Assembly (NCBI GenBank): GCA_944472135.2
Contig: CALYDD020000436.1
Coordinates: 1 to 64,000, forward strand
Direction of reading: 5' to 3'
DNA length: 64,000 nt
From: Trichobilharzia regenti
Taxonomy: Eukaryota > Platyhelminthes > Trematoda > Strigeidida > Schistosomatidae
This document shows, in pieces, positions 1 through 64,000 of the stretch (positions are counted from its first letter, which is position 1; each line of letters starts with the position of its first letter). The position numbers were made by a program, and so were the translations under genes. A model generated the notes under the pieces. The model worked only from the letters and a program-made list of their open reading frames with translations. It had not been told where the DNA came from and did not search any database.

Positions 1-299
1 TCCATCCTTTAAAGATGACTTCATCGATGAAGAAAATCTCATCATCTAAATTCAAATCGATGCGTTTCATATAGAAGGAATAGTCAGCAGACGACTAAAC
101 ATGAGACACCGAGTACAAAGTTATTGAATGATGTTATATTACGTCTGATGAAAGTAACAATTTCTCATTGTCACACTTCGTAGATTATTCTGCTACAAAT
201 CAATGCATCGTAGATCAATTGTTTTGTGTAAAAACATACGTAGGAGTACATTTCGCTTCTGATTTCCATTGTGGGGATGAAAGACTTATTTTACTTAAT
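1..299. other. No gene recognised
   Basis: AT-rich sequence with no frame that I recognise. Positions 11-45 weakly resemble the segment near 54430-54475 (both have gaagatga followed by a short A-rich run), so this may be the edge of another repeat. The long open frame that starts at 168 is not LINE-like over its first 45 residues. Confidence 0.4.
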
Positions 300-302
300 C
301 TT

Positions 303-1079
303 GATCCCTCTTTAAAACCTTTCAACGACCCCAACCAGTTTCCTTATAAACATAGTAGGAGTACGTTAGATGCCGCTGTTGTCCTATATCATAATATAGT
401 CTCTAGTTTAGATAGAGGAGCTAAATACGCTCGCTGTGCCTTCCTTGATTACACATCTGCATTTGACTCTGTTCCTAGGTCTCTCTTGCTAAGTAGGCTT
501 GCTGCAACACAGGCTGAAAGCTGGACAAATAAGTGGTTGCATTCCTATTTTTCTGATAGGAAGCAGTACACCGTCTACAATGGAAAATCCTCCACTACCT
601 CACTTACTTTAGCTGGTGTTCCTCAAGGTGCTGTTCTTTCTCCCTTTCTGTTCTCGTTTTTCTTACATGACTTGCCTCATTCTGATGTAGCCACTTTTGT
701 TAAGTATGCCGATGACCTCTCGGTTTCTATGCCTGTCAACTCTCAGTCAGATTGTTCCAAATTAAATAGCCTTCTGTCGGAAATTAGTCAGTGGTCCTCT
801 TCAAACGGACTTAAGCTTAATCCGTCTAAATGTCAGGTAGTCAATTTCACTTTCAGACGTAAATGTGACCTACAGCAACTAGTTAGCTCACATGGCGCCA
901 CTCTCATTGACGGCACAGAGGTTGAAAATACATCTAATGTCAAGTACCTCGGGCTGAGTTTTTCCACCGATCTTTCCTGGTCTTCCCACATCTTGCTAGT
1001 TACTAGAAAGATGTTTCGCTTAACGTTCTACATTTGGAAATTTAGGCAGTCTGGCATAAAGCAGTCTTTGCTTTCTTAG
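303..1079 (+). pseudogene. LINE reverse transcriptase fragment
   Basis: RNA-dependent DNA polymerase domain of the LINE, lacking the fingers. In the frame that opens at 168, homology to the second copy starts near residue 46. Motif A is LDYTSAFDSVPR with both aspartates, motif B is AGVPQGAVLSPFLFSFFL, and the catalytic motif C is KYADDLSVS (residues 179-187). An NPSKCQ block and a thumb-like KYLGL block follow. A stop at 1077-1079 breaks the frame where the other copy reads on, and the endonuclease is absent, so the fragment cannot act alone. The start codon at 168 lies outside the homology and is not meaningful. Confidence 0.85.
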
Positions 1080-1237
1080 TTTGTCAATTCTTGTATTCTA
1101 CCCATCCCCATTAATCTTTCCTGGACTACTTAAGAAAGACTTTGCTTTGCTGAGAATAGCAGGCACTAAAAGCCGTTAGTAGGGCAAGTGGGATATCGTT
1201 AAACCAACTGGTTAACACTATTGTAGATAGACATATT

Positions 1238-1468
1238 ATGTCATGTAAGAAACTAGCGAATACAATATTGTCGGACCCCGAGCATCCTCTCTATACGCAT
1301 CTATCTCCTTGCATTTCATCTGGTAGAACTAGAAGCAGCTATAGGAGGCTATATGCTAGGACTACCAAATACAAAAACTCCACAATACCATATCTGGCAC
1401 AGCTGTTATGTGATGAGAAATCCGTTAGGTATGACACGATCAACTTACTGCAGCACTCTAACAAATAG
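1238..1468 (+). pseudogene. LINE C-terminal region, frameshifted
   Basis: The frame encodes a tail (PLYTHLSPCISSGRTRSSYRR..YARTTKYKNSTIPYLAQLL) that matches translated positions 53440-53620 of the longer copy. It lies downstream of the broken RT frame in a different frame, so at least one frameshift or stop separates it from the RT. No catalytic residue is visible here; in CR1-like LINEs this region follows the thumb. Confidence 0.65.
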
Positions 1469-1795
1469 TCCCATTAGTTTTTGTTTTCCTTTCCTCGTTA
1501 CTATTACACTGTTGTTCTCATCTTCTACCACACATCAACTTTATATTTCAAATCCTGTGGTGCATTGTTTGAAATGTAATACTCTACGCTGTTTTTTCTT
1601 AATTTTTAATTTTTATTTATTTTAATTATTTATAACTTATTTATTCTATTTTTATTTATTTATCTTTGATTTTTAAAAATCTTATATAATTTATGAGGTA
1701 ATTAGATGCAATATACTGTAATGCACGCTGAAAATACCATACCTGTACCACAAATACCGTTTGGAATAAAGCTGTTATTATTATTATTAACAAAA

Positions 1796-2159
1796 AGGTT
1801 CCTGAGGTCGTCAATTCATTTTTACAGAAGTATGCTGCATCACAGAGAGAAAACTTACGACGTTGATCATCCCGAAAGCTTACGAGCTAAATGCCCTGAA
1901 AAACGTGTTTACTTGTGTCGCATAATAGAATGCAAACACAGATAAGTTGATCTAGTATTAAGTTTGCGGAGATATAATCGATTTCATGTTCATTTAAAAA
2001 ACTGACTTCAATTACAGCACTATTGGAAACCAAGAATCAGTACTTTACAGTGGTCCTAAACTCATAAAGAATTGAAACCACGACCCTCGAAGAACAGGTC
2101 TTCCTAGGTGACCATACATCCACTAAGACAGAATCCAGTGGCCAATCAACTACAACTAT
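1796..2159. other. No gene recognised
   Basis: I see no coding signal and no repeat that recurs clearly elsewhere in the window. Confidence 0.4.
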
Positions 2160-2490
2160 TTCCTGTTTCACAATATATGTCGTGACCACCAGCTATTGTC
2201 ATCAGTGAGTATTCGTCCTCTCACCTGCTGCTCATGGCTTCTCACTTCATCTCCTGGCAGCATAGGCTTCTAGTAAGTCATTAGCAGTCAGAAGACACGA
2301 CGAATAGGCCACTGGATCCCGTAACTGCGTCTGATTAGTCAACTGGCTCGCTTAGTAATCTGAAGGTCTTCAATTCGATGTCTGATGGGATCACAGGCGC
2401 AGATTTTCGAAGAGTCGCAGAGAGGGAGGAAACAGCTGTCCTTACTACCCTCATTAATCTCTGTTCAATGGTTCCCTGAATGGAAGACAG
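2160..2490 (+). repeat. Degenerate SINE-a2-like sequence
   Basis: The segment keeps a decayed tRNA-like stretch (ggctcgcttagtaa..gaaggtcttcaattcga, about 2344-2380), which mirrors the A/B-box part of SINE-a2. It ends in gaaacagctgtcc (2430-2442) and caatggttcc, matching the tail of intact copies. Divergence is high and the ends are uncertain. Confidence 0.45.
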
Positions 2491-2634
2491 ATAACTTCAA
2501 GCAAGCACTAAGTAATGATTTCACTAGACAAATACAGCTTTAGGCTAACTGCTGGCTTTCACATTTTCTTGATAAGTACTCGCGATGAATAGAGTGTGGT
2601 GTTGACAAAAGGGCTGCAAAAGTTGACATTATAT

Positions 2635-2835
2635 GTATATATTTTAATTATGATTATAACTTAAATCCAAACCGTATTTTTAGCACAAGTGTAGAATTTT
2701 CAGCTAATGATATCGGTAGCCTAAATTTTGCTGACCGACCACTGAAATCAGGTGTGCGTGAAAAGAGGATCAAATCCTAGACCATATGCATGGTGTGTGA
2801 CAGTCCTAACCGCTGTGCCACCGATCTTGTATTCT
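2635..2835 (-). repeat. SINE-B, tRNA-like
   Basis: The copy is colinear with 19755-19940: a shared block (ccgtattttt.gcacaagtgta..aattttcag..gatatcggtagcc) is followed by a tRNA-like end. On the minus strand that end reads ggtggcacagcggttaggac (A-box-like), then catgcatatgg, then a decayed B box. It is a non-autonomous retroelement derived from a tRNA-like RNA. Confidence 0.65.
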
Positions 2836-3044
2836 AACTTCTCAATTTGAAAGTTTATCCCTGTCAGTGTGAATTTGCGGTTTGAAAACATTACTAAGTA
2901 GGTACTTGGTGCGTACATGATTACAGACATACAGGTAGCTTGTAACTTGAACTCAATCCTCACCTCATTTATCATTCAAAAATTTCATCGAATATATGAA
3001 AGTGCTTATGCAGTGATACTGTTACTTCTTTAACGATAGAGGAC

Positions 3045-3290
3045 AAGTCGTCAGGCAACAGATATTTATAGATTTTTATGTGCATTATTATTAGCGTTAT
3101 TGTTAGCAGAGAAGCGACGTTTTCTGATTGGTTGTTTTCCTGCTGAAGGTTATTCGGTTATCTCTTTTTTGTCGTTTCTTAGACATTCAGCTGATATATC
3201 TGCGATTCTTAACTTCCCACGCTGAGTCTTCTGTGATTAGTTGTTGAGTTCCTCAAGGTTAGGCTTTGATCTTGTTTTTTCTCATGACTT
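3045..3290 (+). repeat. Unassigned dispersed repeat R1, copy 1
   Basis: Shares ordered blocks with 4670-4960: caggcaacagat, an AT-rich stretch, ttctgattggttg, then cttctgtgattagttgttga. It sits just 5' of an RTE-like coding remnant, so it may be the 5' region of that element. That link is inference. No open frame. Confidence 0.5.
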
Positions 3291-3387
3291 AGATTTGGGA
3301 GGCAAACATTGACGTCAATTGCTGTCTACCAATTTTGGCTAGCTGACACCTCTCACCGAACTATGACAGAGTTTTACTTCAGACAAT

Positions 3388-3970
3388 ATGAAAACCAAAA
3401 AACTGGTCGAAAAAGCAGCCGGCGAAGACAGGACTTCAGGTGAACATAAACAAGACGGAGGTTATGAAAATAACCAACAACAACAGCAACAACATCCAAC
3501 GTCAATCACCATCAACGAGAGGGATTTAAAAGATGTTACTTCATTCACTTATCTAGGGAGCATTGTTTCAACTACACGCAGATGAAACGGACGAGGATGT
3601 CAAATCGAGCGAGAACCGGGTGGAGGGTGAGAAACACATTCATCAACCTGAAACCAATCTGGAAATCTTCGTCACTCAGCATCACCAACAAAATTTTCAA
3701 TACAAACCTAAACTCATTTCTTCTATAGGGATCAGAAACTTGGCGGGCGGGTCACAAAGAATATTTCGAGCATCCTGTTGCAGACTTTTATCAACAACAA
3801 CTGTCTTCGCTCTATAGTGAAGATCAGTTGGCCGGGCTGGAAAGAATCACCAACAAGAAAATATGGAAACAAACAAAACAAGAACCAATCGCCCAACAAA
3901 TATGCAGGAGAAGGTGGAGATGGATTAGACACTCGCTGAGGAGGCCGCTGGAGACACCTGGTCAGTACCA
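3388..3970 (+). pseudogene. RTE-like LINE, RT C-terminal remnant
   Basis: Read across several frames, the segment encodes a typical RTE end: ITINERDLKDVTSFTYLGSIVS, then an INLKPIWKSS block, then a region ending in RRRWRWIRHSLRRP (3911-3950). The last block matches the RWRWIGHTLRKP tail of the copy at 38335-38900. At least two frameshifts (near 3580 and 3700-3830) break it. The RT catalytic motifs lie upstream and are missing. A Gln-rich run (3475-3495) looks like a local triplet expansion. A link to schistosome SR2-type elements is inferred. Confidence 0.75.
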
Positions 3971-3989
3971 CCACCACCTCCAACATCAA

Positions 3990-4330
3990 CAATGGAAACC
4001 ACCAATCACTCCCATAAATCTAGTGGAAGCCAACCCTTTCGCCTATCTGGGCAGCTTCATTTTAAATAAGGGATGAATGAATGGATTGGATATCTAAGCC
4101 AATTAAGATCGGGAATTTAAGAGAGCGACCTTGCTTAATCTGAAGTCAGTTTGGCTACCTACTGCACTTTCCATACACAAAATAAAGATTCGGCTACTAA
4201 GCATTAATGTCAAATCAATGGTTCGTTATGGTTCACAGGCTTGCCGTCTCATCAAGGTTGTAGCAGGTCAGTTAGCAAGCTGAGGAGATCACTGAGAGAC
4301 ATCGCCCACTAGCATCTAGAATGCAAATCG
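3990..4330 (+). pseudogene. Second RTE-like remnant, abutting the first
   Basis: Translation again gives a FAYLGSFILNKGG-like thumb block, then a LKSVW/ALSIHKIKIRLL-like region and VRYGSQACRL. These are the same landmarks as in 3388-3970, from an independent and more decayed copy of the same clade. No intact frame. Confidence 0.6.
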
Positions 4331-4669
4331 ATGGCGGATTAAACGTGTAAGCGCGGCGGTGACGAGGTCATGTGAGAGGATGATGTAGGCTTTTAGACAA
4401 TTGTACAACCGGGTAAGGGGGGCTACAGCGAACAGAATAAAACTAAGATGTACCCTGGAAGTCTTGTATGCCACTCAGAACCCGAAGTTATAGTAATATA
4501 ATAATGTCGGACCCGGAAAACAGTATAATTCAAGTGCACACATCAGCCGTTGAACAGTTAACTGTGAATGCCGAAATGTCAAGGTGATAAGGCAAAACAG
4601 TTTTTGAAGTGGATTCCTCCTTTCAATACGCATTGAAATAACAATCGGTGAAGATTAGGTTGTAACAAC
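4331..4669. other. No gene recognised
   Basis: This may hold the decayed tail of the preceding RTE copy (gaggatgatgtagg near 4380). Nothing else is recognisable. Confidence 0.35.
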
Positions 4670-4960
4670 AAGGGCCAGGCAACAGATCGTTTTATTATGA
4701 AAATCAACACGTATTTATATATATATCACATACATTATTATAGCTTATGCAAGTAGACAAGCGCAGTCATCTGATTGGTTGTTTATCAGAAGTAAAGCAG
4801 ACAAACGCAGGCTTCTGATTGGTTGCTTCGGGATTCCTCGAAAAATAGAGTTCTCTATCTGCGAATCATATTTTGCCACGTTAAGTCTGCTGTGATTGGC
4901 TGTTGAATCAGCCTTGCTCATATTTTCTCACGGCCTGCTCTCACCACAAGGTTAAGATAA
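4670..4960 (+). repeat. Unassigned dispersed repeat R1, copy 2
   Basis: Colinear with 3045-3290 over caggcaacagatc, two ctgattggttg blocks (4751-4825) and gtctgctgtgattggctgttga (4886 onwards). The spacing between blocks is similar in both copies, so this is one family rather than chance AT-rich likeness. Confidence 0.5.
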
Positions 4961-5276
4961 GTCAAAAAAGGAATTGCATTTACTGAAATTTTTTTATTTT
5001 AATTTATCTTTATATATTTATGTTAGTTCTTTTTAAGGAAAAAAACATTTTCTTTATGACTGTTACAAAATTTTGAAGTAAGTGTCAATAGATTACAGAG
5101 CATAATTTCATTTTATGTAGTTGATTGAATTAAAAATGGAATATCGACAATTGCACACCTGAAAGACAAAAGATGAATGGATCTATTAATTGATTTATTT
5201 ATTCGACTGATTTCTTTCTAAATAAACTAGAAAATGAACTTTTGAACAACCAATTTTTCAGAAAGTTCTCATTTTA

Positions 5277-5790
5277 TTGCCGGTATATATAGATGACACC
5301 TTCATTCTTTGTGACGATAATGATTCAGATAGGAGTACAAAAATAACTGAATTCGATGAGGCACATTCTGCTGTGAAATGTTTACGTGCGAAGAGGAATC
5401 CCAAAATGGAATTAGTTGCGTTCTTGGATGTCCTGCTTACAAGAAGACCAAATGGTAGCAGGAAATAATATTTGCATAGAAAGAGTATATGGACAGGACA
5501 ATATACACATTTTCACCTCTCCGTTCCTCTCAAGTACAAAAGAAATTGAATAAAGACCCTCAGCTATAGAGTAAGAGCTATATGCCCAGAAGAAGTAATT
5601 AAAGATGAATTAATCATCGTATATGATACTTTGATCGAAAATAGCTATACCGACAAATTTTTCAAGAAACACATGACATAGAAATCGCAATAGGACTACT
5701 CACTACCCGTAAACAAGAAGCCTTTATATATATGAGTGCAATTCAAGGGCGATATACCAACTCAAATAATTATTATAATAATTATAAGTC
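5277..5790 (+). pseudogene. PLE RT palm and linker remnant
   Basis: The frame opens with VYIDDTFILCDD, the catalytic YIDDT box of Penelope-like RTs, and continues to FLDVLLTRRPNGS, a hallmark block about 40 residues downstream. After a stop at 5466-5468, other frames carry the PLE thumb/linker (SYRVRAICPEEVIKDEL, then KKPLYI..QFKGDIPTQII near 5718-5765). The endonuclease is not joined to it; the next GIY-YIG piece lies on the other strand. Confidence 0.75.
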
Positions 5791-5949
5791 ATCTCTTCTG
5801 GTGGGTGACCTTGAACGTGACTCTTTGGTTGTTCTCGTGTGTTTTCACACCCTCTAGGCTATTTGTATTGGTATTGATATAGTGATTGTTTCTTTGACCT
5901 GAAGTTTGACTCTTTGTGTGTGAGATTTCCTGCTTAACAGTTGGTAAAT

Positions 5950-6230
5950 TTTGTCAATGTTGGTATGTCTATTGATTGACAATTCAGTGGTATATCAGGC
6001 TACTTAAAAGATTCTCCAGAATTCTTGATGTTTCCTCTGTCTAATGTTAGAACGCTGGTTGTCCCAGTCGAATTGATGTCCGTAGTTGTCTGTGTGTAGT
6101 GAAATGAGGGAGTGGATATCATGTCTTTTGACGGCTAGCTTATGTTCATGGATACGAAGACGAAGATCACTTCGTCCACTTTGGCCAATATAGTGTTTTC
6201 CGCAGTCGTTGCAATTCATCTAGTAGATGA
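5950..6230 (-). pseudogene. PLE GIY-YIG endonuclease fragment
   Basis: The minus frame (6004-6219) reads MNCNDCGKHYIGQSGRSDLRLRIHEHK, with a CxxC pair followed by YIG and the conserved Arg region of the Penelope GIY-YIG nuclease. It continues with a SLISLHTDNYGHQFDW block. This nuclease nicks the target to prime reverse transcription. The RT is missing. The copy differs in sequence from the PLE-A and PLE-B nucleases, so it represents another family. Confidence 0.75.
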
Positions 6231-6421
6231 TTTTAGTTTTATCTTCTTTCGCTCTTCAGTCTTTTGGCTGACACATAGCCAGCCGACTGAAGAGATTTTG
6301 TTCATTTGTGTTTGAAATTAAACTTCAGGTTAACGAAACAATCAACACAATCAAAGATATCAGAGAGGTAGCTTATCATCTCTTGGAGAAATCCAAAAGT
6401 TCACTTCACCGAATTGAATTG

Positions 6422-6465
6422 TTTGCTGAAGATTTTGTCTAGTTTGGCAATGAAGGCTTCGCAGA
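6422..6465 (+). ncRNA. Decayed PLE-C hammerhead-like motif
   Basis: The core CTGAAGA (6426-6432) is followed by one extra T and a stem II candidate, ttgtc (6436-6440) with ggcaa (6446-6450). Position 6452 starts GAAG where GAAA is expected, so one catalytic purine is changed. It aligns with 27874-27915. Probably inactive. Confidence 0.45.
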
Positions 6466-6479
6466 TACACCATGCAATC

Positions 6480-6839
6480 AGCTGAGAACACCACGACATA
6501 AAATTCATCCATCTGAGCTACAAATATTATCCATCATACCTAAACATCAACACTATCTTGACAAAAGTTTGGACTTACAGAATTTTTATAAACGTTCTAC
6601 TTAAAATTAGTGAGAAATATATTAAAAACAATATAATTTGTTGATGCATCTGTTAGTAAAATGCGATACATTGAGCAGCATCATTGAAATGTTGTCAATT
6701 GTTGCTGTTTGTGATTCTGCGATTCTTAGCAAATGTCTAAAGTATCTTAAGTTACCATGAAAACAGAATTAACAAATAATGACTATTACTCATTTCATAT
6801 GTCATTTTATCTATTTCAACTTCGTTAGCAGCAATTTTC
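6480..6839. other. No gene recognised
   Basis: AT-rich, with no frame or repeat that I can name. Confidence 0.4.
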
Positions 6840-7095
6840 TAGCAAACCAGCGTTTCTTTTTAATTTTTCAGCGTTTCCAGTGGAACAAAGGACTTCAAGC
6901 TTGAGCTCTGACGTTTATCTAGAAGTAATGTTGTTTGTACTGGGTGAAGCTTGCTAGCCTCGTAAACAGAACCTTCCCGCTTTTACCGATCCTACTATAG
7001 GTTAAGTATGGTTCAGCGGAGCATCGGCTGGCAATCAAACGCTTACCAGATGAGGCGTGATTGCCGAGTATTCTGCCACTGATACACTGACGCAC
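6840..7095 (-). repeat. SINE-D, tRNA-like
   Basis: Starts with the SINE-D signature (tccagtggaacaaaggacttcaagct), then ttgctagcctcgtaaacag. It ends in a tRNA-like segment whose minus strand carries a gtggcagaatactcgg A-box-like stretch. The same block order occurs at 8030, 11775, 14735, 30000 (opposite strand) and 43095-44230. Confidence 0.6.
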
Positions 7096-8029
7096 ATCCT
7101 AGCAATGAGTGGATGTTATCAAAGTGGATGCAAAATTTACCAAAGTATTTTGATGAAAGCCATTATTTAGCACATGTGAATATTATTAATTTTGAAGACT
7201 GATCAAGAGTATTTCTTACCTGAATACATATAGATAGTTCCTGCTGTAGAATTAATCAGAAAGGAGTATCATTGGTTAGAAGAATGAATTTCAAAGGTTT
7301 CATTTAAGACTCTGGTTTAAGTCATTTAAACCATTTTAGCTTTTAGGTTTTTATAAGGATTTAAAAATAATTTCAATTAAGGTTTTGTCTCCAACTGACA
7401 TCCTTAGATAACCAACTAAAAGTTGAGAGTACCTTAGTGTATGAATCTTCCGCAGTAGGTGTGGATTACTGCGCTAGGAAGAGGATCCATGATCTGAAAA
7501 CTGTTAGGTGAGCCTCTTCTCCATATATCTTCTAGGTTGGAATTAAATGAGCCGCGATTTTTGCCTGTTTTCACTTCATGACACAGGTCTACCTTTCGAC
7601 TAATAACATAGATCAGCTTTGCATGACCCTGGCATAGTGTACGCTATAGTCTATAATTCGATGGTAGAATCTTGTGACACCTCTCTGGTAGTCATTTATG
7701 AACGAGAGATTGATTTTTTACGAATTAAGATTAGTGGTTCAAATACCTCATAGATTTTGCTTGCTATGAACAAAGTCTTAAGTGAAATTTTAAAATAAAA
7801 TCATAGTAACTAGGCATTTTAAAATGTACATCTTTTTACTGATATTCAGATACTTTAGGCTGCCCACGGCATAAGGAATCAATTGCGTCTTCACATACTT
7901 CACTGAAACCATAAGAAAGTTCTCAAATTAACAGGATTAGTATATTATTTAAGGATCAAGTTCAAAGTATGAATGTTTTATTGAACCCATCTAACATAGG
8001 ATTGCAATAAACCTGAACTTTTCTTATTT
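7096..8029. other. No gene recognised
   Basis: Some tRNA-like phrases appear near 7440-7520 but I cannot align them to a family. Otherwise featureless AT-rich DNA. Confidence 0.35.
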
Positions 8030-8240
8030 ATTTGGTTTATTTCCGTTCCCAGTGGAACATAAGCCTTCAGCAATGAGCTTTTATCATGTCTTCTACAGGG
8101 CGAAGTTTTCACACCCATGCTTAGTCTTTCTTCTTTCTCTTGACATTTTACCGACTAAGCAACATCTGGGGGATCGTCAGCCGGTAATTGAACCTTGGTC
8201 CTGCGCGTAGTTGGCCAGCTCTCTCTTGCTCAGTCAATGA
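8030..8240 (-). repeat. SINE-D, diverged
   Basis: Begins ttccgttcccagtggaacat (8041-8060), then ttcagcaatgag, a pyrimidine-rich middle, and a decayed tRNA-like end (gtcagccggtaattgaacc). The block order matches the other SINE-D copies. Confidence 0.55.
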
Positions 8241-9899
8241 CACGAAATATTTGGAAACTGTCTACTTCATCAACTGGCTAGTACACTCGACGGAAATGTT
8301 CAGTCTCCGTTGACCGTCAGCTACCTACAACCATGGTGGAATATGACTTTATAACTCCATCACTCATCCTCAGTGATATTCTTTTCAACATACTGGGGAA
8401 TTTTCAAACGACATCTTGAAATGTAGTGTTGCTATTTTGCTGAAATTAAACAGTCACAAAAGACCAAAATATTGTAGAATTGTCATTTTTGTCTTATATC
8501 ATTCAGTTTTCTCATGAAGCTTTTGTCTGCGATACTACTGTTGTGCAAGTGTGTGTGTGTACACAGTAAAGTTTTGGGACAAACTAATAATTTATGCATT
8601 TAGGCGTAATAGAGAGGTTATAGGGATACGACAAGCAATATTGGGACACATGCCATAAGAAACAGACACTGGCGACTTCGCTATTACAACTACCATTGTT
8701 TACAAATTGTGTAAAGCATTTGATTTATCTGTAGCTCTAGGGGAGCACTCGCCAAAGATGCTAGCTGATATATATATATATATATATATCACAAAATGAA
8801 ACAAGTTAGAATTCATGGGGCATTTCACTACTCCCAATAGCTGCTTTGTACTCGATGTCCACTTTTTAACTTGAACGGTCTAAGTTCGATACCTGCTAGG
8901 TAGGTGGAATCATGGGTGCGTTCTGCCCACTGAATCACTGAAATCCCACTAAACTGCAACATTAAATACCTATGAACAGTACTTCTGTCCTCATCAGCCC
9001 TCTTCAGTGCACTGCTATTGAATACTCAACACCTTGTGCTTTTCAGCCAGTCAGATTATTAGTCTACCTCAATAAACTGGCGCAAGAGAATAAAATGTCA
9101 CTAGCTGTGTACAAATTCTGACGAATTGATGATTATTTTAAAAAAAACAGTAAAGCTTGCCGCAATCTACTGCTAATCAATCAATAATGTTATTATATAT
9201 CCTTCATACAAAATGACATTTGTTTAATTACACAATTTAGTAAAATCCATACTGCTATCTTTTACTGCGCGGTAATTTGAATAAGCAAGAGCAGAAGGAA
9301 TAGAAATGGATATTCTCAAAAAACGTTTACACATTTCAAAAGGATATAAAACTCTTTGTGTATTTTATCTTAGAAGTTATCAGGATTCACGTGAGTTCAC
9401 TGTTGAGATCTACAGCTCTCAGTATAAGGAATAAGATATGATTTTTACAAACATCAACGTCGACTGAGACAATGCTTCCCACACAATTCAGGCTGGCGAA
9501 TGATCAATTGCATTTTGGCTGGAGATTCGATGGCTGACTGGTAAGGAATATCAATAAGGACTTCTCCTACACACTGACTTGGACAATAACTTAACAATTA
9601 CTTAACAAAAATACAGTGGGAAATGAAGTCTGTGATATCGCACAGTAGCTCCAAAACATAGTGGTCTCCGAATGGAAGGCAACAACTTAGGCGTTGGAGG
9701 TCGACTTGGTGGCGATTCTAAAAACGTGGAGATGGGAGCTTGTGATGATTATTTGAGCCAGATGAAATCGGTGGTGAAAACTCGACTGGTACGATGTAGT
9801 GCCACTGAAGCATTGGGTTACTTATGGACCCTTGTTAGGTCGTTAATGCCGACGTGAGTTTTAGTTCGATTTATATATCACACACTTGGACTCCGAAGT
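8241..9899. other. No gene; microsatellites and a tRNA-like scrap
   Basis: Holds a short GT run near 8551-8562 and an AT dinucleotide tract at 8768-8789. A tRNA-like stretch (ggtctaagttcgatacc, about 8878-8894) is followed by ggtgcgttctgcccactgaatcac, possibly a SINE remnant. The 61-codon frame at 9672-9857 has no recognised domain and is not called. Confidence 0.35.
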
Positions 9900-10800
9900 A
9901 TTTTAAAATCTGGACAGTTGAGAAAGTTGCTTGATGAAGTTTTTGGCCTTATGATGAATAATGGACTTTTGTCAGGTGATCTACACAAAGGGAAACTCAG
10001 AAAAACCTTCAGAATGAATACAGGTGTAAACCAAGGCGGCTTCCTATTATCACCGATAATAATTTAAAGTCTAATGGACTGTGAGGAATAGGTGGAAAGG
10101 ATTACGCTAGGCCACTGATCGATAAGAAGTCTCTAGGAGATCCGGATTTCCCAGATGATATATGTTTGATGTCACAATAAAACTCGAAGACTTACTAGTG
10201 AAGACCGACAGATTCGATAGAGAGGTTAGTAGGGCAGCGAAGACAGAACTCCAGATGAATACTTGAAGAATACAGAAGTGATGCAGATAACCAACAAACC
10301 ACCGCTAACAGTAACAGCAACAATAACCAGCACCAATCACCAGCACCGGAAGATAGTGGTGGTTACTTCCTTTACTTTTCTGGCCAGAAAGCACGGTCAA
10401 CACTAACCAACCGGAATCAGAAAGGCAAGATACACCTTCATCAACCTACAACCAGTTTGGAAATCTTCTACAGTGACTCAGCCAGCGTATTAAGAAAGAT
10501 TCGGATTCTGTTTATTACCAGTTTGAAGTCAGTCAGTTAGTCAGTTATTCTATATGCATCAGAAACGTACACTGCGTCAAAGTCACGAAAAGGATTTCCA
10601 ACCGTTCAATTCAGACATCTATCAACAGTAGGAATCCTCACTGGTTGACTCCAAATTGAAGATGTAATAGACGGCGAATCAGGAGGAATCGAAGGCAAGA
10701 AAAGCTGTAGTACAACAACAAACCAACCAAGAGTTAACTGTTCAACAAAAATGTAGGAGAAAGTGGAAATGGATAGGGCGTCAAATGTCATAGCTCGCAC
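9900..10800 (+). pseudogene. RTE-like LINE, RT remnant
   Basis: Broken frames give FRMNTGVNQGGFLLSP (RT motif B, near 10010-10050) and a MFDVTIKLEDL-type stretch where motif C should lie, its YADD not preserved. A VVVTSFTFL block, NLQPVWKSS and a final KCRRKWKWIGRQM (10755-10790) follow. The order equals that of the other RTE copies here. Many stops; inactive. Confidence 0.7.
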
Positions 10801-10956
10801 TTCAAGCCATCTGTCGCGTGGAATCCAAATAAGAAACAACGAGTGAGTAGTCAATGTGACGGTGATATGGAGGATATCGTGTGACCAGTTGGAGGAGATG
10901 AGAGATTACGGTCAGTCGTTCAGCCAGGTAGATGAAGATGGTGGTAGATAATCGAA

Positions 10957-11196
10957 GAAAGTGGATATGTTTCGTCCTAGTTTGTGACTCTTCCCCAGTA
11001 CGCACCCACCGGGATTCGAACCCAGGACCTTCCGGTTACAAGGCGAGCTAGCTCGTATACCATTAAGCCACTGGGACGAAACATCTGTCCAGTACTCCCT
11101 GCAGGTTTTCCAATGGTTCTCTAACTAATGTCAGCTCATGATGAAATCCTGAAACCAATCAAATCCCTACAAACCAACACTTGAAAGTGGATATGT
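10957..11196. mobile_element. SINE-a2 insertion, opposed halves, 14-bp target duplication
   Basis: The insert (10971-11182, 212 bp) lies between exact copies of gaaagtggatatgt (10957-10970 and 11183-11196). Its left half is minus-strand SINE: hammerhead-like tail remnant, then the tRNA-like head with B box gggattcgaaccc and A-box side ccattaagccactggg. At about 11077 it switches to plus-strand SINE tail (gacgaaaca, ctgtccagtactccctgcagg, ttctctaactaatgtcagc, ending accaacactt). Such a head-on junction is not expected from ordinary LINE-driven SINE insertion but is common for PLEs. Confidence 0.85.
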
Positions 11197-11339
11197 GTTG
11201 TAGAAGCCCTGTTTTATACTCGGAACCCAAAGGAACAAAAGAGTGATCATTAAATTTTCATTTAAGTAATTCATAAGTCCGTTACCATGCTGACGCTTAG
11301 TGGCGACTTGTTGAAAATATCCTAGGATTACAGTTAATT

Positions 11340-11710
11340 GACTTGGTGGATGGTGAATAGTAGTGAACTCCAAGATGTGCATTTTGACTCATTTAGAACT
11401 TGACAGATAAATACACTCTCATTTCCCGGTGAGTGTTGGTATTAACAGTGAAACTCAAACACTTTGATGGCTCTCACATCCTAAGTAGTCTAGTGAGTAG
11501 CGCTTTGACGTTGGAATAATGTGCACTAAGTTCACGTCTCAGGGGCAACACCATCACTCACATGTCCTGAATAAGGAAACATCTTCATCGTGGATTCCAC
11601 TACTATTCAGCAGCCACCAAATTAATTCATGATAATTCTGTGACATAGTCGAAGCCTTCCGCATCTGAAGCCGACATGTGTCAACAAAGACCGAATGTTT
11701 CAGTTCACTC
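11340..11710. mobile_element. SINE-a1 (Sm-alpha-like) opposed pair, diverged
   Basis: The left part (11344-11398) reads ggtggatggtgaatagtagtg, the minus-strand tail of the Sm-alpha-like SINE seen at 20730. The right part (about 11480-11710, plus strand) gives the tRNA-like head (ctaagtagtctagtgagta, then gttcacgtctcagg), a decayed hammerhead region (tcctgaataaggaaacatc, 11564-11582) and the tail tggattccactactattcagcagccacc. The ribozyme core is not preserved. Confidence 0.65.
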
Positions 11711-11774
11711 ACTTAACAGTAAATTTTAAATAATGGCATCGTTCCATGACAAATATGTAATACTTATTGGCAAT

Positions 11775-11990
11775 GTTTTTCTTCCTTCACGTTTAAGCTA
11801 GAGGCTTGCAGTTTCTGTAGCAGTATTTATATATACAGGATGGGGTTGCTAGCCACCTCACACCCAACTTTTCCTCCTTACCAGCTTTTATTGCTGGCTT
11901 AGTGAGGCAAAGGAATGCGTCGACCATGGATCGAACCCGGGAACATGTGCATGGTCGGTGAACGTCCTAACCGCAGTGTCACCGACGCAC
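11775..11990 (-). repeat. SINE-D/B composite, tRNA-like
   Basis: The SINE-D middle (gcagtttctgtagcagtatt, acaggatggggttgctagcc) is followed by cagcttttattgctggcttag and the SINE-B tRNA-like end. On the minus strand that end reads gtgacactgcggttaggac, catgcacatg and a ggttcgatcc B box. 44040-44230 has the same composite, so D and B tRNA heads may belong to one superfamily. Confidence 0.65.
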
Positions 11991-12560
11991 TTTTGGCAAT
12001 TTATACAGGATTAATTCCCTATGAAATTGCTTTGCGAATTTTGTTATTTGTAAAGTTAATACAGTAATGTATGCAGGGCACTATGTTCAGTTTATCATCT
12101 GAACTACAGGTTGTTCGCCTTTAATTAAAGACTTCATCAGACTTCTAAGTAGGATCACTGGGTTTCACTTCGAGTTCATACTACAAGTTACAGTGAAAAG
12201 GGGATGGATCATATTGAAACGCATCGAAACAAGATTGACTGTGTGAGAAAAGTAATATTTGAAAGCAAGGACAACTTTACAAAAATATCAAGGCCAATAA
12301 TCGTTGTCTTACTGTTCGCCTAGGAATGAAAATAATATTTGGTACAAACTCTAAATAGCTTGAATTGCCATATAAGCGAGATAAGAAAACATTAACATTT
12401 TAAACGCTAAACTTCTTTAGCAGGTATGGCTAGAGTTATTAGATGCCAGAGAACAGCTGGGAAAAGTGATTATTATATTTGTGGTAGGATGCGAATTCAT
12501 ATTAACTTGATTATTAGATATATTTTCAAGTATTCGTTATGTAGGGATTTTGTGTTCGAT
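11991..12560. other. No gene recognised
   Basis: No repeat or frame recognised. Confidence 0.4.
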
Positions 12561-12563
12561 TGG

Positions 12564-12880
12564 GAGTAATGGACAACTGTTTCGTCCTAGTTTTGGACTC
12601 CTCATCAATACGCACCCACCAGAGGTTTAACCCAGGTTCTTCTGGGTACAAAGCGAGCTCGTAGACCATTGAACCACTCGGACTCGATCCAATGGTCCTT
12701 GAATTCTAACTTCTGCCAATTCACGACATAGCGCGACCATTTCGCAATGTCTTTTTGGATGAGTTACTGCCTCGTCGTCAACCTGATGTACTGTACTGGC
12801 CACGGTTTACCACTAGAACCACAGGTTAACTGCATGAATAGGGCCAGTCAGTAGTGAGCATCAGATTAATCTTAAAGTAT
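12564..12880 (-). mobile_element. SINE-a2, near full length
   Basis: The minus-strand element starts at its 3' hammerhead-like tail (agtaatggacaactgtttcgtcc, atgaggagtcc on the minus strand). It passes through the tRNA-like head (B box about 12628, A-box side ccattgaaccactcgg) into the long 5' body (aattctaacttctgccaatt, gcgcgaccatttcgcaatg, ctgtactggccacgg, agtgagcatcagatt). It abuts PLE-A at 12885. No clear target duplication. Confidence 0.75.
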
Positions 12881-12884
12881 ATAG

Positions 12885-14305
12885 ATATATCACACACACA
12901 CACAAAGTAAGACAGTTATATTATTCACTTGATAACAAGGTTTCGAACACAATTCATCATTTTTCATAATCATATCATCAATTATAACCACACAACTTCG
13001 GAACTTCAACCTCATAGTTTTCTTTATTCTTTCATATTCACCATTGTAGGAATAGTACAATTTCCCAGATGTCTGGCTGGACTACACGTATTCACTCTCA
13101 GTTGATTCGGAATTATCAGAAAAGACGGTTGCAGTGAAAACTTTCTTCTCGACAAAGTCAGTTGATTCAATAAATGAAGTTTCAGTCAGCTATGAATCTC
13201 TGCCTCCACCTTGATGTTACCTTAATTTTAAAACTGTCATTTTTCTCATCCCATCCTATTTTATGGTTGTATGTAATTGCATGTAGTCAAGTGTAGTGCT
13301 ATAACTGAACTATTCTCAAGATTTCTTACATTATTAGTGTCAACCAACCTAGATTTTGCTGGGGTTTTGTACTCATCCAGTTTGGCTGCACCTGTTCTAT
13401 TAGTTTGACCAATGAATTTGATCTGATAATCATTCCAACAGGGTATTAGATGAACTAACTTATTTTGGTTTTATTGGATCCACAGGTTCCTTTAACCGAC
13501 AAAGCTTGTTTCGAAAATTCAGTTTACGGATTAGAATGACACTTTTATTCCTGCCTGCATTATTAACAATTCTCCGTACGTTTTCAGAAGTTCCTTCTTT
13601 GTATGGAATTACTCCTAATGGTTTATATTCCCGTATTTGGTGTTGTTATTTTACTGCGCATTTTCCACATGCATGTCATCATTAATATTATTATCATTAT
13701 CACTGGTATTATCATTTTAATTTTAAATTTCCATACATACTTCCTGGTTATTTTATCGGGGTAATTAGTAAGTTTCAAAGCTTCTCTTATATGCCTTACT
13801 GCCTGTCTTAGATTTTCCTTGGTATTACTTAGCTTTATATCCTGTTACTTAAACGTTTTACTGACACAGGATGGGATGATCGGAAATTCAAATATAGGTT
13901 TGAATGTGTGGGTTTCTTGTAAACACACTAGTGTGTTTAACTTCCCATATTCTTTCCTTTCTAGCATTACAATCTGACATTGGAGGCTCCCCTTCCTGAC
14001 TTTCCAGTTCATAAATGAGTTGAATTGCCTCCACCTCCAGTTGATATGTTGGAAAAACCTGTTTATGTCCTGTGTTCTAAGTACAGGGAATGTGTCATCC
14101 ACATACCTCCGCCATACATCTGAGGTGGGGTTGAACATATCAGTCGCTATGTTTTAACTCTCCTCTCCATGAATATATTCGCCACAACGAGGGATAATGG
14201 TGATCCCATGGTAACTCCCTTCAGTTTGTTTGTATATTTTCCCTTGGGATTTGAATATATTGTGGAAGTTAGGCATAGCTGCACTTCCAGAAATATATAT
14301 ATCAT
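12885..14305 (-). mobile_element. PLE-A copy with RT and endonuclease remnants
   Basis: Minus-strand order: RT remnant (14300-13845), Asn/Asp-rich linker DNA (about 13730-13640), GIY-YIG nuclease remnant (13640-13060), then the 3' terminal repeat with the A-type hammerhead-like fold (tgattatga ... gttcgaaac, about 12990-12950). It is colinear with 30983-32461 and 48923-50152. The nuclease is broken by stops and indels. The outer ends are lost in simple sequence, so no target duplication is claimed. Confidence 0.8.
13845..14138 (-). pseudogene. PLE-A reverse transcriptase, catalytic core piece
   Basis: The minus frame reads TSDVWRRYVDDTFPVL, containing the YVDDT catalytic box, followed by a QHIN..RWRQFNSFMNWKVRKGSLQCQI stretch and KLNTLVCLQETHTFKPIF. 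Minus-strand sequence just upstream (14200-14240) gives the motif B neighbourhood (GKIYKQTEGS.HG), frameshifted. The frame ends at 13845 before the linker. Confidence 0.8.
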
Positions 14306-14315
14306 CAAGTGTCCT

Positions 14316-14650
14316 GTAGATTAGTTGACCCTAATAAGATAAGAAATCTGGTCAACATTTCAGCCATAGCAATACATGAAATAACACAAAACCATACAAT
14401 ATGATAGGATGGGATAAGATGACAGTTTTAAAATCTAATGTGACAGCATGGTGGAGGAAGAGATTTATAAATGACTGAGGCATTATTTATCAAATCAACT
14501 GAGAGGGAATACATTTATTAGGAATGATTCAACACTTGTCCCAGGCATCAGGAAAATTTTACCGCGCCCACGACGAATAGCAAAAAAATTAGAGATATTA
14601 CTATAAACCTCCAATTTTGAAGTTGTGATGTCTTAATTAAAGATGTGATT
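14316..14650 (+). pseudogene. PLE-A endonuclease C-terminal fragment
   Basis: The plus strand encodes LVDPNKIRNL, AIHEIT.NHTI.WDKMTVLKSNVTA, then a decayed RKRFIND block, matching the nuclease C-terminus at 32047-32310. It lies head to head with the minus-strand PLE-A just upstream, which may mean a single complex insertion. Frame broken. Confidence 0.65.
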
Positions 14651-14734
14651 ATGAATAGTAAATAGTGCTGTTTTACTCACGCTGTGGTATACCTAATAAG
14701 CAAATTAATATGTAATAAAATTCATTATATATTT

Positions 14735-14935
14735 TATTTATTTGCGTTTCCATGGGAATATAACACTTCAAGTTACAGCTTCGAAGTTTCAACAGCAGTA
14801 TTTTTCACTGGATGCGATTGCCAGCCTCATACACAACCTCTTCTCTTTACAGGGCTTAATACGGGCTAAATGAATTAGAGGAGTGCGCCAGCCGGGAACC
14901 GAACCCAGCAACCACTCGCCTGATCTCCAGTTTTC
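14735..14935 (-). repeat. SINE-D
   Basis: Starts tatttgcgtttccatgggaa, cttcaagttacagcttcg; has gattgccagcctc and ctttacagggctta; ends in a tRNA-like segment (gccagccgggaaccgaaccc). Block order as in the other SINE-D copies. Confidence 0.55.
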
Positions 14936-15102
14936 TATCTTCAGCTTGCCTTGATAATCCTCATCTAAGTATGTTATGAATAGTGTTTATTATTATATTA
15001 TTATCCATCTTCCTTATTTTTAAATCCCTCCTCCACTTTGTTTATCTTAGTTAGAATTTCAGGTTTTTTTCATATAAGTTATATGTGTGTTTGGTCGGAT
15101 TG

Positions 15103-15911
15103 TTAAAAATGTATTGTTAATAAGGCAGGATTTCATGAATTCATCAAATTTCGTTAGAACTCGTCAGGTGAATACTCTACATACACGGATATATATACTT
15201 TTGAAATGACATCGGGAGATATATAAGACTGATAAGTAAACAAACTACATTGAATTAGTCATGTAGAAAGACAGGTGCGAATGTTTTCCGGATCACGTTC
15301 AAATAGGTAAGCAGGGGAGAGAGTATGAGAGATAAGATCAATTGGATTACGCTTCAATTACATCACTTAGATAAACAATTAGACATTAGAGAATATAACA
15401 GGAATTGCAATCAGAGTAATATCAATAGTAATAGTTATAATAACAATAATAATAGTGTTGAAGTGAGTTAAGATAATCCTACTGATAAAGGATGGTTTTA
15501 AATGAATCAAGAATAATAATAATGATAAGAGGTAGAATAAAAAATAAAACATATTACCATGGTAGATTCAGAGTGACGACCATCTCCTTTTGTACACAGA
15601 CATCTGGTTTATAAACTCGAATTGCACAAGCCTCTGCAATTGCAAGCATCTCACTCTTTCTTTGTCTGCTGAAAATAGTAAACTACTTGACCGCGTTGAC
15701 ATCATGTCCCTAATCAACAAGATGTTTTGTTATTGAGGATTTTGGCACTTTGCACTCAGCTGTTTCCAACCATTTTGGCAAATGCTCCATCCTGCGAGTA
15801 GAGGCTGACGAGCTCTACTGAAATTTGATAAATTCATTAAAACCTGCCTTATTAAAAATTATTGCTTATTTTAAATTCGTATCGGAAATGAATGTTTTTA
15901 AAAATGTATTG
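15103..15911 (-). mobile_element. PLE-K insertion with 14-bp target duplication
   Basis: The insert (15117-15897) is bounded by exact copies of ttaaaaatgtattg (15103-15116 and 15898-15911). The minus strand holds a nuclease C-terminus, an AT-rich 3' UTR and a terminal repeat at 15117-15175 (taataaggcagg, atttcatgaattcatcaaa). A partial inverted copy of that repeat lies on the other side (15785-15855). About 40 bp of extra sequence separates that arm from the right duplication, as in PLE-B. Confidence 0.85.
15565..15790 (-). pseudogene. PLE-K endonuclease C-terminus
   Basis: Minus-strand translation gives MEHLPKWLE, KSSITKHLVD.GHDVNAV, then LAIAEACAIRVYKPDVCVQK, VVTLNLPW. The xIAEAxAIxxxKPxLCVQK block recurs after the nuclease core in several PLE copies here. 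One stop interrupts HLVD-GHDV and the frame shifts before LAIAEA. The CxxC and YIG parts are missing: 5' truncated at the inverted arm. Confidence 0.75.
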
Positions 15912-16142
15912 CACAGATAGATACGCCAAGCGACATTCTTCAAGAAAATCCGTCTTCCAATAAAGCCATACGAATATAAGTATGCGGATAACTAAATTTT
16001 AAGTATTAATGAAGTGAACGTCCTAATTTTCATAAATTTAAGAAACATCATCGAATAAACGTTCACCAATCTTGAGTTCCTCTTACAACATCACATACTT
16101 TCGTAAAAATTATATTTGTAAAATCTCAGCGAGATTGAAATG

Positions 16143-16197
16143 ATTAATTCCAACGTTTCGGTAGGCAATCTGCTCCGAACTTCTTCAGGGAATTAAT
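16143..16197 (-). ncRNA. PLE-E hammerhead-like ribozyme, inverted arm
   Basis: Minus strand 5' to 3': attaattcc, CTGAAGA core, one extra A, stem II strand gttcgg, loop, ctacc, GAAAC, then GTT and ggaattaat. Stem I (attaattcc with ggaattaat) pairs perfectly over 9 bp. Stem II keeps 4 of 6 pairs. Cleavage would fall after GTT, which fits the NUH rule. Stem III is minimal, as reported for PLE hammerheads. Activity is inferred. Confidence 0.7.
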
Positions 16198-16757
16198 CGA
16201 GCTTAACACTGTCACATCTTGACGACAGTTCATTTGACTTATTTTGCAATCGAATTAAATTAACAAGGAAACTATGTAATTGACACAATCATCGTGTTTT
16301 CACTCTTCGCTGTCTGCAGCAGAACGCATATCCTAAATCCATAGCTGTCCAGTCACCTGACAAACTCCAGTAGGTCGAATAAACCAGCTCAATCTTCAAA
16401 AACAAGACAAAGCCATAAGTCCGATAGAGTGCTTCAACTAAACTCTAATCCTACACACCATAATTTTGAAAATACATCTAATCTAACATCACACATTCAT
16501 GTCTGTTCAGAAATGGAGACGTTTAGACATGTTTTACAACTGTTTACCCACACACACATATACACACTGTGTTTAAAGTGTTTAACAAAAGTAGATCAAT
16601 ATTTGTAAGTCTGAGGTTAAATTTTGATCAGAGCTCATACAACTTTGTTTATTATACTTGTTGATACTTGTTTTATGACTCATGATTAGACAAAGTATTT
16701 TAAAAACAAGAGATGTTCCTTTCATATATATAAACCTCTGTTATGTTAATTTTAATT

Positions 16758-16812
16758 AATTTCCCTGAAGAAGTTCGGACCAGATTGCCGAACACAGGAA
16801 ACGTTGGAATTA
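16758..16812 (+). ncRNA. PLE-E hammerhead-like ribozyme, sense arm
   Basis: Plus strand: aatttcc, CTGAAGA (16765-16771), extra A, gttcgg with ccgaac (6 bp, 16773-16778 and 16788-16793), then acag before GAAAC, GTT and ggaatta. Stem II is perfect here, but four extra bases precede GAAA and stem I has one bulged T. It complements the lesions seen in the opposed arm. Confidence 0.65.
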
Positions 16813-16941
16813 CTCATTTTAATCTGGCTGAGATTTTACAAATATAACTTTTTACAAATGCTTACTTCTCACTTGGTGCTTAAATAATTTAGAACTATTC
16901 TGTCATATCTTGACGACAGTTCATTTGAATCACATACTTTC

Positions 16942-17329
16942 CGTTCTCCTGTAAACTCTATGCAACAAACTCGTTATCAACCATTTTTTGTTAAGCAAAC
17001 ATTCGTAGCTTACTGGATGCTGGTGTAATGAGTGGAAACGACCTAGGAAGCCTATCATAGAAATATTAGTTTGCAAGCTCATCAGATTATGGACTGAAAC
17101 AGTACACTGACTACTCTTCGCATATCTATCAATGATAGCCTGTTATAGTGAAAACTATCCTAATCGGTCTTATCGAGGATTAAATATCCGTTCTTCATTA
17201 ATTCTACTAAATGAGTGTTCGATGAAGTCTAGCTCACTGATTAAAAATAGGGAGGGGTAAGCGGGCGGGGGGTGGGGAAAGACATTCAGTGATTTTGTAT
17301 TCTTTATTATACGTACAGTTGTACAGACT
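16942..17329. other. No gene recognised
   Basis: Includes a G-rich patch at 17253-17280 (ggaggggtaagcgggcgggg). No frame or repeat recognised. Confidence 0.4.
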
Positions 17330-17650
17330 TGACTGAAAGACTTCCGTCTTCATCAAACACACAGTTAGAAACATTACACTGGTTACTGACTAGTGTCCAA
17401 TCAAAATAACGTATATTACTTTAATTCAATATCACGTATTCTGTGTGTGTGTGATACTAATATATTATCATTTAGAGGAAACCACATTCCTCCGTATCTG
17501 TTTTTTTCTTTCAGTCATATATGGTCACTGTAAAACTATAAAGTGAAATAAAATGTACTTTTGTATTTTACTTACTACTGACATCCTCTTCTAAAAGTAA
17601 TATAAATTACAGTCAGTCGGTTAGATTTTTAAATCAAACTGTCTAATAAT
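17330..17650 (+). repeat. Unassigned repeat R2, copy 1
   Basis: Colinear with 19603-20110: ttgactgaaagacttccgtctt, cacagttagaaaca.tacactgg, gtgtccaatcaaaat, tgaaataaaatgtac, cttctaaaagtaatacaaattacagtca-like and aaatcaaactgt. A third partial copy is at 44580-44900. No coding signal; probably a non-autonomous element or the UTR of one. Confidence 0.55.
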
Positions 17651-17689
17651 ATATGTGTTAAACTTCGGCACAGTGGTAGTAAATAGTTA

Positions 17690-18660
17690 CAAGTAATAGA
17701 TAAGACTGAATCTTATTTTCGCTATGTTGATGACACGTTTATTATTCTTGATGTGAAAGCTGACAAGATTGAAATGTTCAAAAAGTTTATTGATGCACAT
17801 CCATCGCTCGCTCATCTTCACTTGTGAAGAAGGAGAACACGATGGTAGATTACGTTTCCTTGACGTCCAGTTGAGCAGAAGAGAGACTAGATGGTTCAAT
17901 CAAGAGAGATGTCTATAGAAAACCTACATTTGTAGGACAATATACATATTTCCTTAGTTTTGTGTCAATCCGATACAAAGTCCATTTGGTCAGATGTCGC
18001 CTCACGAATAGAGAAAGACGTATCTGTACAGATGACTCCCTACAAAATCAGTTAGGATACATCCAAAATATGCTGGTCCAAATGGGTTATCCTACAGGAT
18101 TTGTAAGGAGACACATAAAACCAAGTAAAATAAAGCTAAACTGACAACAGTTGAAAAGAAACAACTGTTCATGAAACTGCAATTTAATGGGGACGTGGCT
18201 AGCGAAGTCTTACATCTGAGATTATCGAGGGCGATAAAACGGAATTATAATGCCACAACCCTTTGTTTCTCATTTTCCAGCTGCCGACCAATTTTGATTG
18301 CTCAAGTGAAAGACAAGCTACTTAGCTGTGTCGCTTCTACGTGTATCTATAAATTTAGTTGCTCCTGTGGAAAGAGCTATATAGGGTGAACAACTAGACA
18401 GCTTAACAAACGCATTAATAAGCATCTTCCTTCATGGTTCGGAAAAGGTCAAATAAAATCCACATGAAGTTCTATTTTGGCTCATTTGATTGATGATAGC
18501 GGTCACTAAGTAGACAAACATAGTGCCTTCAAATTTGTCTATCGCATTCCATCGAGTCTTTCGAACGGAATCAGAACCCGTCTTTTACACATAGCCAAAG
18601 ATAGGGGAATTAATTCGAGAGAACAATCCCAATCTTTGCATACAACAAAAGAAGTTTGTT
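17690..18660 (+). pseudogene. PLE RT to endonuclease remnant
   Basis: Frames from 17700 read SYFRYVDDTFIILDVK (YVDDT box), then LRFLDVQLSR, the post-catalytic block. Around 18000-18150 is the thumb/linker (HLVRCRLTNRERRICTDDSLQ.., GYPTGFVRRHIKPSKIKLN). The frame at 18171-18389 gives FMKLQFNGDVASEVLHLRLSRAIKRNYNATTLCFSFSS, then STCIYKFSCSCGKSYIG, the GIY-YIG start with CxC. After a stop come TTRQLNKRINKHLPSW and a decayed C-terminus to 18660. Several stops and frameshifts; ends not found. Confidence 0.85.
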
Positions 18661-19290
18661 CTACCTTTTTCTCTCTCTGCGCCTCGATGAATTCTATTCA
18701 AAACCCTCCCACCCTTTCTTATCTTCCATCTCCTTCGTATTTTTATGATATTTATTATTTAAATTCTGATTATCTGTCCACTTCACCCAACTTTAATATT
18801 ACCTAACTTTTAAGATTTGATCTAATTTATTTATTTATTGAATTGTTTACATATACACATATTACTACCTTTGTTATTCTTATCGCTACCTGCATAAACC
18901 TTATTATCAATATTTTGTCATCATTATTTATAATCATCGTTATTAACTACGTTCAAAACGTTTACCACATTATTATTATTTGATCCTTAAAATCACCGTG
19001 ATTGGTTAAAATTTTAAAATAAAATACAAAAATTGAAAAGAATATTGTTCGCTTATATTGTCTTGTTCTAATATAAAAAATGGGAATATTTAAAGATTTG
19101 AAAAATTCCATATTAGTAGAATTTTATAGACTGTGAGCATAATGACTAGCGTTCGGTTGAATGTATTTCATCCTTACCACCTTTACATAATCTTATCAAG
19201 TAATTGTACCAGTCAAACAACATTCACTTATTAATAATTCGTTATCACAAACACAACACTCCTCGCATGTTTTAATGATTACCTGTCTTG
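18661..19290. other. AT-rich; probable PLE 3' UTR, no gene
   Basis: Pyrimidine-rich then AT-rich sequence following the nuclease remnant, with ATT-rich tracts at 18905-18990. I cannot place the element end. Confidence 0.35.
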
Positions 19291-19292
19291 TC

Positions 19293-19580
19293 GGTATTAG
19301 ATAGTTGGAAGCAATCGACCACAGGAAGCCTTGGACTTAAGTTTCGTTCTGTTCGATACTCGTCAGCATGGGATTTATGAACCATCCCTCTGAGATTTGG
19401 ACCAGCGTCACCCAGTGCTGCCTGCAGTCACAGACGTTACCGCTGAGCTATTCGGGTTCTCAATCGACCTCCTGTGGGACTGTATTGGTGATGCTGACTC
19501 AAAAATACATTTTGATTACTGGTGAGTGCCAGCGAGCGCAAACCAATTCACAGTGTACCATGATGGAAAGCCACCGTGTG
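19293..19580 (-). repeat. SINE-C, tRNA-like
   Basis: Blocks: gcaatcgaccacaggaagcc, ttaagtttcgttctgttcg, atactcgtcagcatgg, then gcgtcacccagtgctgcctgcagtcacagacgttaccgctgagctattcgg. Read on the minus strand, the last part is a tRNA-like head with an A-box-like atagctcagcggtaacgtc. Other copies: 40740-41045 and 41655-42205. R2 starts just downstream. Confidence 0.65.
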
Positions 19581-19602
19581 GTATGCTAGCCCTTATTTCA
19601 AA

Positions 19603-20110
19603 CTTTACTGATAGAATTCTGTCTTTACCGAAAACACAGAACTAGAAACAATACACTGGTCATTGACTAAAGTCCAATCAAAATTACACCTCTTACTTTA
19701 ACCCATAGCGTTCAGTAGCAAGTACTCTATGTGCGTGATATAAATACTATTTTTATTTATTTTATTTTTGATTACAGCCTGTATTTTTGGTACAAGTATG
19801 GAATTTTCAGGGTGGATATCGGTAGCCCAAATTTTGCAGGCCGACCATAGATATCAGGTGTGCGTCGGCGAGGGCTCGAACCTCGGACCATGTGCATGGT
19901 CGGCGAGAGTCCTAACCACTGTGCCACCGACGCACCGATGATATAGAGGTAACCACTTTCCTGCATATGTGTTTTATTATCTGGTCATGTGTGGTCCTTG
20001 TGAAATTACGAATTGAAATAAAATGTACCACTGTAATTTACTTACTGCCAATATCATCTTCTAAAAGTAATACAAATTACAGTCACTCCGTTACATTTCT
20101 AAATCAAACT
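19603..20110 (+). repeat. Unassigned repeat R2, copy 2, split by a SINE
   Basis: Matches 17330-17650 before 19745 and after 19940. The intervening DNA is a SINE-B absent from copy 1, so R2 is older than the SINE-B insertion. Confidence 0.55.
19745..19940 (-). repeat. SINE-B inserted in R2
   Basis: Minus strand: ggtggcacagtggttaggac (A-box-like, 19910-19929), ctcgccgacc, atgcacatggtccg, aggttcgagccctcg (B box, 19870-19885), body with cagggtggatatcggtagcc, and a T/A-rich 3' tail (19745-19770). It is the clearest SINE-B here. The tRNA-like head could bind TFIIIC; the source tRNA is not assigned. Confidence 0.75.
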
Positions 20111-20729
20111 GTTTAGTTTAAAAAATTAGTGGCTTGAATATTCCCATAATTTATTCAGAACAGAAATAGTTAGAGGGAACAATTTTCGCTTTCAATTAAT
20201 TCATCTTCAGGCTCTAAAATTATAAATCCACTAATTTAAGCATTCGATAGCCGGCCAGTAAAAGCAAATTAGAATTATGTCAGAAAGAGTATTGTGGAAC
20301 AAGTATAAGATGGTATGGAACAAAATACGTAAATAGTACAGTGTTAGCCCACTTATTAGATGCTGGACACTTGATAAAAATTGACAAGACGTTCTCAGTT
20401 TTTTGCGGCGTGTTGGTGTTCTTTCCAGAGGAGCTGAACTATTCCTGCTATCAGTGGTGGAAGTGGTAGCCATCAATACCGGAAAATCGACTTCTCGTAT
20501 ACAGAAGAAGTATGTTCAGCCGATGTGTTTACCTTGGCCTACAATAAGGCCAGTAAATCCTCTATAAACATTACCTTTTTTTCACTGAAAAACTTTAATT
20601 TTGACTTTTTATGATTTCATGACCTTCCTTATGATTTTTTACCTTAGGTTTAAGTAGTGCTTTTCTAGCTCGTTATCTTATTTACAAAATCTGTTCATTC
20701 CAATTCACTATATTCATTGTTATTACCTG
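20111..20729. other. No gene; possible PLE terminal-repeat scrap
   Basis: On the minus strand 20160-20215 reads gcctgaagatgaattaattgaaagcg, a CTGAAGA-containing phrase like PLE arms, but no stem II can be drawn. Nothing else recognised. Confidence 0.35.
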
Positions 20730-21035
20730 AGTGGTGGATGGTGACTAGCAGTGGAATCCAGGACGCGCATTTCGGCCTATTTGGGACTCGTCACTGGAGG
20801 TACCTGCATTCCCCAGTGGGTGATGATGTTCTCACCGAGGCTCGAACCCAGTGCCCATAGTTTCAAAAGCCAAAACGTTTTCCACTAGACCACTTGGGCC
20901 ACGACATGCGCATCCTGGATGCCACTGCTAGTCACTATCCACCAATTAACTTATAATTACATGCTCAGACATCATCGAAGCATTGGGACAAGAAGCCGAC
21001 ATGTCAACCTGAGACGGAGTACTTCGGTCCAATCA
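20730..21035. mobile_element. SINE-a1 (Sm-alpha-like) with opposed tail
   Basis: The minus-strand part (20730-20900) contains the tRNA-like head (B box gaggctcgaaccc at 20838-20850, A-box side ctagaccacttggg) and the hammerhead at 20755-20801. From about 20905 the plus strand carries the same tail in the other orientation (gcgcatcctggatgccactgctagtcactatccacc), continuing to 21035. The family match to Schistosoma Sm-alpha rests on the shared ribozyme and its surroundings, from memory of the published family. Confidence 0.75.
20755..20801 (-). ncRNA. Sm-alpha-type hammerhead ribozyme, damaged
   Basis: Minus strand: stem I tccag pairs with ctgga across the cleavage triplet GTC. The core reads TGACGA with C3 deleted. 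Stem II is gtcc/ggcc with one mismatch and loop caaata. GAAA is present, then the near self-complementary atgcgcgt of stem III. The Sm-alpha ribozyme has an intact CTGACGA. The missing C3 removes a catalytic-core pair, so this copy should be dead. Confidence 0.8.
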
Positions 21036-21479
21036 ATGGACAGGAAAATCAAAAAATTCCACTAAATATTATTATCACTTGACAATCATTCACCAGTTGT
21101 ACTAATAATTTTACACCAAATCATCGTTATTATTGTGCAATCATTATTATCGCTATTATTTTCAACCTTGAACTTATGTTTAGTCCACCCCATCCGTTGG
21201 TTTATTTTCTGCAGTATTCATATTGTCTCACATATCACTGATTACACCCACCCTCGAAACCTGTACTTTTGTTGACTACATATATATATATATATATATG
21301 TACATCATTCAATTATTTCATCTCAATGGAAAACTAGCTGTCTATTGTTCCATCCCACCTTTTACGCCCTCGACAGGCAGTGTTGACCCAAAATTAACTT
21401 GAAAACTGCCCAAACACTAGGGTAAGCTGTGTTGAAGTCTTTCTCAGCCACACTCAACAGCTTGTTAATATGACACTAT
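21036..21479. other. No gene; AT tract
   Basis: AT-rich; TA dinucleotide tract at 21280-21299. Positions 21400-21479 may be the decayed 5' side of the RTE copy that follows. Confidence 0.35.
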
Positions 21480-22140
21480 CATGAGCCAGGTGATCCACAA
21501 CGGAAAATTCGGCGAGACATTCGTAGTGAATATAGGAGTTAGGCAAGAGGGCTGTCGATTATCACCAACTACGAGATTCTTAAATGTGGTCGGCTGGATT
21601 ATACATCAGTCTGCACAGAGAGAGCAAAGAGACAGGAATACGCCGGACGACCGGTAGGAAAACCTCAGAATATCTGAATTTCGCGTGGATGATTAATGTT
21701 TAATGTCACACACAAAGTCCAAGACTTGTAGGCAGGCGAAAACTAACAGATTGCCTTGCGGCGAAGACGAGACTCCCGGTTAATATAGAGAAGACGAAAA
21801 TTATGCAGGTAATCAGCCTATGATAACAACAACCGCGGCAACTCATAATCACCATTAGACATTCGACAGAAGTTATCTTCTTCACGTATCTGGCCATGAA
21901 GCACTGTTTCAACCACAGACAATCGCACGGATGAGCATATCAAAGCCAGCCAGTCAGAATCGGAAAGGCAAGATACGCCTTCACTAACCTGAATTCGATT
22001 TGATAATCTTCTGAACTCAGTAAAGAGAACAAGATTTAGATTTTGTTCAACACAAATGTGAAGTCATTCAGCAAATTCTTCTTTACGGGTCAGAAACTTG
22101 ACTAACATGTCGTGGAAAGCATTTCCAACAGGTGGCTGCA
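21480..22140 (+). pseudogene. RTE-like LINE, RT remnant
   Basis: Reads VIHNGKFGETFVVNIGVRQEGCRLSP (motif B, 21490-21565). A decayed motif C region follows (21680-21720; the YADD is not preserved but LMSHTKSK follows). Then come ENYAGNQPM, the usual polymorphic repeat-rich spot and, near 21955-22010, RKARYAFTNLNSI. Stops throughout. A SINE-a2 begins right after it. Confidence 0.7.
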
Positions 22141-22149
22141 GACTTTTGT

Positions 22150-22430
22150 CAACAGCTCATGAACTCGAACTTCTGCCAATTGATAATATAGTTCGACCAC
22201 TTCGCAAAGTCTTCTTCTATGAGTTAGTGCTTCACTTTCAACCTGCTGCACCATACTGGTCATGGCTTAAAGCTAGAGCCCCAGGTCACTGCCTGAAGAC
22301 AGCCAGTCGCCAGTGAGCATAAGATCAATTTTCAAGTAGTGGGTTTTGTAGAGATTTAGTTTGGTTGGCGGGAGGATTTCATCATCACCAACACTTGAAA
22401 ATTGTACGAATCAACTTAATTTATCCAAAC
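22150..22430 (-). mobile_element. SINE-a2 body with a short opposed tip
   Basis: Minus-strand SINE-a2 lacking the tRNA-like head: actcgaacttctgccaatt, gttcgaccacttcgcaaagtc, accatactggtcatgg, gagcataagatcaattttcaagtag, ggatttcatcatc. It then flips to caccaacacttgaaaatt (22390-22408), the sense tip of the same end. Another opposed junction. Confidence 0.7.
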
Positions 22431-23084
22431 ACTTAACCCATAGACTTACAAATGTTTGAATAGAGTTAACCTCACTGTTTTCGGTATACAGAATTAACTG
22501 AAGATGTAACCATGAGTGATATATAATCTAAGTGTGTGAATTCAGAAGAAAGAATACCCAAGATGTTTCAGACGACTGAGCTACAAATATTTTGAACAAA
22601 CCCACCCTACGTTTATCTTACCAACTTATTCTTTGGTCAGATTGTCGTTTCAGAAGATGCTATTACACCGGAAATATGAGGACGGGACCATTAAGGAGCA
22701 AAGCAAGTTAGGAATTAAGCGTTGGGCATGACTCCGAGCATCAAATGGAGGTGATCATTATTAAGCGAAGATGAACAGTATTGAGCAGTAATGGATCCAG
22801 TTAAAAAGTACCGCACAAAACCAGCTGAAACGAGAATTAGCTGTTGAAGCCGTATGTTTCACTTTTTTCCTAAGGGATACCATAACGATATCATTCTAGC
22901 TATCATAATCATACATCTTGTAGAAACCATTCAAATCCAAGTCTATACAGAAATAACTATTGAAATTCTGTCTACTGCCTCTTAAATATTTCTGTATTGA
23001 ATCCTTAATAGAAGTCTGTATGAAATAATCCCACCTGAATTCTGAAGGATGCTACAGTGTAAATGGACGTCCATTATATTAATT
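22431..23084. other. No gene recognised
   Basis: No frame or repeat recognised. Confidence 0.4.
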
Positions 23085-23919
23085 GGCGAAGTTAAACTTT
23101 CGATACCACTAACTACCAATCAGTAAATTATCCAGTGAGATTCACGAACGATGTCAAATTATCCAATGAGATTCACGAACGTAGTTCAATGTTGTATAGC
23201 GCTTGATGATTCTTTTCTAATGCGTGACCTTACAAGGTTACGGTTGCAATTCGAGGAGTACAGTGTTTTCCAGTATTGCCTGGATTTAGGGTTGCTCCGG
23301 AAGGAGCGAACTTGTTCTTGTGGTTCATGACTTTAAGAAGCTATAGCAGATCAACTGATGGGTTTGTTCATCGTTGTGCTATATGTTTGAAGCGTGCTAG
23401 CATTAGAGAGGGTAAGCTGATAATTTTAATATTTCGTGGGAACTTTTTTCGCTAGGTCGCATCTCTCCCTAACCCAGATTTTTTATATCTGCAACTACTG
23501 GGTGTTGAAACAGGCGGTGAGAGCAGCAGCTGCCGAGACTGAGAATAGTCTCGTCTCAACAGTTCAGTGGTACCAGCATTGCAGAGATATTGCTTCGTGG
23601 AAAATAGAGAAAATCACTTGTTTGCTGGGTGGATCCTGTTACGAGGACTCATACAAATTCCATTGAAGTTTTTTGGGGCCGCTTGAAAAACAGGATAAGG
23701 GCTATAAATGGATCTCAAAAGGATCTCATTTATAGTCATTCAGATGAATATAAGTACAGGATGTGGTGTGACTTCACCATTGAGAGTCACATGCTAAACT
23801 GGGCGATGTTTCTCTCACATGTACGTTTTCATTCAGCATATATGGCTATTTAATGTGATTGTTTCGTTCAAAGTCGTCTGCTGATTGGTAGTTAGTGGTG
23901 TCGAAAGTTTAACTTTGCC
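23085..23919 (+). mobile_element. Merlin-type DNA transposon, internally deleted
   Basis: Terminal inverted repeats of about 39 bp (23085-23123 and 23881-23919; 5' strand ggcgaagttaaactttcga) differ at only two positions. Inside is a broken transposase of the ISXO2/IS1016-like Merlin type. A subterminal block, aaattatcca.tgagattcacgaacg, is repeated in tandem (23144-23202). No matching 8-9 bp target duplication flanks the ends, so the flanks have decayed or the true ends lie a few bases off. Merlin was first described partly from Schistosoma. Confidence 0.85.
23225..23853 (+). pseudogene. Merlin transposase remnant (ISXO2-like DDE)
   Basis: Cut-and-paste transposase. The N-terminus is spread over two frames: DLTRLRLQFEEY, ERTCSCGS and HRCAICLKRASIREG (a zinc-ribbon-like CxC...CxxC, 23305-23410). 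GTFFARSHLSLTQIFYICNYWVL and VVQWYQHCRDIA-like sequence follow (23436-23600). A different frame from 23629 has DPVTRTHTNSIEVFWGRLKNRIRAING, the conserved HTNxxExxWxxLK block with the last acidic residue. The stretch that should hold the first catalytic acids, over 100 residues, is deleted between about 23605 and 23635. Confidence 0.8.
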
Positions 23920-24240
23920 ACGTTCATCAGCATAAAAATCATCTAATAGCAGGAGATAGATTTGATCTCAGAGAAAGCAAATGGCATAGCATTGATGATA
24001 TACATGGGAAATGGCGTGAAAGGAACACAAATAAACACAATATGAAGGAAGGTCATAAGTAGCACAACATGGCAAATCTGTGCAAAAATGGGGATGTGAA
24101 GATGAGGTGTATATAACTTCGTTACATAAAGATACAAAATTGCAAACAAACATACATTCAAGAGCTGATTTATAAGAGATCTGATCTGTTTTCAAAGTTT
24201 GTTCACAGAAAGATATCGGTAAGAGAACTATTCAAAAGAC
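23920..24240. other. No gene recognised
   Basis: Two overlapping minus frames of 72-75 codons (23943-24195) are Cys- and Ile-rich and match nothing I know. Probably chance. Confidence 0.4.
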
Positions 24241-24244
24241 TCAT

Positions 24245-24785
24245 AGGTAATATGTACCCACAGGGTCTCAAACCCAGGACCTTTCGCTCCAAAGGCAAGC
24301 TCATAGATCACTCAGCCACTGGGACCCGATGCAACGGCAAAACCATCAATTCTAACTTCTACCAATTCGTAGTTCTTAGGGCGACCATCAGCCAATGACA
24401 TCGACGAGCATTTGTCCTCAATCCCGACACGATGGCCACTAGTGTTCATGACTTCTCACTAGAACTCCAGGAAACTCCATCCTGTAGTCAGTCACTGGCA
24501 AGTATCAGATTTGGTTTTTAAGATTTGATCTGTAGGTATTTCATTTCTCTTTCAGGTTTTACTACAGATTGGTAGACGTTAGAATTCACTGACTGGCCAC
24601 TCACTACCTTAGGTACCAGTAGCTGGATAATCTACGAGCTCACCTTGTAACCGGAAGATCCTAGGCTCAAAACCAAGTGGCTGCATATTGAAGATGAGTC
24701 TCAAATTAGGACAAAATCACTGTCTAAGTCTCCTTGGTTTTCAGTGATTCTCTAACTGATATCAATCCGTGGTCAAACTTGAAAA
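24245..24785. mobile_element. SINE-a2 opposed pair
   Basis: The left copy (24245-24510) is minus strand, from the tRNA-like head (gggtctcaaaccc B box; cactcagccactggg) through aattctaacttctaccaattcg and ctcactagaactccag. The right copy (about 24565-24785) is plus strand: ggtagacgttagaattcactg, cgagctcaccttgtaaccgg, gaagatgagtctcaaattaggac (hammerhead-like tail), ttctctaactgatatcaatcc. The two meet tail to tail over a short unrelated or decayed spacer. Confidence 0.75.
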
Positions 24786-25324
24786 ACATTCCTTTACCAA
24801 GTCTCTCGTCTTCTACTTTTACAACAATAAATTTTGTATAAACAGTTAATTCAGAACTTTCCTTTCTTCACCTGAAGTACAATTCTCGACAGATGGTTTC
24901 TCTTTTCATCAGTAATATTCATCCAATTATCCTTGTCTCACTATGCTAATAAACTCCAAATGTTACCCAGACTTTTCATTTTAATTCCCTCTATTGCGGT
25001 TATAACCTGAAGTCTCAAGCTTTTTAAGTTTCTACAGTGGTGGTTTTGCCTTTTGCTGGGTTTGGAGGTTGCTAACCTCACAACAAGTTTTGCTGAGCCA
25101 AGTATCAGCTCGTCAACTAGGCGTGTTTTATGAAGACATCGGATGGAATCCCATATGCAACAAGTTCATAGTTGTAGACTTTTCTATCAAAAATATCTAT
25201 CCAAAACCCACTAAATTTTAAAGTCACTGCAATGCAGAACTGTGCTTCATTGGTCATTGTGACATTGCTGAAACATATGATTAGATCTTAGCTTTTGTTA
25301 ACAGAAAATCGTACATTTTTTACA
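24786..25324. other. No gene; SINE-D-like scrap
   Basis: 25010-25110 (tgaagtctcaagctt, tttctacagtggtgg, ggaggttgctaacctcac) resembles the middle of SINE-D. The rest is unassigned. Confidence 0.4.
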
Positions 25325-25720
25325 AGAACATGTGAAGTTCATTTGTTTCAAATTTGACCACGGATTGATGGAAGTCAGAAGGTATTGGTCAGCTATTTCA
25401 TCAATGTTTGAGACTCCCCAGCAATACGCATCCATGATGCAACCTCCTGGAACCAAACCTGGGACCTTCTCGGTGTCAAGGTGAGCTCGTCAACCAACTG
25501 AGCTACCATGACAGAATTCAGTGATTCACGATTTCTGACTTCTACCAATTCGCGATATGATGTACAGCGGTCAACCGAATTGTCATTCAGGCGTATTATT
25601 CCTCCCGTTCGAACTTGTCGAACACTTCGGAGATGACTTATTACGCTGTGCTCCAGGTAATCTGTTCTTTATCAAGTCACTAGTGAGCATCAGACTGATT
25701 CTCAAGGATGAGATTGTATA
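25325..25720 (-). mobile_element. SINE-a2, near full length
   Basis: Minus-strand copy. Starting from its 3' side: tttgaccacggattgatgg, catcaatgtttgagactcccc (hammerhead-like region), tRNA-like head (ggaaccaaaccc, caactgagctacca), ttctgacttctaccaattcg, then the body to gcatcagactgattctcaa. The ribozyme core is decayed. Confidence 0.7.
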
Positions 25721-25854
25721 CATACTCATTATTTGTTGTGGCTTAGTAATACTTTATCGTTAAGAAGAACCATGAAATATTCACGACTACTTCATATGAA
25801 CTCAGATCAAGTTTTGACAATAGTTCCAAAATAATAGGGAGCCTGGTAAGAAGT

Positions 25855-25940
25855 AAAATCTCAGCGAAACCGATATGAGTAATTCCATAGTTTCATTCGC
25901 CGAACGAGTTCAAAATTTCTCAGGAGAATAATCGAAATTA
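25855..25940 (-). repeat. PLE-E terminal repeat fragment
   Basis: On the minus strand: ctcctgagaaattttgaac, gttcggcgaatgaaact, atggaattactcatat, gctgagattttactt. It aligns with both arms of the PLE-E at 16090-16941. The core is CTGAGAA instead of CTGAAGA, so the ribozyme is damaged. Confidence 0.65.
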
Positions 25941-25942
25941 CC

Positions 25943-26360
25943 ATGAGAGAGGTTCTCAAGTATTGGTTTATGCAGCGATATTTCAGCTTGATTGGTTGGA
26001 GGATTTCACCATAAGCTGAAACCTGTTAAAGAACTATTGAAAAATCAGCCACAGGGAGTATGGACAGTTGTTTCGCCCTAGTTTGGGGCTCTTGATCCGT
26101 ACATATCCACCACAAGAGGGTTTGAACCCAGGATTCTCTGACTACAAGGCTAGCGAACACACAGACCATGAAGCCACTGGGACACAATCCAATGTCCAGC
26201 CATGAATGCTAACTTCTGCTATTTCACGACACAGTGCTACCTCTTCGCAATGTCCTTTTGGATGAGTGAGTGCGAACTGATGAAGAGTTTTAAACTAGGA
26301 CGAAACAGCTGTCCAGTACTCTCAGGTTTTCCAATGGTTCTCTTACTGATGAGGGAGGTT
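25943..26360. mobile_element. SINE-a2 insertion, opposed tail, probable 12-bp duplication
   Basis: Near-identical atgagagaggtt (25943-25954) and atgagggaggtt (26349-26360) bound the insert. The left 300 bp is minus-strand SINE-a2: ggaggatttcacc, gaactattg, gggagtatggacag, tRNA-like head at 26110-26190, gctaacttctgc. At about 26272 it flips to plus strand: gcgaactgatgaagagt, taaactaggacgaaac, agctgtccagtactc, ggttctcttactgatg. The plus tail shows the hammerhead-like order: CTGATGA, a GTCC-type stem (decayed), GAAAC, self-complementary acagctgt, then GTCC. Confidence 0.75.
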
Positions 26361-26937
26361 TCTGTATAAAAAGGACATATCTTGTTTTAAAAAACTTGGT
26401 CCAGTCATATTCACGTCTACGTTATCATTTGATCAGCTGATATCTGTAGACATACTTTGAAGATATTTCATGTGAAACTAAATGAAAAGAAAGTGTTAAC
26501 ACAAAGTGAAATTCAACTTACGCGTCATTGCTGCAGTGAAAAAAAAATAGAAAGGGGGCCAAAACATTATTACATTATAAATATTTTATCGAAGACTGCT
26601 GTTGTTCAACACAAGAATCCACATCAACGCCACAAACAAACAAAGTTCGATTCTCGATTAATGTTCTCCTCAATCTTCACTAATACTAGACAGGAAATGT
26701 TGATCGGGAGGTCAGTAATCTTCTATAATAAATAACATTATCAATATTATCATTTCAAAAGCTAAAGATCTGTATGTTGCCCTCGGAATCGATGTACGTC
26801 TGAAAGCCACAAACCTCGCGGTATCTAGTTAGATCAAGATATACTGATAATTAGAAGGTAGAGGCTTCTTCTGAAGATGTTGCCACTGAGAATACGTAAT
26901 GCACAACTTTTCAACTGTTAAATGAAGGAATCCGTGG
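26361..26937. other. No gene recognised
   Basis: A 92-codon plus frame at 26457-26735 is Lys-rich with no recognised domain. It is not called. Confidence 0.4.
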
Positions 26938-27805
26938 GTACAAGAATGCAACTTGCCCACTGTGGTACAGTATAATTCCATTATGAATAAAATTGATTTT
27001 AATAAAGTCTGTCAGTGTCATACAGTAATATTTACTGATAAATATGTTTCGAACACAATTTATTGCTGCTCATAATCATATTAAGTTAATCATATGGTTC
27101 CATTATTTCTCGTTTCTTGATTTGATGACTGGTAGGAGTGTTTTACGTATCTCTGGTATTGGTGAAGAGTCACTCATATTCCATGTGTTAGGTAGTAGAT
27201 TCTACGAGCAAAGTTTCACTAATCAACCTCTCTCTCTCTCTCATTTACCTATATTACTTTGCAGAATTGTAACTCTATCGAACCTTATTGTCTAGTTGTG
27301 CGTTAATGCATGGAGCACGAGTGCTGAATGTCTCTCTAAATAACTAATTTTTGTTGGATCAATCATTCTGTACTTAGCTAGATTCTTATATTCTGACAAT
27401 CGCCTACCTACTGGTTTGACCTATGTAGTTTTGACTTAACTCACAGTCATTTCAAGGTCTTTTGTAGGTTCAAATATGATCCTAATTCTCGCTTTATTGA
27501 AAATTCTACATAGGGGCCCCTCCTTATATGGTGAAACCACTGTAGATACCTTATATTCTTTCTTACTTATGTTATAATTATTATTTTCACCATTATTTTT
27601 ATTTTCTTTTTTTGACCTTTTCTTATTTTCCTAATGAATTTTCGAGGATACTTATTTGACACCAACACTTCTTTTTTATCTATCTCACTTTATCATGTAG
27701 ACTTGTTGATGTACTCCTTGATGCTACCACTCCGTTTGTTTGGCTTTTCATATACAGTTTTATATGGTATATATTACTGTATAACACTGTGAGACTTTGA
27801 AATAA
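26938..27805 (-). mobile_element. PLE-A copy, 5'-truncated with inverted arm
   Basis: The 3' terminal repeat lies at the left (26955-27095), with accattatg.ataa..., the tttgataaa-like block and an A-type hammerhead-like fold (27035-27095, minus strand). Nuclease remnants are at 27340-27550; minus-strand translation gives SPYKEGPLCRIFNKARIRIIFEPTK, VGRRLSEYKNLAK, IDPTKISYLE. At 27765-27800 the terminal repeat reappears inverted (tactgtataacactgtgag). No target duplication found. Confidence 0.75.
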
Positions 27806-27810
27806 TAGAA

Positions 27811-28135
27811 AAGATTTGTAACTCAGGTGGATGATTTGCAATTGATAGTGTTCTCTGAGCTCATTGGTTTAATTGCGGAGCTTTCATCGTCTTTCTGGAC
27901 GACATCTTCAGCGCAGTATTTAGGATAAAGTGAAATGATTTAAATTTCTTCATGAGTCTCCCGTTAACCATCTTTAGATATTTATTGACAGTTTTCTATT
28001 GATTGGGATTTTAAACTTCCTGATCACCTGATTTACTTCTTATTAGTTGGTATATATTTCATCTTTATTAACGTGTTTATTAATGGCACTGCAAACTGTG
28101 AGACTTTATCAAAATAAATTTTCTCCATAATGGAA
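27811..28135 (-). mobile_element. PLE-C terminal repeat plus PLE-A end
   Basis: 27811-27930 matches 47866-48000 (ggtggatgattt, tgtcgt, cagctcagg) and holds the PLE-C hammerhead. 28090-28135 (caaactgtgagactttatcaaaataaattt, ccataatgg) is a PLE-A terminal piece. Sequence between them is unassigned. Probably two decayed insertions. Confidence 0.6.
27874..27915 (-). ncRNA. PLE-C hammerhead ribozyme, complete core
   Basis: Minus strand: stem I tgcg/cgca; core CTGAAGA with all invariant positions; one extra T; stem II gtcgtc/gacgat (six pairs including one G-U) around loop cagaaa; GAAA; then GCTC, with cleavage expected after CTC. Stem III is reduced to almost nothing, as known for PLE hammerheads, which are thought to work best as dimers. 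This is the most complete C-type core in the window. Confidence 0.75.
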
Positions 28136-28699
28136 AGGAAATCGTTGATAGTTTTTGCAGCTCAACGATAACTATTTTCGATTAATCTACTATTGTTAAA
28201 TCTTACGGAATTATATATTTCAGTGATCTTGTCACTGATTAGTAACTTTGGAATATTCTTTACGATAATGACAACACTAATGTTTCAAATAACATCGAGT
28301 TAAGTAGATAGGTAGATTGCAGTTCAAAAGCGTCTGCAAGTGGTATTACCCATCAATATAAGATGCAACTTAATATCAGATATACTGAGGAAAGTAACAG
28401 AAAATTTATGAAAGCATAAATTCCATAGGAGGTCAGGCTACCATGCAGAACTCCAGTTGTTTTAGGCGAATTGGTATCTAGAAGCCTTTGATAGTTTATA
28501 ATCATAAGATAGTAGCAAAATGGCAGTTCTTTTTCATATGGAAAGACAAGGTCATCAAAAAGTTCTGACAAGGATTTCGCTAACCATCGGTTCGTGTCTA
28601 GATATTATCAGGTTAGCATTTAAGAGCGTGTGGGCTTATGCAAGACAGTTTTCTTTGAAATTACTGACTGAAAAGTAGATGATTGTCCATAGCCTTCAC
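28136..28699. other. No gene recognised
   Basis: No frame or repeat recognised. Confidence 0.4.
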
Positions 28700-28889
28700 C
28701 GATTGTTGAAGGACTTGATTTTCGGCACATCTCTCCGATTTTCTTTGTGTACAAGGTCGCTTTATTCCAAGTCTTCAGAAGTCGAACAAGAGGTACTGTC
28801 GAGATGTTCGGTCTTGAAAGTATATCTTACTTACTTATCAGGGCACTCCTCGAACTCACGCAGCCATGCACGAGCTTATGGAATATATT

Positions 28890-29660
28890 CATTCGAAGTG
28901 ATAACTACTGGTGGTATCCTCACCGAATATACCCAATTTTTGATTAATGTCATCACAGGAGTACTGCCGGAGGTGACGCTTGGCGAATTCTATGTCACAG
29001 GGATATGTTAATTACCTGGAAAAAGTGTTAGTGATATACGACATGCAGATAATACAGTGCTTCTAGCTGGAGACGCGAACAGAATGCGAACTACTCTAAA
29101 TATCTTGGTCCAAAATCTTACTATGTTTGTCATGTGGTCCACTCTTAATAAAACATTTTAGATGATGCCTTAAGACTGGCCTGTACCGACTTCCAGCTTG
29201 AACACAGGTGTTTACATCAGGACAGACATAAGAGACCAGTGTGGGTTGCGTTTGCCAACTTATATCATCTGTGGTGAAGACAACATACCTAGCTGTCGAT
29301 CGCCTTCCTCGACGAGCGATGATAGTCGTCATAGGATTCGGTTGGAAAGGGGTTAGAGGTAGTCGAACCAAAACATGGGAGCAGTTCATGAAGTCTTTGA
29401 CAGTAGTTGGTTTAAGGTAGTCACGTAGGAAAGTATAAGCTGCTTGGTTGAGATTTTCAGGATGCTTAGAACCCACGTCTGGAGACTATTTGTGGTATGG
29501 CACACGGTCGTTCCCAGTAACACAGATGCATTCACTCTTTGTGATTGGTCATAACGACTAAGCAACCGTGCTACTATTCAAATTTTACTCAAATTTCCGC
29601 TTATTGTAGCCCTTCTAACTTTGTGTGCTACACGGAGTGCGTCAACTTCAACGACAGGAA
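28890..29660 (+). pseudogene. Third LINE type, RT palm and C-terminal remnant, copy 1
   Basis: Plus-strand frames give FLINVITGVLPEVTLGEFYVTGIC, then SDIRHADNTVLLAGDANRMRTTLNIL, where ADN replaces the catalytic ADD of motif C, so the polymerase is dead. From 29190 to 29660 the DNA matches the 3' part of the copy at 33850-34320 (aaccaaaacatgg, gctgcttgg.tg, ctttgtgtgctaca.ggagtg). Clade not settled; it differs from both the CR1-like and RTE-like copies here. Confidence 0.65.
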
Positions 29661-29999
29661 AAACTCTCCCCCATATGGCCTGTTTGAAAAAACTGTTCTA
29701 TGATAGATTTGTTGATGGTTTTCATTATAATTTTATTAAACCACACCGCTAGGTGTTCCCATGCATTAAAAATAAACTCCCTAGAAAAACGGCCAATACA
29801 ATGGCGACTCCATAAAAGGAGTTGAAATGGTATGTACAAAATGCGGTAACCAACCTAGGCGGTTCTTTTTTAAATCTTGGAATCACAGCCGGTAGTATGA
29901 AAAGTGTGAGTTGTAGCTTATCGCCACTTTGTTCATCACTTATGAGTTTCAGCAATATATACATACATACTTCTTGTTATCAGACACAGAATAATTCGA
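29661..29999. other. No gene recognised
   Basis: Three overlapping frames of 63-71 codons on both strands have no recognised domain. Confidence 0.4.
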
Positions 30000-30215
30000 T
30001 GGTACAGCGGTAGAATGCTCGCCAACCACGCCTGATATGGTACTAATTTCAATCCCCAGCCACCGATGCACTCCTTTACCTCGCTAAGCCAGTAACAAGA
30101 ATTTTATAGTGTGAGGACTAAACATGGGGCTAGCAACCCACTCACATAGCCATAAACATTACTGTCACCGAAAATTCGAAGATATCCAGCTTCAAGCCCT
30201 TTATGTTCCATTGGG
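30000..30215 (+). repeat. SINE-D in sense orientation
   Basis: Starts with a tRNA-like head: gtacagcggtagaatgctcg (A-box-like), tttcaatccccagccacc. Then ctcgctaagccagtaa, ggggctagcaaccc, cttcaagccctttatgttcc and attggga, the reverse of the block order in minus-strand SINE-D copies. It shows that the family has its tRNA-like part at the 5' end. Confidence 0.6.
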
Positions 30216-30970
30216 AAGGCAGAAGAATTTTTTAAAAATTCCCATGCAGAAAAATGTATTGCTACTCTTTTAGTCACATGTTTTGTGATGCATTTTTCAA
30301 TTAACATTTTAGTTATAACCTTCAGTTCGTCTTTAATTGCAGCTTCTAAACAAATAGTTCCGACCTTTTAGTTAAGCGTCTTTATCAAATAACTTATATA
30401 CCAAATACGCTAACTTCTTGCTGATGTACACATTTTGCCTTTGAACTATTCGAATGTCAAGTCCACAAACGTATTCTGGAACATTCTCCAGCTTCATCAG
30501 CCGGAGAAGAAAAGAATAATAGCATCCTTGAACACCTTGTCATCTTCAGACATCGAACACCTCAACTTTCATGAATGCTTCACAGTACCACACAAAGTCA
30601 CTTAACATCGTACAAAGGGACTTCGCTATCTGTGCATCGCTGAAACATTAGCTATTCGGGAGCTGAAACCTGGACCTCTGAATTCAAAGCGTTACACACA
30701 TTCACTTGCCCTACCTTGGTTAGAGTAAAGTTCTTACAATAGTTTTACTTCTTTTTATTATAAGGAAAACGGAAGGAATACAATTATTTAATTGTATTGT
30801 TTGGTGGCAGAGTTAAGTGAAACGACTCTCAGTACCCTCGACTGCTTTTCCTTCTTGTTGGTCAATTTTCTAAGGTGTAGAACTAGGTCAAAGCACAGTG
30901 GTTAGGACTCTCACCGACTATGCAAGTGTGTATGGGCGGGGGGTTCCAATTTAGGAGGACAGAATAAATC
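30216..30970 (+). other. No gene; SINE-B head near the end
   Basis: 30893-30965 has agcacagtggttaggactctcaccgactatgc and gggggttccaattt, a plus-strand SINE-B head. It lies immediately left of the PLE-A target duplication, so the PLE may have inserted in this SINE. The rest is unassigned. Confidence 0.45.
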
Positions 30971-31026
30971 AAACAAAATCATATTAATACATGTGTAAAA
31001 CAAGGGCACTATCGTAGTACGTAAAT

Positions 31027-32355
31027 ATGGCTATAGAGCCAGTCCAAAACGAAGTCATTTCTAACCAAGAACTCCAACTTAGGACGAAAATGCCACTTGA
31101 GGACATAATGTTTAGAGTGCAGCTATGTGTGACTTCCACAGCATTTAAATTCCAAGGGAAAATATACAAACAAAACTTAGGGAGATGCCACGGGATCACC
31201 AATATACCCTTTTGTGGCATATATATTCATGGATAGGTGGGAAAGATAACGATTGCAACGTTCAGCCATACCCCACAAGTATGGTGGAGGTATGTGGATA
31301 ACACATTCACCGTACTTAGAACTCAGAATATAAATAGGTATTTCGAACACATTAACTCAAAGGTGGAGGCAATTCAATTCACTTATGAATTAGAAAGTCA
31401 GGAAGGGTAGCTTCCAATGTCAGATTGTAACGTTAAAAGGAAAGAAGATGGGAAGTTAAACACACTAGTGTGTTTACAGAAAACCCACACATTCAAACGG
31501 ATATTTGGACATCCGATTATCCCGACCTACGTCAGGCAAAATAGGATTGGTGAAATGTTTAAGTGACAGAACACAAAAACTAAGTAACACCAAGAAAAAT
31601 CTAAGACGGGAAATGATTCACATAATAGAAGTCTTGAAACTTAATAATTACTGGGATAAATTAGTCAGGAAATATATGTAAGGAAAAGTAAAATAAAATA
31701 AATAACGATACAAGTGATAGTGATAATAATAATTGAAAAAATAATATTATTGACGACATTCATGTCAAATATGTGCAAAACAACACCAACAATAAGGAAT
31801 CTAAATCATCATTAGTAATTTCATACAAGGAAGGAACCTTAGAAACCTTACGTAGAATTCTTAAAAAAGAAGGAATTAAAGTAGCACTTAAACCCACAAA
31901 CTCAATTAGAAACATTCTTTGTCGGTTAAAGAATTCAGTTCACCTAATACCCTGCCTGAGATGATTGTCAGGTCAAATACATAGGTCAAAGTAGTAGAAC
32001 AGGGGCAGTCAAACCAGCTGAACATAAAAACCTAGCAAAATCTAGATTGTTTGACCCAAATAAGATAAGAAATCAAGAGAATAGTTCAGCTATAGCACTA
32101 CATGCAGTTTCACACGACTATGCAATAGAATGGGATAGGATGACAGTTTTAAAATCTAATGTAACAACGACGTGGAGGGAAAGATTGTTAACGGAAGCTT
32201 TGTTTATCGAATCAACTGCAAATACATGTAATAGGAATGATTCAACACCTGTCCAGATGGATATCTGGAAAGTCGTGCTACCCCTACGACGACAAATAAC
32301 AGAGAACAAAGAAAACTATAAAACTGAATTTTCGAAGTCGTGTGATTACAACTGA
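31027..32355 (+). pseudogene. PLE-A RT and GIY-YIG coding remnant
   Basis: 31027-31236 reads FRVQLCVTSTAFKFQGKIYKQNLG (motif B neighbourhood). Linker frames give REMIHIIEVLKLNNYWDKLVRKY. 31773-31964 gives NNKESKSSLVISYKEGTLETLRRILKKEGIKVALKPTNSIRN, the run-up to the nuclease. The GIY-YIG core itself is decayed near 31960-32000 (QIHRSK where KYIGQS is expected). 32047-32355 gives VFDPNKIRN-like sequence, SSAIALHAVSHDYAIEWDRMTVLKSN, RERLLTEALFIESTANTCNRND. Frameshifted and interrupted, so no intact enzyme. Confidence 0.8.
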
Positions 32356-32405
32356 TATGATTATGAACAATGATGAATTTTTTGTTCGAAACTGTGTCAT
32401 CCAGT
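32350..32405 (+). ncRNA. PLE-A hammerhead-like fold
   Basis: aactgat pairs with atccagt (one bulge) as stem I. The core reads ATGATTA, with A at position 3 and T at position 8, followed by one extra T. Stem II is gaaca/tgttc. GAAAC is intact, and the cleavage triplet GTC lies just before stem I. The same fold occurs near 12970, 27065, 49000, 62340 and 63160. Confidence 0.6.
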
Positions 32406-32473
32406 AAATAATACTGTTTCACTGTGTGATACATCTAATAAACGAACTGATATAGAATTTAAAACAAACTCAT

Positions 32474-33289
32474 TGAAGAACTATCTATTTTTTGAGAATC
32501 CAAGAGAATAGCTTGACCACAGGTATAACCAATGTACCCTTAAAAATTGACTTCTTTATGCTTTGCACTCTACCTCTCAAACTCAAGGTTGGTATATAAT
32601 AACCTATACGTTTGACTCAATATAGGTTTCCGTGATTATTCATAAATTTCGTAGAGTTTGGCAAACACCTATCCAGCCTTATTATCAAGCGAAACAGAAA
32701 GATACTTTGTACAATTAATATTTAACTCGACAGAGTTTAAGTTTGTTTTATTACTGAATAAATAATATGACTGCCTACCTTGAACTGTTACAGATATCGC
32801 CAAAATTATTGAAAGTATCCAAAAGGATTTGTAGACTACAGTATGCATTGTTCTTGTAAATTTCGTCTGGAATAAATGACCATCAACTAGTCTTTGATGA
32901 ACATATTTATGCATAAACTCGTTGCACTTATAGTAATAGACACACATTGCTCTGCATCTATCTAGTTACTCGATGAAATCAGTGCACTAATGAAAATTCA
33001 CCAACAAGAATAAAGAAGGCGGGGTTTTCCAACAAAATTTCTCATTGGATGACTTCCTCAATTAAAGGTCACCGAAATCCATAAATTGAATATTAGTGTG
33101 GGTATATATGTTCTATGTTGAGAAATCTCGCACTGTTTTGTATTTCGTTGCGACCTTCTTGAATTTCGAATTGTCAGTTTACAATTTAATTTGAAATCTC
33201 CAACAATCCTTGATAACCAAGTTTATTTAGATCAGAATGCGTGATCCACTGGATACCATTAATGGTAATCAAAAATTATCGTTATTATT
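32474..33289. other. No gene recognised
   Basis: No frame with a known domain and no shared repeat seen. Confidence 0.4.
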
Positions 33290-34320
33290 ATTAGGCCCAT
33301 AGGTTCTGAGTGGAATATTGGGCTTCGGCAACACACCCTCAATTTCTTCTGTTTCCTACCAATCTCTTCAGGTGGGTCTATGACTCTTCATAAGCTCTCA
33401 TCTCCTCCGATTAACAAATCAATGAATTTGCAGAAGTTTGCGAAGAGTTCCACTTCTTCATGCGTGATATGCAGTTGGCTATCGACCAAAGCGCAGATGT
33501 ACTGCTCAGCAGTCCGCTCCGTCCTCCTATATGGCTGCCTGTGAGACCTGGCGATTGACAGTGGACGACAGGAAAGGATTAGCTGTCTTCGATCATAGGT
33601 GCCTGCGTTCTATTGACATAAGTATAAAACTTGGGCACAGTGGTAGAGTATAACTCCATTATGGATAAGATTTTATTTTGATAAATCACACAGTGTTGTA
33701 CAGTTATATTATATTATATATCAGTTAATATAACTGTACAACACTGTCAGATTTATCAAAATAAAATCTTATCCGTAATGGTGGCCTGCGTTCTATCTTC
33801 CGTGCGAGGTGGTACAATAAAGTAAGGAGGGGAAATCAATCGACGAGGCTGTGAAATTACATCGACTTAGATGGTTAGGACATGTGTTACGTATGCCTAG
33901 TAATCCCTTTCCTCGATGGGCAAGTTTATCTGACACAGGGTCGGGCTGGAAACGAGCCAGTGGTGGTCAAACCAAAACATGGCTTCATCTGTCAATGAAA
34001 TCCATAACAGTTAGTTTAGGCCAGAGCCACGTTGGAAGGTGTAGACTGCTTGGCTGTTGTGGTCCTCGGGGTGGTAAAAACCAATGGCTGGAGACAATCG
34101 GTGGTATGGCTCAAAATCATTCTCAATGGCTTGCGCAAATGCTTCCAATCCTTGTGACTTATGATTTCCAATGAAGCTGTATTGTTCTTTGCTATTAATA
34201 TTCCTTTGTCTCATACCTCTGTTCACTGTCTTTATTATGCATTTTTTCAGCTTTCTTCTCTTGCTTTGTGTGCTACATGGAATGTGACGACTTGAACTGC
34301 TATATATCGGTGCAAAGTTT
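33290..34320 (+). pseudogene. Third LINE type, C-terminal remnant, copy 2, split by a PLE
   Basis: Before and after the insertion the sense reads VRSVLLYGC.ETWRLTVDDRKGLAVFDHRCLRSI, then RARWYNKVRRG and (from 33851) KLHRLRWLGHVLRMPSNPFPRWASL, TGSGWKRASGGQTKTW. That YGCETW...FDHRCLR...LRWLGHVLRM order is a common non-LTR LINE tail after the RT. A short frameshift follows YGC. 3' UTR likeness to copy 1 extends to about 34310. The RT core is missing. Confidence 0.7.
33601..33796. mobile_element. Minimal PLE-A hairpin insertion, 13-bp target duplication
   Basis: The insert (33614-33783, 170 bp) sits between exact gcctgcgttctat (33601-33613, 33784-33796) inside the LINE. It is almost wholly two opposed PLE-A terminal pieces: 33654-33712 (ccattatggataagatttt...) and 33724-33783, its inverted counterpart, around a short AT loop. 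There is no coding sequence and no hammerhead core. Such hairpins are what remains when PLE reverse transcription aborts early and the end is joined in opposed orientation (inference). Confidence 0.85.
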
Positions 34321-35079
34321 TATGTCAAAAACAGACGGAGAGACCTCATTCATTTCTCTGAGCTAGAATCTCCCAGCCAAGAGTGAGTTCTATTCCTGTA
34401 TTATCTGCTCCCCGTTTGGCTGGAATTCGTATTACCCTAGGGATTTCGATGTCAATACTGAGGATGTCCCCCATAACTGTTTGTAGTTGTCTGTTTGTTG
34501 AATTTTGCGTAGCATTAGATAATTGTGAACTCCCTTTCATTCTTTCGAGTTTAACCTTGCTGTCATGACCCTGCATGAAATTGATTTTCACTGCATTAGG
34601 GCTTTGGTTGCTACCAGATTGACTTTTAATTCATGATATGGAAATATTTCACAGCATTAAATCTTATTCGAATGTGTTGCTTAAATGTAACAGTATACGC
34701 CTCAGACAAATTACGTCTCATTGCATTGCCTAAACTCATAAAGGGGACTAAATGTTTTGAATTTTTCAATACACAATTTCAATCGAACATTTTCAGCTCT
34801 TAAGGATCATAAAAATCCAAATATTGAATCCAATCCATTACATATAGAAACCGTCTGTCTGTTCAGTGAAGATACAAAGGACATCGTTTGTGCATATATT
34901 TAACCCTTAATCTTCCTTTTGGTTCCAATTTTACACCTCTGTTCCTTATTACAATGGTCTGTACCTTATTCCAATTTTAGTTAAACTGCACTTAAAAGTG
35001 CTAAATAAACTTTCTCCACTAATTTTGCTCTATTTCCCACCTGATTAGTGTTTCCTGTATGACGTAACTTCTTTAGGTT
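34321..35079. other. No assigned gene; two-way open stretch
   Basis: 34346-34591 is open on both strands for 60-81 codons (minus: QGHDSKVKLERMKGSSQLSN, IPRVIRIPAKRGADNTGIELTLGWE). I do not recognise it. It could be a decayed element frame or an exon. No splice evidence was weighed. Confidence 0.35.
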
Positions 35080-35219
35080 CACTTGACTGCTATATTTGTC
35101 CAAACCAAGTTCACTTTTAACAGTTTGAAAAAATTTTGGCATTGGGTATATGATATTCATTATAGTTAAGGTTTTTGTATTTCCCAATGAATGAAAAACA
35201 AAACGATATTGTTGTGTTT

Positions 35220-35262
35220 TACTGACGTTTCGCTATTTAATGCTAATAGCTTTATCAAAGTA
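35220..35262 (-). ncRNA. PLE-F hammerhead-like fold
   Basis: Minus strand: tact, then TTGATAA (T at position 3, A at position 8), one extra A, stem II gctatt/aatagc (six perfect pairs) with loop agcatta, GAAAC, GTC, and agta pairing with tact. Everything fits the hammerhead plan except that the 3-8 pair is U-A rather than C-G. The PLE-F at 43279-43327 has the same core. Confidence 0.65.
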
Positions 35263-35512
35263 TTATTAAACCGGAATTTACAAAATCCACTCAGCATATA
35301 TATAACAAAGAGTTAGGGGTGAGAAAAATAGACTTAGGTTAAGTTAGAAGGACATAATGAAAGTCAAAATGTCCACTGGACACCTGTGAAGTAATTAGGA
35401 GTTTGAAATTCTGTCTAGAACACATTTATTTTACATTTAAAGGGAGTTTATATATACAGACAAATGGTGTTGCTATAGGTTCACCAGTCTCCCAGTAGTC
35501 ACCAACCTTTCC

Positions 35513-36460
35513 ATGAATAGATTCGAAAATAACATCTTTTCAAGCATACTCACTCCTAAAATATGCTTAAGATATGTGGATGATACTTTTGTAGTACTAA
35601 AACGAGATCTACACAATTCATTCCTGGAGAAAACAAACTGTGTATCTCCCAAAATCCAGTTCACTTCAGAAGCAGAATCAGACGTCGGTGAACTAACTTT
35701 TCTAGACTGCCTAGTTAAGAGAAAGGAAAACGGACAATTTAGTATATCCATATTCAGGAAGAAAACCCACTGAAACAAATATTTAGACTTCAAATCATCA
35801 CACCCATCAGTGCGAAGATTTCAGTTGCTTCAAGTTCTCTCAGACGAGCACACTCTCTGAAAATGGATGAGAAAGAATAAGAAGAAGAAATATCAAACAT
35901 TACTGAAACTCTCAAGCAAAACAACTACCCAAGGAAATTCATCAACAAAATCAACACAGACATTAAGTATGGCCGAAAATGCATTCCGAAAACATGTACA
36001 TCAACAGCTGTCATTCAATATGGAGCAAAGACGTCAGGCGTCAGAAGAGTACTCAATCAGCTCGACATCACAAGTTTCTTCAAAACATCAGACACACTTC
36101 AAAACAACCTTGTCCATTTAAAAGACCAAATCCCAAAAGATTCTCTATCTAATTGTGTCTGTGAAACAAAATGCTTGGAATGTGATGCGATCTACATCGG
36201 TCAAACATCTCGAGAAATCAAAATCAGAAGAAATTAACACCATGGAGCATTTGTCGGATTACCGAGAAATCCTGTTGAACTAGAAAAACCTGAAAATTCA
36301 TCAGCGATAGGCTGTCTACACGCCACTGTATAGAATCAGGCCACAAAATATATTTTGACAATATGGAAATCATCATCCATAAAAACTTCAGAAATCACAA
36401 AGAACGTCTAATATCAGAAACACTTCATATCAAGTGGAATCCAAATTATCTGAGCTGAAT
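35513..36460 (+). pseudogene. PLE-F RT palm, linker and nuclease remnant
   Basis: 35513-35773 reads PKICLRYVDDTFVVLKRD (YVDDT box), PKIQFTSEAESDVGELTFLDCLVKRKENGQFSISIFRKKTH, the catalytic and post-catalytic PLE blocks. A stop ends it at 35771-35773. Later frames give HPSVRRFQLLQVLSDEHTL, then 35867-36121 (linker), then a nuclease stretch near 36150-36230 (TKCLECDAIYIGQTSREIKIRR on joining short frames), with CxxC-like, YIGQTSR and Arg landmarks, and a decayed C-terminus to 36460. Upstream RT motifs are truncated. Confidence 0.8.
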
Positions 36461-36749
36461 AGGAATGATGGAGTAATATAGAATCTGACCTGGTTACAAC
36501 ACCTCCCTCCCCTCTCCAACGAAGCGACAAAATCAACACGAATATGATATGCAAGTTCCCTATGCAAACACACACTACTTTTATAATGTCACACACTGAT
36601 CAAATCCAACAATCTACACTTGGTTTTGTTATCTTTACCAATTGACCAGCTTGACAACGAAAAATGACCTCAGACTGACGAACGATGATCAAGTTAGTAA
36701 ACTTTATTTTGATATCGTAACAGATGTACTATTACCTTTGTTATTTGGT

Positions 36750-37223
36750 TTAGTGATCTTCCTATACTTTGGTTTGTAAGGATTAGTTATGTTTTACGAG
36801 TCGATTGCGGATTGATATCAGTTAGAGAACCATTGAAAACCAGGGAGTACTGGACAGCTACTGTTTCATCCTAGTTTGGGAATCATCGGCAGTACGCACC
36901 CACTGGGATTCGAACCCTGGACCTTCCAGTTACAAGGCAAGCTCGTATACCATTCAGCCACTGGGACCCGATTCAATGGCTCGTGAATTCTAACTTCTAC
37001 CAATTCGTGATTTAGCGCGACCCCAACCATTGTCGTTGGTGGGACATCCATCCACACACGTGACATCTAATTGGACCTCACTGGTCACGACTTCTCACTA
37101 GAACTCAGGAAACTCCAACCTGTAGCAAGTCACTAGGAGCATCAGATTAACTTTCTATGTTTGGTTTGTAAGGATTAGTTATGTTTTCAATGGTTCTCTA
37201 ACTGATATCAATTAGTGATCTTC
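36750..37223 (-). mobile_element. SINE-a2 inserted in PLE-F, 12-bp duplication, more than one unit long
   Basis: The insert (36762-37211, 450 bp) is flanked by exact ttagtgatcttc (36750-36761, 37212-37223). It carries tail, hammerhead-like region (36860-36895), tRNA-like head (B box gggattcgaaccc, 36904-36916) and body. A 25-bp block starting ggtttgtaag occurs near both ends (36771-36795 and 37163-37187), so the insert exceeds one 392-bp unit. The last 24 bp are the inverted counterpart of 36812-36835. This unit overlap suggests a multimeric or circular template. Confidence 0.85.
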
Positions 37224-37411
37224 ATTGTTATTTTGACTTTCAATACTTCCCTTTAACTTGATTTACCTAAGTCTGTTTTCTCACCTCTTAACTCTTTGTT
37301 GTATATATTCTGAGATTTTGTAAATTCCGTTTTAATAATACGTCAGTAAAAACAATATCCCTTTGTTTTTCATTCATTGGGAAATACGAAAACCTTTACC
37401 ACTTGACTGCT

Positions 37412-37734
37412 TTCAGAAACTCGAGCATTTTTGTTATACAGCTTTAAGTGACATTATTTTTGTTGCTGTGAGCATGTATTATACATACACGACTGGAAAG
37501 TATGAGGGAAACATGATTGAAAAGAGTAAATTCTCAGACGCATACTTTTGTATAAATTGATGGAGATTTTGTTGCAGATCACCATACTACTTTTAAGTAG
37601 TAAAGATGGAATGAATAAATGTTTTCAAGTTATCAGGCATTACCGATTTCTTTATAATAACTGCAAGTATACAGTTAAGCAACCTGATTCATTAATCAAC
37701 AGACAAATAATGCTGTAATTTTGATTTTTAATTC
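37412..37734. other. No gene recognised
   Basis: Flank of the PLE-F insertion. AT-rich; nothing recognised. Confidence 0.4.
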
Positions 37735-38035
37735 CAGTTCTGCATCATAACACTTGTGAGAATTAAGTGGAATGGTTTAAAATGGAAAGGTGAAAGTCGA
37801 CCATATCATTCTCCTCTACTCCGTCTAAATATTGTGGATTTCTTGCGGTCATCCTACCTACTTTATACTTCCTGACAAAGTTTTTAACATTGTGTGACTA
37901 AGCTGTTTACTTTTTCTGAGCTATCTGGTTTACGATTTATATGAACTGCTGAAGACAAGGATTTAAAAAATATTTTTGATGTGGAATTTCCTCATTTACA
38001 ACATTTCCTTTGCTATCGTATCAACATTCAATGAC
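37735..38035 (+). repeat. Unassigned repeat R3, copy 1
   Basis: Colinear with the reverse complement of 41115-41425: cacttgtgagaattaag, tggaatggtttaaaatgg, aggtgaaag, ctaaatattgtgga, gagctatct, and a well-kept end, catttacaacatttcctttgctatcgt. About 300 bp, no open frame. Either a dispersed element or an inverted segmental duplication. Confidence 0.6.
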
Positions 38036-38334
38036 TTCCCACTTCATTCTTGCATAGCCATCGTCATTTTTTACGTTTTGAAATTGATGAGATGGTTTTG
38101 GAATGAGGATTTAGTCTTTATTGCCTTAATAAAACCAAGCGAGATTCCTCCCTTTATGTTTCATCGTTTTCCTGTTCACCAAAGATGTTGGAAAGAAGTT
38201 GACATTAATCAATAAATGCTTTGGCTGGTCGTATGTAACAAGTGGGAGTTTCAGGTAACTTGAACTAAAATATTCTGTTTAATACACTGTCGAAAATTTG
38301 TTTGATCCACAAGCAAGGAGAACAATATATTTTA

Positions 38335-38900
38335 TTTATTATTGTATCCTTTAGTTCCTAGAGGAACATAGGGCTTCAGCTGCGCACCTCCATTGCCTTC
38401 GGTTTCCTGACAACTTTTTCACCCTGCTCCAGGTCTGTCCACATGCTTTCATCTCCTGCTCGCATGACCTCCTCCAAGTCACCCTTGGACGACCAACTCG
38501 CCGCCTTCCTTTCGGGTTCCACTAAAGCAATGGCTTGTCTAGTGATGTCACTTGATGGTTTCCTCAGCGTATGGCCAATCCATCTCCATTTCTTCCTGCC
38601 TGTTTGTTTCACAATCGGTTCCTGATTGGTTCGCTCCCAGAGATCCCTGTTACTGATCTTTTCTGGCCATCTGATCTTGAGTATTAAGCAGAGACAGCTG
38701 TTAATGAAGGTTTGAAGTTTGTTTGACGTGCTCTTTATGACGCGCCAAGTCTCTGATCCGTATGTTGGGTAGCACTGAATTCACATTGGAGTTGAAAATC
38801 CGGATCTTATTTCTGATGCTGAGTGCTGTTGACCTCCACACAGATTTGAAAGTAATGAAAGCTTGTCTTGCTTTACCGATTCTGGCTTTGATGTCCTCGT
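38335..38900 (-). pseudogene. RTE-like LINE, RT C-terminal end
   Basis: The minus frame 38612-38376 reads MKQTGRKKWRWIGHTLRKPSSDITRQAIALVEPERK, the RTE tail. Upstream frames (38900-38615) give IFNSNV..VLLYGSETWRVIKSTSNKLQTFINSCLCLILKIRWPEKISNRDLWERTNQEPI. Downstream, 38340-38376 is the LINE 3' end (minus strand: agccctatgttcctctaggaactaaaggat, then AT-rich). Relatively young compared with the other RTE scraps; the RT active site is missing by truncation. Confidence 0.8.
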
Positions 38901-39169
38901 CATATACATATATATATGTGTAGTGTATGTAGATAATTGTTCTCCTTCTTGCTGAATATTTTCAGTCTTGCGATGAGATGTGGGCAGTCGTGAAAAATAG
39001 TATATTTTATAGGCATATACAGCAATACATTGAGAAAATCTTCCATCGAGCATCAAATAATTGTATTTCTTGATCAAAATTTCCTTCGCTTAAAGTCACT
39101 CTTGCAGAAAATGGTAGGCCAGACCGATTAATTGACATAAACACAAAATAAAATCAACCCAAACAGGTT

Positions 39170-39615
39170 AGTGACTTAGCTCCACAGAAAATCGTCTTTA
39201 TTAAATTGAAATTCACAGATGATCAGGCTTTAGATATGCGGAAGAAGTCCATGAGACAAAAGTTGCTCTCTCTCTCGCCTGGTCGCCTCTATATGTATCT
39301 ATCATTTAAGCCTTTCTTGTAGAATAAGGTATACTGGCAGTAGCCAAGGAATGCTTTCACACGGATACGAGAACATATTCCAGCATGGTTTTACAAGGTC
39401 CAAAGGAAAAGTGAGAGAAGTTCTATTCTAGAATACTTGATCGATCACTGTCAATCTACCAATCTTAACCATAATTTTAGGTTCATTTTTCTAATCCATG
39501 CTAACTTCTAAAGACATCGAAGGCTTTGGCCATCCATGAATTTAAGTCAAACGTTTGTGTAAGAAAGAGGTATGAACAATTTCTGTTTCTGCCTTGGACG
39601 TGGAGGGATAAATAC
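39170..39615 (+). pseudogene. PLE linker and endonuclease C-terminus remnant
   Basis: 39176-39310 gives APQKIVFIKLKFTDDQALDMRKKSMRQKLLSLSPGRLYMYLSF, the conserved PLE linker before the nuclease. 39510-39605 gives TSKALAIHEFKSNVCVRKRYEQFLFLPWTW, the post-nuclease xxEALAIHxxKPxLCVQK block. The GIY-YIG core between them is too decayed to read. Terminal repeats not found. Confidence 0.65.
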
Positions 39616-40739
39616 TTTATATTTTTTTATTTTGTTTACTTAGTTAATATGTGTACCTTTCCCACATAACTACGGTTATTACTATTATTATTGCTACTAT
39701 TACTTTGTTCTCACTTTGAACTGTCTGAGGTAATATTCCACTTCTCGCACATGTCATTCCAAATCCGAAATTTGTTGTTGTAATAATTCTGAATTCTGAT
39801 TAGTCAGATTTCACACCATCTTGTGTAACATTCTATATTCGCCTACTAATCCTATAATTATGCGCTTCTTTCCAACATCTATACATCCATCATATGCATT
39901 ATTCTATGTATGAAATTAGTTGTTTTGCCACATGACACTTGACATTTAACTATGATTGTAATCACAAACATTTTAATTGCACTTCATACTATTATTATTA
40001 TTATTTCATGTTTGTGCACCATGGTTCCAGTTTTCTCGTGAGGTTAGATTTCTTAATATAACAAATCATATATATATATATATATATAATGTATAAGATT
40101 GTGCATCTTGATAGTAAGTTCGTTGAAAAGAGTCAATTTACTGAATACTGACTGTGTTATTAATGCTACAGTGGGAATTATCAGGCTACGTCAATCAATT
40201 GTCACGCTAAAACATTAAAATGCACAAGGGTGGAAACCGTTAAGGTGATGACCACAGTTGTACTACACATTTCTAAATTAAAATGCCTGATATGATTCCT
40301 CTTCGTGTGTGTATTTATGAAGTAATATATCTCGATAATGACATGTTAATGATAAAATGTCTGTACCACAAACGCCTTATGTACATATCATTTCCATATC
40401 TGACTTCTACATCACTTTAGTGTGTAACTACGTACTAATTATGTCATATTATTGTTGTATTACCAGTGTGTCTTTAACAATGCAATTATAAGCTATTGCT
40501 CAATGCATAATATTGGTCAAGTTTTCGTACACTAAACAAACATGAGTGTACTTCTATGCGCGGGTATCCAACCAGTGAGAACCACTAATAGACATGAACA
40601 TGTCATACACACTAATTGAATGCATTTTATTTGTTTTCAAAATACTCGCTTATGTTCTCATTTATTTGCAGTAATTACATAAATACAGATACACTGAATC
40701 TAAGCATATTTTGACATGCTTTTTGAGTGAACACTAGTC
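39616..40739. other. No gene; AT tract
   Basis: AT-rich; TA tract at 40069-40088. 40140-40440 shows loose likeness to 44600-44900 (R2-like phrases such as acattaaaatgca, taatgataaaatg), too weak to call. Confidence 0.35.
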
Positions 40740-41045
40740 AGTAATTAGTATGATGTATCCAGTCGTATCTTCGGTCCAGACTGAATTCTACCAGTCAAGC
40801 TTTCCATATGGCCACCATGCTGGGTGGCTTGCCATTTTGATGCACTTTCAACTGTTGTTATTTTAGGTTGTTTAAGGCAATCGACGAGAAGGTCTGTTTG
40901 ATCTAGATTTCGTTCTAGTTGGCAATCATTGACAAGGCATATCTGCTACCTTGGAGGAACTCATGTCCCTTCGGAGATTCAAACCCGTGTCACCCAGTGC
41001 TGCCTGCATTCAAAGATGTTATCACTGAGCTTATTAAGGTGAGAA
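40740..41045 (-). repeat. SINE-C
   Basis: Blocks: gactgaattctaccagtcaagct, gccaccatgctgggtggct, ggcaatcgacgagaagg, ttcaaacccgtgtcacccagtgctgcctgca, gatgttatcactgagct. The tRNA-like head is at the right end on the minus strand. Confidence 0.6.
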
Positions 41046-41114
41046 AGACTAAATATTTATTTATAAACGGTGTGATCAAATTCAGACTGTCTAAAATTAA
41101 GACGGCCTTACAAA

Positions 41115-41425
41115 AATAGGGACGGAAATCGTGGAATGTTGACACGATAGCAAAGGAAATGTTGTAAATAAAGGAATTCGAAATCCAGAATTTTTAAGAC
41201 ATTCTAGCCTTCATCTGTCTGTATCAATTGTAAAAACCCAGATGGCTGAGGAAACAAAGATAGCTCAATTATACACTATTCATAAATGTGTCACGGTGGA
41301 CAAAGGCTGACTGCAAGAGATCCACAATATTTAGATAGAGTAAGGGAGAACTGTTTGGTCAACTTTCACCTTTCTATTTTAAACCATTCTACTTAATTCT
41401 CACTTGTGTTGTGATACAAGACCAT
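41115..41425 (-). repeat. Unassigned repeat R3, copy 2 (inverted)
   Basis: Reverse complement of 37735-38035 with moderate divergence. The best-kept part is cgatagcaaaggaaatgttg (41147-41166). The two copies face each other across about 3.1 kb. Confidence 0.6.
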
Positions 41426-41654
41426 AATTAAAAAGTAAAATCACAGTACTCTTCGGTTGCTGATAAATGAATCAGACTGCCCAAATGAACACTAGGATTA
41501 TATACTTCAGTTATTTTTTCTACAACGCAGAAAGAGTTTTCTACGATTTAAAACATATTTCCTCATTTCAATCTTCACTACTGATCAGTAGTACGATGAT
41601 GTTTGATAAAATTACTGATGTACCTTATTTGGACAAATGTAACTGGTGTAATGT

Positions 41655-42205
41655 GTCTAGTCCCTTATTTGACGTTGACTGAATTCTGTCAGTCAGCTTT
41701 GCAATGTGGCCACCATTCGGAGTGGCTCGGTATCGAGGTTCACTTTGAATTGTTAATGTTAGATGGCTGGAGGCAACTTACCACAGGAAGCCCCATCTGC
41801 ACCTAGGTTTCTTGCTAGCCGATACTCACCTGTAAATAATATGTGTCTGCACCCTTGATTAAGCTCTTGTCTCTTCTCAAATTCGTAGCCGCGTCACCCA
41901 GTGCTTCCTGCAGTCAGGAACGTTACTACTGAGGTATGAACGCTCGCGATTGACTTCCTGTAGGAGTGTACGGATATGTTTGATTTGATATTAGTCAGTA
42001 ACCAGCGTGATGCATCTAGTCTTATCTTTTTGCCGCAGACCAAATTCTACCAGTCAAGTTTATAATGTGATGCGGGGTTTGAATCTCAGAAGAGACAAGA
42101 GTTTTTTCAAGGTTTCAAATACGCCTTTCTGACGAGTACCGACCGACAAGCAAGAAACCTAGTTTCAAGGCTTCCTGTGTCCAACTGCCTCCAACCATCT
42201 AATAA
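41655..42205. repeat. SINE-C opposed pair
   Basis: The left copy (41655-41970, minus) has the full block order up to gcgtcacccagtgcttcctgcag, gttactactgag. The right part (about 42075-42205, plus) gives ggggtttgaatctcag, ttctgacgagtaccgaccg, agcaagaaacctag, ggcttcctgtgtccaactgcc. Another SINE family in opposed arrangement. Confidence 0.6.
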
Positions 42206-42314
42206 ATAAAGGTGACTGATGATAACTTCTACATTTTATTTATGCTTTTTGTTACTTTTATGACATTTCTTTGTTCATCGTTATTGTTTTCTCCTTGGAA
42301 CGTTTTGAATTGCT

Positions 42315-42450
42315 TATAAATTCGAGAACAATAGTGGCTTCTGCAGAGTAAGAAGATGCTGCCATTTTCGCTTATTTCGTCGCCTTCTCATCAGCTGCAG
42401 CTTACAACCAAAAGACATTATTAAGTTTATCTACAGAACCAACTTAAACA
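42315..42450 (+). repeat. Unassigned repeat R4, copy 1
   Basis: Inverted counterpart of 44232-44370: shared blocks agaacaatagtgg.ttctg, agaagatgctg, ctcatcagctgc and gcttacaaccaaaagacatt, attaagtttatctacagaa. Copies face each other across 1.8 kb that contains PLE-F and SINE-D. Confidence 0.6.
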
Positions 42451-42589
42451 TACATTTTAAAAGTGAAAATACTGCAACAATAGTCAAGAGAAAATGAGAA
42501 CGTCACTATCCTGAGCCTATACTGCAGCTTAGTTGGTTTTGGTCAATCGGACGTCATGCTCCTCTTTGGTGTGGTCAAAAGTCTACAGA

Positions 42590-42960
42590 TATTCTTCTCA
42601 TGTTAACTTCAACTGTGTGTATACAAATTTACGTGTATCTGAGCGAGCAGTTACATTGGGAGAACAGAGTAAAGGGCAAACCTCCAATTTTGTGAACATA
42701 AACCTAAAAGCCTATATCTCGAGGGAAAAAATACTTTCAACAGACATTTCTTTGACATGGGTCATGAGGTGGACGATGCAAGATCGTTCAAAATTATCAA
42801 TACGCAAAAACATTCAGTTCTGTTCAAGTTTGTTGAAGAAATCTCCATCAAACTCCTGAAACCTGATTTATGTGTTCAGAAAGAAGGGGTTATCATTCTT
42901 TCCTCTGCCAGCATAGCAGATGGATGTTTATATTCTCTCTTTTATCTGACCATTTAACAC
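42590..42960 (+). pseudogene. PLE endonuclease remnant
   Basis: 42533-42859 includes NCVYTNLRVSERAVTLGEQSKG, a decayed CIYKFxCxCxxxYIGRTxR start. The next frame (42757-42957) reads MGHEVDDARSFKIINTQKHSVLFKFVEEISIKLLKPDLCVQKEGV, the C-terminal HGH...EAIxIxxxKPDLCVQK block. One frameshift lies between them. No RT or terminal repeat seen. Confidence 0.65.
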
Positions 42961-43138
42961 AGAAGGACATCAATTTGTATGATTATGATTGTTGTTTGGG
43001 GTATAGTGGTTACTATTAATATTATTAGCACTGTATGCATATATTGATTGATTGCGTTTTGTTTAAAAATGAAATCTGTGAAAGTATGTCAAAATTGTTT
43101 CTGTTTTTTTTCCTTCACATTCCCAGTGGAACATAGGG

Positions 43139-44040
43139 CTTCAAGCTAGACCAGATATGTCCCAACCAAGTCCAATTTTAACGGTTTGAAAAAATTTGGG
43201 CATTAGGTATATGATATATTCATTATAATAAAGGTTTTTGTATTTCCCAATGAATGGAAAACAAAACGATATTGTTTTTACTGACGTTTCACTAATTAAT
43301 ACTGGTGCTAATAGCTTTATCAAAGTATTATTAAACCGGAATTTACAAAATCCACTCAGCATATATATAACATGGAGTTAATTTCAATATTACCAAAATT
43401 AATTTTGTGGCCTGATCCTATGGCGTGTAGACCTATGGGTGATGATTTTTCAAGTTTTCTACTTCAACTGAATTTCTCGGTGGTCGAAGAGATGCTCTAC
43501 GGTGTTTATTTCTTCTGATTTTGATTTCTCTCTGGTGATGTTTGTCCGATGTAGATTGCATCACATTCGAAGCATTTTGTTTTATAGACACAATTAGATA
43601 GAGAATCTTTTGGGATTTGGTTTTGAATATGGACAAGGTTGCTTTGAAGTGTGCCTGATGTTTTGAAGAAACTTGTGATGTCAAGCTGATTGAGTGCTCT
43701 CCTGATATCATCTGACGTCTCTGCTCTATACGAAATGACGACTGTTGATGTCCATCTTTTCGGAATGCGTTTTCGGCCATACTTAATGTCTGTGTTGGTT
43801 TTGTTGATTAACTTCCCTGGGGAGTTGTTGTGCGTGAGAGTTTCAGTAATGTTTGATATTTCTTCTTATTATTCTTTTTCATCCGTTATCAGAGACTGTG
43901 CTCGTCTAAGAAGACTTGAAACAACTGAAATCTTTGCGCTGATAGGGTGTGATAATTTGAAGTCTAAATATTTATTTGGGTTTTGTTTTTCATTCATTGG
44001 GAAATACAAAAAAATTTATGATAATGAACTTCAAGCTGGA
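43139..44040 (-). mobile_element. PLE-F copy 2, probable 12-bp target duplication
   Basis: The insert (43151-44028, 878 bp) lies between cttcaagctaga (43139-43150) and cttcaagctgga (44029-44040). The minus strand holds the end of the RT/linker (43980-43680), nuclease pieces (43640-43440, with CVYKTKCFECDAIYIGQTSPE-like sequence across frames) and the sense terminal repeat at the left (43155-43380) with a hammerhead-like fold at 43279-43327. A short inverted terminal piece (43983-44027) is at the 5' end. Most landmarks match 35080-37411. Confidence 0.85.
43279..43327 (-). ncRNA. PLE-F hammerhead-like fold, copy 2
   Basis: Same plan as 35220-35262: tact, TTGATAA, extra A, gcta... with a weaker stem II (4 pairs before a mismatch), GAAAC, GTC, agta. 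The U3-A8 core is unchanged between the two PLE-F copies although the stem II loop differs. Confidence 0.6.
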
Positions 44041-44231
44041 CGCTTGGAGTTTCTGTAGCAGTCTTTATTCTTACAGGATGGGGTTGCTAGCCTCATGCCC
44101 AACATTTCCTTTTTACCAAAATTATTTCTGGCTTAGCAAAGTAAAGGAATGCATTGGCTGGAGTTCGAGCCCAGCAGGATGTGCATGGTCGGCGAGCGTC
44201 CTAACTGCTGTGCCACCAAGGCAGAAAATTG

Positions 44232-44370
44232 TTTCTGTAGATAAACTTAATAATGCCTTTTGATTGTAAGCAGTAGCTGATTAGAAGCCAATGAAATAAA
44301 CGATGATGCCAGTATCTTCTTATTCTTCAGAAACCACGGTTGTTCTTGCTTTATTCAAATTCATAAAGAG
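44232..44370 (-). repeat. Unassigned repeat R4, copy 2 (inverted)
   Basis: Reverse complement of 42315-42450. Best-kept part: ttctgtagataaacttaat (44235-44253). No coding signal. Confidence 0.6.
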
Positions 44371-44579
44371 GAATAAATATGTTAAGTTTTTTGATATTTT
44401 CTTTTCATTACGCATAATTTCTACTAAAATGGAATTTTATGGTTACTTTTGTGGTCTCACACGTGAAGAAGAGTCACATGGAGTGAAATTTTCGAATTAA
44501 TTATTGATTTCTCATCCAGCAGAGGCTACATTTGTTGACTAGAATTTTAATGGCCACTAGAATGTTGGCCGCATTGCAA

Positions 44580-44900
44580 ACCTGACTGATAGAATTCAGT
44601 CTGCACTAAACAAAGGACTGGATACATCACGCCAGTTATTATTGTTCAATGAAAGTTCACATCTCTTCTTTCGCTTGAGGAGTAAATTTACTACTTAGTA
44701 ATACATACCCACATCTCATTAACGACGAAATGACAGTCCTGTGTGTGCATTCATATAGTCCCATACACATGCACACACAATAATTATTGAATTTTACTCA
44801 TATAAGACATGTTAATGCATATCATAGTCTATAACGACATAAATAACAAAATCATAAATTCTTACAATCATGACATTTGATCACAACTCCTTAACATAGC
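44580..44900 (+). repeat. Repeat R2, partial diverged copy 3
   Basis: Begins ctgactgatagaattcagtct like 19608-19628, then a similar spacing of phrases, but diverges beyond about 44700. Low confidence past that point. Confidence 0.35.
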
Positions 44901-45334
44901 TGACTTTGAATTCATTATTGTTTCGGAATGTATTAAAACGAAACGTTGAAAGATGCAAACGCGCATAGCATTAAACGAAGTGAAACTATATATTGTCAAA
45001 CTAAAATGTCTCATTTGATTTTACGTCATCTTTATGCCTGTGAAGTAATATAACTTGATGGTGAACATCTGTCTTCTACCCACTACACGACAATTAGCCA
45101 ATTTATTGGTAACATAATTAGAGGTTTTTTTTAATTCCGTGGATAATATTATTCAAGCATTTCGCAGATCCACATGAGTTCACTTCTATGCGAGGTAAAA
45201 TTGATGAAATCATCCAACTAGTGAGAGCTATCAACAAATTCGCAGGCACACATGTTAGAGATAATTAAAAGTATTATATTGTTCAAGTATTGCTTTTCGT
45301 AAGAATTTTGTTTCGTTGGTTTGAGTGTTTCATC
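44901..45334. other. No gene recognised
   Basis: Nothing recognised. Confidence 0.4.
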
Positions 45335-45900
45335 ATGAACCGATATCGGTTAGAGAACCATAGGAAAACCCGCTGGGATTACTGGATAGCTGCTTTATCA
45401 GCCTCGATGTTTGTTCCCAGGACCTTTTGGTTAAAAGTTCAGTTCATGATGAAATCCTCCACCTAATCAATCAAACAAAACCCTTACAAATACCAACACT
45501 TGAAAATCGATCCGATGCCTACTAGCGACTGGCCTTATTCAAGCATTTAACCTAGGGTTCTAGTGTGAAACCATGACCAGTAGAGTACATCAGGTTGAAG
45601 GTGAGGCAGTATTTCATCGAAGAAGACATTGCAAAGTGGTCGCGCTATGTAGTGAATTGTCAAAGGTTAGAGTTCATAGGATGACAGTTGTATTGAGTGC
45701 CAATGAGTAGCTAAATGGTGTGCGAGCTCGCTAGCCTTGTAACCGGTAGGCCTTGGATACGGACCCTGTAGGTGGGTGGGTGCGTAATGATGAAAAATCC
45801 CAAACAAGGCAAACGAAAAAGCTGTCTAGTACACCCTGCAGGTCTTCCAATTGTTCTCTAACTGATGTCAGCCCATGATGAAACTCTCCAACCACCACAT
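45335..45900. mobile_element. SINE-a2, opposed part plus more than one sense unit
   Basis: 45335-45435 is minus-strand tail (ttagagaaccatagg, ggattactggatagct). From about 45440 the plus strand runs tcatgatgaaatcctcc, ccaacacttgaaaatc, body, tRNA-like head (agctcgctagccttgtaaccgg, 45725-45746), hammerhead-like tail (45787-45825: atgatgaaaaatcc, acgaaaaagctgtc), ctaactgatgtcagcc, and again catgatgaaactctcc. The catgatgaaa block recurs 429 bp apart (45445 and 45874), so the insert is longer than one unit. Confidence 0.75.
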
Positions 45901-46295
45901 TGTTCGGAAACATTTTTTCATGTTTAGCCTATTTAATGTATTTGCCGAAATCCAGACTCAATGAATATGCACAGATATTGATGTGAATAGCGATCGATGA
46001 TAACATTTTTATTGTTTACCATCTGAACAAATAACTTCGTCGTCATATTCGGAATTCTTTCTTGAAAAAAATGCTCATTGGTTTTTTTCTCTGAAATGAA
46101 TTGGTTTGTTTATACATTGTCAAGAGTGGGTGTATGAATTATTCAGTTGTACATGTGATCAACAATCTATACTGTCATACGTTTGTTTCTGTTTGATGAA
46201 TGGTCTTCATTAATTGTATATCAGATACATTTCTGTTGATAAAAATGTTCATATTACTACTCTCTTCAGTTAATAATTTTCAATAAAAAAATTTA
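45901..46295. other. No gene recognised
   Basis: AT-rich; may hold the decayed 5' side of the PLE that follows. Confidence 0.35.
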
Positions 46296-47430
46296 TTGAT
46301 TTACGAAACCCTAAGTGGAAACAGCTATTCAGACAATTTCATCAAGTACTATGTGACTAAGAAAGCAGAAGACGACTATTCTCCATTTGTAAATAAGAAG
46401 CCTTTATGCATAGGGCAGCAATTCATCAGCGATATACCTAGCGAAATAATAATTAGATTCACCTTCCAAGAAAAGGCATACAAACAAATCGATGGGGCTG
46501 CGATGGGAAGCCTTCTTGGGACTCTGTTAGCAGATATTTTCATGTCGAAATTGGAGGGGAAAAACGCAAGGTGTATTTGGAGAATTTATGCTGTATAAAC
46601 GTCGTTATGTAGATGATACTCTCATTATTGGTAATAATAATAAATCTATTGGAAACTTGATTTCTTCTATTTAATCATATCCATCCAAATATTCGAGTGA
46701 CCTCCGAACTAGAATCCAATAACAAACTCGGTTTCCTGGATATTACCATGACTAGGAGAGATGATGGAACGATTCAACGATCTATTTTTCGTAATCAGAC
46801 ATGGAGTGGACAATATCTTCATTTTACCAGTTTTGCTCTTATCCAGTATAAACGTTCCCTAGTGAGTGAAGTGTTTGTTCTCAAGGGCCCGAAAAATATG
46901 CACGAGTGACACATTAACGGATGAGTTTCAACATATACATTCAGTTTTATTAGCTAATGGTTATCCGGAGAACTTTATCACTTGTCATAGTTACGAGAGA
47001 CCACATCTCTAAAAGACAGCTTCTGTACCAAAGAAAGCTATCTTTATTAACCTACCATTCAAGGACGACCAGATTATGCAGTTGACAGCTAGCTCAATGA
47101 CTTCGGTTAGCCATCTAACTCACATTCTACGCCGCATCTCTTTTTCTCACTTGCCGAATATTTTCGATCCCTGTACCTTAGATTATAGGTCAGAATTCTG
47201 TGGACTCTACTTCAACCTGTATCTACAAGTTCACCTTCAGTTGTGGTGACATCTATATAGGTAGAACCAATGGAATGTTCCAATGTCGTCGAAGAGAACA
47301 TGTTCCGAAATGGCAACTGAATCATAGAGAAAATCCCAATGCAATTATTAATGTGAATAGAAATGCATCATCATCCATTGCAAAACACTTATTAGTGTCA
47401 GGTCACAAAAATCAGTATTAACTAATGACT
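46296..47430 (+). pseudogene. PLE RT and endonuclease remnant
   Basis: 46296-46598: FTFQEKAYKQIDGAAMGSLLGTLLADIFMSKLE, RT motif B with a leucine where most PLEs have proline. After a frameshift at about 46580: YKRRYVDDTLIIGNNN (YVDDT). 46697-46909: ELESNNKLGFLDITMTRRDDGTIQRSIFRNQTWSGQYLHF. 47200-47421: STCIYKFTFSCGDIYIGRTNGMFQCRRREHVPKWQ, the GIY-YIG core (first Cys of the usual pair replaced by Phe), then SSSIAKHLLVSGHKNQ. All landmarks are in the right order, but there are at least three breaks. The 5' RT part and terminal repeats are not seen. Confidence 0.85.
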
Positions 47431-47865
47431 GTTTCACAATTATTTCATCACATAACTCTAATTCAAGGTTATTGAAGGTGATGGAAGCACTTTGAGGATT
47501 TATCATAGCCTGAAAGGTGTGTACAAAAATCAATAGACTTCAATCTTCGCCTACCATGAACTGACTACTTGACCTAACTAAATAAGATTGATCATCAGTA
47601 TGTACTTTTGTTTTTTTATTTAACTGAGTAATCGTCATGATCTTTATTTTATTATTGTTAACAATGTCAGTTGTAAAGCGGGTGTAAAGAAACTACGAAA
47701 TGATGATGTCATCTCGCGAAATTTGTTATCCTAATGCCTTATTCAGAAATAATTAGTAACAAGTTAAAGAAATCTTCTCAGAGAACTGTTGATTCAAGTG
47801 AATTACAAGTCATATTTTCTACACGACAAATGGTAATTCCCCAAATGAAAGATAAAGTTATGATA
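47431..47865. other. No gene recognised
   Basis: Probable 3' UTR side of the preceding PLE, AT-rich. No repeat end found. Confidence 0.35.
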
Positions 47866-48390
47866 GAGAAGATTTGCAGCTCAGGTGGATGATTTTGATG
47901 TCGTTGTGTTCCTTGAGGTGTGCGCTGAAGATGTCATCCAGTAAGGTGATGAAAGCTTCTCAAACCAACTATCCACCTCAAAGAACACAACCATATCAGA
48001 AAGATAAAGTACCTAGACTAGACTAGTCACTTCCAATCGTATCTACAAATTCAACTGCACTTGTGATCGAACGAGGGATATTGGCCGTTTCTCTAGGAAC
48101 ATGGTTTTTAGTGCTCACTCGAAAATATTCAACACTGTAGCTAAATAGAGGTGTAGTAGAAACCATGATCAACAGTTCGATATTAGACCACTTGGTTCAA
48201 ACCGGCCAGACACACAGTCATCAGTTAAGAATCTTTTTCTATCATCATTTACTGGGTACCAAATAAGTTGCTAAAAAAATATCAAATTACTGCATGCTTC
48301 AAACAGCAGATACTGTCGCGATTCACGTGAAGAAACCAGTGATTTGTGTGTAAAATAAACAAGTCCAGTCAGCCAATGCTACTACCTTGG
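47866..48390 (+). mobile_element. PLE-C terminal repeat and nuclease remnant
   Basis: 47880-48000 is a terminal repeat like 27811-27930, with a long hairpin: gttgtgttccttgaggtg (47903-47920) pairs with cacctcaaagaacacaac (47974-47991). Inside is a PLE-C hammerhead core: CTGAAGA at 47925-47931, extra T, gtcatcc/ggtgat, GAAA at 47951. Then SNRIYKFNCTCDRTRDIGRFSRNMVFSAHSK (48030-48125), a decayed GIY-YIG, and ADTVAIHVKKPVICV (about 48310-48352), the C-terminal block. Confidence 0.7.
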
Positions 48391-48909
48391 CCATCATTAG
48401 AGACTAGAATTTCATCAATTTGTATTATTATCTTTCCTGACTTTTCAGACATTCAGTGTGCATTGTTATGTTAATGCTATTTAGCTGTCATCTATCAATA
48501 TTATTATTGATTCGATGTTATTTAAACAACATTAATGTTGTTCATAACACTAATTCATTCATTCCCTATAATGTATATATATAACTGCACAGCCTGATGA
48601 TGAATATCATGCTGTTGAATAAAATATTCTTTATTGAGTAACCATTCCTTTGAAAATAGAATTTTAATGGGCATTTTTATCTAGTCGATTTAGTAATTCT
48701 TTCATTATTGAAAACGCTTTTCGTTACTTTCAGTTACGCGAAGAAGGCCTGATACCGTTTTGTAACTGCGTATTCAAATTACCGAAAATACCCATTGAGT
48801 CATGAAGCAAAAATGAAAGACAGATTGAGCGAAGAAAATTTTATTCACCGACGAAATCATTTTCAGAGGCTGGCTAAACAGTCGTATTTATACTTACGGA
48901 TCTAAGAAC
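48391..48909. other. No gene recognised
   Basis: 48820-48895 (minus: cctctgaaaatgatttcgtcgg) resembles 54432-54470; possibly a further PLE arm without a readable stem II. Confidence 0.35.
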
Positions 48910-50165
48910 ATTATCCTGCATGTAATTCCATATTAGTTTGTTTATTAGATGTATCACACAGTGAAACAGTATTTTATACTGGATGACGTTTCGAACACAA
49001 TTTATTGTTCATAATCATATCAATTGTGGTCACACAACTTTGAGATTTTAGTTTTATAGTTTTCTTTGTTTTCTCCTATTTGTTGTATGGGCAGTAGAAT
49101 TTTCCAGATATCTGGTTGGACAGGTGTTGAATCGTTTCTATAACATGTATTTGCCGTTGATTCGATAAACAAAGCTTCTGTTATCAATCTCTCCCTATTA
49201 GATTTTAAAACTGTCATCCTATCCCATCCTATTGTATGGTTGTATGTAACTGCATATAGTGCTATAGCTGAACTATTCTCTAGACTTCTTATCTTATTTG
49301 GGTCAACCAAACTAGATTTAGCTAGGTTTTATGTTCAGCTAGTCTGACTGCCCCTGTTCTACTAGTCTGACCTATGTATTTGACTTCACAATCATTGCAG
49401 GCAGAGTATTAGATAAACTAAATTGTTTTGTTTTAATGGCTCCACAGGATACTTTAACCGACAAAGCTTGTTTCTAATTGAGTTTGTGGGTTCGAATGCC
49501 ACTTTTATTTCTGCCTTGTTAAGAATTCATGCGTAAGGTGGTTTCCGAGGTTCCTTCCTTGTATGGAATTACTGTTGATGATTTAGCTTCCTTATTGTTG
49601 GTGTCGTCATTAATATTATTATTATCTCTATTATCATTACCATTATTATTATTATTATTATTATTGTTATCATTATTATTATCACTATCACATCTATCAT
49701 TATTTATTTCATTTTTACTTTTCCTTACATATTTCCTGACTAATTTATCCAGGTAATTATTAAGTTTCAAGGCTTCTATTATGTGAACCATTTCCCGTCT
49801 TAGATTTTCCTTGGTACTGCTTAGTTTTGTGCTCTGTCACTTCAACATTCCTCCAATCCAATTTTTACTGACATAGGATGGGATGATTGGAAGTCCACAT
49901 ATCTGTTTGAATGTGTGTGTTTCCTGTGAACACGAGTGTCTAATTCCCCATCTTCTTTCATTTTACATTGGAATCTAACATTGGAAGTTCCCCTTCCTGA
50001 ATTTCCAATTCATAAGTGAATTGAATTGCCTCACCTTCGAGTTGATGTGTTCGAAAAATCTATCTATATCTTGTGTCACTGTGTGTGATACATCTAATAA
50101 AGAAACTAATATGGAATTACTTACTACCACAGTGCCCAAGTTTTACACATATATTATCCTGCATG
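48910..50165 (-). mobile_element. PLE-A copy with exact 13-bp target duplication
   Basis: The insert (48923-50152, 1230 bp) lies between exact attatcctgcatg (48910-48922, 50153-50165). Minus strand: RT tail (50080-49850), Asn/Asp-rich linker on an ATT repeat (49791-49519; translated NNNDNNNNNNNNNGND), nuclease N-part (49560-49320), nuclease C-part (49310-49020: SSAIALYAVTYNHTIGWDRMTVLKSN, ERLITEALFIESTANTC) and the sense terminal repeat with hammerhead-like fold (48978-49027). The inverted terminal arm is at 50080-50152. Broken frames. Confidence 0.9.
48978..49027 (-). ncRNA. PLE-A hammerhead-like fold
   Basis: Minus strand: acaattgat, ATGATTA core (A3, U8), extra T, gaaca/tgttc stem II with loop ataaattg, GAAAC, GTC, atccagt closing stem I with one bulged C. 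The core is the same as in five other PLE-A copies of the window. Confidence 0.6.
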
Positions 50166-50179
50166 GTTAGCAAATTGAC

Positions 50180-50405
50180 AATGTAAGACAATCACTAGCT
50201 GAATTCTCGAGCACGTAGTGAGCTCAGACCACGTAGCTCCACCAAACTCGTCTTCCAAGGTCATCTACAAAGTGAGGCCAAATGGTACAAAGGGCGTCAG
50301 ATTCCCCCGGCTTTTGTGTATAGCCGAGGCGCTGGCAATTCATCAATACAAGCCTGAACTCTGTATACAGAAAAAGTTTGTCCAGTCTCTTATTCTACCT
50401 TGATC
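50180..50405 (+). pseudogene. PLE endonuclease C-terminal scrap
   Basis: The frame at 50218-50403 reads VRFPRLLCIAEALAIHQYKPELCIQKKFVQSLILP, the post-nuclease block of PLEs (IAEALAIxxxKPxLCxQK). It sits just right of the PLE-A target site. Its own nuclease core is not visible to the left of 48910, so it is an older truncated copy or was cut by other events. Confidence 0.6.
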
Positions 50406-50841
50406 TTAACCTCTTCCCTATTCGTTCCCTGCGAAAAATTTTGATTTGTTTTTCTTTTTTAATTTTACTCTTGGTTTGCTTATGCTTTAATAAATAATTC
50501 ACTATTATCACTCTCATATGTTCATTTTGTTCATTTTCACAACCTCTTCATACTTGTTAAATTGACATTCAACTACCACCTTTATTCTTACTCAAGAGCA
50601 ATTTTAACCTTATCAAATTTCTATTTTTGTGCCGTTGAGTAACATGTAATTTACATCTTTTAATTTTCACTTCTAAAGCCACTTTTGATTAATTATATCA
50701 ATTATGTCACCCCCTATTATTCAATAATAGACCACTATTAAAGATATCCTTTGGCGGCCTGTTTGACACCTGGGCTACCTTTTCCTCCATCTACATGTTG
50801 CATCTAATAAGTCATGTTTTCATTCTTAATTTTAATAAAAT
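50406..50841. other. Probable LINE 5' flank, no gene
   Basis: AT-rich, with gcggcctgtttgacacctgggctac near 50754. It could be the LINE 5' UTR, but without a second copy of this part the border cannot be set. Confidence 0.35.
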
Positions 50842-51640
50842 ATGATCACGAATCGCATAAAATACAGTAATTCATTCATTAAACGTTTCAAACCATATGA
50901 CTTTCATGCATCTAATAAATCTAAGAGAAAACATCACGCTGGCTGGCAGCGTGCACTTAAACAGACACCTTTATATCGTACAACCATTCCTGTTATTGTC
51001 ACTTCAAACTGCCGTTCACTTCCCAACAAAATTATGCATCTCCAGTCTCTCTTATCATCTGATACTTATCACAATACGGCGATTGTTGCATTACAAGAAA
51101 CATGGCTCCATGAACTCTATGATGACAATCTGGTTTCCCTAAATGGTTTTACATTGTTTAGACAAGATCGACTATGCTCCAGAAAGAAAAGAGGTGGAGG
51201 TGTTGCAACTTTCATTCATTCTCAATGGTCAACTTCAAATAATGTATGTTTTTCTTACTCTAATGACTTTATTGATTGTATAACGGTCAAATGCCGCCCG
51301 AAACACTTATCCAAGTTAAATACGTCTTCATCTCAAACATTTATGTTACTCCTGGCTGTTCTGCCTCGATCTATCTGATTTTGCTGATGAATTCACTGAA
51401 TTCGCCGTTACACATCTTGAAAACTCTTTATCAGTTGTCACAGGAGATTTTAACTGCTGTGATTGTTCTTTCCTCGTATCATTAGGTCATGCCAATATTG
51501 TTAAATTCCCTACTCGACTTGATAAAACTCTGGATCTAGTGTTTATTAATGATGAGGAAATATATGAAGTACGCCGACGTGCTCCTATCATGAACTCAGA
51601 TCATTGTATTATTCGGATATTACCTAAGATATACAGCAGA
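50842..51640 (+). pseudogene. LINE APE-type endonuclease
   Basis: Target-nicking nuclease of the exonuclease III/AP-endonuclease fold. 50842-51378 reads PVIVTSNCRSLPNKIMHLQSLL (N-terminal Asn box), IVALQETWLHELYDDN (catalytic Glu), KKRGGGVATFI. After a frameshift near 51375: LSVVTGDFNCCDCSFLVS (GDFN, catalytic Asp/Asn), RLDKTLDLVFIND and NSDHCIIRILP (SDH, catalytic His, about 51595-51625). All four active-site boxes survive, but in two frames. Confidence 0.8.
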
Positions 51641-51699
51641 TCTCACTTTAATATCTTCTCAAATCTGTCCAAGAAAACACAGCAAAGGTGTTACTCACA

Positions 51700-53294
51700 A
51701 GAAAATATGCTCAAACTAAGATGTATGCTAAATGACACTAACTGGGAACTTTTCAACGAACACAAACTGGATGATACTATTTCCAATTTGACTGACTATC
51801 TTAAATTCTGCCTTGATATATGCTGTCCAAAACAGATAATTTTCAAAAGAATGGATCGTTTTCTTCCCCTCATCTCAAAAAACTTCGTAGAGAAAAAGAG
51901 AAGCTGTACAAGACAAAGAATAAATCTGGTCTTAAGAAGATAAACACCCAAATTAAATCTGAAATCAAGAGACTAAACAACATTTATAATCAAACAATAC
52001 TGTCTTGTAAAACCTCAGAAAACATATGGAAGCTTTTTAGAGAAATTACTGGTTGTGGTAAGCATAATAATTTTGCCTCTTCTATTGATGTAAATACTCT
52101 CAATAGATCTTTCATCCGCCCTCCAAATGTCCTTTCTGCCTTCAATTTAACTAATAACACGACCAGTGACTTTCATAGTTTCAATACTTCTGATGTTCTT
52201 AAATGTTTGAAATCTCTTAAACCTTCCCAGAGTCTAGGCCCTGATGGTATACCTGCCATTGTTTAAAGAAATGTGCTGATATTTTAAGTAACCCACTTAC
52301 AAGCATTTTCAATACTTCTTTTTCTAATAATAATGTACCTTCTCTGTGGAAAGATATTAAAATCATCCCTGTACCCAAGTCTGGTTCTGGAGATAGTGTT
52401 AAGTTTAGACCAATTGCCATTACCTCTCCTTTTTTGAAACTGATGGAGAAATTACTGTTACAAAAACTCATTCCCTCCCTAAGCTTCTCAAACGATCCAA
52501 AGCAGTTTGCTTACAAACAGGGTAGAAGTACTTTGGATGCTGCTGCTGTGTTTCATCACAACATTGTATCCTCCTTAGACAAAGGGGCCAAGTATGTCCG
52601 TTGTACTTTCCTTGATTACACATCTGCTTTTGACTCTGTACCTAGAGGCCTTTTGTTAAACAAGCTTAGCCTTACACAAACTGAGTCCTGGGCTATCAAC
52701 TGGCTGCACTCTTACTTCTCCAATAGGATGCAGTACACGGTATATAATGGTGTAGCTTCCTCTCCTTTGCTTACTGAAGCTGGTGTTCCTCAGGGTGCTG
52801 TTCTCTCGCCGTTTCTCTTTTCCTTCTTCTTACATGACTTACCTCTCTCAGACGAAATCAACTTCGTCAAATATGCAGATGACCTGACTGTTTCGCTTCC
52901 CGTTAAGTCTCAGTCAGACTGCTTCAAATTAAATAGCTTCCTGTCGGACATCAGTCAGTGGTCTAAACTAAATGGCCTCATGCTGAATCCCTCAAAATGC
53001 CAGACTGTCGACTTCTCCTTTAGGCATAAACGAGATCTACAAACACTAGTAAGCACTCATGATGCCTGTAGAATTGAGGGGACTATAATTGAAACAAAGT
53101 CTAATGCAAAATACCTCGGATTAGTTCTATCTTCCGACCTTACTTGGTCATCTCATATCCAAATGATTTCCAAGAAAGTGTTTCGTCTAACCTACTACAT
53201 TAAGAAACTCAGACTAACTGGAGTCCCTCAACCTCTGCTTTCACAATTTGTCAACTCTCGTATCCTACCTATTTTACTTTCTACTCCCCGTTAG
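51700..53294 (+). pseudogene. LINE reverse transcriptase
   Basis: The linker KLRREKEKLYKTKNKSGLKK leads to LKCLKSLKPSQSLGPDGIPAIV (RT entry block, ends at a frame break at 52266). 52434-53294 continues LMEKLLLQKLIPSL, FAYKQGRSTLDAA, TFLDYTSAFDSVP (motif A, Asp at residues 61 and 67 of this frame), AGVPQGAVLSPFLFSFFL (motif B), FVKYADDLTVS (YADD at 147-150), LNPSKCQ, KYLGLVLSSDLTWSSHI. The catalytic residues are all present, which points to a fairly recent death by indels. Confidence 0.85.
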
Positions 53295-54390
53295 TCTTTC
53301 CTGGGTTACTGAAAAGGACTATACCATCCTGAGAAGGATGTTGAAGGTAGTTAGTAGGACTAGCGGTGTAAAACTCAGTCAGCTCGTCACTACATTGGTG
53401 GATAAGCATCTGAATACATGCAAAAATGGTCTAAAACCATACTCTCTGACCCCAACACCCCCTCTATTCCCAACTCTCTCCTTGCATCTCATCAGGTAGA
53501 ACCAGAAATCAGTACAAAATAATATATGCTCGTACAACCAAGTATAGGAACTCAACGATACCATATTTGGCCCGTGTTCTAAGTGACAGAGACAATGTTA
53601 AGCGTGAAACCTATGACTTGCTTTGTTGTTAATAACATAATTTTGGCCCTTGTTATTTCCCCCTTATACTCTCTTATTTGTACTCTATAGTGAACAACCT
53701 TCTTAAACATACTTAGCTACTTAATATTATTATCATTGGCTTATTTTTTGTACTTTATTCTATTCCTTCTTTTGTGTATCTACTGGGTCCGACTATATTA
53801 TCACTATGATTATTACAAAATTGGCCTGTCATTAACCATCATGTAATATTAATTTTTGTGGTTGTTCTTTGTTTGGCACTATTTAACTGACAATCTTGTT
53901 TGTGAACGCCACTATCACCATCTTAAAAATTTCGTATTGTGCAGGATTACTCACGCTACCACAACAAACACTGCATTAGTGCTGACAATAAAAAAAAAAA
54001 CCTGAAATGTTTATTTTATGATTGTTTAGTGTAGTTCAATCAAATTAACTGATCATTTTGGCTATAAACATTCTTAAGAACATCTCATAATTTCCCGTAT
54101 GATTATAGCTGTTACTGTTCACCACACGCATACACATGTCATAGCTTCAACTACCCGATATTGAAATATTTTTTTTCATCATTGGTGTTTATCTTCCTTT
54201 CTACTTAGTATTTTTATTTGCATTTTTTTGTTATTTCCGTGTTTCTTTTTGGGTTTCTTGTTGTTTTTTTATATTTATTTGTTTTTGTAATACTCCTTTT
54301 AAATGTATGATAAAATTAGATGTAATATTGTAGATATGTGCTGAAAATTCCACACTGTACCACAAGTACTGTTTCTGGAATAAAAGCGAA

Positions 54391-55299
54391 ATTGTCATGT
54401 TATGTTTGTAAGCATCAATACGACTGTACAGGCTCTGAAGATGATTTTGTCAATAAAGAAAAAAATTTTCTTCTCTGAATCTGTCTTTTGTACTTTTCAT
54501 AACTGCGTATTGTTGTTTTCAATATTTTAAAACACGTATTTTCCCTTTTTAATTGACAATAAAATAATATGTACCTGAAATGAAATTTTCTAAGTATTTC
54601 TATGGATTTATTGGCATACATTGAATGCCAAGTAGTGTGTTTATGAATCATGGTTAGTCTGAAATGGAACTGCGTCAAAGTATTTCAATGCCATTGAACT
54701 CTCCCAACGTTCTTTCATGCAAATGTCTACGGTGATCTCGTCTAACCATCTCTGATTTTGCATGATAACTCCTATAAACGTATTTCAAGTAGTTTTGTTC
54801 TTCGGTTTCTGAGTGCTGAGCAAGTACTCCAATCTGTCATCAGTTATTCTAAAGGCATTCAACGTGATTTTGAAGGTTAAGTGAACTAGACAGTCTTCCA
54901 GTCTTAGATCTGCGCCTTTCCTCAAATTACTTTTCAATAGATTGTGTTTTCATTCTCTTGAAATTTTTCATAAACTCTCCCTGAATTTCAGTACGTCCAT
55001 CTGATAAGGCCTGCGTAACATTGTGGATATCTCTGTTCTTGTACACACTACCTTCAATATTTGTTCTCATTTTTTTATCTGGCTAGGCCTTCATCCAGTA
55101 ATATTTGAAGTAATCTGTAGAAGTCCATCTTGTTGTTCCTCCCTTTTGTTCGCCTTTTATGTAAGTATGAACATGGTCCTGTAGAACATCAGTCCTTATA
55201 GCACAAAAACCTTCGGTGCCTTCCGCGACATCATGATGACCACATCCTTAGTGCGTTTATTGCTATCGTCTAGTGGACCGGAATAGATATTTGACTGCT
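54391..55299. other. No gene; arm-like phrase
   Basis: 54432-54470 reads ctctgaagatgattttgtcaa, similar to 48830-48870 (minus) and to positions 11-45. It contains the CTGAAGA word but no convincing stem II. The rest is unassigned. Confidence 0.35.
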
Positions 55300-55640
55300 G
55301 GGTAATTTTAAACTATCATAGACGAAATCTCACTCACTATGAATAACCAATCAGAACTCAGATGATAAATAAATGGCATAATCGTTACAATAATATATCC
55401 ACTCAGATGTAATCCATTGACATTCCCGACTCTTCTTTTCAACCTTCCCCAAAACTCTTCGACAGAATTAGTATGCCTACCCACAACTGGATATACAAAG
55501 TCGGAAGAAGGCTTGGTAGCTATAACTTTAAGGCGACATGTGGTTATATCCTCTAGATTCATCAGCGTGTGTCGTCATTCCTGGGAATATCATGCGCTGA
55601 ATGCTTCAACGTAATGTTTTGGCACTTCTATTTAGTAATT
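55300..55640 (-). pseudogene. Merlin transposase fragment
   Basis: The minus frame 55562-55308 reads RLKVIATKPSSDFVYPVVGRHTNSVEEFWGRLKRRVGNVNGLHLS, the HTNxxExFWGxLKRR block with the third acidic residue, plus the preceding stretch missing from the copy at 23085-23919. Beyond 55430 (minus direction) the frame decays. No terminal inverted repeats were found within about 400 bp. Confidence 0.75.
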
Positions 55641-57429
55641 TTTCCACAAACCCTTTGCGAAGTGAAGTCTCATAGATTCTAAGCATGCACGATTGATTAT
55701 GGCTAATGCCACTACACTGCAGAGATCAGGATATTTTCTGCCTCAGACGCTGCTTACTTTACAGGTGTTTGTAAAATCTAACCATATCTGAGGCGTAGGA
55801 TATCCGCTGATAGACAGCTTAGATTTTGGCCAAAACGTAGCTACCATTAAGAACAGACTTCATCTTATCACATAAATTGCCAGTGTAGCAGTACTTATGT
55901 CAAACAACGTTGTATTGCATTAGCGTCTTGTATCTACACAAACATTCCAGTTAGTTCATCATTAACTCAGTAGTAAAATGCTTCATTTTCGGGGAACTCA
56001 CCAAACAAGTCTATAAATGCAGCTTGGTTGTCTCTTCAGAATGATCTACCAAAGTGTCTTATTGATCTGATTAGTCCTCAAACGTCAACTGTGTAAGACA
56101 CTTACTGCGGCTATGATACTTTAAATTCACAAACTGCTGAGTTGACAGTTTGAGAAGTCTGAATCTATTCCAATCCCACAAGCCGATTTCTAAAATTTCT
56201 GCATTCTATCTGTATTTTACGCTGTGGTGTTACTAGCTGGATGCTCTAGCTTTCCCATCTCTACTAAGCTAATACGCCTAATGAAGTAATCTAGAATGTC
56301 TCAGTACAATTTGTTGTATGTTTGAGAGTTACATTGTTTAAGTATTGGTTTTGTAAGGATTTAATTTCACTGGATGGAGGACTTCAAAATGAGCTGAGAT
56401 CAGTTGGAGAAATGTTATTAAGCTAAAAAGCCAATGTGCACACATTCACCAAAATAATTGCTTCATTATAAAAGATGAAAATTATTTTATTTGAGGAACA
56501 AAAACGTTTTTAAAGAAAAATATTTAATGCATAAATGAGCTGTACGTTATCATTCACAACATTTACAAAGCAAATAATTGAATATTGTCCATTAAACTAG
56601 AAAACTTCAAACCAAGGTTTTTGTATAAACGAATGGGAAACATAACATCTAAAATAGATAACTTATACAGAAATAAGTCAGTCTATTTGTAGGGGAATAA
56701 AAAGTTGCATAGAATATGAATTCCCTCTCTACCAACCATTGTCAACTTTTCTATTGTAGGTGGTTACGCAACGCCTGCTAATTTCTTAAAGGCATCAAGA
56801 TTGAGCAGTGCACAGCTAAGGAAGAAAACGAAATAAATTTTGGTTGAGTTTATACGTATTCATACTAAGGTCTTGAAAGTTCGCCGACTACAATCAATTT
56901 GTTTCTAGAATATGCCGATAAAATATATGATAACGTGTCATGTTTTGCATCGCCAAATAAGGAAACGACAGGCATATTATAGAGACTACGGCAGGCATAA
57001 GTAATTGGTTGTAAACGCTAATTATCTCTCTAATAAAAAAGAGAGAAAAAAAGACTATGTCGTAGAAATATAGTCAGAACTTAGGCTCATTCATTGCGCT
57101 GATAAATTAATGTAATCATATACCGGGACAAGCGCAACAGTTTGAAACCTAACAGCATGACAATTTCAACGACTGTTCAAGTCGTTGCACATAGTATGCA
57201 AAAGACATCTAGTTTGTCTCTGAAATCAGTAGAATGCATGAAGTAATTTCAATGAGTCCAATTCTTCCGCCGTGTTCATCATCACAAATAAATAAATATA
57301 TATATATGAAATATGCATAGCAGTGACTAACGAATCAAGTAAACCACAGACTCAGTACTCTACTCATTGGCATATTCTCCAGAAGTTACGCAATATCTAA
57401 CGTGTAAAACATAACTTTCAGCGATGTCG
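55641..57429. other. No gene; one SINE-a2 scrap
   Basis: 56333-56420 (ttaagtattggttttgtaag, gatggaggacttc, gagctgagatcagtt) is a minus-strand SINE-a2 end. A short TA run lies at 57296-57308. Otherwise nothing recognised over 1.7 kb. If a host exon or regulatory region exists in the window, this and 63299-64000 are candidates, but I have no positive sign. Confidence 0.35.
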
Positions 57430-57610
57430 ACTAAATTAAAGAATGCTCTTGATTGAAGAGTCATTTTCTATCATCTGTCAGATTTCAGACAAAAAATACC
57501 AAAATGTAATCCAAATCCTAGAGGGTACTGCAATTTGTTTAAAATAACTGGAGATCTGTGTGTAAAAGAAACGCGTCCAGTCAATATTGTAACTTTCACC
57601 TTCTGGTGAT
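57430..57610 (+). pseudogene. PLE endonuclease C-terminal scrap
   Basis: Translation near 57525-57600 gives AICLK, LEICV, KKRVQSI, which lines up with the AxAIxxxKPxLCVQKxxVQSL block and with 48310-48390 (nucleotides gtgtgtaaaagaaacgcgtccagtca). Very decayed. Confidence 0.4.
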
Positions 57611-57689
57611 CTGTTGACGTACTTTGGAATTTTTATGTCAATATTTCGGTGGTATATCAGTAAAAAGTTTGAGCATTGTGGATTAGATC

Positions 57690-57948
57690 AAATAAAGTAT
57701 AATTATATTTTAATAGTTTACACACAATGATAAGTTTTGTTATTGGTAATATTTCGAGCAAAATTACTGCCCGTGTTCACACCACTGTTGGAATTGTTTT
57801 ATTCACACATTTATGATTTGTATTCATATATATAGTTCATTATTATTATTTTGTTCATTCATGTTTTGTGTGTGCATATGTGTGTTCAGAATTATACTCC
57901 ACATTCATTCATGTGTTTGTATTTAGAATTATATTCCAAGTTGTTGAT
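57690..57948 (-). repeat. PLE-B terminal repeat, sense arm
   Basis: 259-bp inverted repeat with 58646-58904; I found no mismatch by eye. It overlaps the end of the nuclease frame, which stops at 57909. On the minus strand it contains the B-type hammerhead-like fold at 57744-57784. Confidence 0.9.
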
Positions 57949-58645
57949 AGTTGTACTGAGTCACCCTTGTTACATGTATCCGGTGTGACTTTAATGAATA
58001 TCGATTCTGTTATGAGTCTTTCTTTCCATTGGTTCATGTTTGTTTTTAGAATACACACATTCTCCCAATCGATATTGTGGTTTTTGTCCCATGCATGTGC
58101 AGCTATGGATGAATTTTTTTCAAGATTTTTGTAGGCTTGTGTCCCTGTTGGTTGACCTTTAGTTAGGCGTTTATGTTCATTCACTCTTATTTTGAGTGAT
58201 CTGGACGTTTGCCCCACATATTTAGTTGGACAGTCAGCACAAGATATTTTATAAATCAAATTGTTTTTATCCATCATTTTTATGGGATCTTTTAGTTGAT
58301 TTATTTTATTTTTGATTAGATTTGTCGGTTTAAAGGTTGTTCGAATGCCGATATTTTTGAGGTTTCTTTGTATTGCCTCTGATGTACCATTTTTATATGG
58401 TATTGCGACTGTTTTTCTCCATTCTTCCTTCTTGTTATTCTCCGGTTTTACTCTCTTTTTTCTCTTTTTTATATTATCTTTTATAAATTCTCTAGGGTAG
58501 TTGTTTTCGAGTAGCATTTTGAATAGGACTTTTATTTCTTTACGCTGGTCCTCTGGTGCTGTTGTAAGTCTACGTATTCTATCTGCAAGACCCTGTATTA
58601 ATCCTCGTTTTACCGAGAGTGGATGAGCTGAGTAATAGTCAAGGA
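57909..58645 (-). CDS. PLE-B RT tail plus GIY-YIG endonuclease, 5'-truncated
   Basis: Open from the arm junction at 58645 to a stop at 57909, about 245 codons. It starts FLDYYSAHPLSVKRGLIQGLADRIRRLT (end of the RT domain and start of the linker) and runs through PREFIKDNIKKRKKR (basic) and VAIPYKNGTSEAIQRNLKNIGIRTTFKPTN. Then comes the nuclease: IYKISCADCPTKYVGQTSRSLKIRVNEHKRL (GIY, CxxC, YIG as YVG, Arg), SSIAAHAWDKNHNIDWENVCIL and ERLITESIFIKV with the acidic residue expected at the metal site. The RT catalytic core is missing through 5' truncation, so this is a nuclease-bearing fragment, not a full protein. The first Met (58517) is internal. Confidence 0.9.
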
Positions 58646-58904
58646 ATCAACAACTTGGAATATAATTCTAAATACAAACACATGAATGAATGTGGAGTAT
58701 AATTCTGAACACACATATGCACACACAAAACATGAATGAACAAAATAATAATAATGAACTATATATATGAATACAAATCATAAATGTGTGAATAAAACAA
58801 TTCCAACAGTGGTGTGAACACGGGCAGTAATTTTGCTCGAAATATTACCAATAACAAAACTTATCATTGTGTGTAAACTATTAAAATATAATTATACTTT
58901 ATTT
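58646..58904 (+). repeat. PLE-B terminal repeat, inverted 5' arm
   Basis: Exact-looking inverted copy of 57690-57948. Its last four bases (attt) overlap the start of the right target duplication, so the border has microhomology. Confidence 0.9.
58810..58850 (+). ncRNA. PLE-B hammerhead-like fold
   Basis: tggt pairs with acca (stem I). The core is GTGAACA, that is G at position 3 and C at position 8, then one extra C. Stem II is gggca/tgctc (five pairs, one G-U) with loop gtaattt; then GAAA, T, ATT as cleavage triplet, acca. The mirror copy is at 57744-57784 (minus). If it is a hammerhead, the C3-G8 pair has been swapped to G3-C8. Confidence 0.55.
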
Positions 58905-58912
58905 CGGTGGTA

Positions 58913-59339
58913 CTTTTTCAGAAAACATGCGATACATTTATTAACCTGAAAAAGAGGAGGTTATCGAGAAAATACTCTTTGATCACTGATTAGTCTTTCC
59001 AGATTTATAAAACGTACACTTCTATCGTAAGAATGTAAACAAACAAGTAAACAAACTGTGCAGTTATAATGAAGATAAACTGACTTACAAAATCTGCCCC
59101 AACCACCTGCAAGTAGAATTATACAAATACCGACTTTCTGTAAAAATTAAGGATTTTGATGGAGATCTCGATTTCAATTATCATTTGTTCCCAGTATCAT
59201 ATGAAGTCGAGAAGTGAAATGTTTCCTTCCCTTCCATAGATGAAGATTCCCATTGTCTATCAATAGAACCTCAGAACACTTTCACAATTTTAGTAATCAA
59301 ATCTTATTAATGACACAATCTGCAGAACAGAATCGAACT
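58913..59339. other. No gene recognised
   Basis: Nothing recognised. Confidence 0.4.
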
Positions 59340-60065
59340 TGTTACAAGATTTCATCATGAGCTGACATCAGTTAGAGAAACAGTGCGAAACCTGCTGGGA
59401 GTACTGGACAGCTGTTTCGTCGCTTTAGTTTGAGCATCTTTATCTGCACGCATCTGCCGGAGTTCGAACCAAGCACCCTCTAGTTACAAGTCTAGCGAGC
59501 CTACAGACCATTAGGCCACTTACTGGGACCCTATCCAATGACCAGCTCATGAATTCTAACTTCTGCCAATTCACGACATAGGGCAACCACTAGGGAATGT
59601 CATCGGTGGTTAGTATTTGTCCTCACACCCAACCTGCTGTAACTACAAACCAATACTTGAATATCAGTAAGTTGCTTACTAGCGGCTGGTTCTGCTCATG
59701 CAAGTAGTTATCTGGAGTTTTACAGGGAAACAGTGACCGGTAAGGTACAGCAGGTTGGGTGTGAGGACAATTACTCACCATCGATGGCAGTGGCTGGTGG
59801 TTATGCTATGTCATGAAGTGATAGAAGTTAGAATTCATGAGTTGGCCATTAGATAGAGTCCCAGTGAGTGCGTTGACGGTCTACGAGCTCACTAGCCTTG
59901 TTACCAGAAGATCCTAGGTTCAAACCCCTTGTGTTGAGTGATTATGATGAAGAGTCCCAAACTGGGATGAAAGAGTTGTCCATTGTTCCCAGGTTTTTCA
60001 GTGATTATCTAACCGATGTCAGCTAATGATGAAATATTGTAGGAAATCCGTCAATTCCGTACAAA
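59340..60065. mobile_element. SINE-a2 large opposed pair
   Basis: Left (59340-59650, minus): tgagctgacatcagttagaga, ggagtactggacagctgtttcgtc, tRNA-like head 59455-59525, ttctaacttctgccaattc, gtcatcggtggttag, cacccaacctgctgt. Right (about 59655-60065, plus): a full unit, caatacttgaatatcag, tactagcggctgg, cagcaggttgggtgtgagg, gaagttagaattcatga, tRNA-like head 59850-59930, atgatgaagagtcccaaac (hammerhead-like), gatgtcagctaatgatg. The halves share long inverted pairing across the junction near 59650. Confidence 0.8.
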
Positions 60066-60619
60066 TCAATACTTTGTAATTACTTGAATATTCGCCTTTA
60101 TTAGTGATGTCGGTTAGCAGTGTAAAATGATGATATGAACCAGTAATTCTGATTATCATCAACATAAAACATCAGATACACTGAGGACAGCTGTTTCATG
60201 TACACAATTTTGAAGTGACGTAAAGGATGCTTGATGAAATTAATTAACACTTACCACAGCCATTTAAACCAGTCCCTGTTCAGAAGATATATAACATAAT
60301 TCAGCATGAATAGGGTCATTAAAGTAGACTGTTATGAATACATTTTTAAGAAGGATCTTACTTTCCACATGATTATTATTAACGCAGAAGAATGAGAGCT
60401 TATTGAGAGATTTGATAAAATTATTGATATGGCATTTAGTGATACACTATTAATATTTGGATATTAAAAACTGTACTCCTTGCATTATTATGATATGAAA
60501 CTTGAAATAACTTTCCACACGAAGAACTCATAAGACAAGACAACGATGTTGGTATTCTTGTATCTTTTATAGAAGACCCCTTCAAAATGCACAATCAATA
60601 TTCAATTTTTATTTAATAA
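60066..60619. other. No gene recognised
   Basis: Probably includes the decayed 5' side of the next PLE near 60550-60619 (KMHNQYSIFI in one frame). Otherwise nothing. Confidence 0.35.
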
Positions 60620-61460
60620 GGCAGTATACGGACAAATCGACGATGTGGCAACGGGGTCAACGCTACTAAGACCCACTCTAGCCATTATTTACCTAGCGAA
60701 ACTAGAGTATAGGCCCTTGAAAGATGTAATTGATGAACTAGAATTTTACTGTCGATACATAGATGATACATTTTTGATTGTGATGAAAAATGAGGATGCA
60801 GTAAAGAACATCCTGGACAAGTTTAATAATTTTCAGCCTACAATAAATTTTACCATTAAGAAAAAAAGAGACTATAGTATTTCATTCCTAGACGTCCTTA
60901 TAACCATAAAAGAGGATGGCACAATAAAAAGGAAGAAGTGTACATAAGAGGCCTTCATCATCTTGTCAGTATACTCATTTTCTCAGCTTCGTGCCTTTGA
61001 AACACAAACAGAGTCTAATAAAGTGATTGGTCCGCCACAGAACAAAGGTAATCTGCTTTTCTGTAGAATGTCTTAATGAACAGCCTAACGTTAATAAACA
61101 GTTGCTGAGTAAGAACTGTTACCCAGAGTAATTCATTGCCAAGTAACTGATCCTAAGGCCAAGGCAGGCCAAAGTATTAACAGATCCGAAAAAGGGCTTT
61201 ATTCTTATTACTTTAGTCGCTTGAGGATAAAACCAGTGATATATTAACACAACGCCTGATCAGTACAGCGGTAAAAAGAGCATTCAGTGTTGCTGAATTA
61301 TGTCATGTCTACGAAGCGTCCTTTATTTTGCTTGCTGAGGTTAAAGGTAAATTGCCTAACTTCGCATCTTCTTTGAATATATACTCATCTGAATGCTCTT
61401 GTGGAGCCATTTAGTTGCATATAGCGTACAATTAGGCGTGTTTACTGTTGGATTTTCAAA
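60620..61460 (+). pseudogene. PLE RT core and decayed endonuclease
   Basis: 60620-60947 reads AVYGQIDDVATGSTLLRPTLAIIYLAKLE (motif B, ATGSTLLRP in place of AMGSPLSP), then FYCRYIDDTFLIVMKNEDAVKNILDKFNNFQPTINFTIKKKRDYSISFLDVLITIKEDGTIKRK, with the YIDDT box and the FLDVLI block intact. Later frames (61320-61440) carry VKGKLPNFASSLNIYTSECSCG, then a decayed YIGRTIR region. Stops after 60945. No terminal repeats seen. Confidence 0.8.
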
Positions 61461-62253
61461 CTATACTCTAATACATTGTCTTAATTCTACTCCTAAATTG
61501 TATAAACACTCTAGAGATTATGTAAGAAATTTTTGCTTGAACCTTTACCGTAATAATATAGATAGAATTAATCAACTCCGCTTGTGACTTTTCAGGATTA
61601 CCTAACCTCCAGGGCATGAAACAAGGATATCCAAATTCTGTAGTTGTTGTCAGCTGATGATGAAACATTGAAAATAAGTAGACTTTGTCGATGTTGATAT
61701 AGGAATGAGGCGATGATGGAGACTCGAATTTTGTTTATCGTCTACTATTTTTGGAATGTCGTTTAGCTTTTCGTGAACAGTATAATTAAAATAGCTATTC
61801 ACGGATAAAAGTTTATATCTGCAGTATTCACAAAGCATAAGTCAGTATTGCTAAACTGTTTAAGTGATGTATGTTCAAGAAACATCTGGAAGGTACTGAT
61901 ACAGTATTATTTGGCCAATCAGGTTACAGTTTTTGAGACGTTTTAAAAAGCAGAAGCATGGGTGGAAAATAACTGAACAAAATATCGTCTGTGATAAAAG
62001 GAGTATACATTAGAGTAAAACACTGGCTCACCTCCATCGATCTTTAGGACTGCAAATTCGAAAAAACCATTTTTGAAGGAAATATTGTTTGAAACACAAA
62101 GCACAGACAAATGAAATGTAAACTGTCATTAAAAAAAGTTGCATATATAGTTACAACCACATGTACATTTTGTATGATGAAATATATGACACTGACTACC
62201 CTCAATAAGAAATAACGCATTTCAATGGCTTTCAGCAGATAGATTCTCCCAAC
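61461..62253. other. No gene recognised
   Basis: The frames at 61393-61587 and 61468-61668 have no recognised domain. Otherwise AT-rich. Confidence 0.4.
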
Positions 62254-62312
62254 TTGAAACTCACAATATGATTTTATTTTGATAAATCACACAGTGTTGT
62301 TATACAGTATTA

Positions 62313-62370
62313 TTAACTGATGACCACATGCTTCGAGCACAAACTAATGCTCATAATCATATCAAGGTAC
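62313..62370 (-). ncRNA. PLE-A hammerhead-like fold, inverted arm
   Basis: Minus strand: gtaccttgat, ATGATTA, extra T, gagca/tgctc, GAAGC (A to G change in the GAAA box), GTC, atcagttaa. Stem I is long (taccttgat with atcagtta, one bulge, one mismatch). The purine change predicts loss of cleavage in this arm. Confidence 0.6.
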
Positions 62371-63132
62371 TCACTCACACAACTTTTACTCCATTTATAT
62401 ACATAAGTAAAAAACTGATGGTTAGACATTTGAATAATATCAATCTAAGATAAAGTACGTGCATAAGACCCTACGTAGGATTCTCAATAAACCAGGAATT
62501 AGGATGGCGTTCAAATCTACAAACCCATTCAGAGACAAGCCCTGTAAGCTAAAGGACCTTAAAGGTTGACCCAATTGGACAAAATAATATAATTTACAAA
62601 ATACCTTGCAATAACTGTGAGATAAGTTAAATACATAGGTCAAACCAGTAGTCAGGAATTGTCAGACTGTCAGAATATAAGAATTTAGCTAAGGTCATAA
62701 CGATTGATCCCAAGAAGATAAGTAATTTAGAAAAATGCTCAGCGATTGCCCTGCATGTATGTAGGTGGAGAGAGAGAGAGATTGATTACTGAATCCTGGT
62801 TCATGAAGTGAATCTACACCCAACAAATGCAACAGAAATGACTGAATACAAGTACCAGAGATATGGAAGATATTATTACCGCCAGTCAGTCAAATCAGAG
62901 GAGGATAATAAATAATCTTAAAATTCTATTACGATTTACGTCCATCAAAGCATTCTAATAAATTACTTATTTTGACTATAAAAATACTCATCTTATTTCC
63001 CATATGACTGTACTTGATGATAACACTCATATCGTTTTTTGAGTGTACTTTATCTTATATTGATTTTATTCGTCTGTCTAATCATCAATTTTTATTCATG
63101 TATATAAATGAAGCAAGTAAGTTGTGTGAGCG

Positions 63133-63190
63133 ATTACCTTGATATGATTGTGAGCAATAGTTTGTGCTCAAAACGTTGTTATCAGGTAAT
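63133..63190 (+). ncRNA. PLE-A hammerhead-like fold, sense arm
   Basis: attaccttgat pairs with atcaggtaat (10 pairs with one bulged T). Core ATGATTG, extra T, stem II gagca/tgctc, then AAAAC where GAAAC is usual. Stem I is the best of the PLE-A set, while the core has two changes relative to the other copies. Confidence 0.6.
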
Positions 63191-63298
63191 GTCACTGTAT
63201 AACAATATGTGATTTATCAAAATGAACTTTTATCCATAATGGAGTTAAAATCTACCACAGTTCCCAAGTCTTATACTTATATCAATTGAAACTCACAA

Positions 63299-64000
63299 CT
63301 TTTAACAGTAAATTTCGTGAAATGTTAACCAAAATATGTACTATTTCACCGCATATTTACTCTTTTAGTAAACTTGATTTGACTGTATTAAATAAAGTTT
63401 GCCTTCGAATCTTTAATCTTATGGCTAAGTAATTACGTTCGAAGAGGAGAAACTGCTTTCAAAGTGTCATTGAAAGTTACCTCGTCAATTCGGATTATCA
63501 TGTGAATACCTTGAATACAATGAGCTCACCAGTTAAAAAAAATAGTCCATTTTCGCTCAAGTTTCACAAAAGCAACTGGTGTATGAAAACCGATTTAGGT
63601 GTTCATAAAAAGCAATTATTAGTATTTTCTTTGGCCTGGTAACTTGTTGTCTTCAATATTTCTCTCACTTTCATTAGACTATACAATGTTTAGCTTCAAA
63701 TTCTTCCACTTTGGTGAAATGTGAGTCTACTTGTCTCTTATTTTTGTGCTTTGTTTGATAGCATTACATTGTAATTCGAATTATTAATCACTTATCAAAT
63801 TATTCAATCTTTGTCTTTATTAGGGTAACTGGTATCATTCGTTCATGGATAAACTTGCTTATAATCTATATGCGTATAATTTTTAAGGACTGTTCATTAA
63901 TTTTAGAGTCTCCTATAAGCTCAAAACAGGTGATATTTGCAAGTATGTTGACATTAATCTTTACATAATCTTCATTCATGTTCTAAGCTGTACGCAGCTA
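63299..64000. other. No gene recognised
   Basis: AT-rich, with no frame or repeat that I recognise up to the end of the window. Confidence 0.4.

Follow-up and report, generated by a model that had tools for sequence, protein, structure and literature searches.

Search models for hammerhead ribozymes treat C3 and G8 of the core as near-invariant, and whole ribozyme families can therefore stay invisible. The closest described systems are the small hammerheads of Penelope-like elements (PLEs) reported by Cervera and de la Pena (2014) and by Lunse, Weinberg and Breaker (2017). As described in passages that cite these papers (PMC7761336, PMC6155905), they share with the motifs studied here the common type I order, the pseudo-LTR (pLTR) location, a reduced or absent helix III and a proposed cleavage in dimers, whereas three of our families carry A-U, G-C or U-A at 3-8. 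The role of PLE ribozymes is described as unknown in the portions of the literature available to us. Perreault 2011 (PMC3088659), in the parts available, gives several examples of natural U3-A8 hammerheads, names only U-A in its section 8, and still counts 3-8 covariants as hammerheads. The hammerhead of the Anolis PLE PAc has C3 and G8 in the wild type, and the C3G+G8C double change is reported as a partial rescue in the excerpts at hand (PMC11167929); PLE-B, described below, instead has a natural G3-C8. The SMalpha and W-element type I hammerheads of schistosomes belong to the same ribozyme class (PMC8490949, in excerpt; Rfam RF00163).

We compared these systems with a 64,000-nucleotide stretch of Trichobilharzia regenti DNA (contig CALYDD020000436.1), hereafter the window, for which a sequence-only reading had claimed all four Watson-Crick pairs at 3-8 across PLE families. 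The cores are present as described. A strict descriptor that fixes U4 G5 A6, A9, GAAA, A15.1-U16.1 and H17, with positions 3 and 8 unconstrained, gave six hammerhead-like matches in the window, all six with a Watson-Crick 3-8 pair and together covering G-C (PLE-B), A-U (PLE-A), U-A (PLE-F) and C-G (PLE-C). Another 12 strict matches, deriving from at most eight insertions, came from 250 kb sampled elsewhere, and 12/12 are paired (8/8 in 200 kb, 4/4 in 50 kb); all required elements are present in the six window and 12 sampled matches, and 3-8 is Watson-Crick in 18/18. PLE-C and PLE-E have the C3 and G8 of CUGANGA, and PLE-A, PLE-B and PLE-F depart from it at both positions. The claimed architecture of stem I, stem II, GAAA and triplet also stood, but with two corrections: the six strict motifs have one additional base between A9 and stem II, and stem III in the strict matches is a loopless 4-nt palindrome, A-XY-U, that provides no stem III within a monomer. 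A canonical-spacing descriptor without the extra base found 0 matches in the window; the base was admitted after inspection of the sequence, and the Markov nulls were run with the descriptor so altered.

Could these motifs be chance hairpins picked by eye? A core-only pattern with canonical spacing would allow it, giving seven matches against 6.98 expected, and a looser scan (13 rows against 5.85 expected, 6/13 Watson-Crick) evidently has chance matches mixed in; another looser window scan, run without a null, returned 14 rows. The full descriptor, however, has nulls near zero: 0.01 matches per window for Markov-1 (100 replicates), and 103 matches, 29 of them Watson-Crick, in 2,907 Markov-2 replicates (about 0.035 per window). 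With the palindrome and A9 not required, the window gave seven matches against a null of 0.43, namely the same six plus 41531(-), which has A.G at 3-8; across the window and 200 kb, the relaxed scan was Watson-Crick in 13/14 (null 0.066 matches, 37% Watson-Crick). Genome-wide, the PLE-B pattern occurs at 1,787 places and the PLE-A pattern at 13,072, and reversed-pattern controls gave 0 for both. Chance is thus refuted for PLE-A and PLE-B, and overall we regard it as exceedingly improbable.

The G3-C8 core of PLE-B, GTGAACA with stem III A-UA-U, lies at 58810..58850 (+) in an inverted pLTR arm (58665..58904, +) and was recovered by the scan, by arm comparison and by the genome pattern. An identical copy (57744..57784, -; scan and arm comparison) directly follows a GIY-YIG-like ORF, and the corresponding 240-bp arm (57690..57929, -) is 100% identical to the inverted 58665-58904. 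The open frame at 57909..58646 (-) is the 3' part of this PLE-B ORF, whose Pfam GIY-YIG score, 20.1 bits, falls short of the 22.6 cut-off. PLE-F, with U3-A8, has TTGATAA and stem III A-CG-U at 35220..35262 (-), in an inverted arm that lies upstream of ORF fragment 35492-36351(+), a second TTGATAA motif at 43279..43327 (-) after ORF fragment 44012-43380, and a pLTR copy at 37280..37400 (+) from which the hammerhead is missing.

PLE-A has A..U at 3-8 in 6/6 window copies. The strict-scan match at 48982..49021 (-) carries ATGATTA and stem III A-CG-U; the others lie at 32353..32402 (+), where stem III is readable as a 2-bp hairpin AC..GU, at 12927..12977 (-), at 62315..62364 (-), an inverted arm with GAAG for GAAA, at 63140..63186 (+), with ATGATTG and AAAA for GAAA, and at 27035..27083 (-), where stem III has decayed. 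Some diverged copies lack one of the elements required by the strict descriptor.

The C3-G8 families comprise PLE-C, with CTGAAGA and stem III A-GC-U at 27874..27915 (-) and no ORF fragment assigned, a copy with a compensated stem II at 47921..47962 (+), and a copy at 6422..6463 (+; 6426+) with GAAG and an altered stem II. The short ORF fragment adjoining 6426+ resembles PLE-A and PLE-B, not PLE-C. For PLE-E, the claimed CTGAAGA and a good stem I were found by eye in both copies, but each has a fault in stem II or at its junction: 16142..16198 (-) has a 10-bp stem I and a damaged stem II, and 16761..16809 (+) has an intact stem II with extra bases before GAAA.

The expectation that a standard search would miss these motifs was borne out: six Rfam hammerhead matches were listed in the window at E<=10, none of them PLE. 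We read these matches as SMalpha-like; the SMalpha and W-element Rfam alignments are without the extra base after A9 and have a hairpin stem III, unlike the six PLE motifs. At 3-8 the Rfam-matched copies have A3.G8 in three cases, C-G in one, no base 3 in one and a degenerate state in one, and the three unpaired A3.G8 copies indicate that a mismatched 3-8 can also spread.

How much weight, then, can the pairing at 3-8 bear? When one sequence per family was compared pair by pair (positions 2.4 to 10.2, pairs at least 3 apart), 3-8 was the sole pair that is Watson-Crick in all four families and shows four pair types. Positions 3 and 8 are complementary in 298/1019 random NTGANNA sites of the window, a rate that puts the chance at 0.007 for four families and at 0.025 for the three non-canonical ones. 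Within families, G3-C8 was found in 96/100 among the first 100 PLE-B matches listed and A3-U8 in 97/100 among the PLE-A matches listed, tallied by eye from rows that come from one contig and are exact copies outside positions 3, 7 and 8 (in PLE-A, also R/Y). Together with the four pair types across the four families, these counts support the claim that pairing at 3-8 is kept, but they do not amount to a formal test of selection: since copies share descent, each family is one event, and 96/100 are not 96 events. In the window and 250 kb, counting only BLAST pieces that span the core (E<=1e-3) and leaving out PLE-C copy 6426+, PLE-A has A-U in 24/33 rows, UGA being broken in three of these, and the remainder being three G.U, three A.A, one A.G, one U.U and one gap. 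Wobble pairs occur as G.U among PLE-A copies, and as U.G among PLE-C copies; some PLE-B genome matches listed also have G.U. This tally reads letters against the query and drops insertions, so that L028:2002-2043, which has extra bases in the core in the PLE-C alignment, is scored as plain C-G.

Shared descent raises the alternative of a founder effect, in which one master per family was complementary at 3 and 8 by luck and the PLE-A, PLE-B and PLE-F ribozymes are dead, their letters inherited. The 0.025 above leaves room for this, and the Anolis PLE study, in the excerpts available, saw no reads in public RNA-seq data that end at its hammerhead site (PMC11167929). Yet four families are all paired at 3-8, the core of the six diverged PLE-A copies is far better conserved (0.98) than its flanks (0.72 and 0.66), and in PLE-A two compensated stem II forms extend across many copies: in the same 100 listed genome rows its third pair is G.U twice and otherwise G-C or A-U (98 rows). 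We therefore consider a founder effect unlikely. Stem II covaries in PLE-C as well as in PLE-A; in PLE-C three of six pairs changed on both sides, with a covariation score of 0.273 that was reached by 0/500 shuffles and by no slid version. The count of double-sided changes by itself was equalled by 89/500 shuffles in PLE-C and by 38/500 in PLE-A and PLE-B; an all-family MAFFT alignment misaligned PLE-C and PLE-F, and pairs were therefore counted on PLE-A with PLE-B and on PLE-C separately. Stem I measures 3-5 bp in the strict matches, and 80.8% of its cells are paired in PLE-C.

Most window copies adjoin retroelement ORF fragments related to the GIY-YIG-like ORF, and in PLE-A, PLE-B and PLE-F the motif directly follows the end of such fragments. 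The fragments have matches in four relatives of the PLE-B ORF, proteins named helix-turn-helix or unnamed, whose RT part is our reading of their sequence; for these elements we saw fragments only and no intact ORF. Given the PLE reading, the reduced stem III and pLTR location fit PLE-associated small hammerheads. The position after the ORF would also suit a fold retained to bind protein or to serve the element's own enzymes as a template, with 3-8 only aiding the fold, but the joint occurrence of GAAA, U16.1 and H17 with UGA and A9 greatly exceeds chance, and a mere hairpin would have no need of it; we think this explanation improbable. The excess over the nulls, the stem II covariation and the ORF context instead support the claim of real hammerhead variants, and, as judged from sequence, the motifs are probably small type I hammerheads in PLE pseudo-LTRs, with one Watson-Crick 3-8 pair per family and probable dimer cleavage.

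In the hammerhead mechanism that we propose, each family would have settled on one pair (C-G in PLE-C and PLE-E, U-A in PLE-F, A-U in PLE-A, G-C in PLE-B) while U4 G5 A6, A9, GAAA, A15.1-U16.1 and H17 stayed, which suggests that pairing matters rather than the letters. The 3-8 pair may keep the core strand in its active fold. In the part available of a review, the 2'-OH on the ribose of residue 8 is put forward as the possible general acid, in which case any 3-8 pair could serve. The palindrome A-XY-U would form stem III only between two paired copies, so cleavage would most likely take place in dimers, formed either by two pLTR copies that lie in the same transcript or by two transcripts, and a cut directly 3' of H17 may release unit-length element RNA. 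A 2-bp stem III hairpin is possible in some PLE-A copies, and a cofold run, with stem III outside its model, joined the arms of stems I and II across the two strands.

The stronger proposal, that natural hammerheads are active with any Watson-Crick 3-8 and that a single genome has fixed A3-U8 and G3-C8 and multiplied them to more than 14,000 matched places, strikes us as plausible at somewhat less than even confidence. If it is true, the base of residue 8 is replaceable in nature, PLE families may have drifted along pairing-neutral paths such as the wobble states above, and each family's own stem I and its stem III palindrome perhaps allow dimers only among like copies. With all four pairs present in related elements, the genome offers a natural mutational series for core-pair function and for the question of how a catalytic RNA passes from one such pair to the next, and the thousands of copies can be used for testing selection on PLE ribozymes.

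Some of this may already be described. The newness of U3-A8 had been overstated, as the compensated change in PLE-F is the same as in the U3-A8 hammerheads of Perreault 2011 (PMC3088659); A-U and G-C, by contrast with the available parts of that paper, are here the common state at the matched places. The survey published in 2017 on hammerhead variants associated with PLEs, whose title covers this class, may also give these 3-8 types, which would bear on novelty and not on mechanism; this is a real possibility, though we lean against it. In the literature covered on 3-8 and PLE hammerheads, outside which that likeliest source (Lunse 2017) stands, we found no earlier description of natural cores fixed for A3-U8 or G3-C8. 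Viral contigs gave 0 matches to the full PLE-F pattern, 27 loci but 0 strict matches with a shorter one, and 37 pattern stretches with no relative, and bacterial genome contigs gave 71 pattern stretches, also with no relative. The pattern CTGANGA-N12-GAAA has 5,081 matches in the T. regenti genome against 1,945 for reversed controls.

Both strands of the window were scanned with a hammerhead descriptor in which TGA, A9, GAAA, U16.1 and H17 (not G) were fixed and positions 3, 7 and 8 were left free, with at least 4 bp in stem II, at least 3 bp in stem I and complementary XY in A-XY-U. At canonical spacing after A9, this descriptor had no match on either strand. When 0-2 bases were permitted after A9, six motifs were recovered, all with exactly one extra base and with a Watson-Crick pair at core positions 3 and 8: G-C in PLE-B (58814+ and 57744-), A-U in PLE-A (48982-), U-A in PLE-F (43279- and 35220-), and C-G in PLE-C (27874-). 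Thus, all four Watson-Crick pairs that the sequence-only reading had proposed for these Penelope-like element (PLE) families were found. Dropping the palindrome and A9 requirements returned the same six motifs together with 41531-, which has A.G at 3-8. First-order random sequences give 0.01 strict and 0.43 relaxed matches per window, and 29 of the 103 strict matches in 2,907 second-order random replicates were paired at 3-8.

Because the two PLE-B copies form one inverted pair with 240-bp arms, they count once, and 3-8 has four independent states in the window; PLE-E adds a canonical core. Local alignments joined six PLE-A, two PLE-F, three PLE-C and two identical PLE-B copies, with A3 and U8 in all six PLE-A copies. 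Among the position pairs compared, with one sequence taken per family, 3-8 alone was always paired with four pair types.

Copies beyond the window were sampled on one contig (C1), in twenty 10-kb stretches and then in five more. The first 200 kb yielded eight strict matches, all paired (6 C-G, 1 A-U, 1 U-A), and the further stretches four, all A-U; because eight of these 12 matches form inverted pairs, they represent at most 8 insertions. In a relaxed scan of the window plus the first 200 kb, 13 of 14 matches were paired, the exception being an Rfam-type hammerhead at 26280+; the corresponding null was 0.066 matches (652 replicates, 37% Watson-Crick). Family copies in the window plus 250 kb, counted from BLAST pieces covering the core only, carried A-U in 24/33 PLE-A rows (UGA broken in 3 of the 24), C-G in 15/17 PLE-C rows (one with extra core bases; U.G in the other 2), U-A in 4/5 PLE-F rows (1 deleted), C-G in 2/3 PLE-E rows and G-C in 2/3 PLE-B rows, one alignment being weak. 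The remaining PLE-A rows were 3 G.U, 3 A.A, 1 A.G, 1 U.U and 1 gap. Three PLE-A copies within 2.3 kb (L044:282-2582) share ATGATAA (A3.A8), possibly a dead sub-lineage that nevertheless duplicated.

The genome (954 Mb, 548 contigs) was also searched with family patterns, that for PLE-B spanning 35 places, leaving 3, 7 and 8 unconstrained and tolerating up to 3 mismatches. PLE-B gave 1,787 places (915+872) and PLE-A 13,072 (6,451+6,621), with none in either reversed control. The best 100 PLE-B places, all zero-mismatch, comprised 96 G3-C8, 2 G.U, 1 A.C and 1 G.A, and the best 100 PLE-A places 97 A3-U8, 2 U.U and 1 A.C, these being best-matching copies on contig C1, counted by eye, in which the inverted arms of a single insertion count twice. 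The third pair of stem II was G-C or A-U in 98 of the same best 100 PLE-A places, and G.U in 2. Inverted PLE-A hammerhead pairs recur head to head on this contig (4185957/4186002, 4404703/4404748, 8636253/8636293 and 24574369/24574407), with only about 3-10 bases between the matched stretches.

In the seven-row A+B alignment, 3-8 was A-U in 6 and G-C in 1, and the third stem II pair A-U in 3, G-C in 3 and G.U in 1. The covariation score (0.333) was attained in 8/500 shuffles, and at least as many pairs with both-sided change were seen in 38/500. Among 17 distinct PLE-C rows, stem II was 89.2% paired, with both-sided change in 3/6 pairs (a count attained in 89/500 shuffles), and the score was 0.273 versus 0.183 in shuffles, none of 500 being as high. 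Kinship among sequences can beat such shuffles without any structure. Conservation across the six PLE-A copies was 0.98 in the core, 0.72 upstream and 0.66 downstream.

Natural U3-A8 covariation is described in section 8 of Perreault 2011 (PMC3088659) for several hammerheads, with earlier in vitro proof cited; PLE-F has the same change and is a new case of a variant already reported. In the Anolis PLE hammerhead, C3G and G8C abolish cleavage and the double change gives partial rescue, according to excerpts of PMC11167929, and an excerpt on 198 cave-cricket satellite hammerheads gives C3 as changed in four and G8 in two. The PLE-A and PLE-B cores appear to be new as fixed natural cores, leaving aside the contents of Przybilski and Hammann 2007, Cervera 2014 and Lunse 2017.

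In the strict copies A-XY-U has no loop, so stem III would be unable to fold back into a hairpin by itself. Two such copies could instead pair, forming a 4-bp palindromic stem III; in some PLE-A copies, AC-NNN-GU can form a 2-bp hairpin. In two reviews (PMC7761336, PMC6155905), the PLE hammerheads are presented as minimal forms of type I that have no helix III, may act as dimers and are of unknown role. The 2'-OH of residue 8 is named as a possible general acid in PMC6155905, so any base that maintains the 3-8 pair could serve at this position.

Rfam matches six hammerheads in the window. In three, A3 lies opposite G8 (12566-12611-, 26274-26319+ and 59941-59986+; two called by Rfam alignment, the third by eye); the core change is uncompensated and has apparently spread within this repeat. 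The others are 19328- (C-G), 20756- (base at 3 absent) and 26060- (degenerate).

The PLE-B open frame, used as a query, retrieved four proteins (two from Trichobilharzia regenti, one from T. szidati and one unnamed ENA entry), and fragments matching them are scattered across the window. Assignment of the genome to Trichobilharzia is inferred from these protein matches alone. By translated similarity these fall into groups A, F and C/E, with B nearest A; a short fragment adjoining C 6426+ resembles A and B rather than C. PLE-A copies 12973-, 27079-, 32357+, 49018- and 63144+ lie downstream of same-strand ORF fragments. B 57780- and F 43323- are placed in the same way, and C 47925+ likewise follows one, about 490 bases farther along. 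An inverted orientation, upstream of ORF fragments, is seen for B 58814+, F 35258-, A 62360- and C 6426+; the PLE-E copies are upstream of fragment 17714-18515+, and C 27911- has no assigned fragment. The Penelope-like reading rests on a sub-cut-off Pfam GIY-YIG score (20.1 bits versus 22.6), the pseudo-LTR (pLTR) layout, and putative reverse transcriptase and GIY-YIG regions recognised by eye.

A PLE-F pLTR copy at 37280-37400 (+) lacks the hammerhead, with the gap between two AC dinucleotides, as if a folded ribozyme had been skipped by reverse transcriptase or repair. By sequence appearance alone, long open frames at 50839-53294 (+) and 132-1079 (+) resemble the endonuclease and reverse transcriptase parts of non-LTR retrotransposons. 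A long near-perfect inverted repeat at 33663-33774, with Rfam miRNA-precursor scores below cut-off, matches in parts the region near PLE-A copy 62360-.
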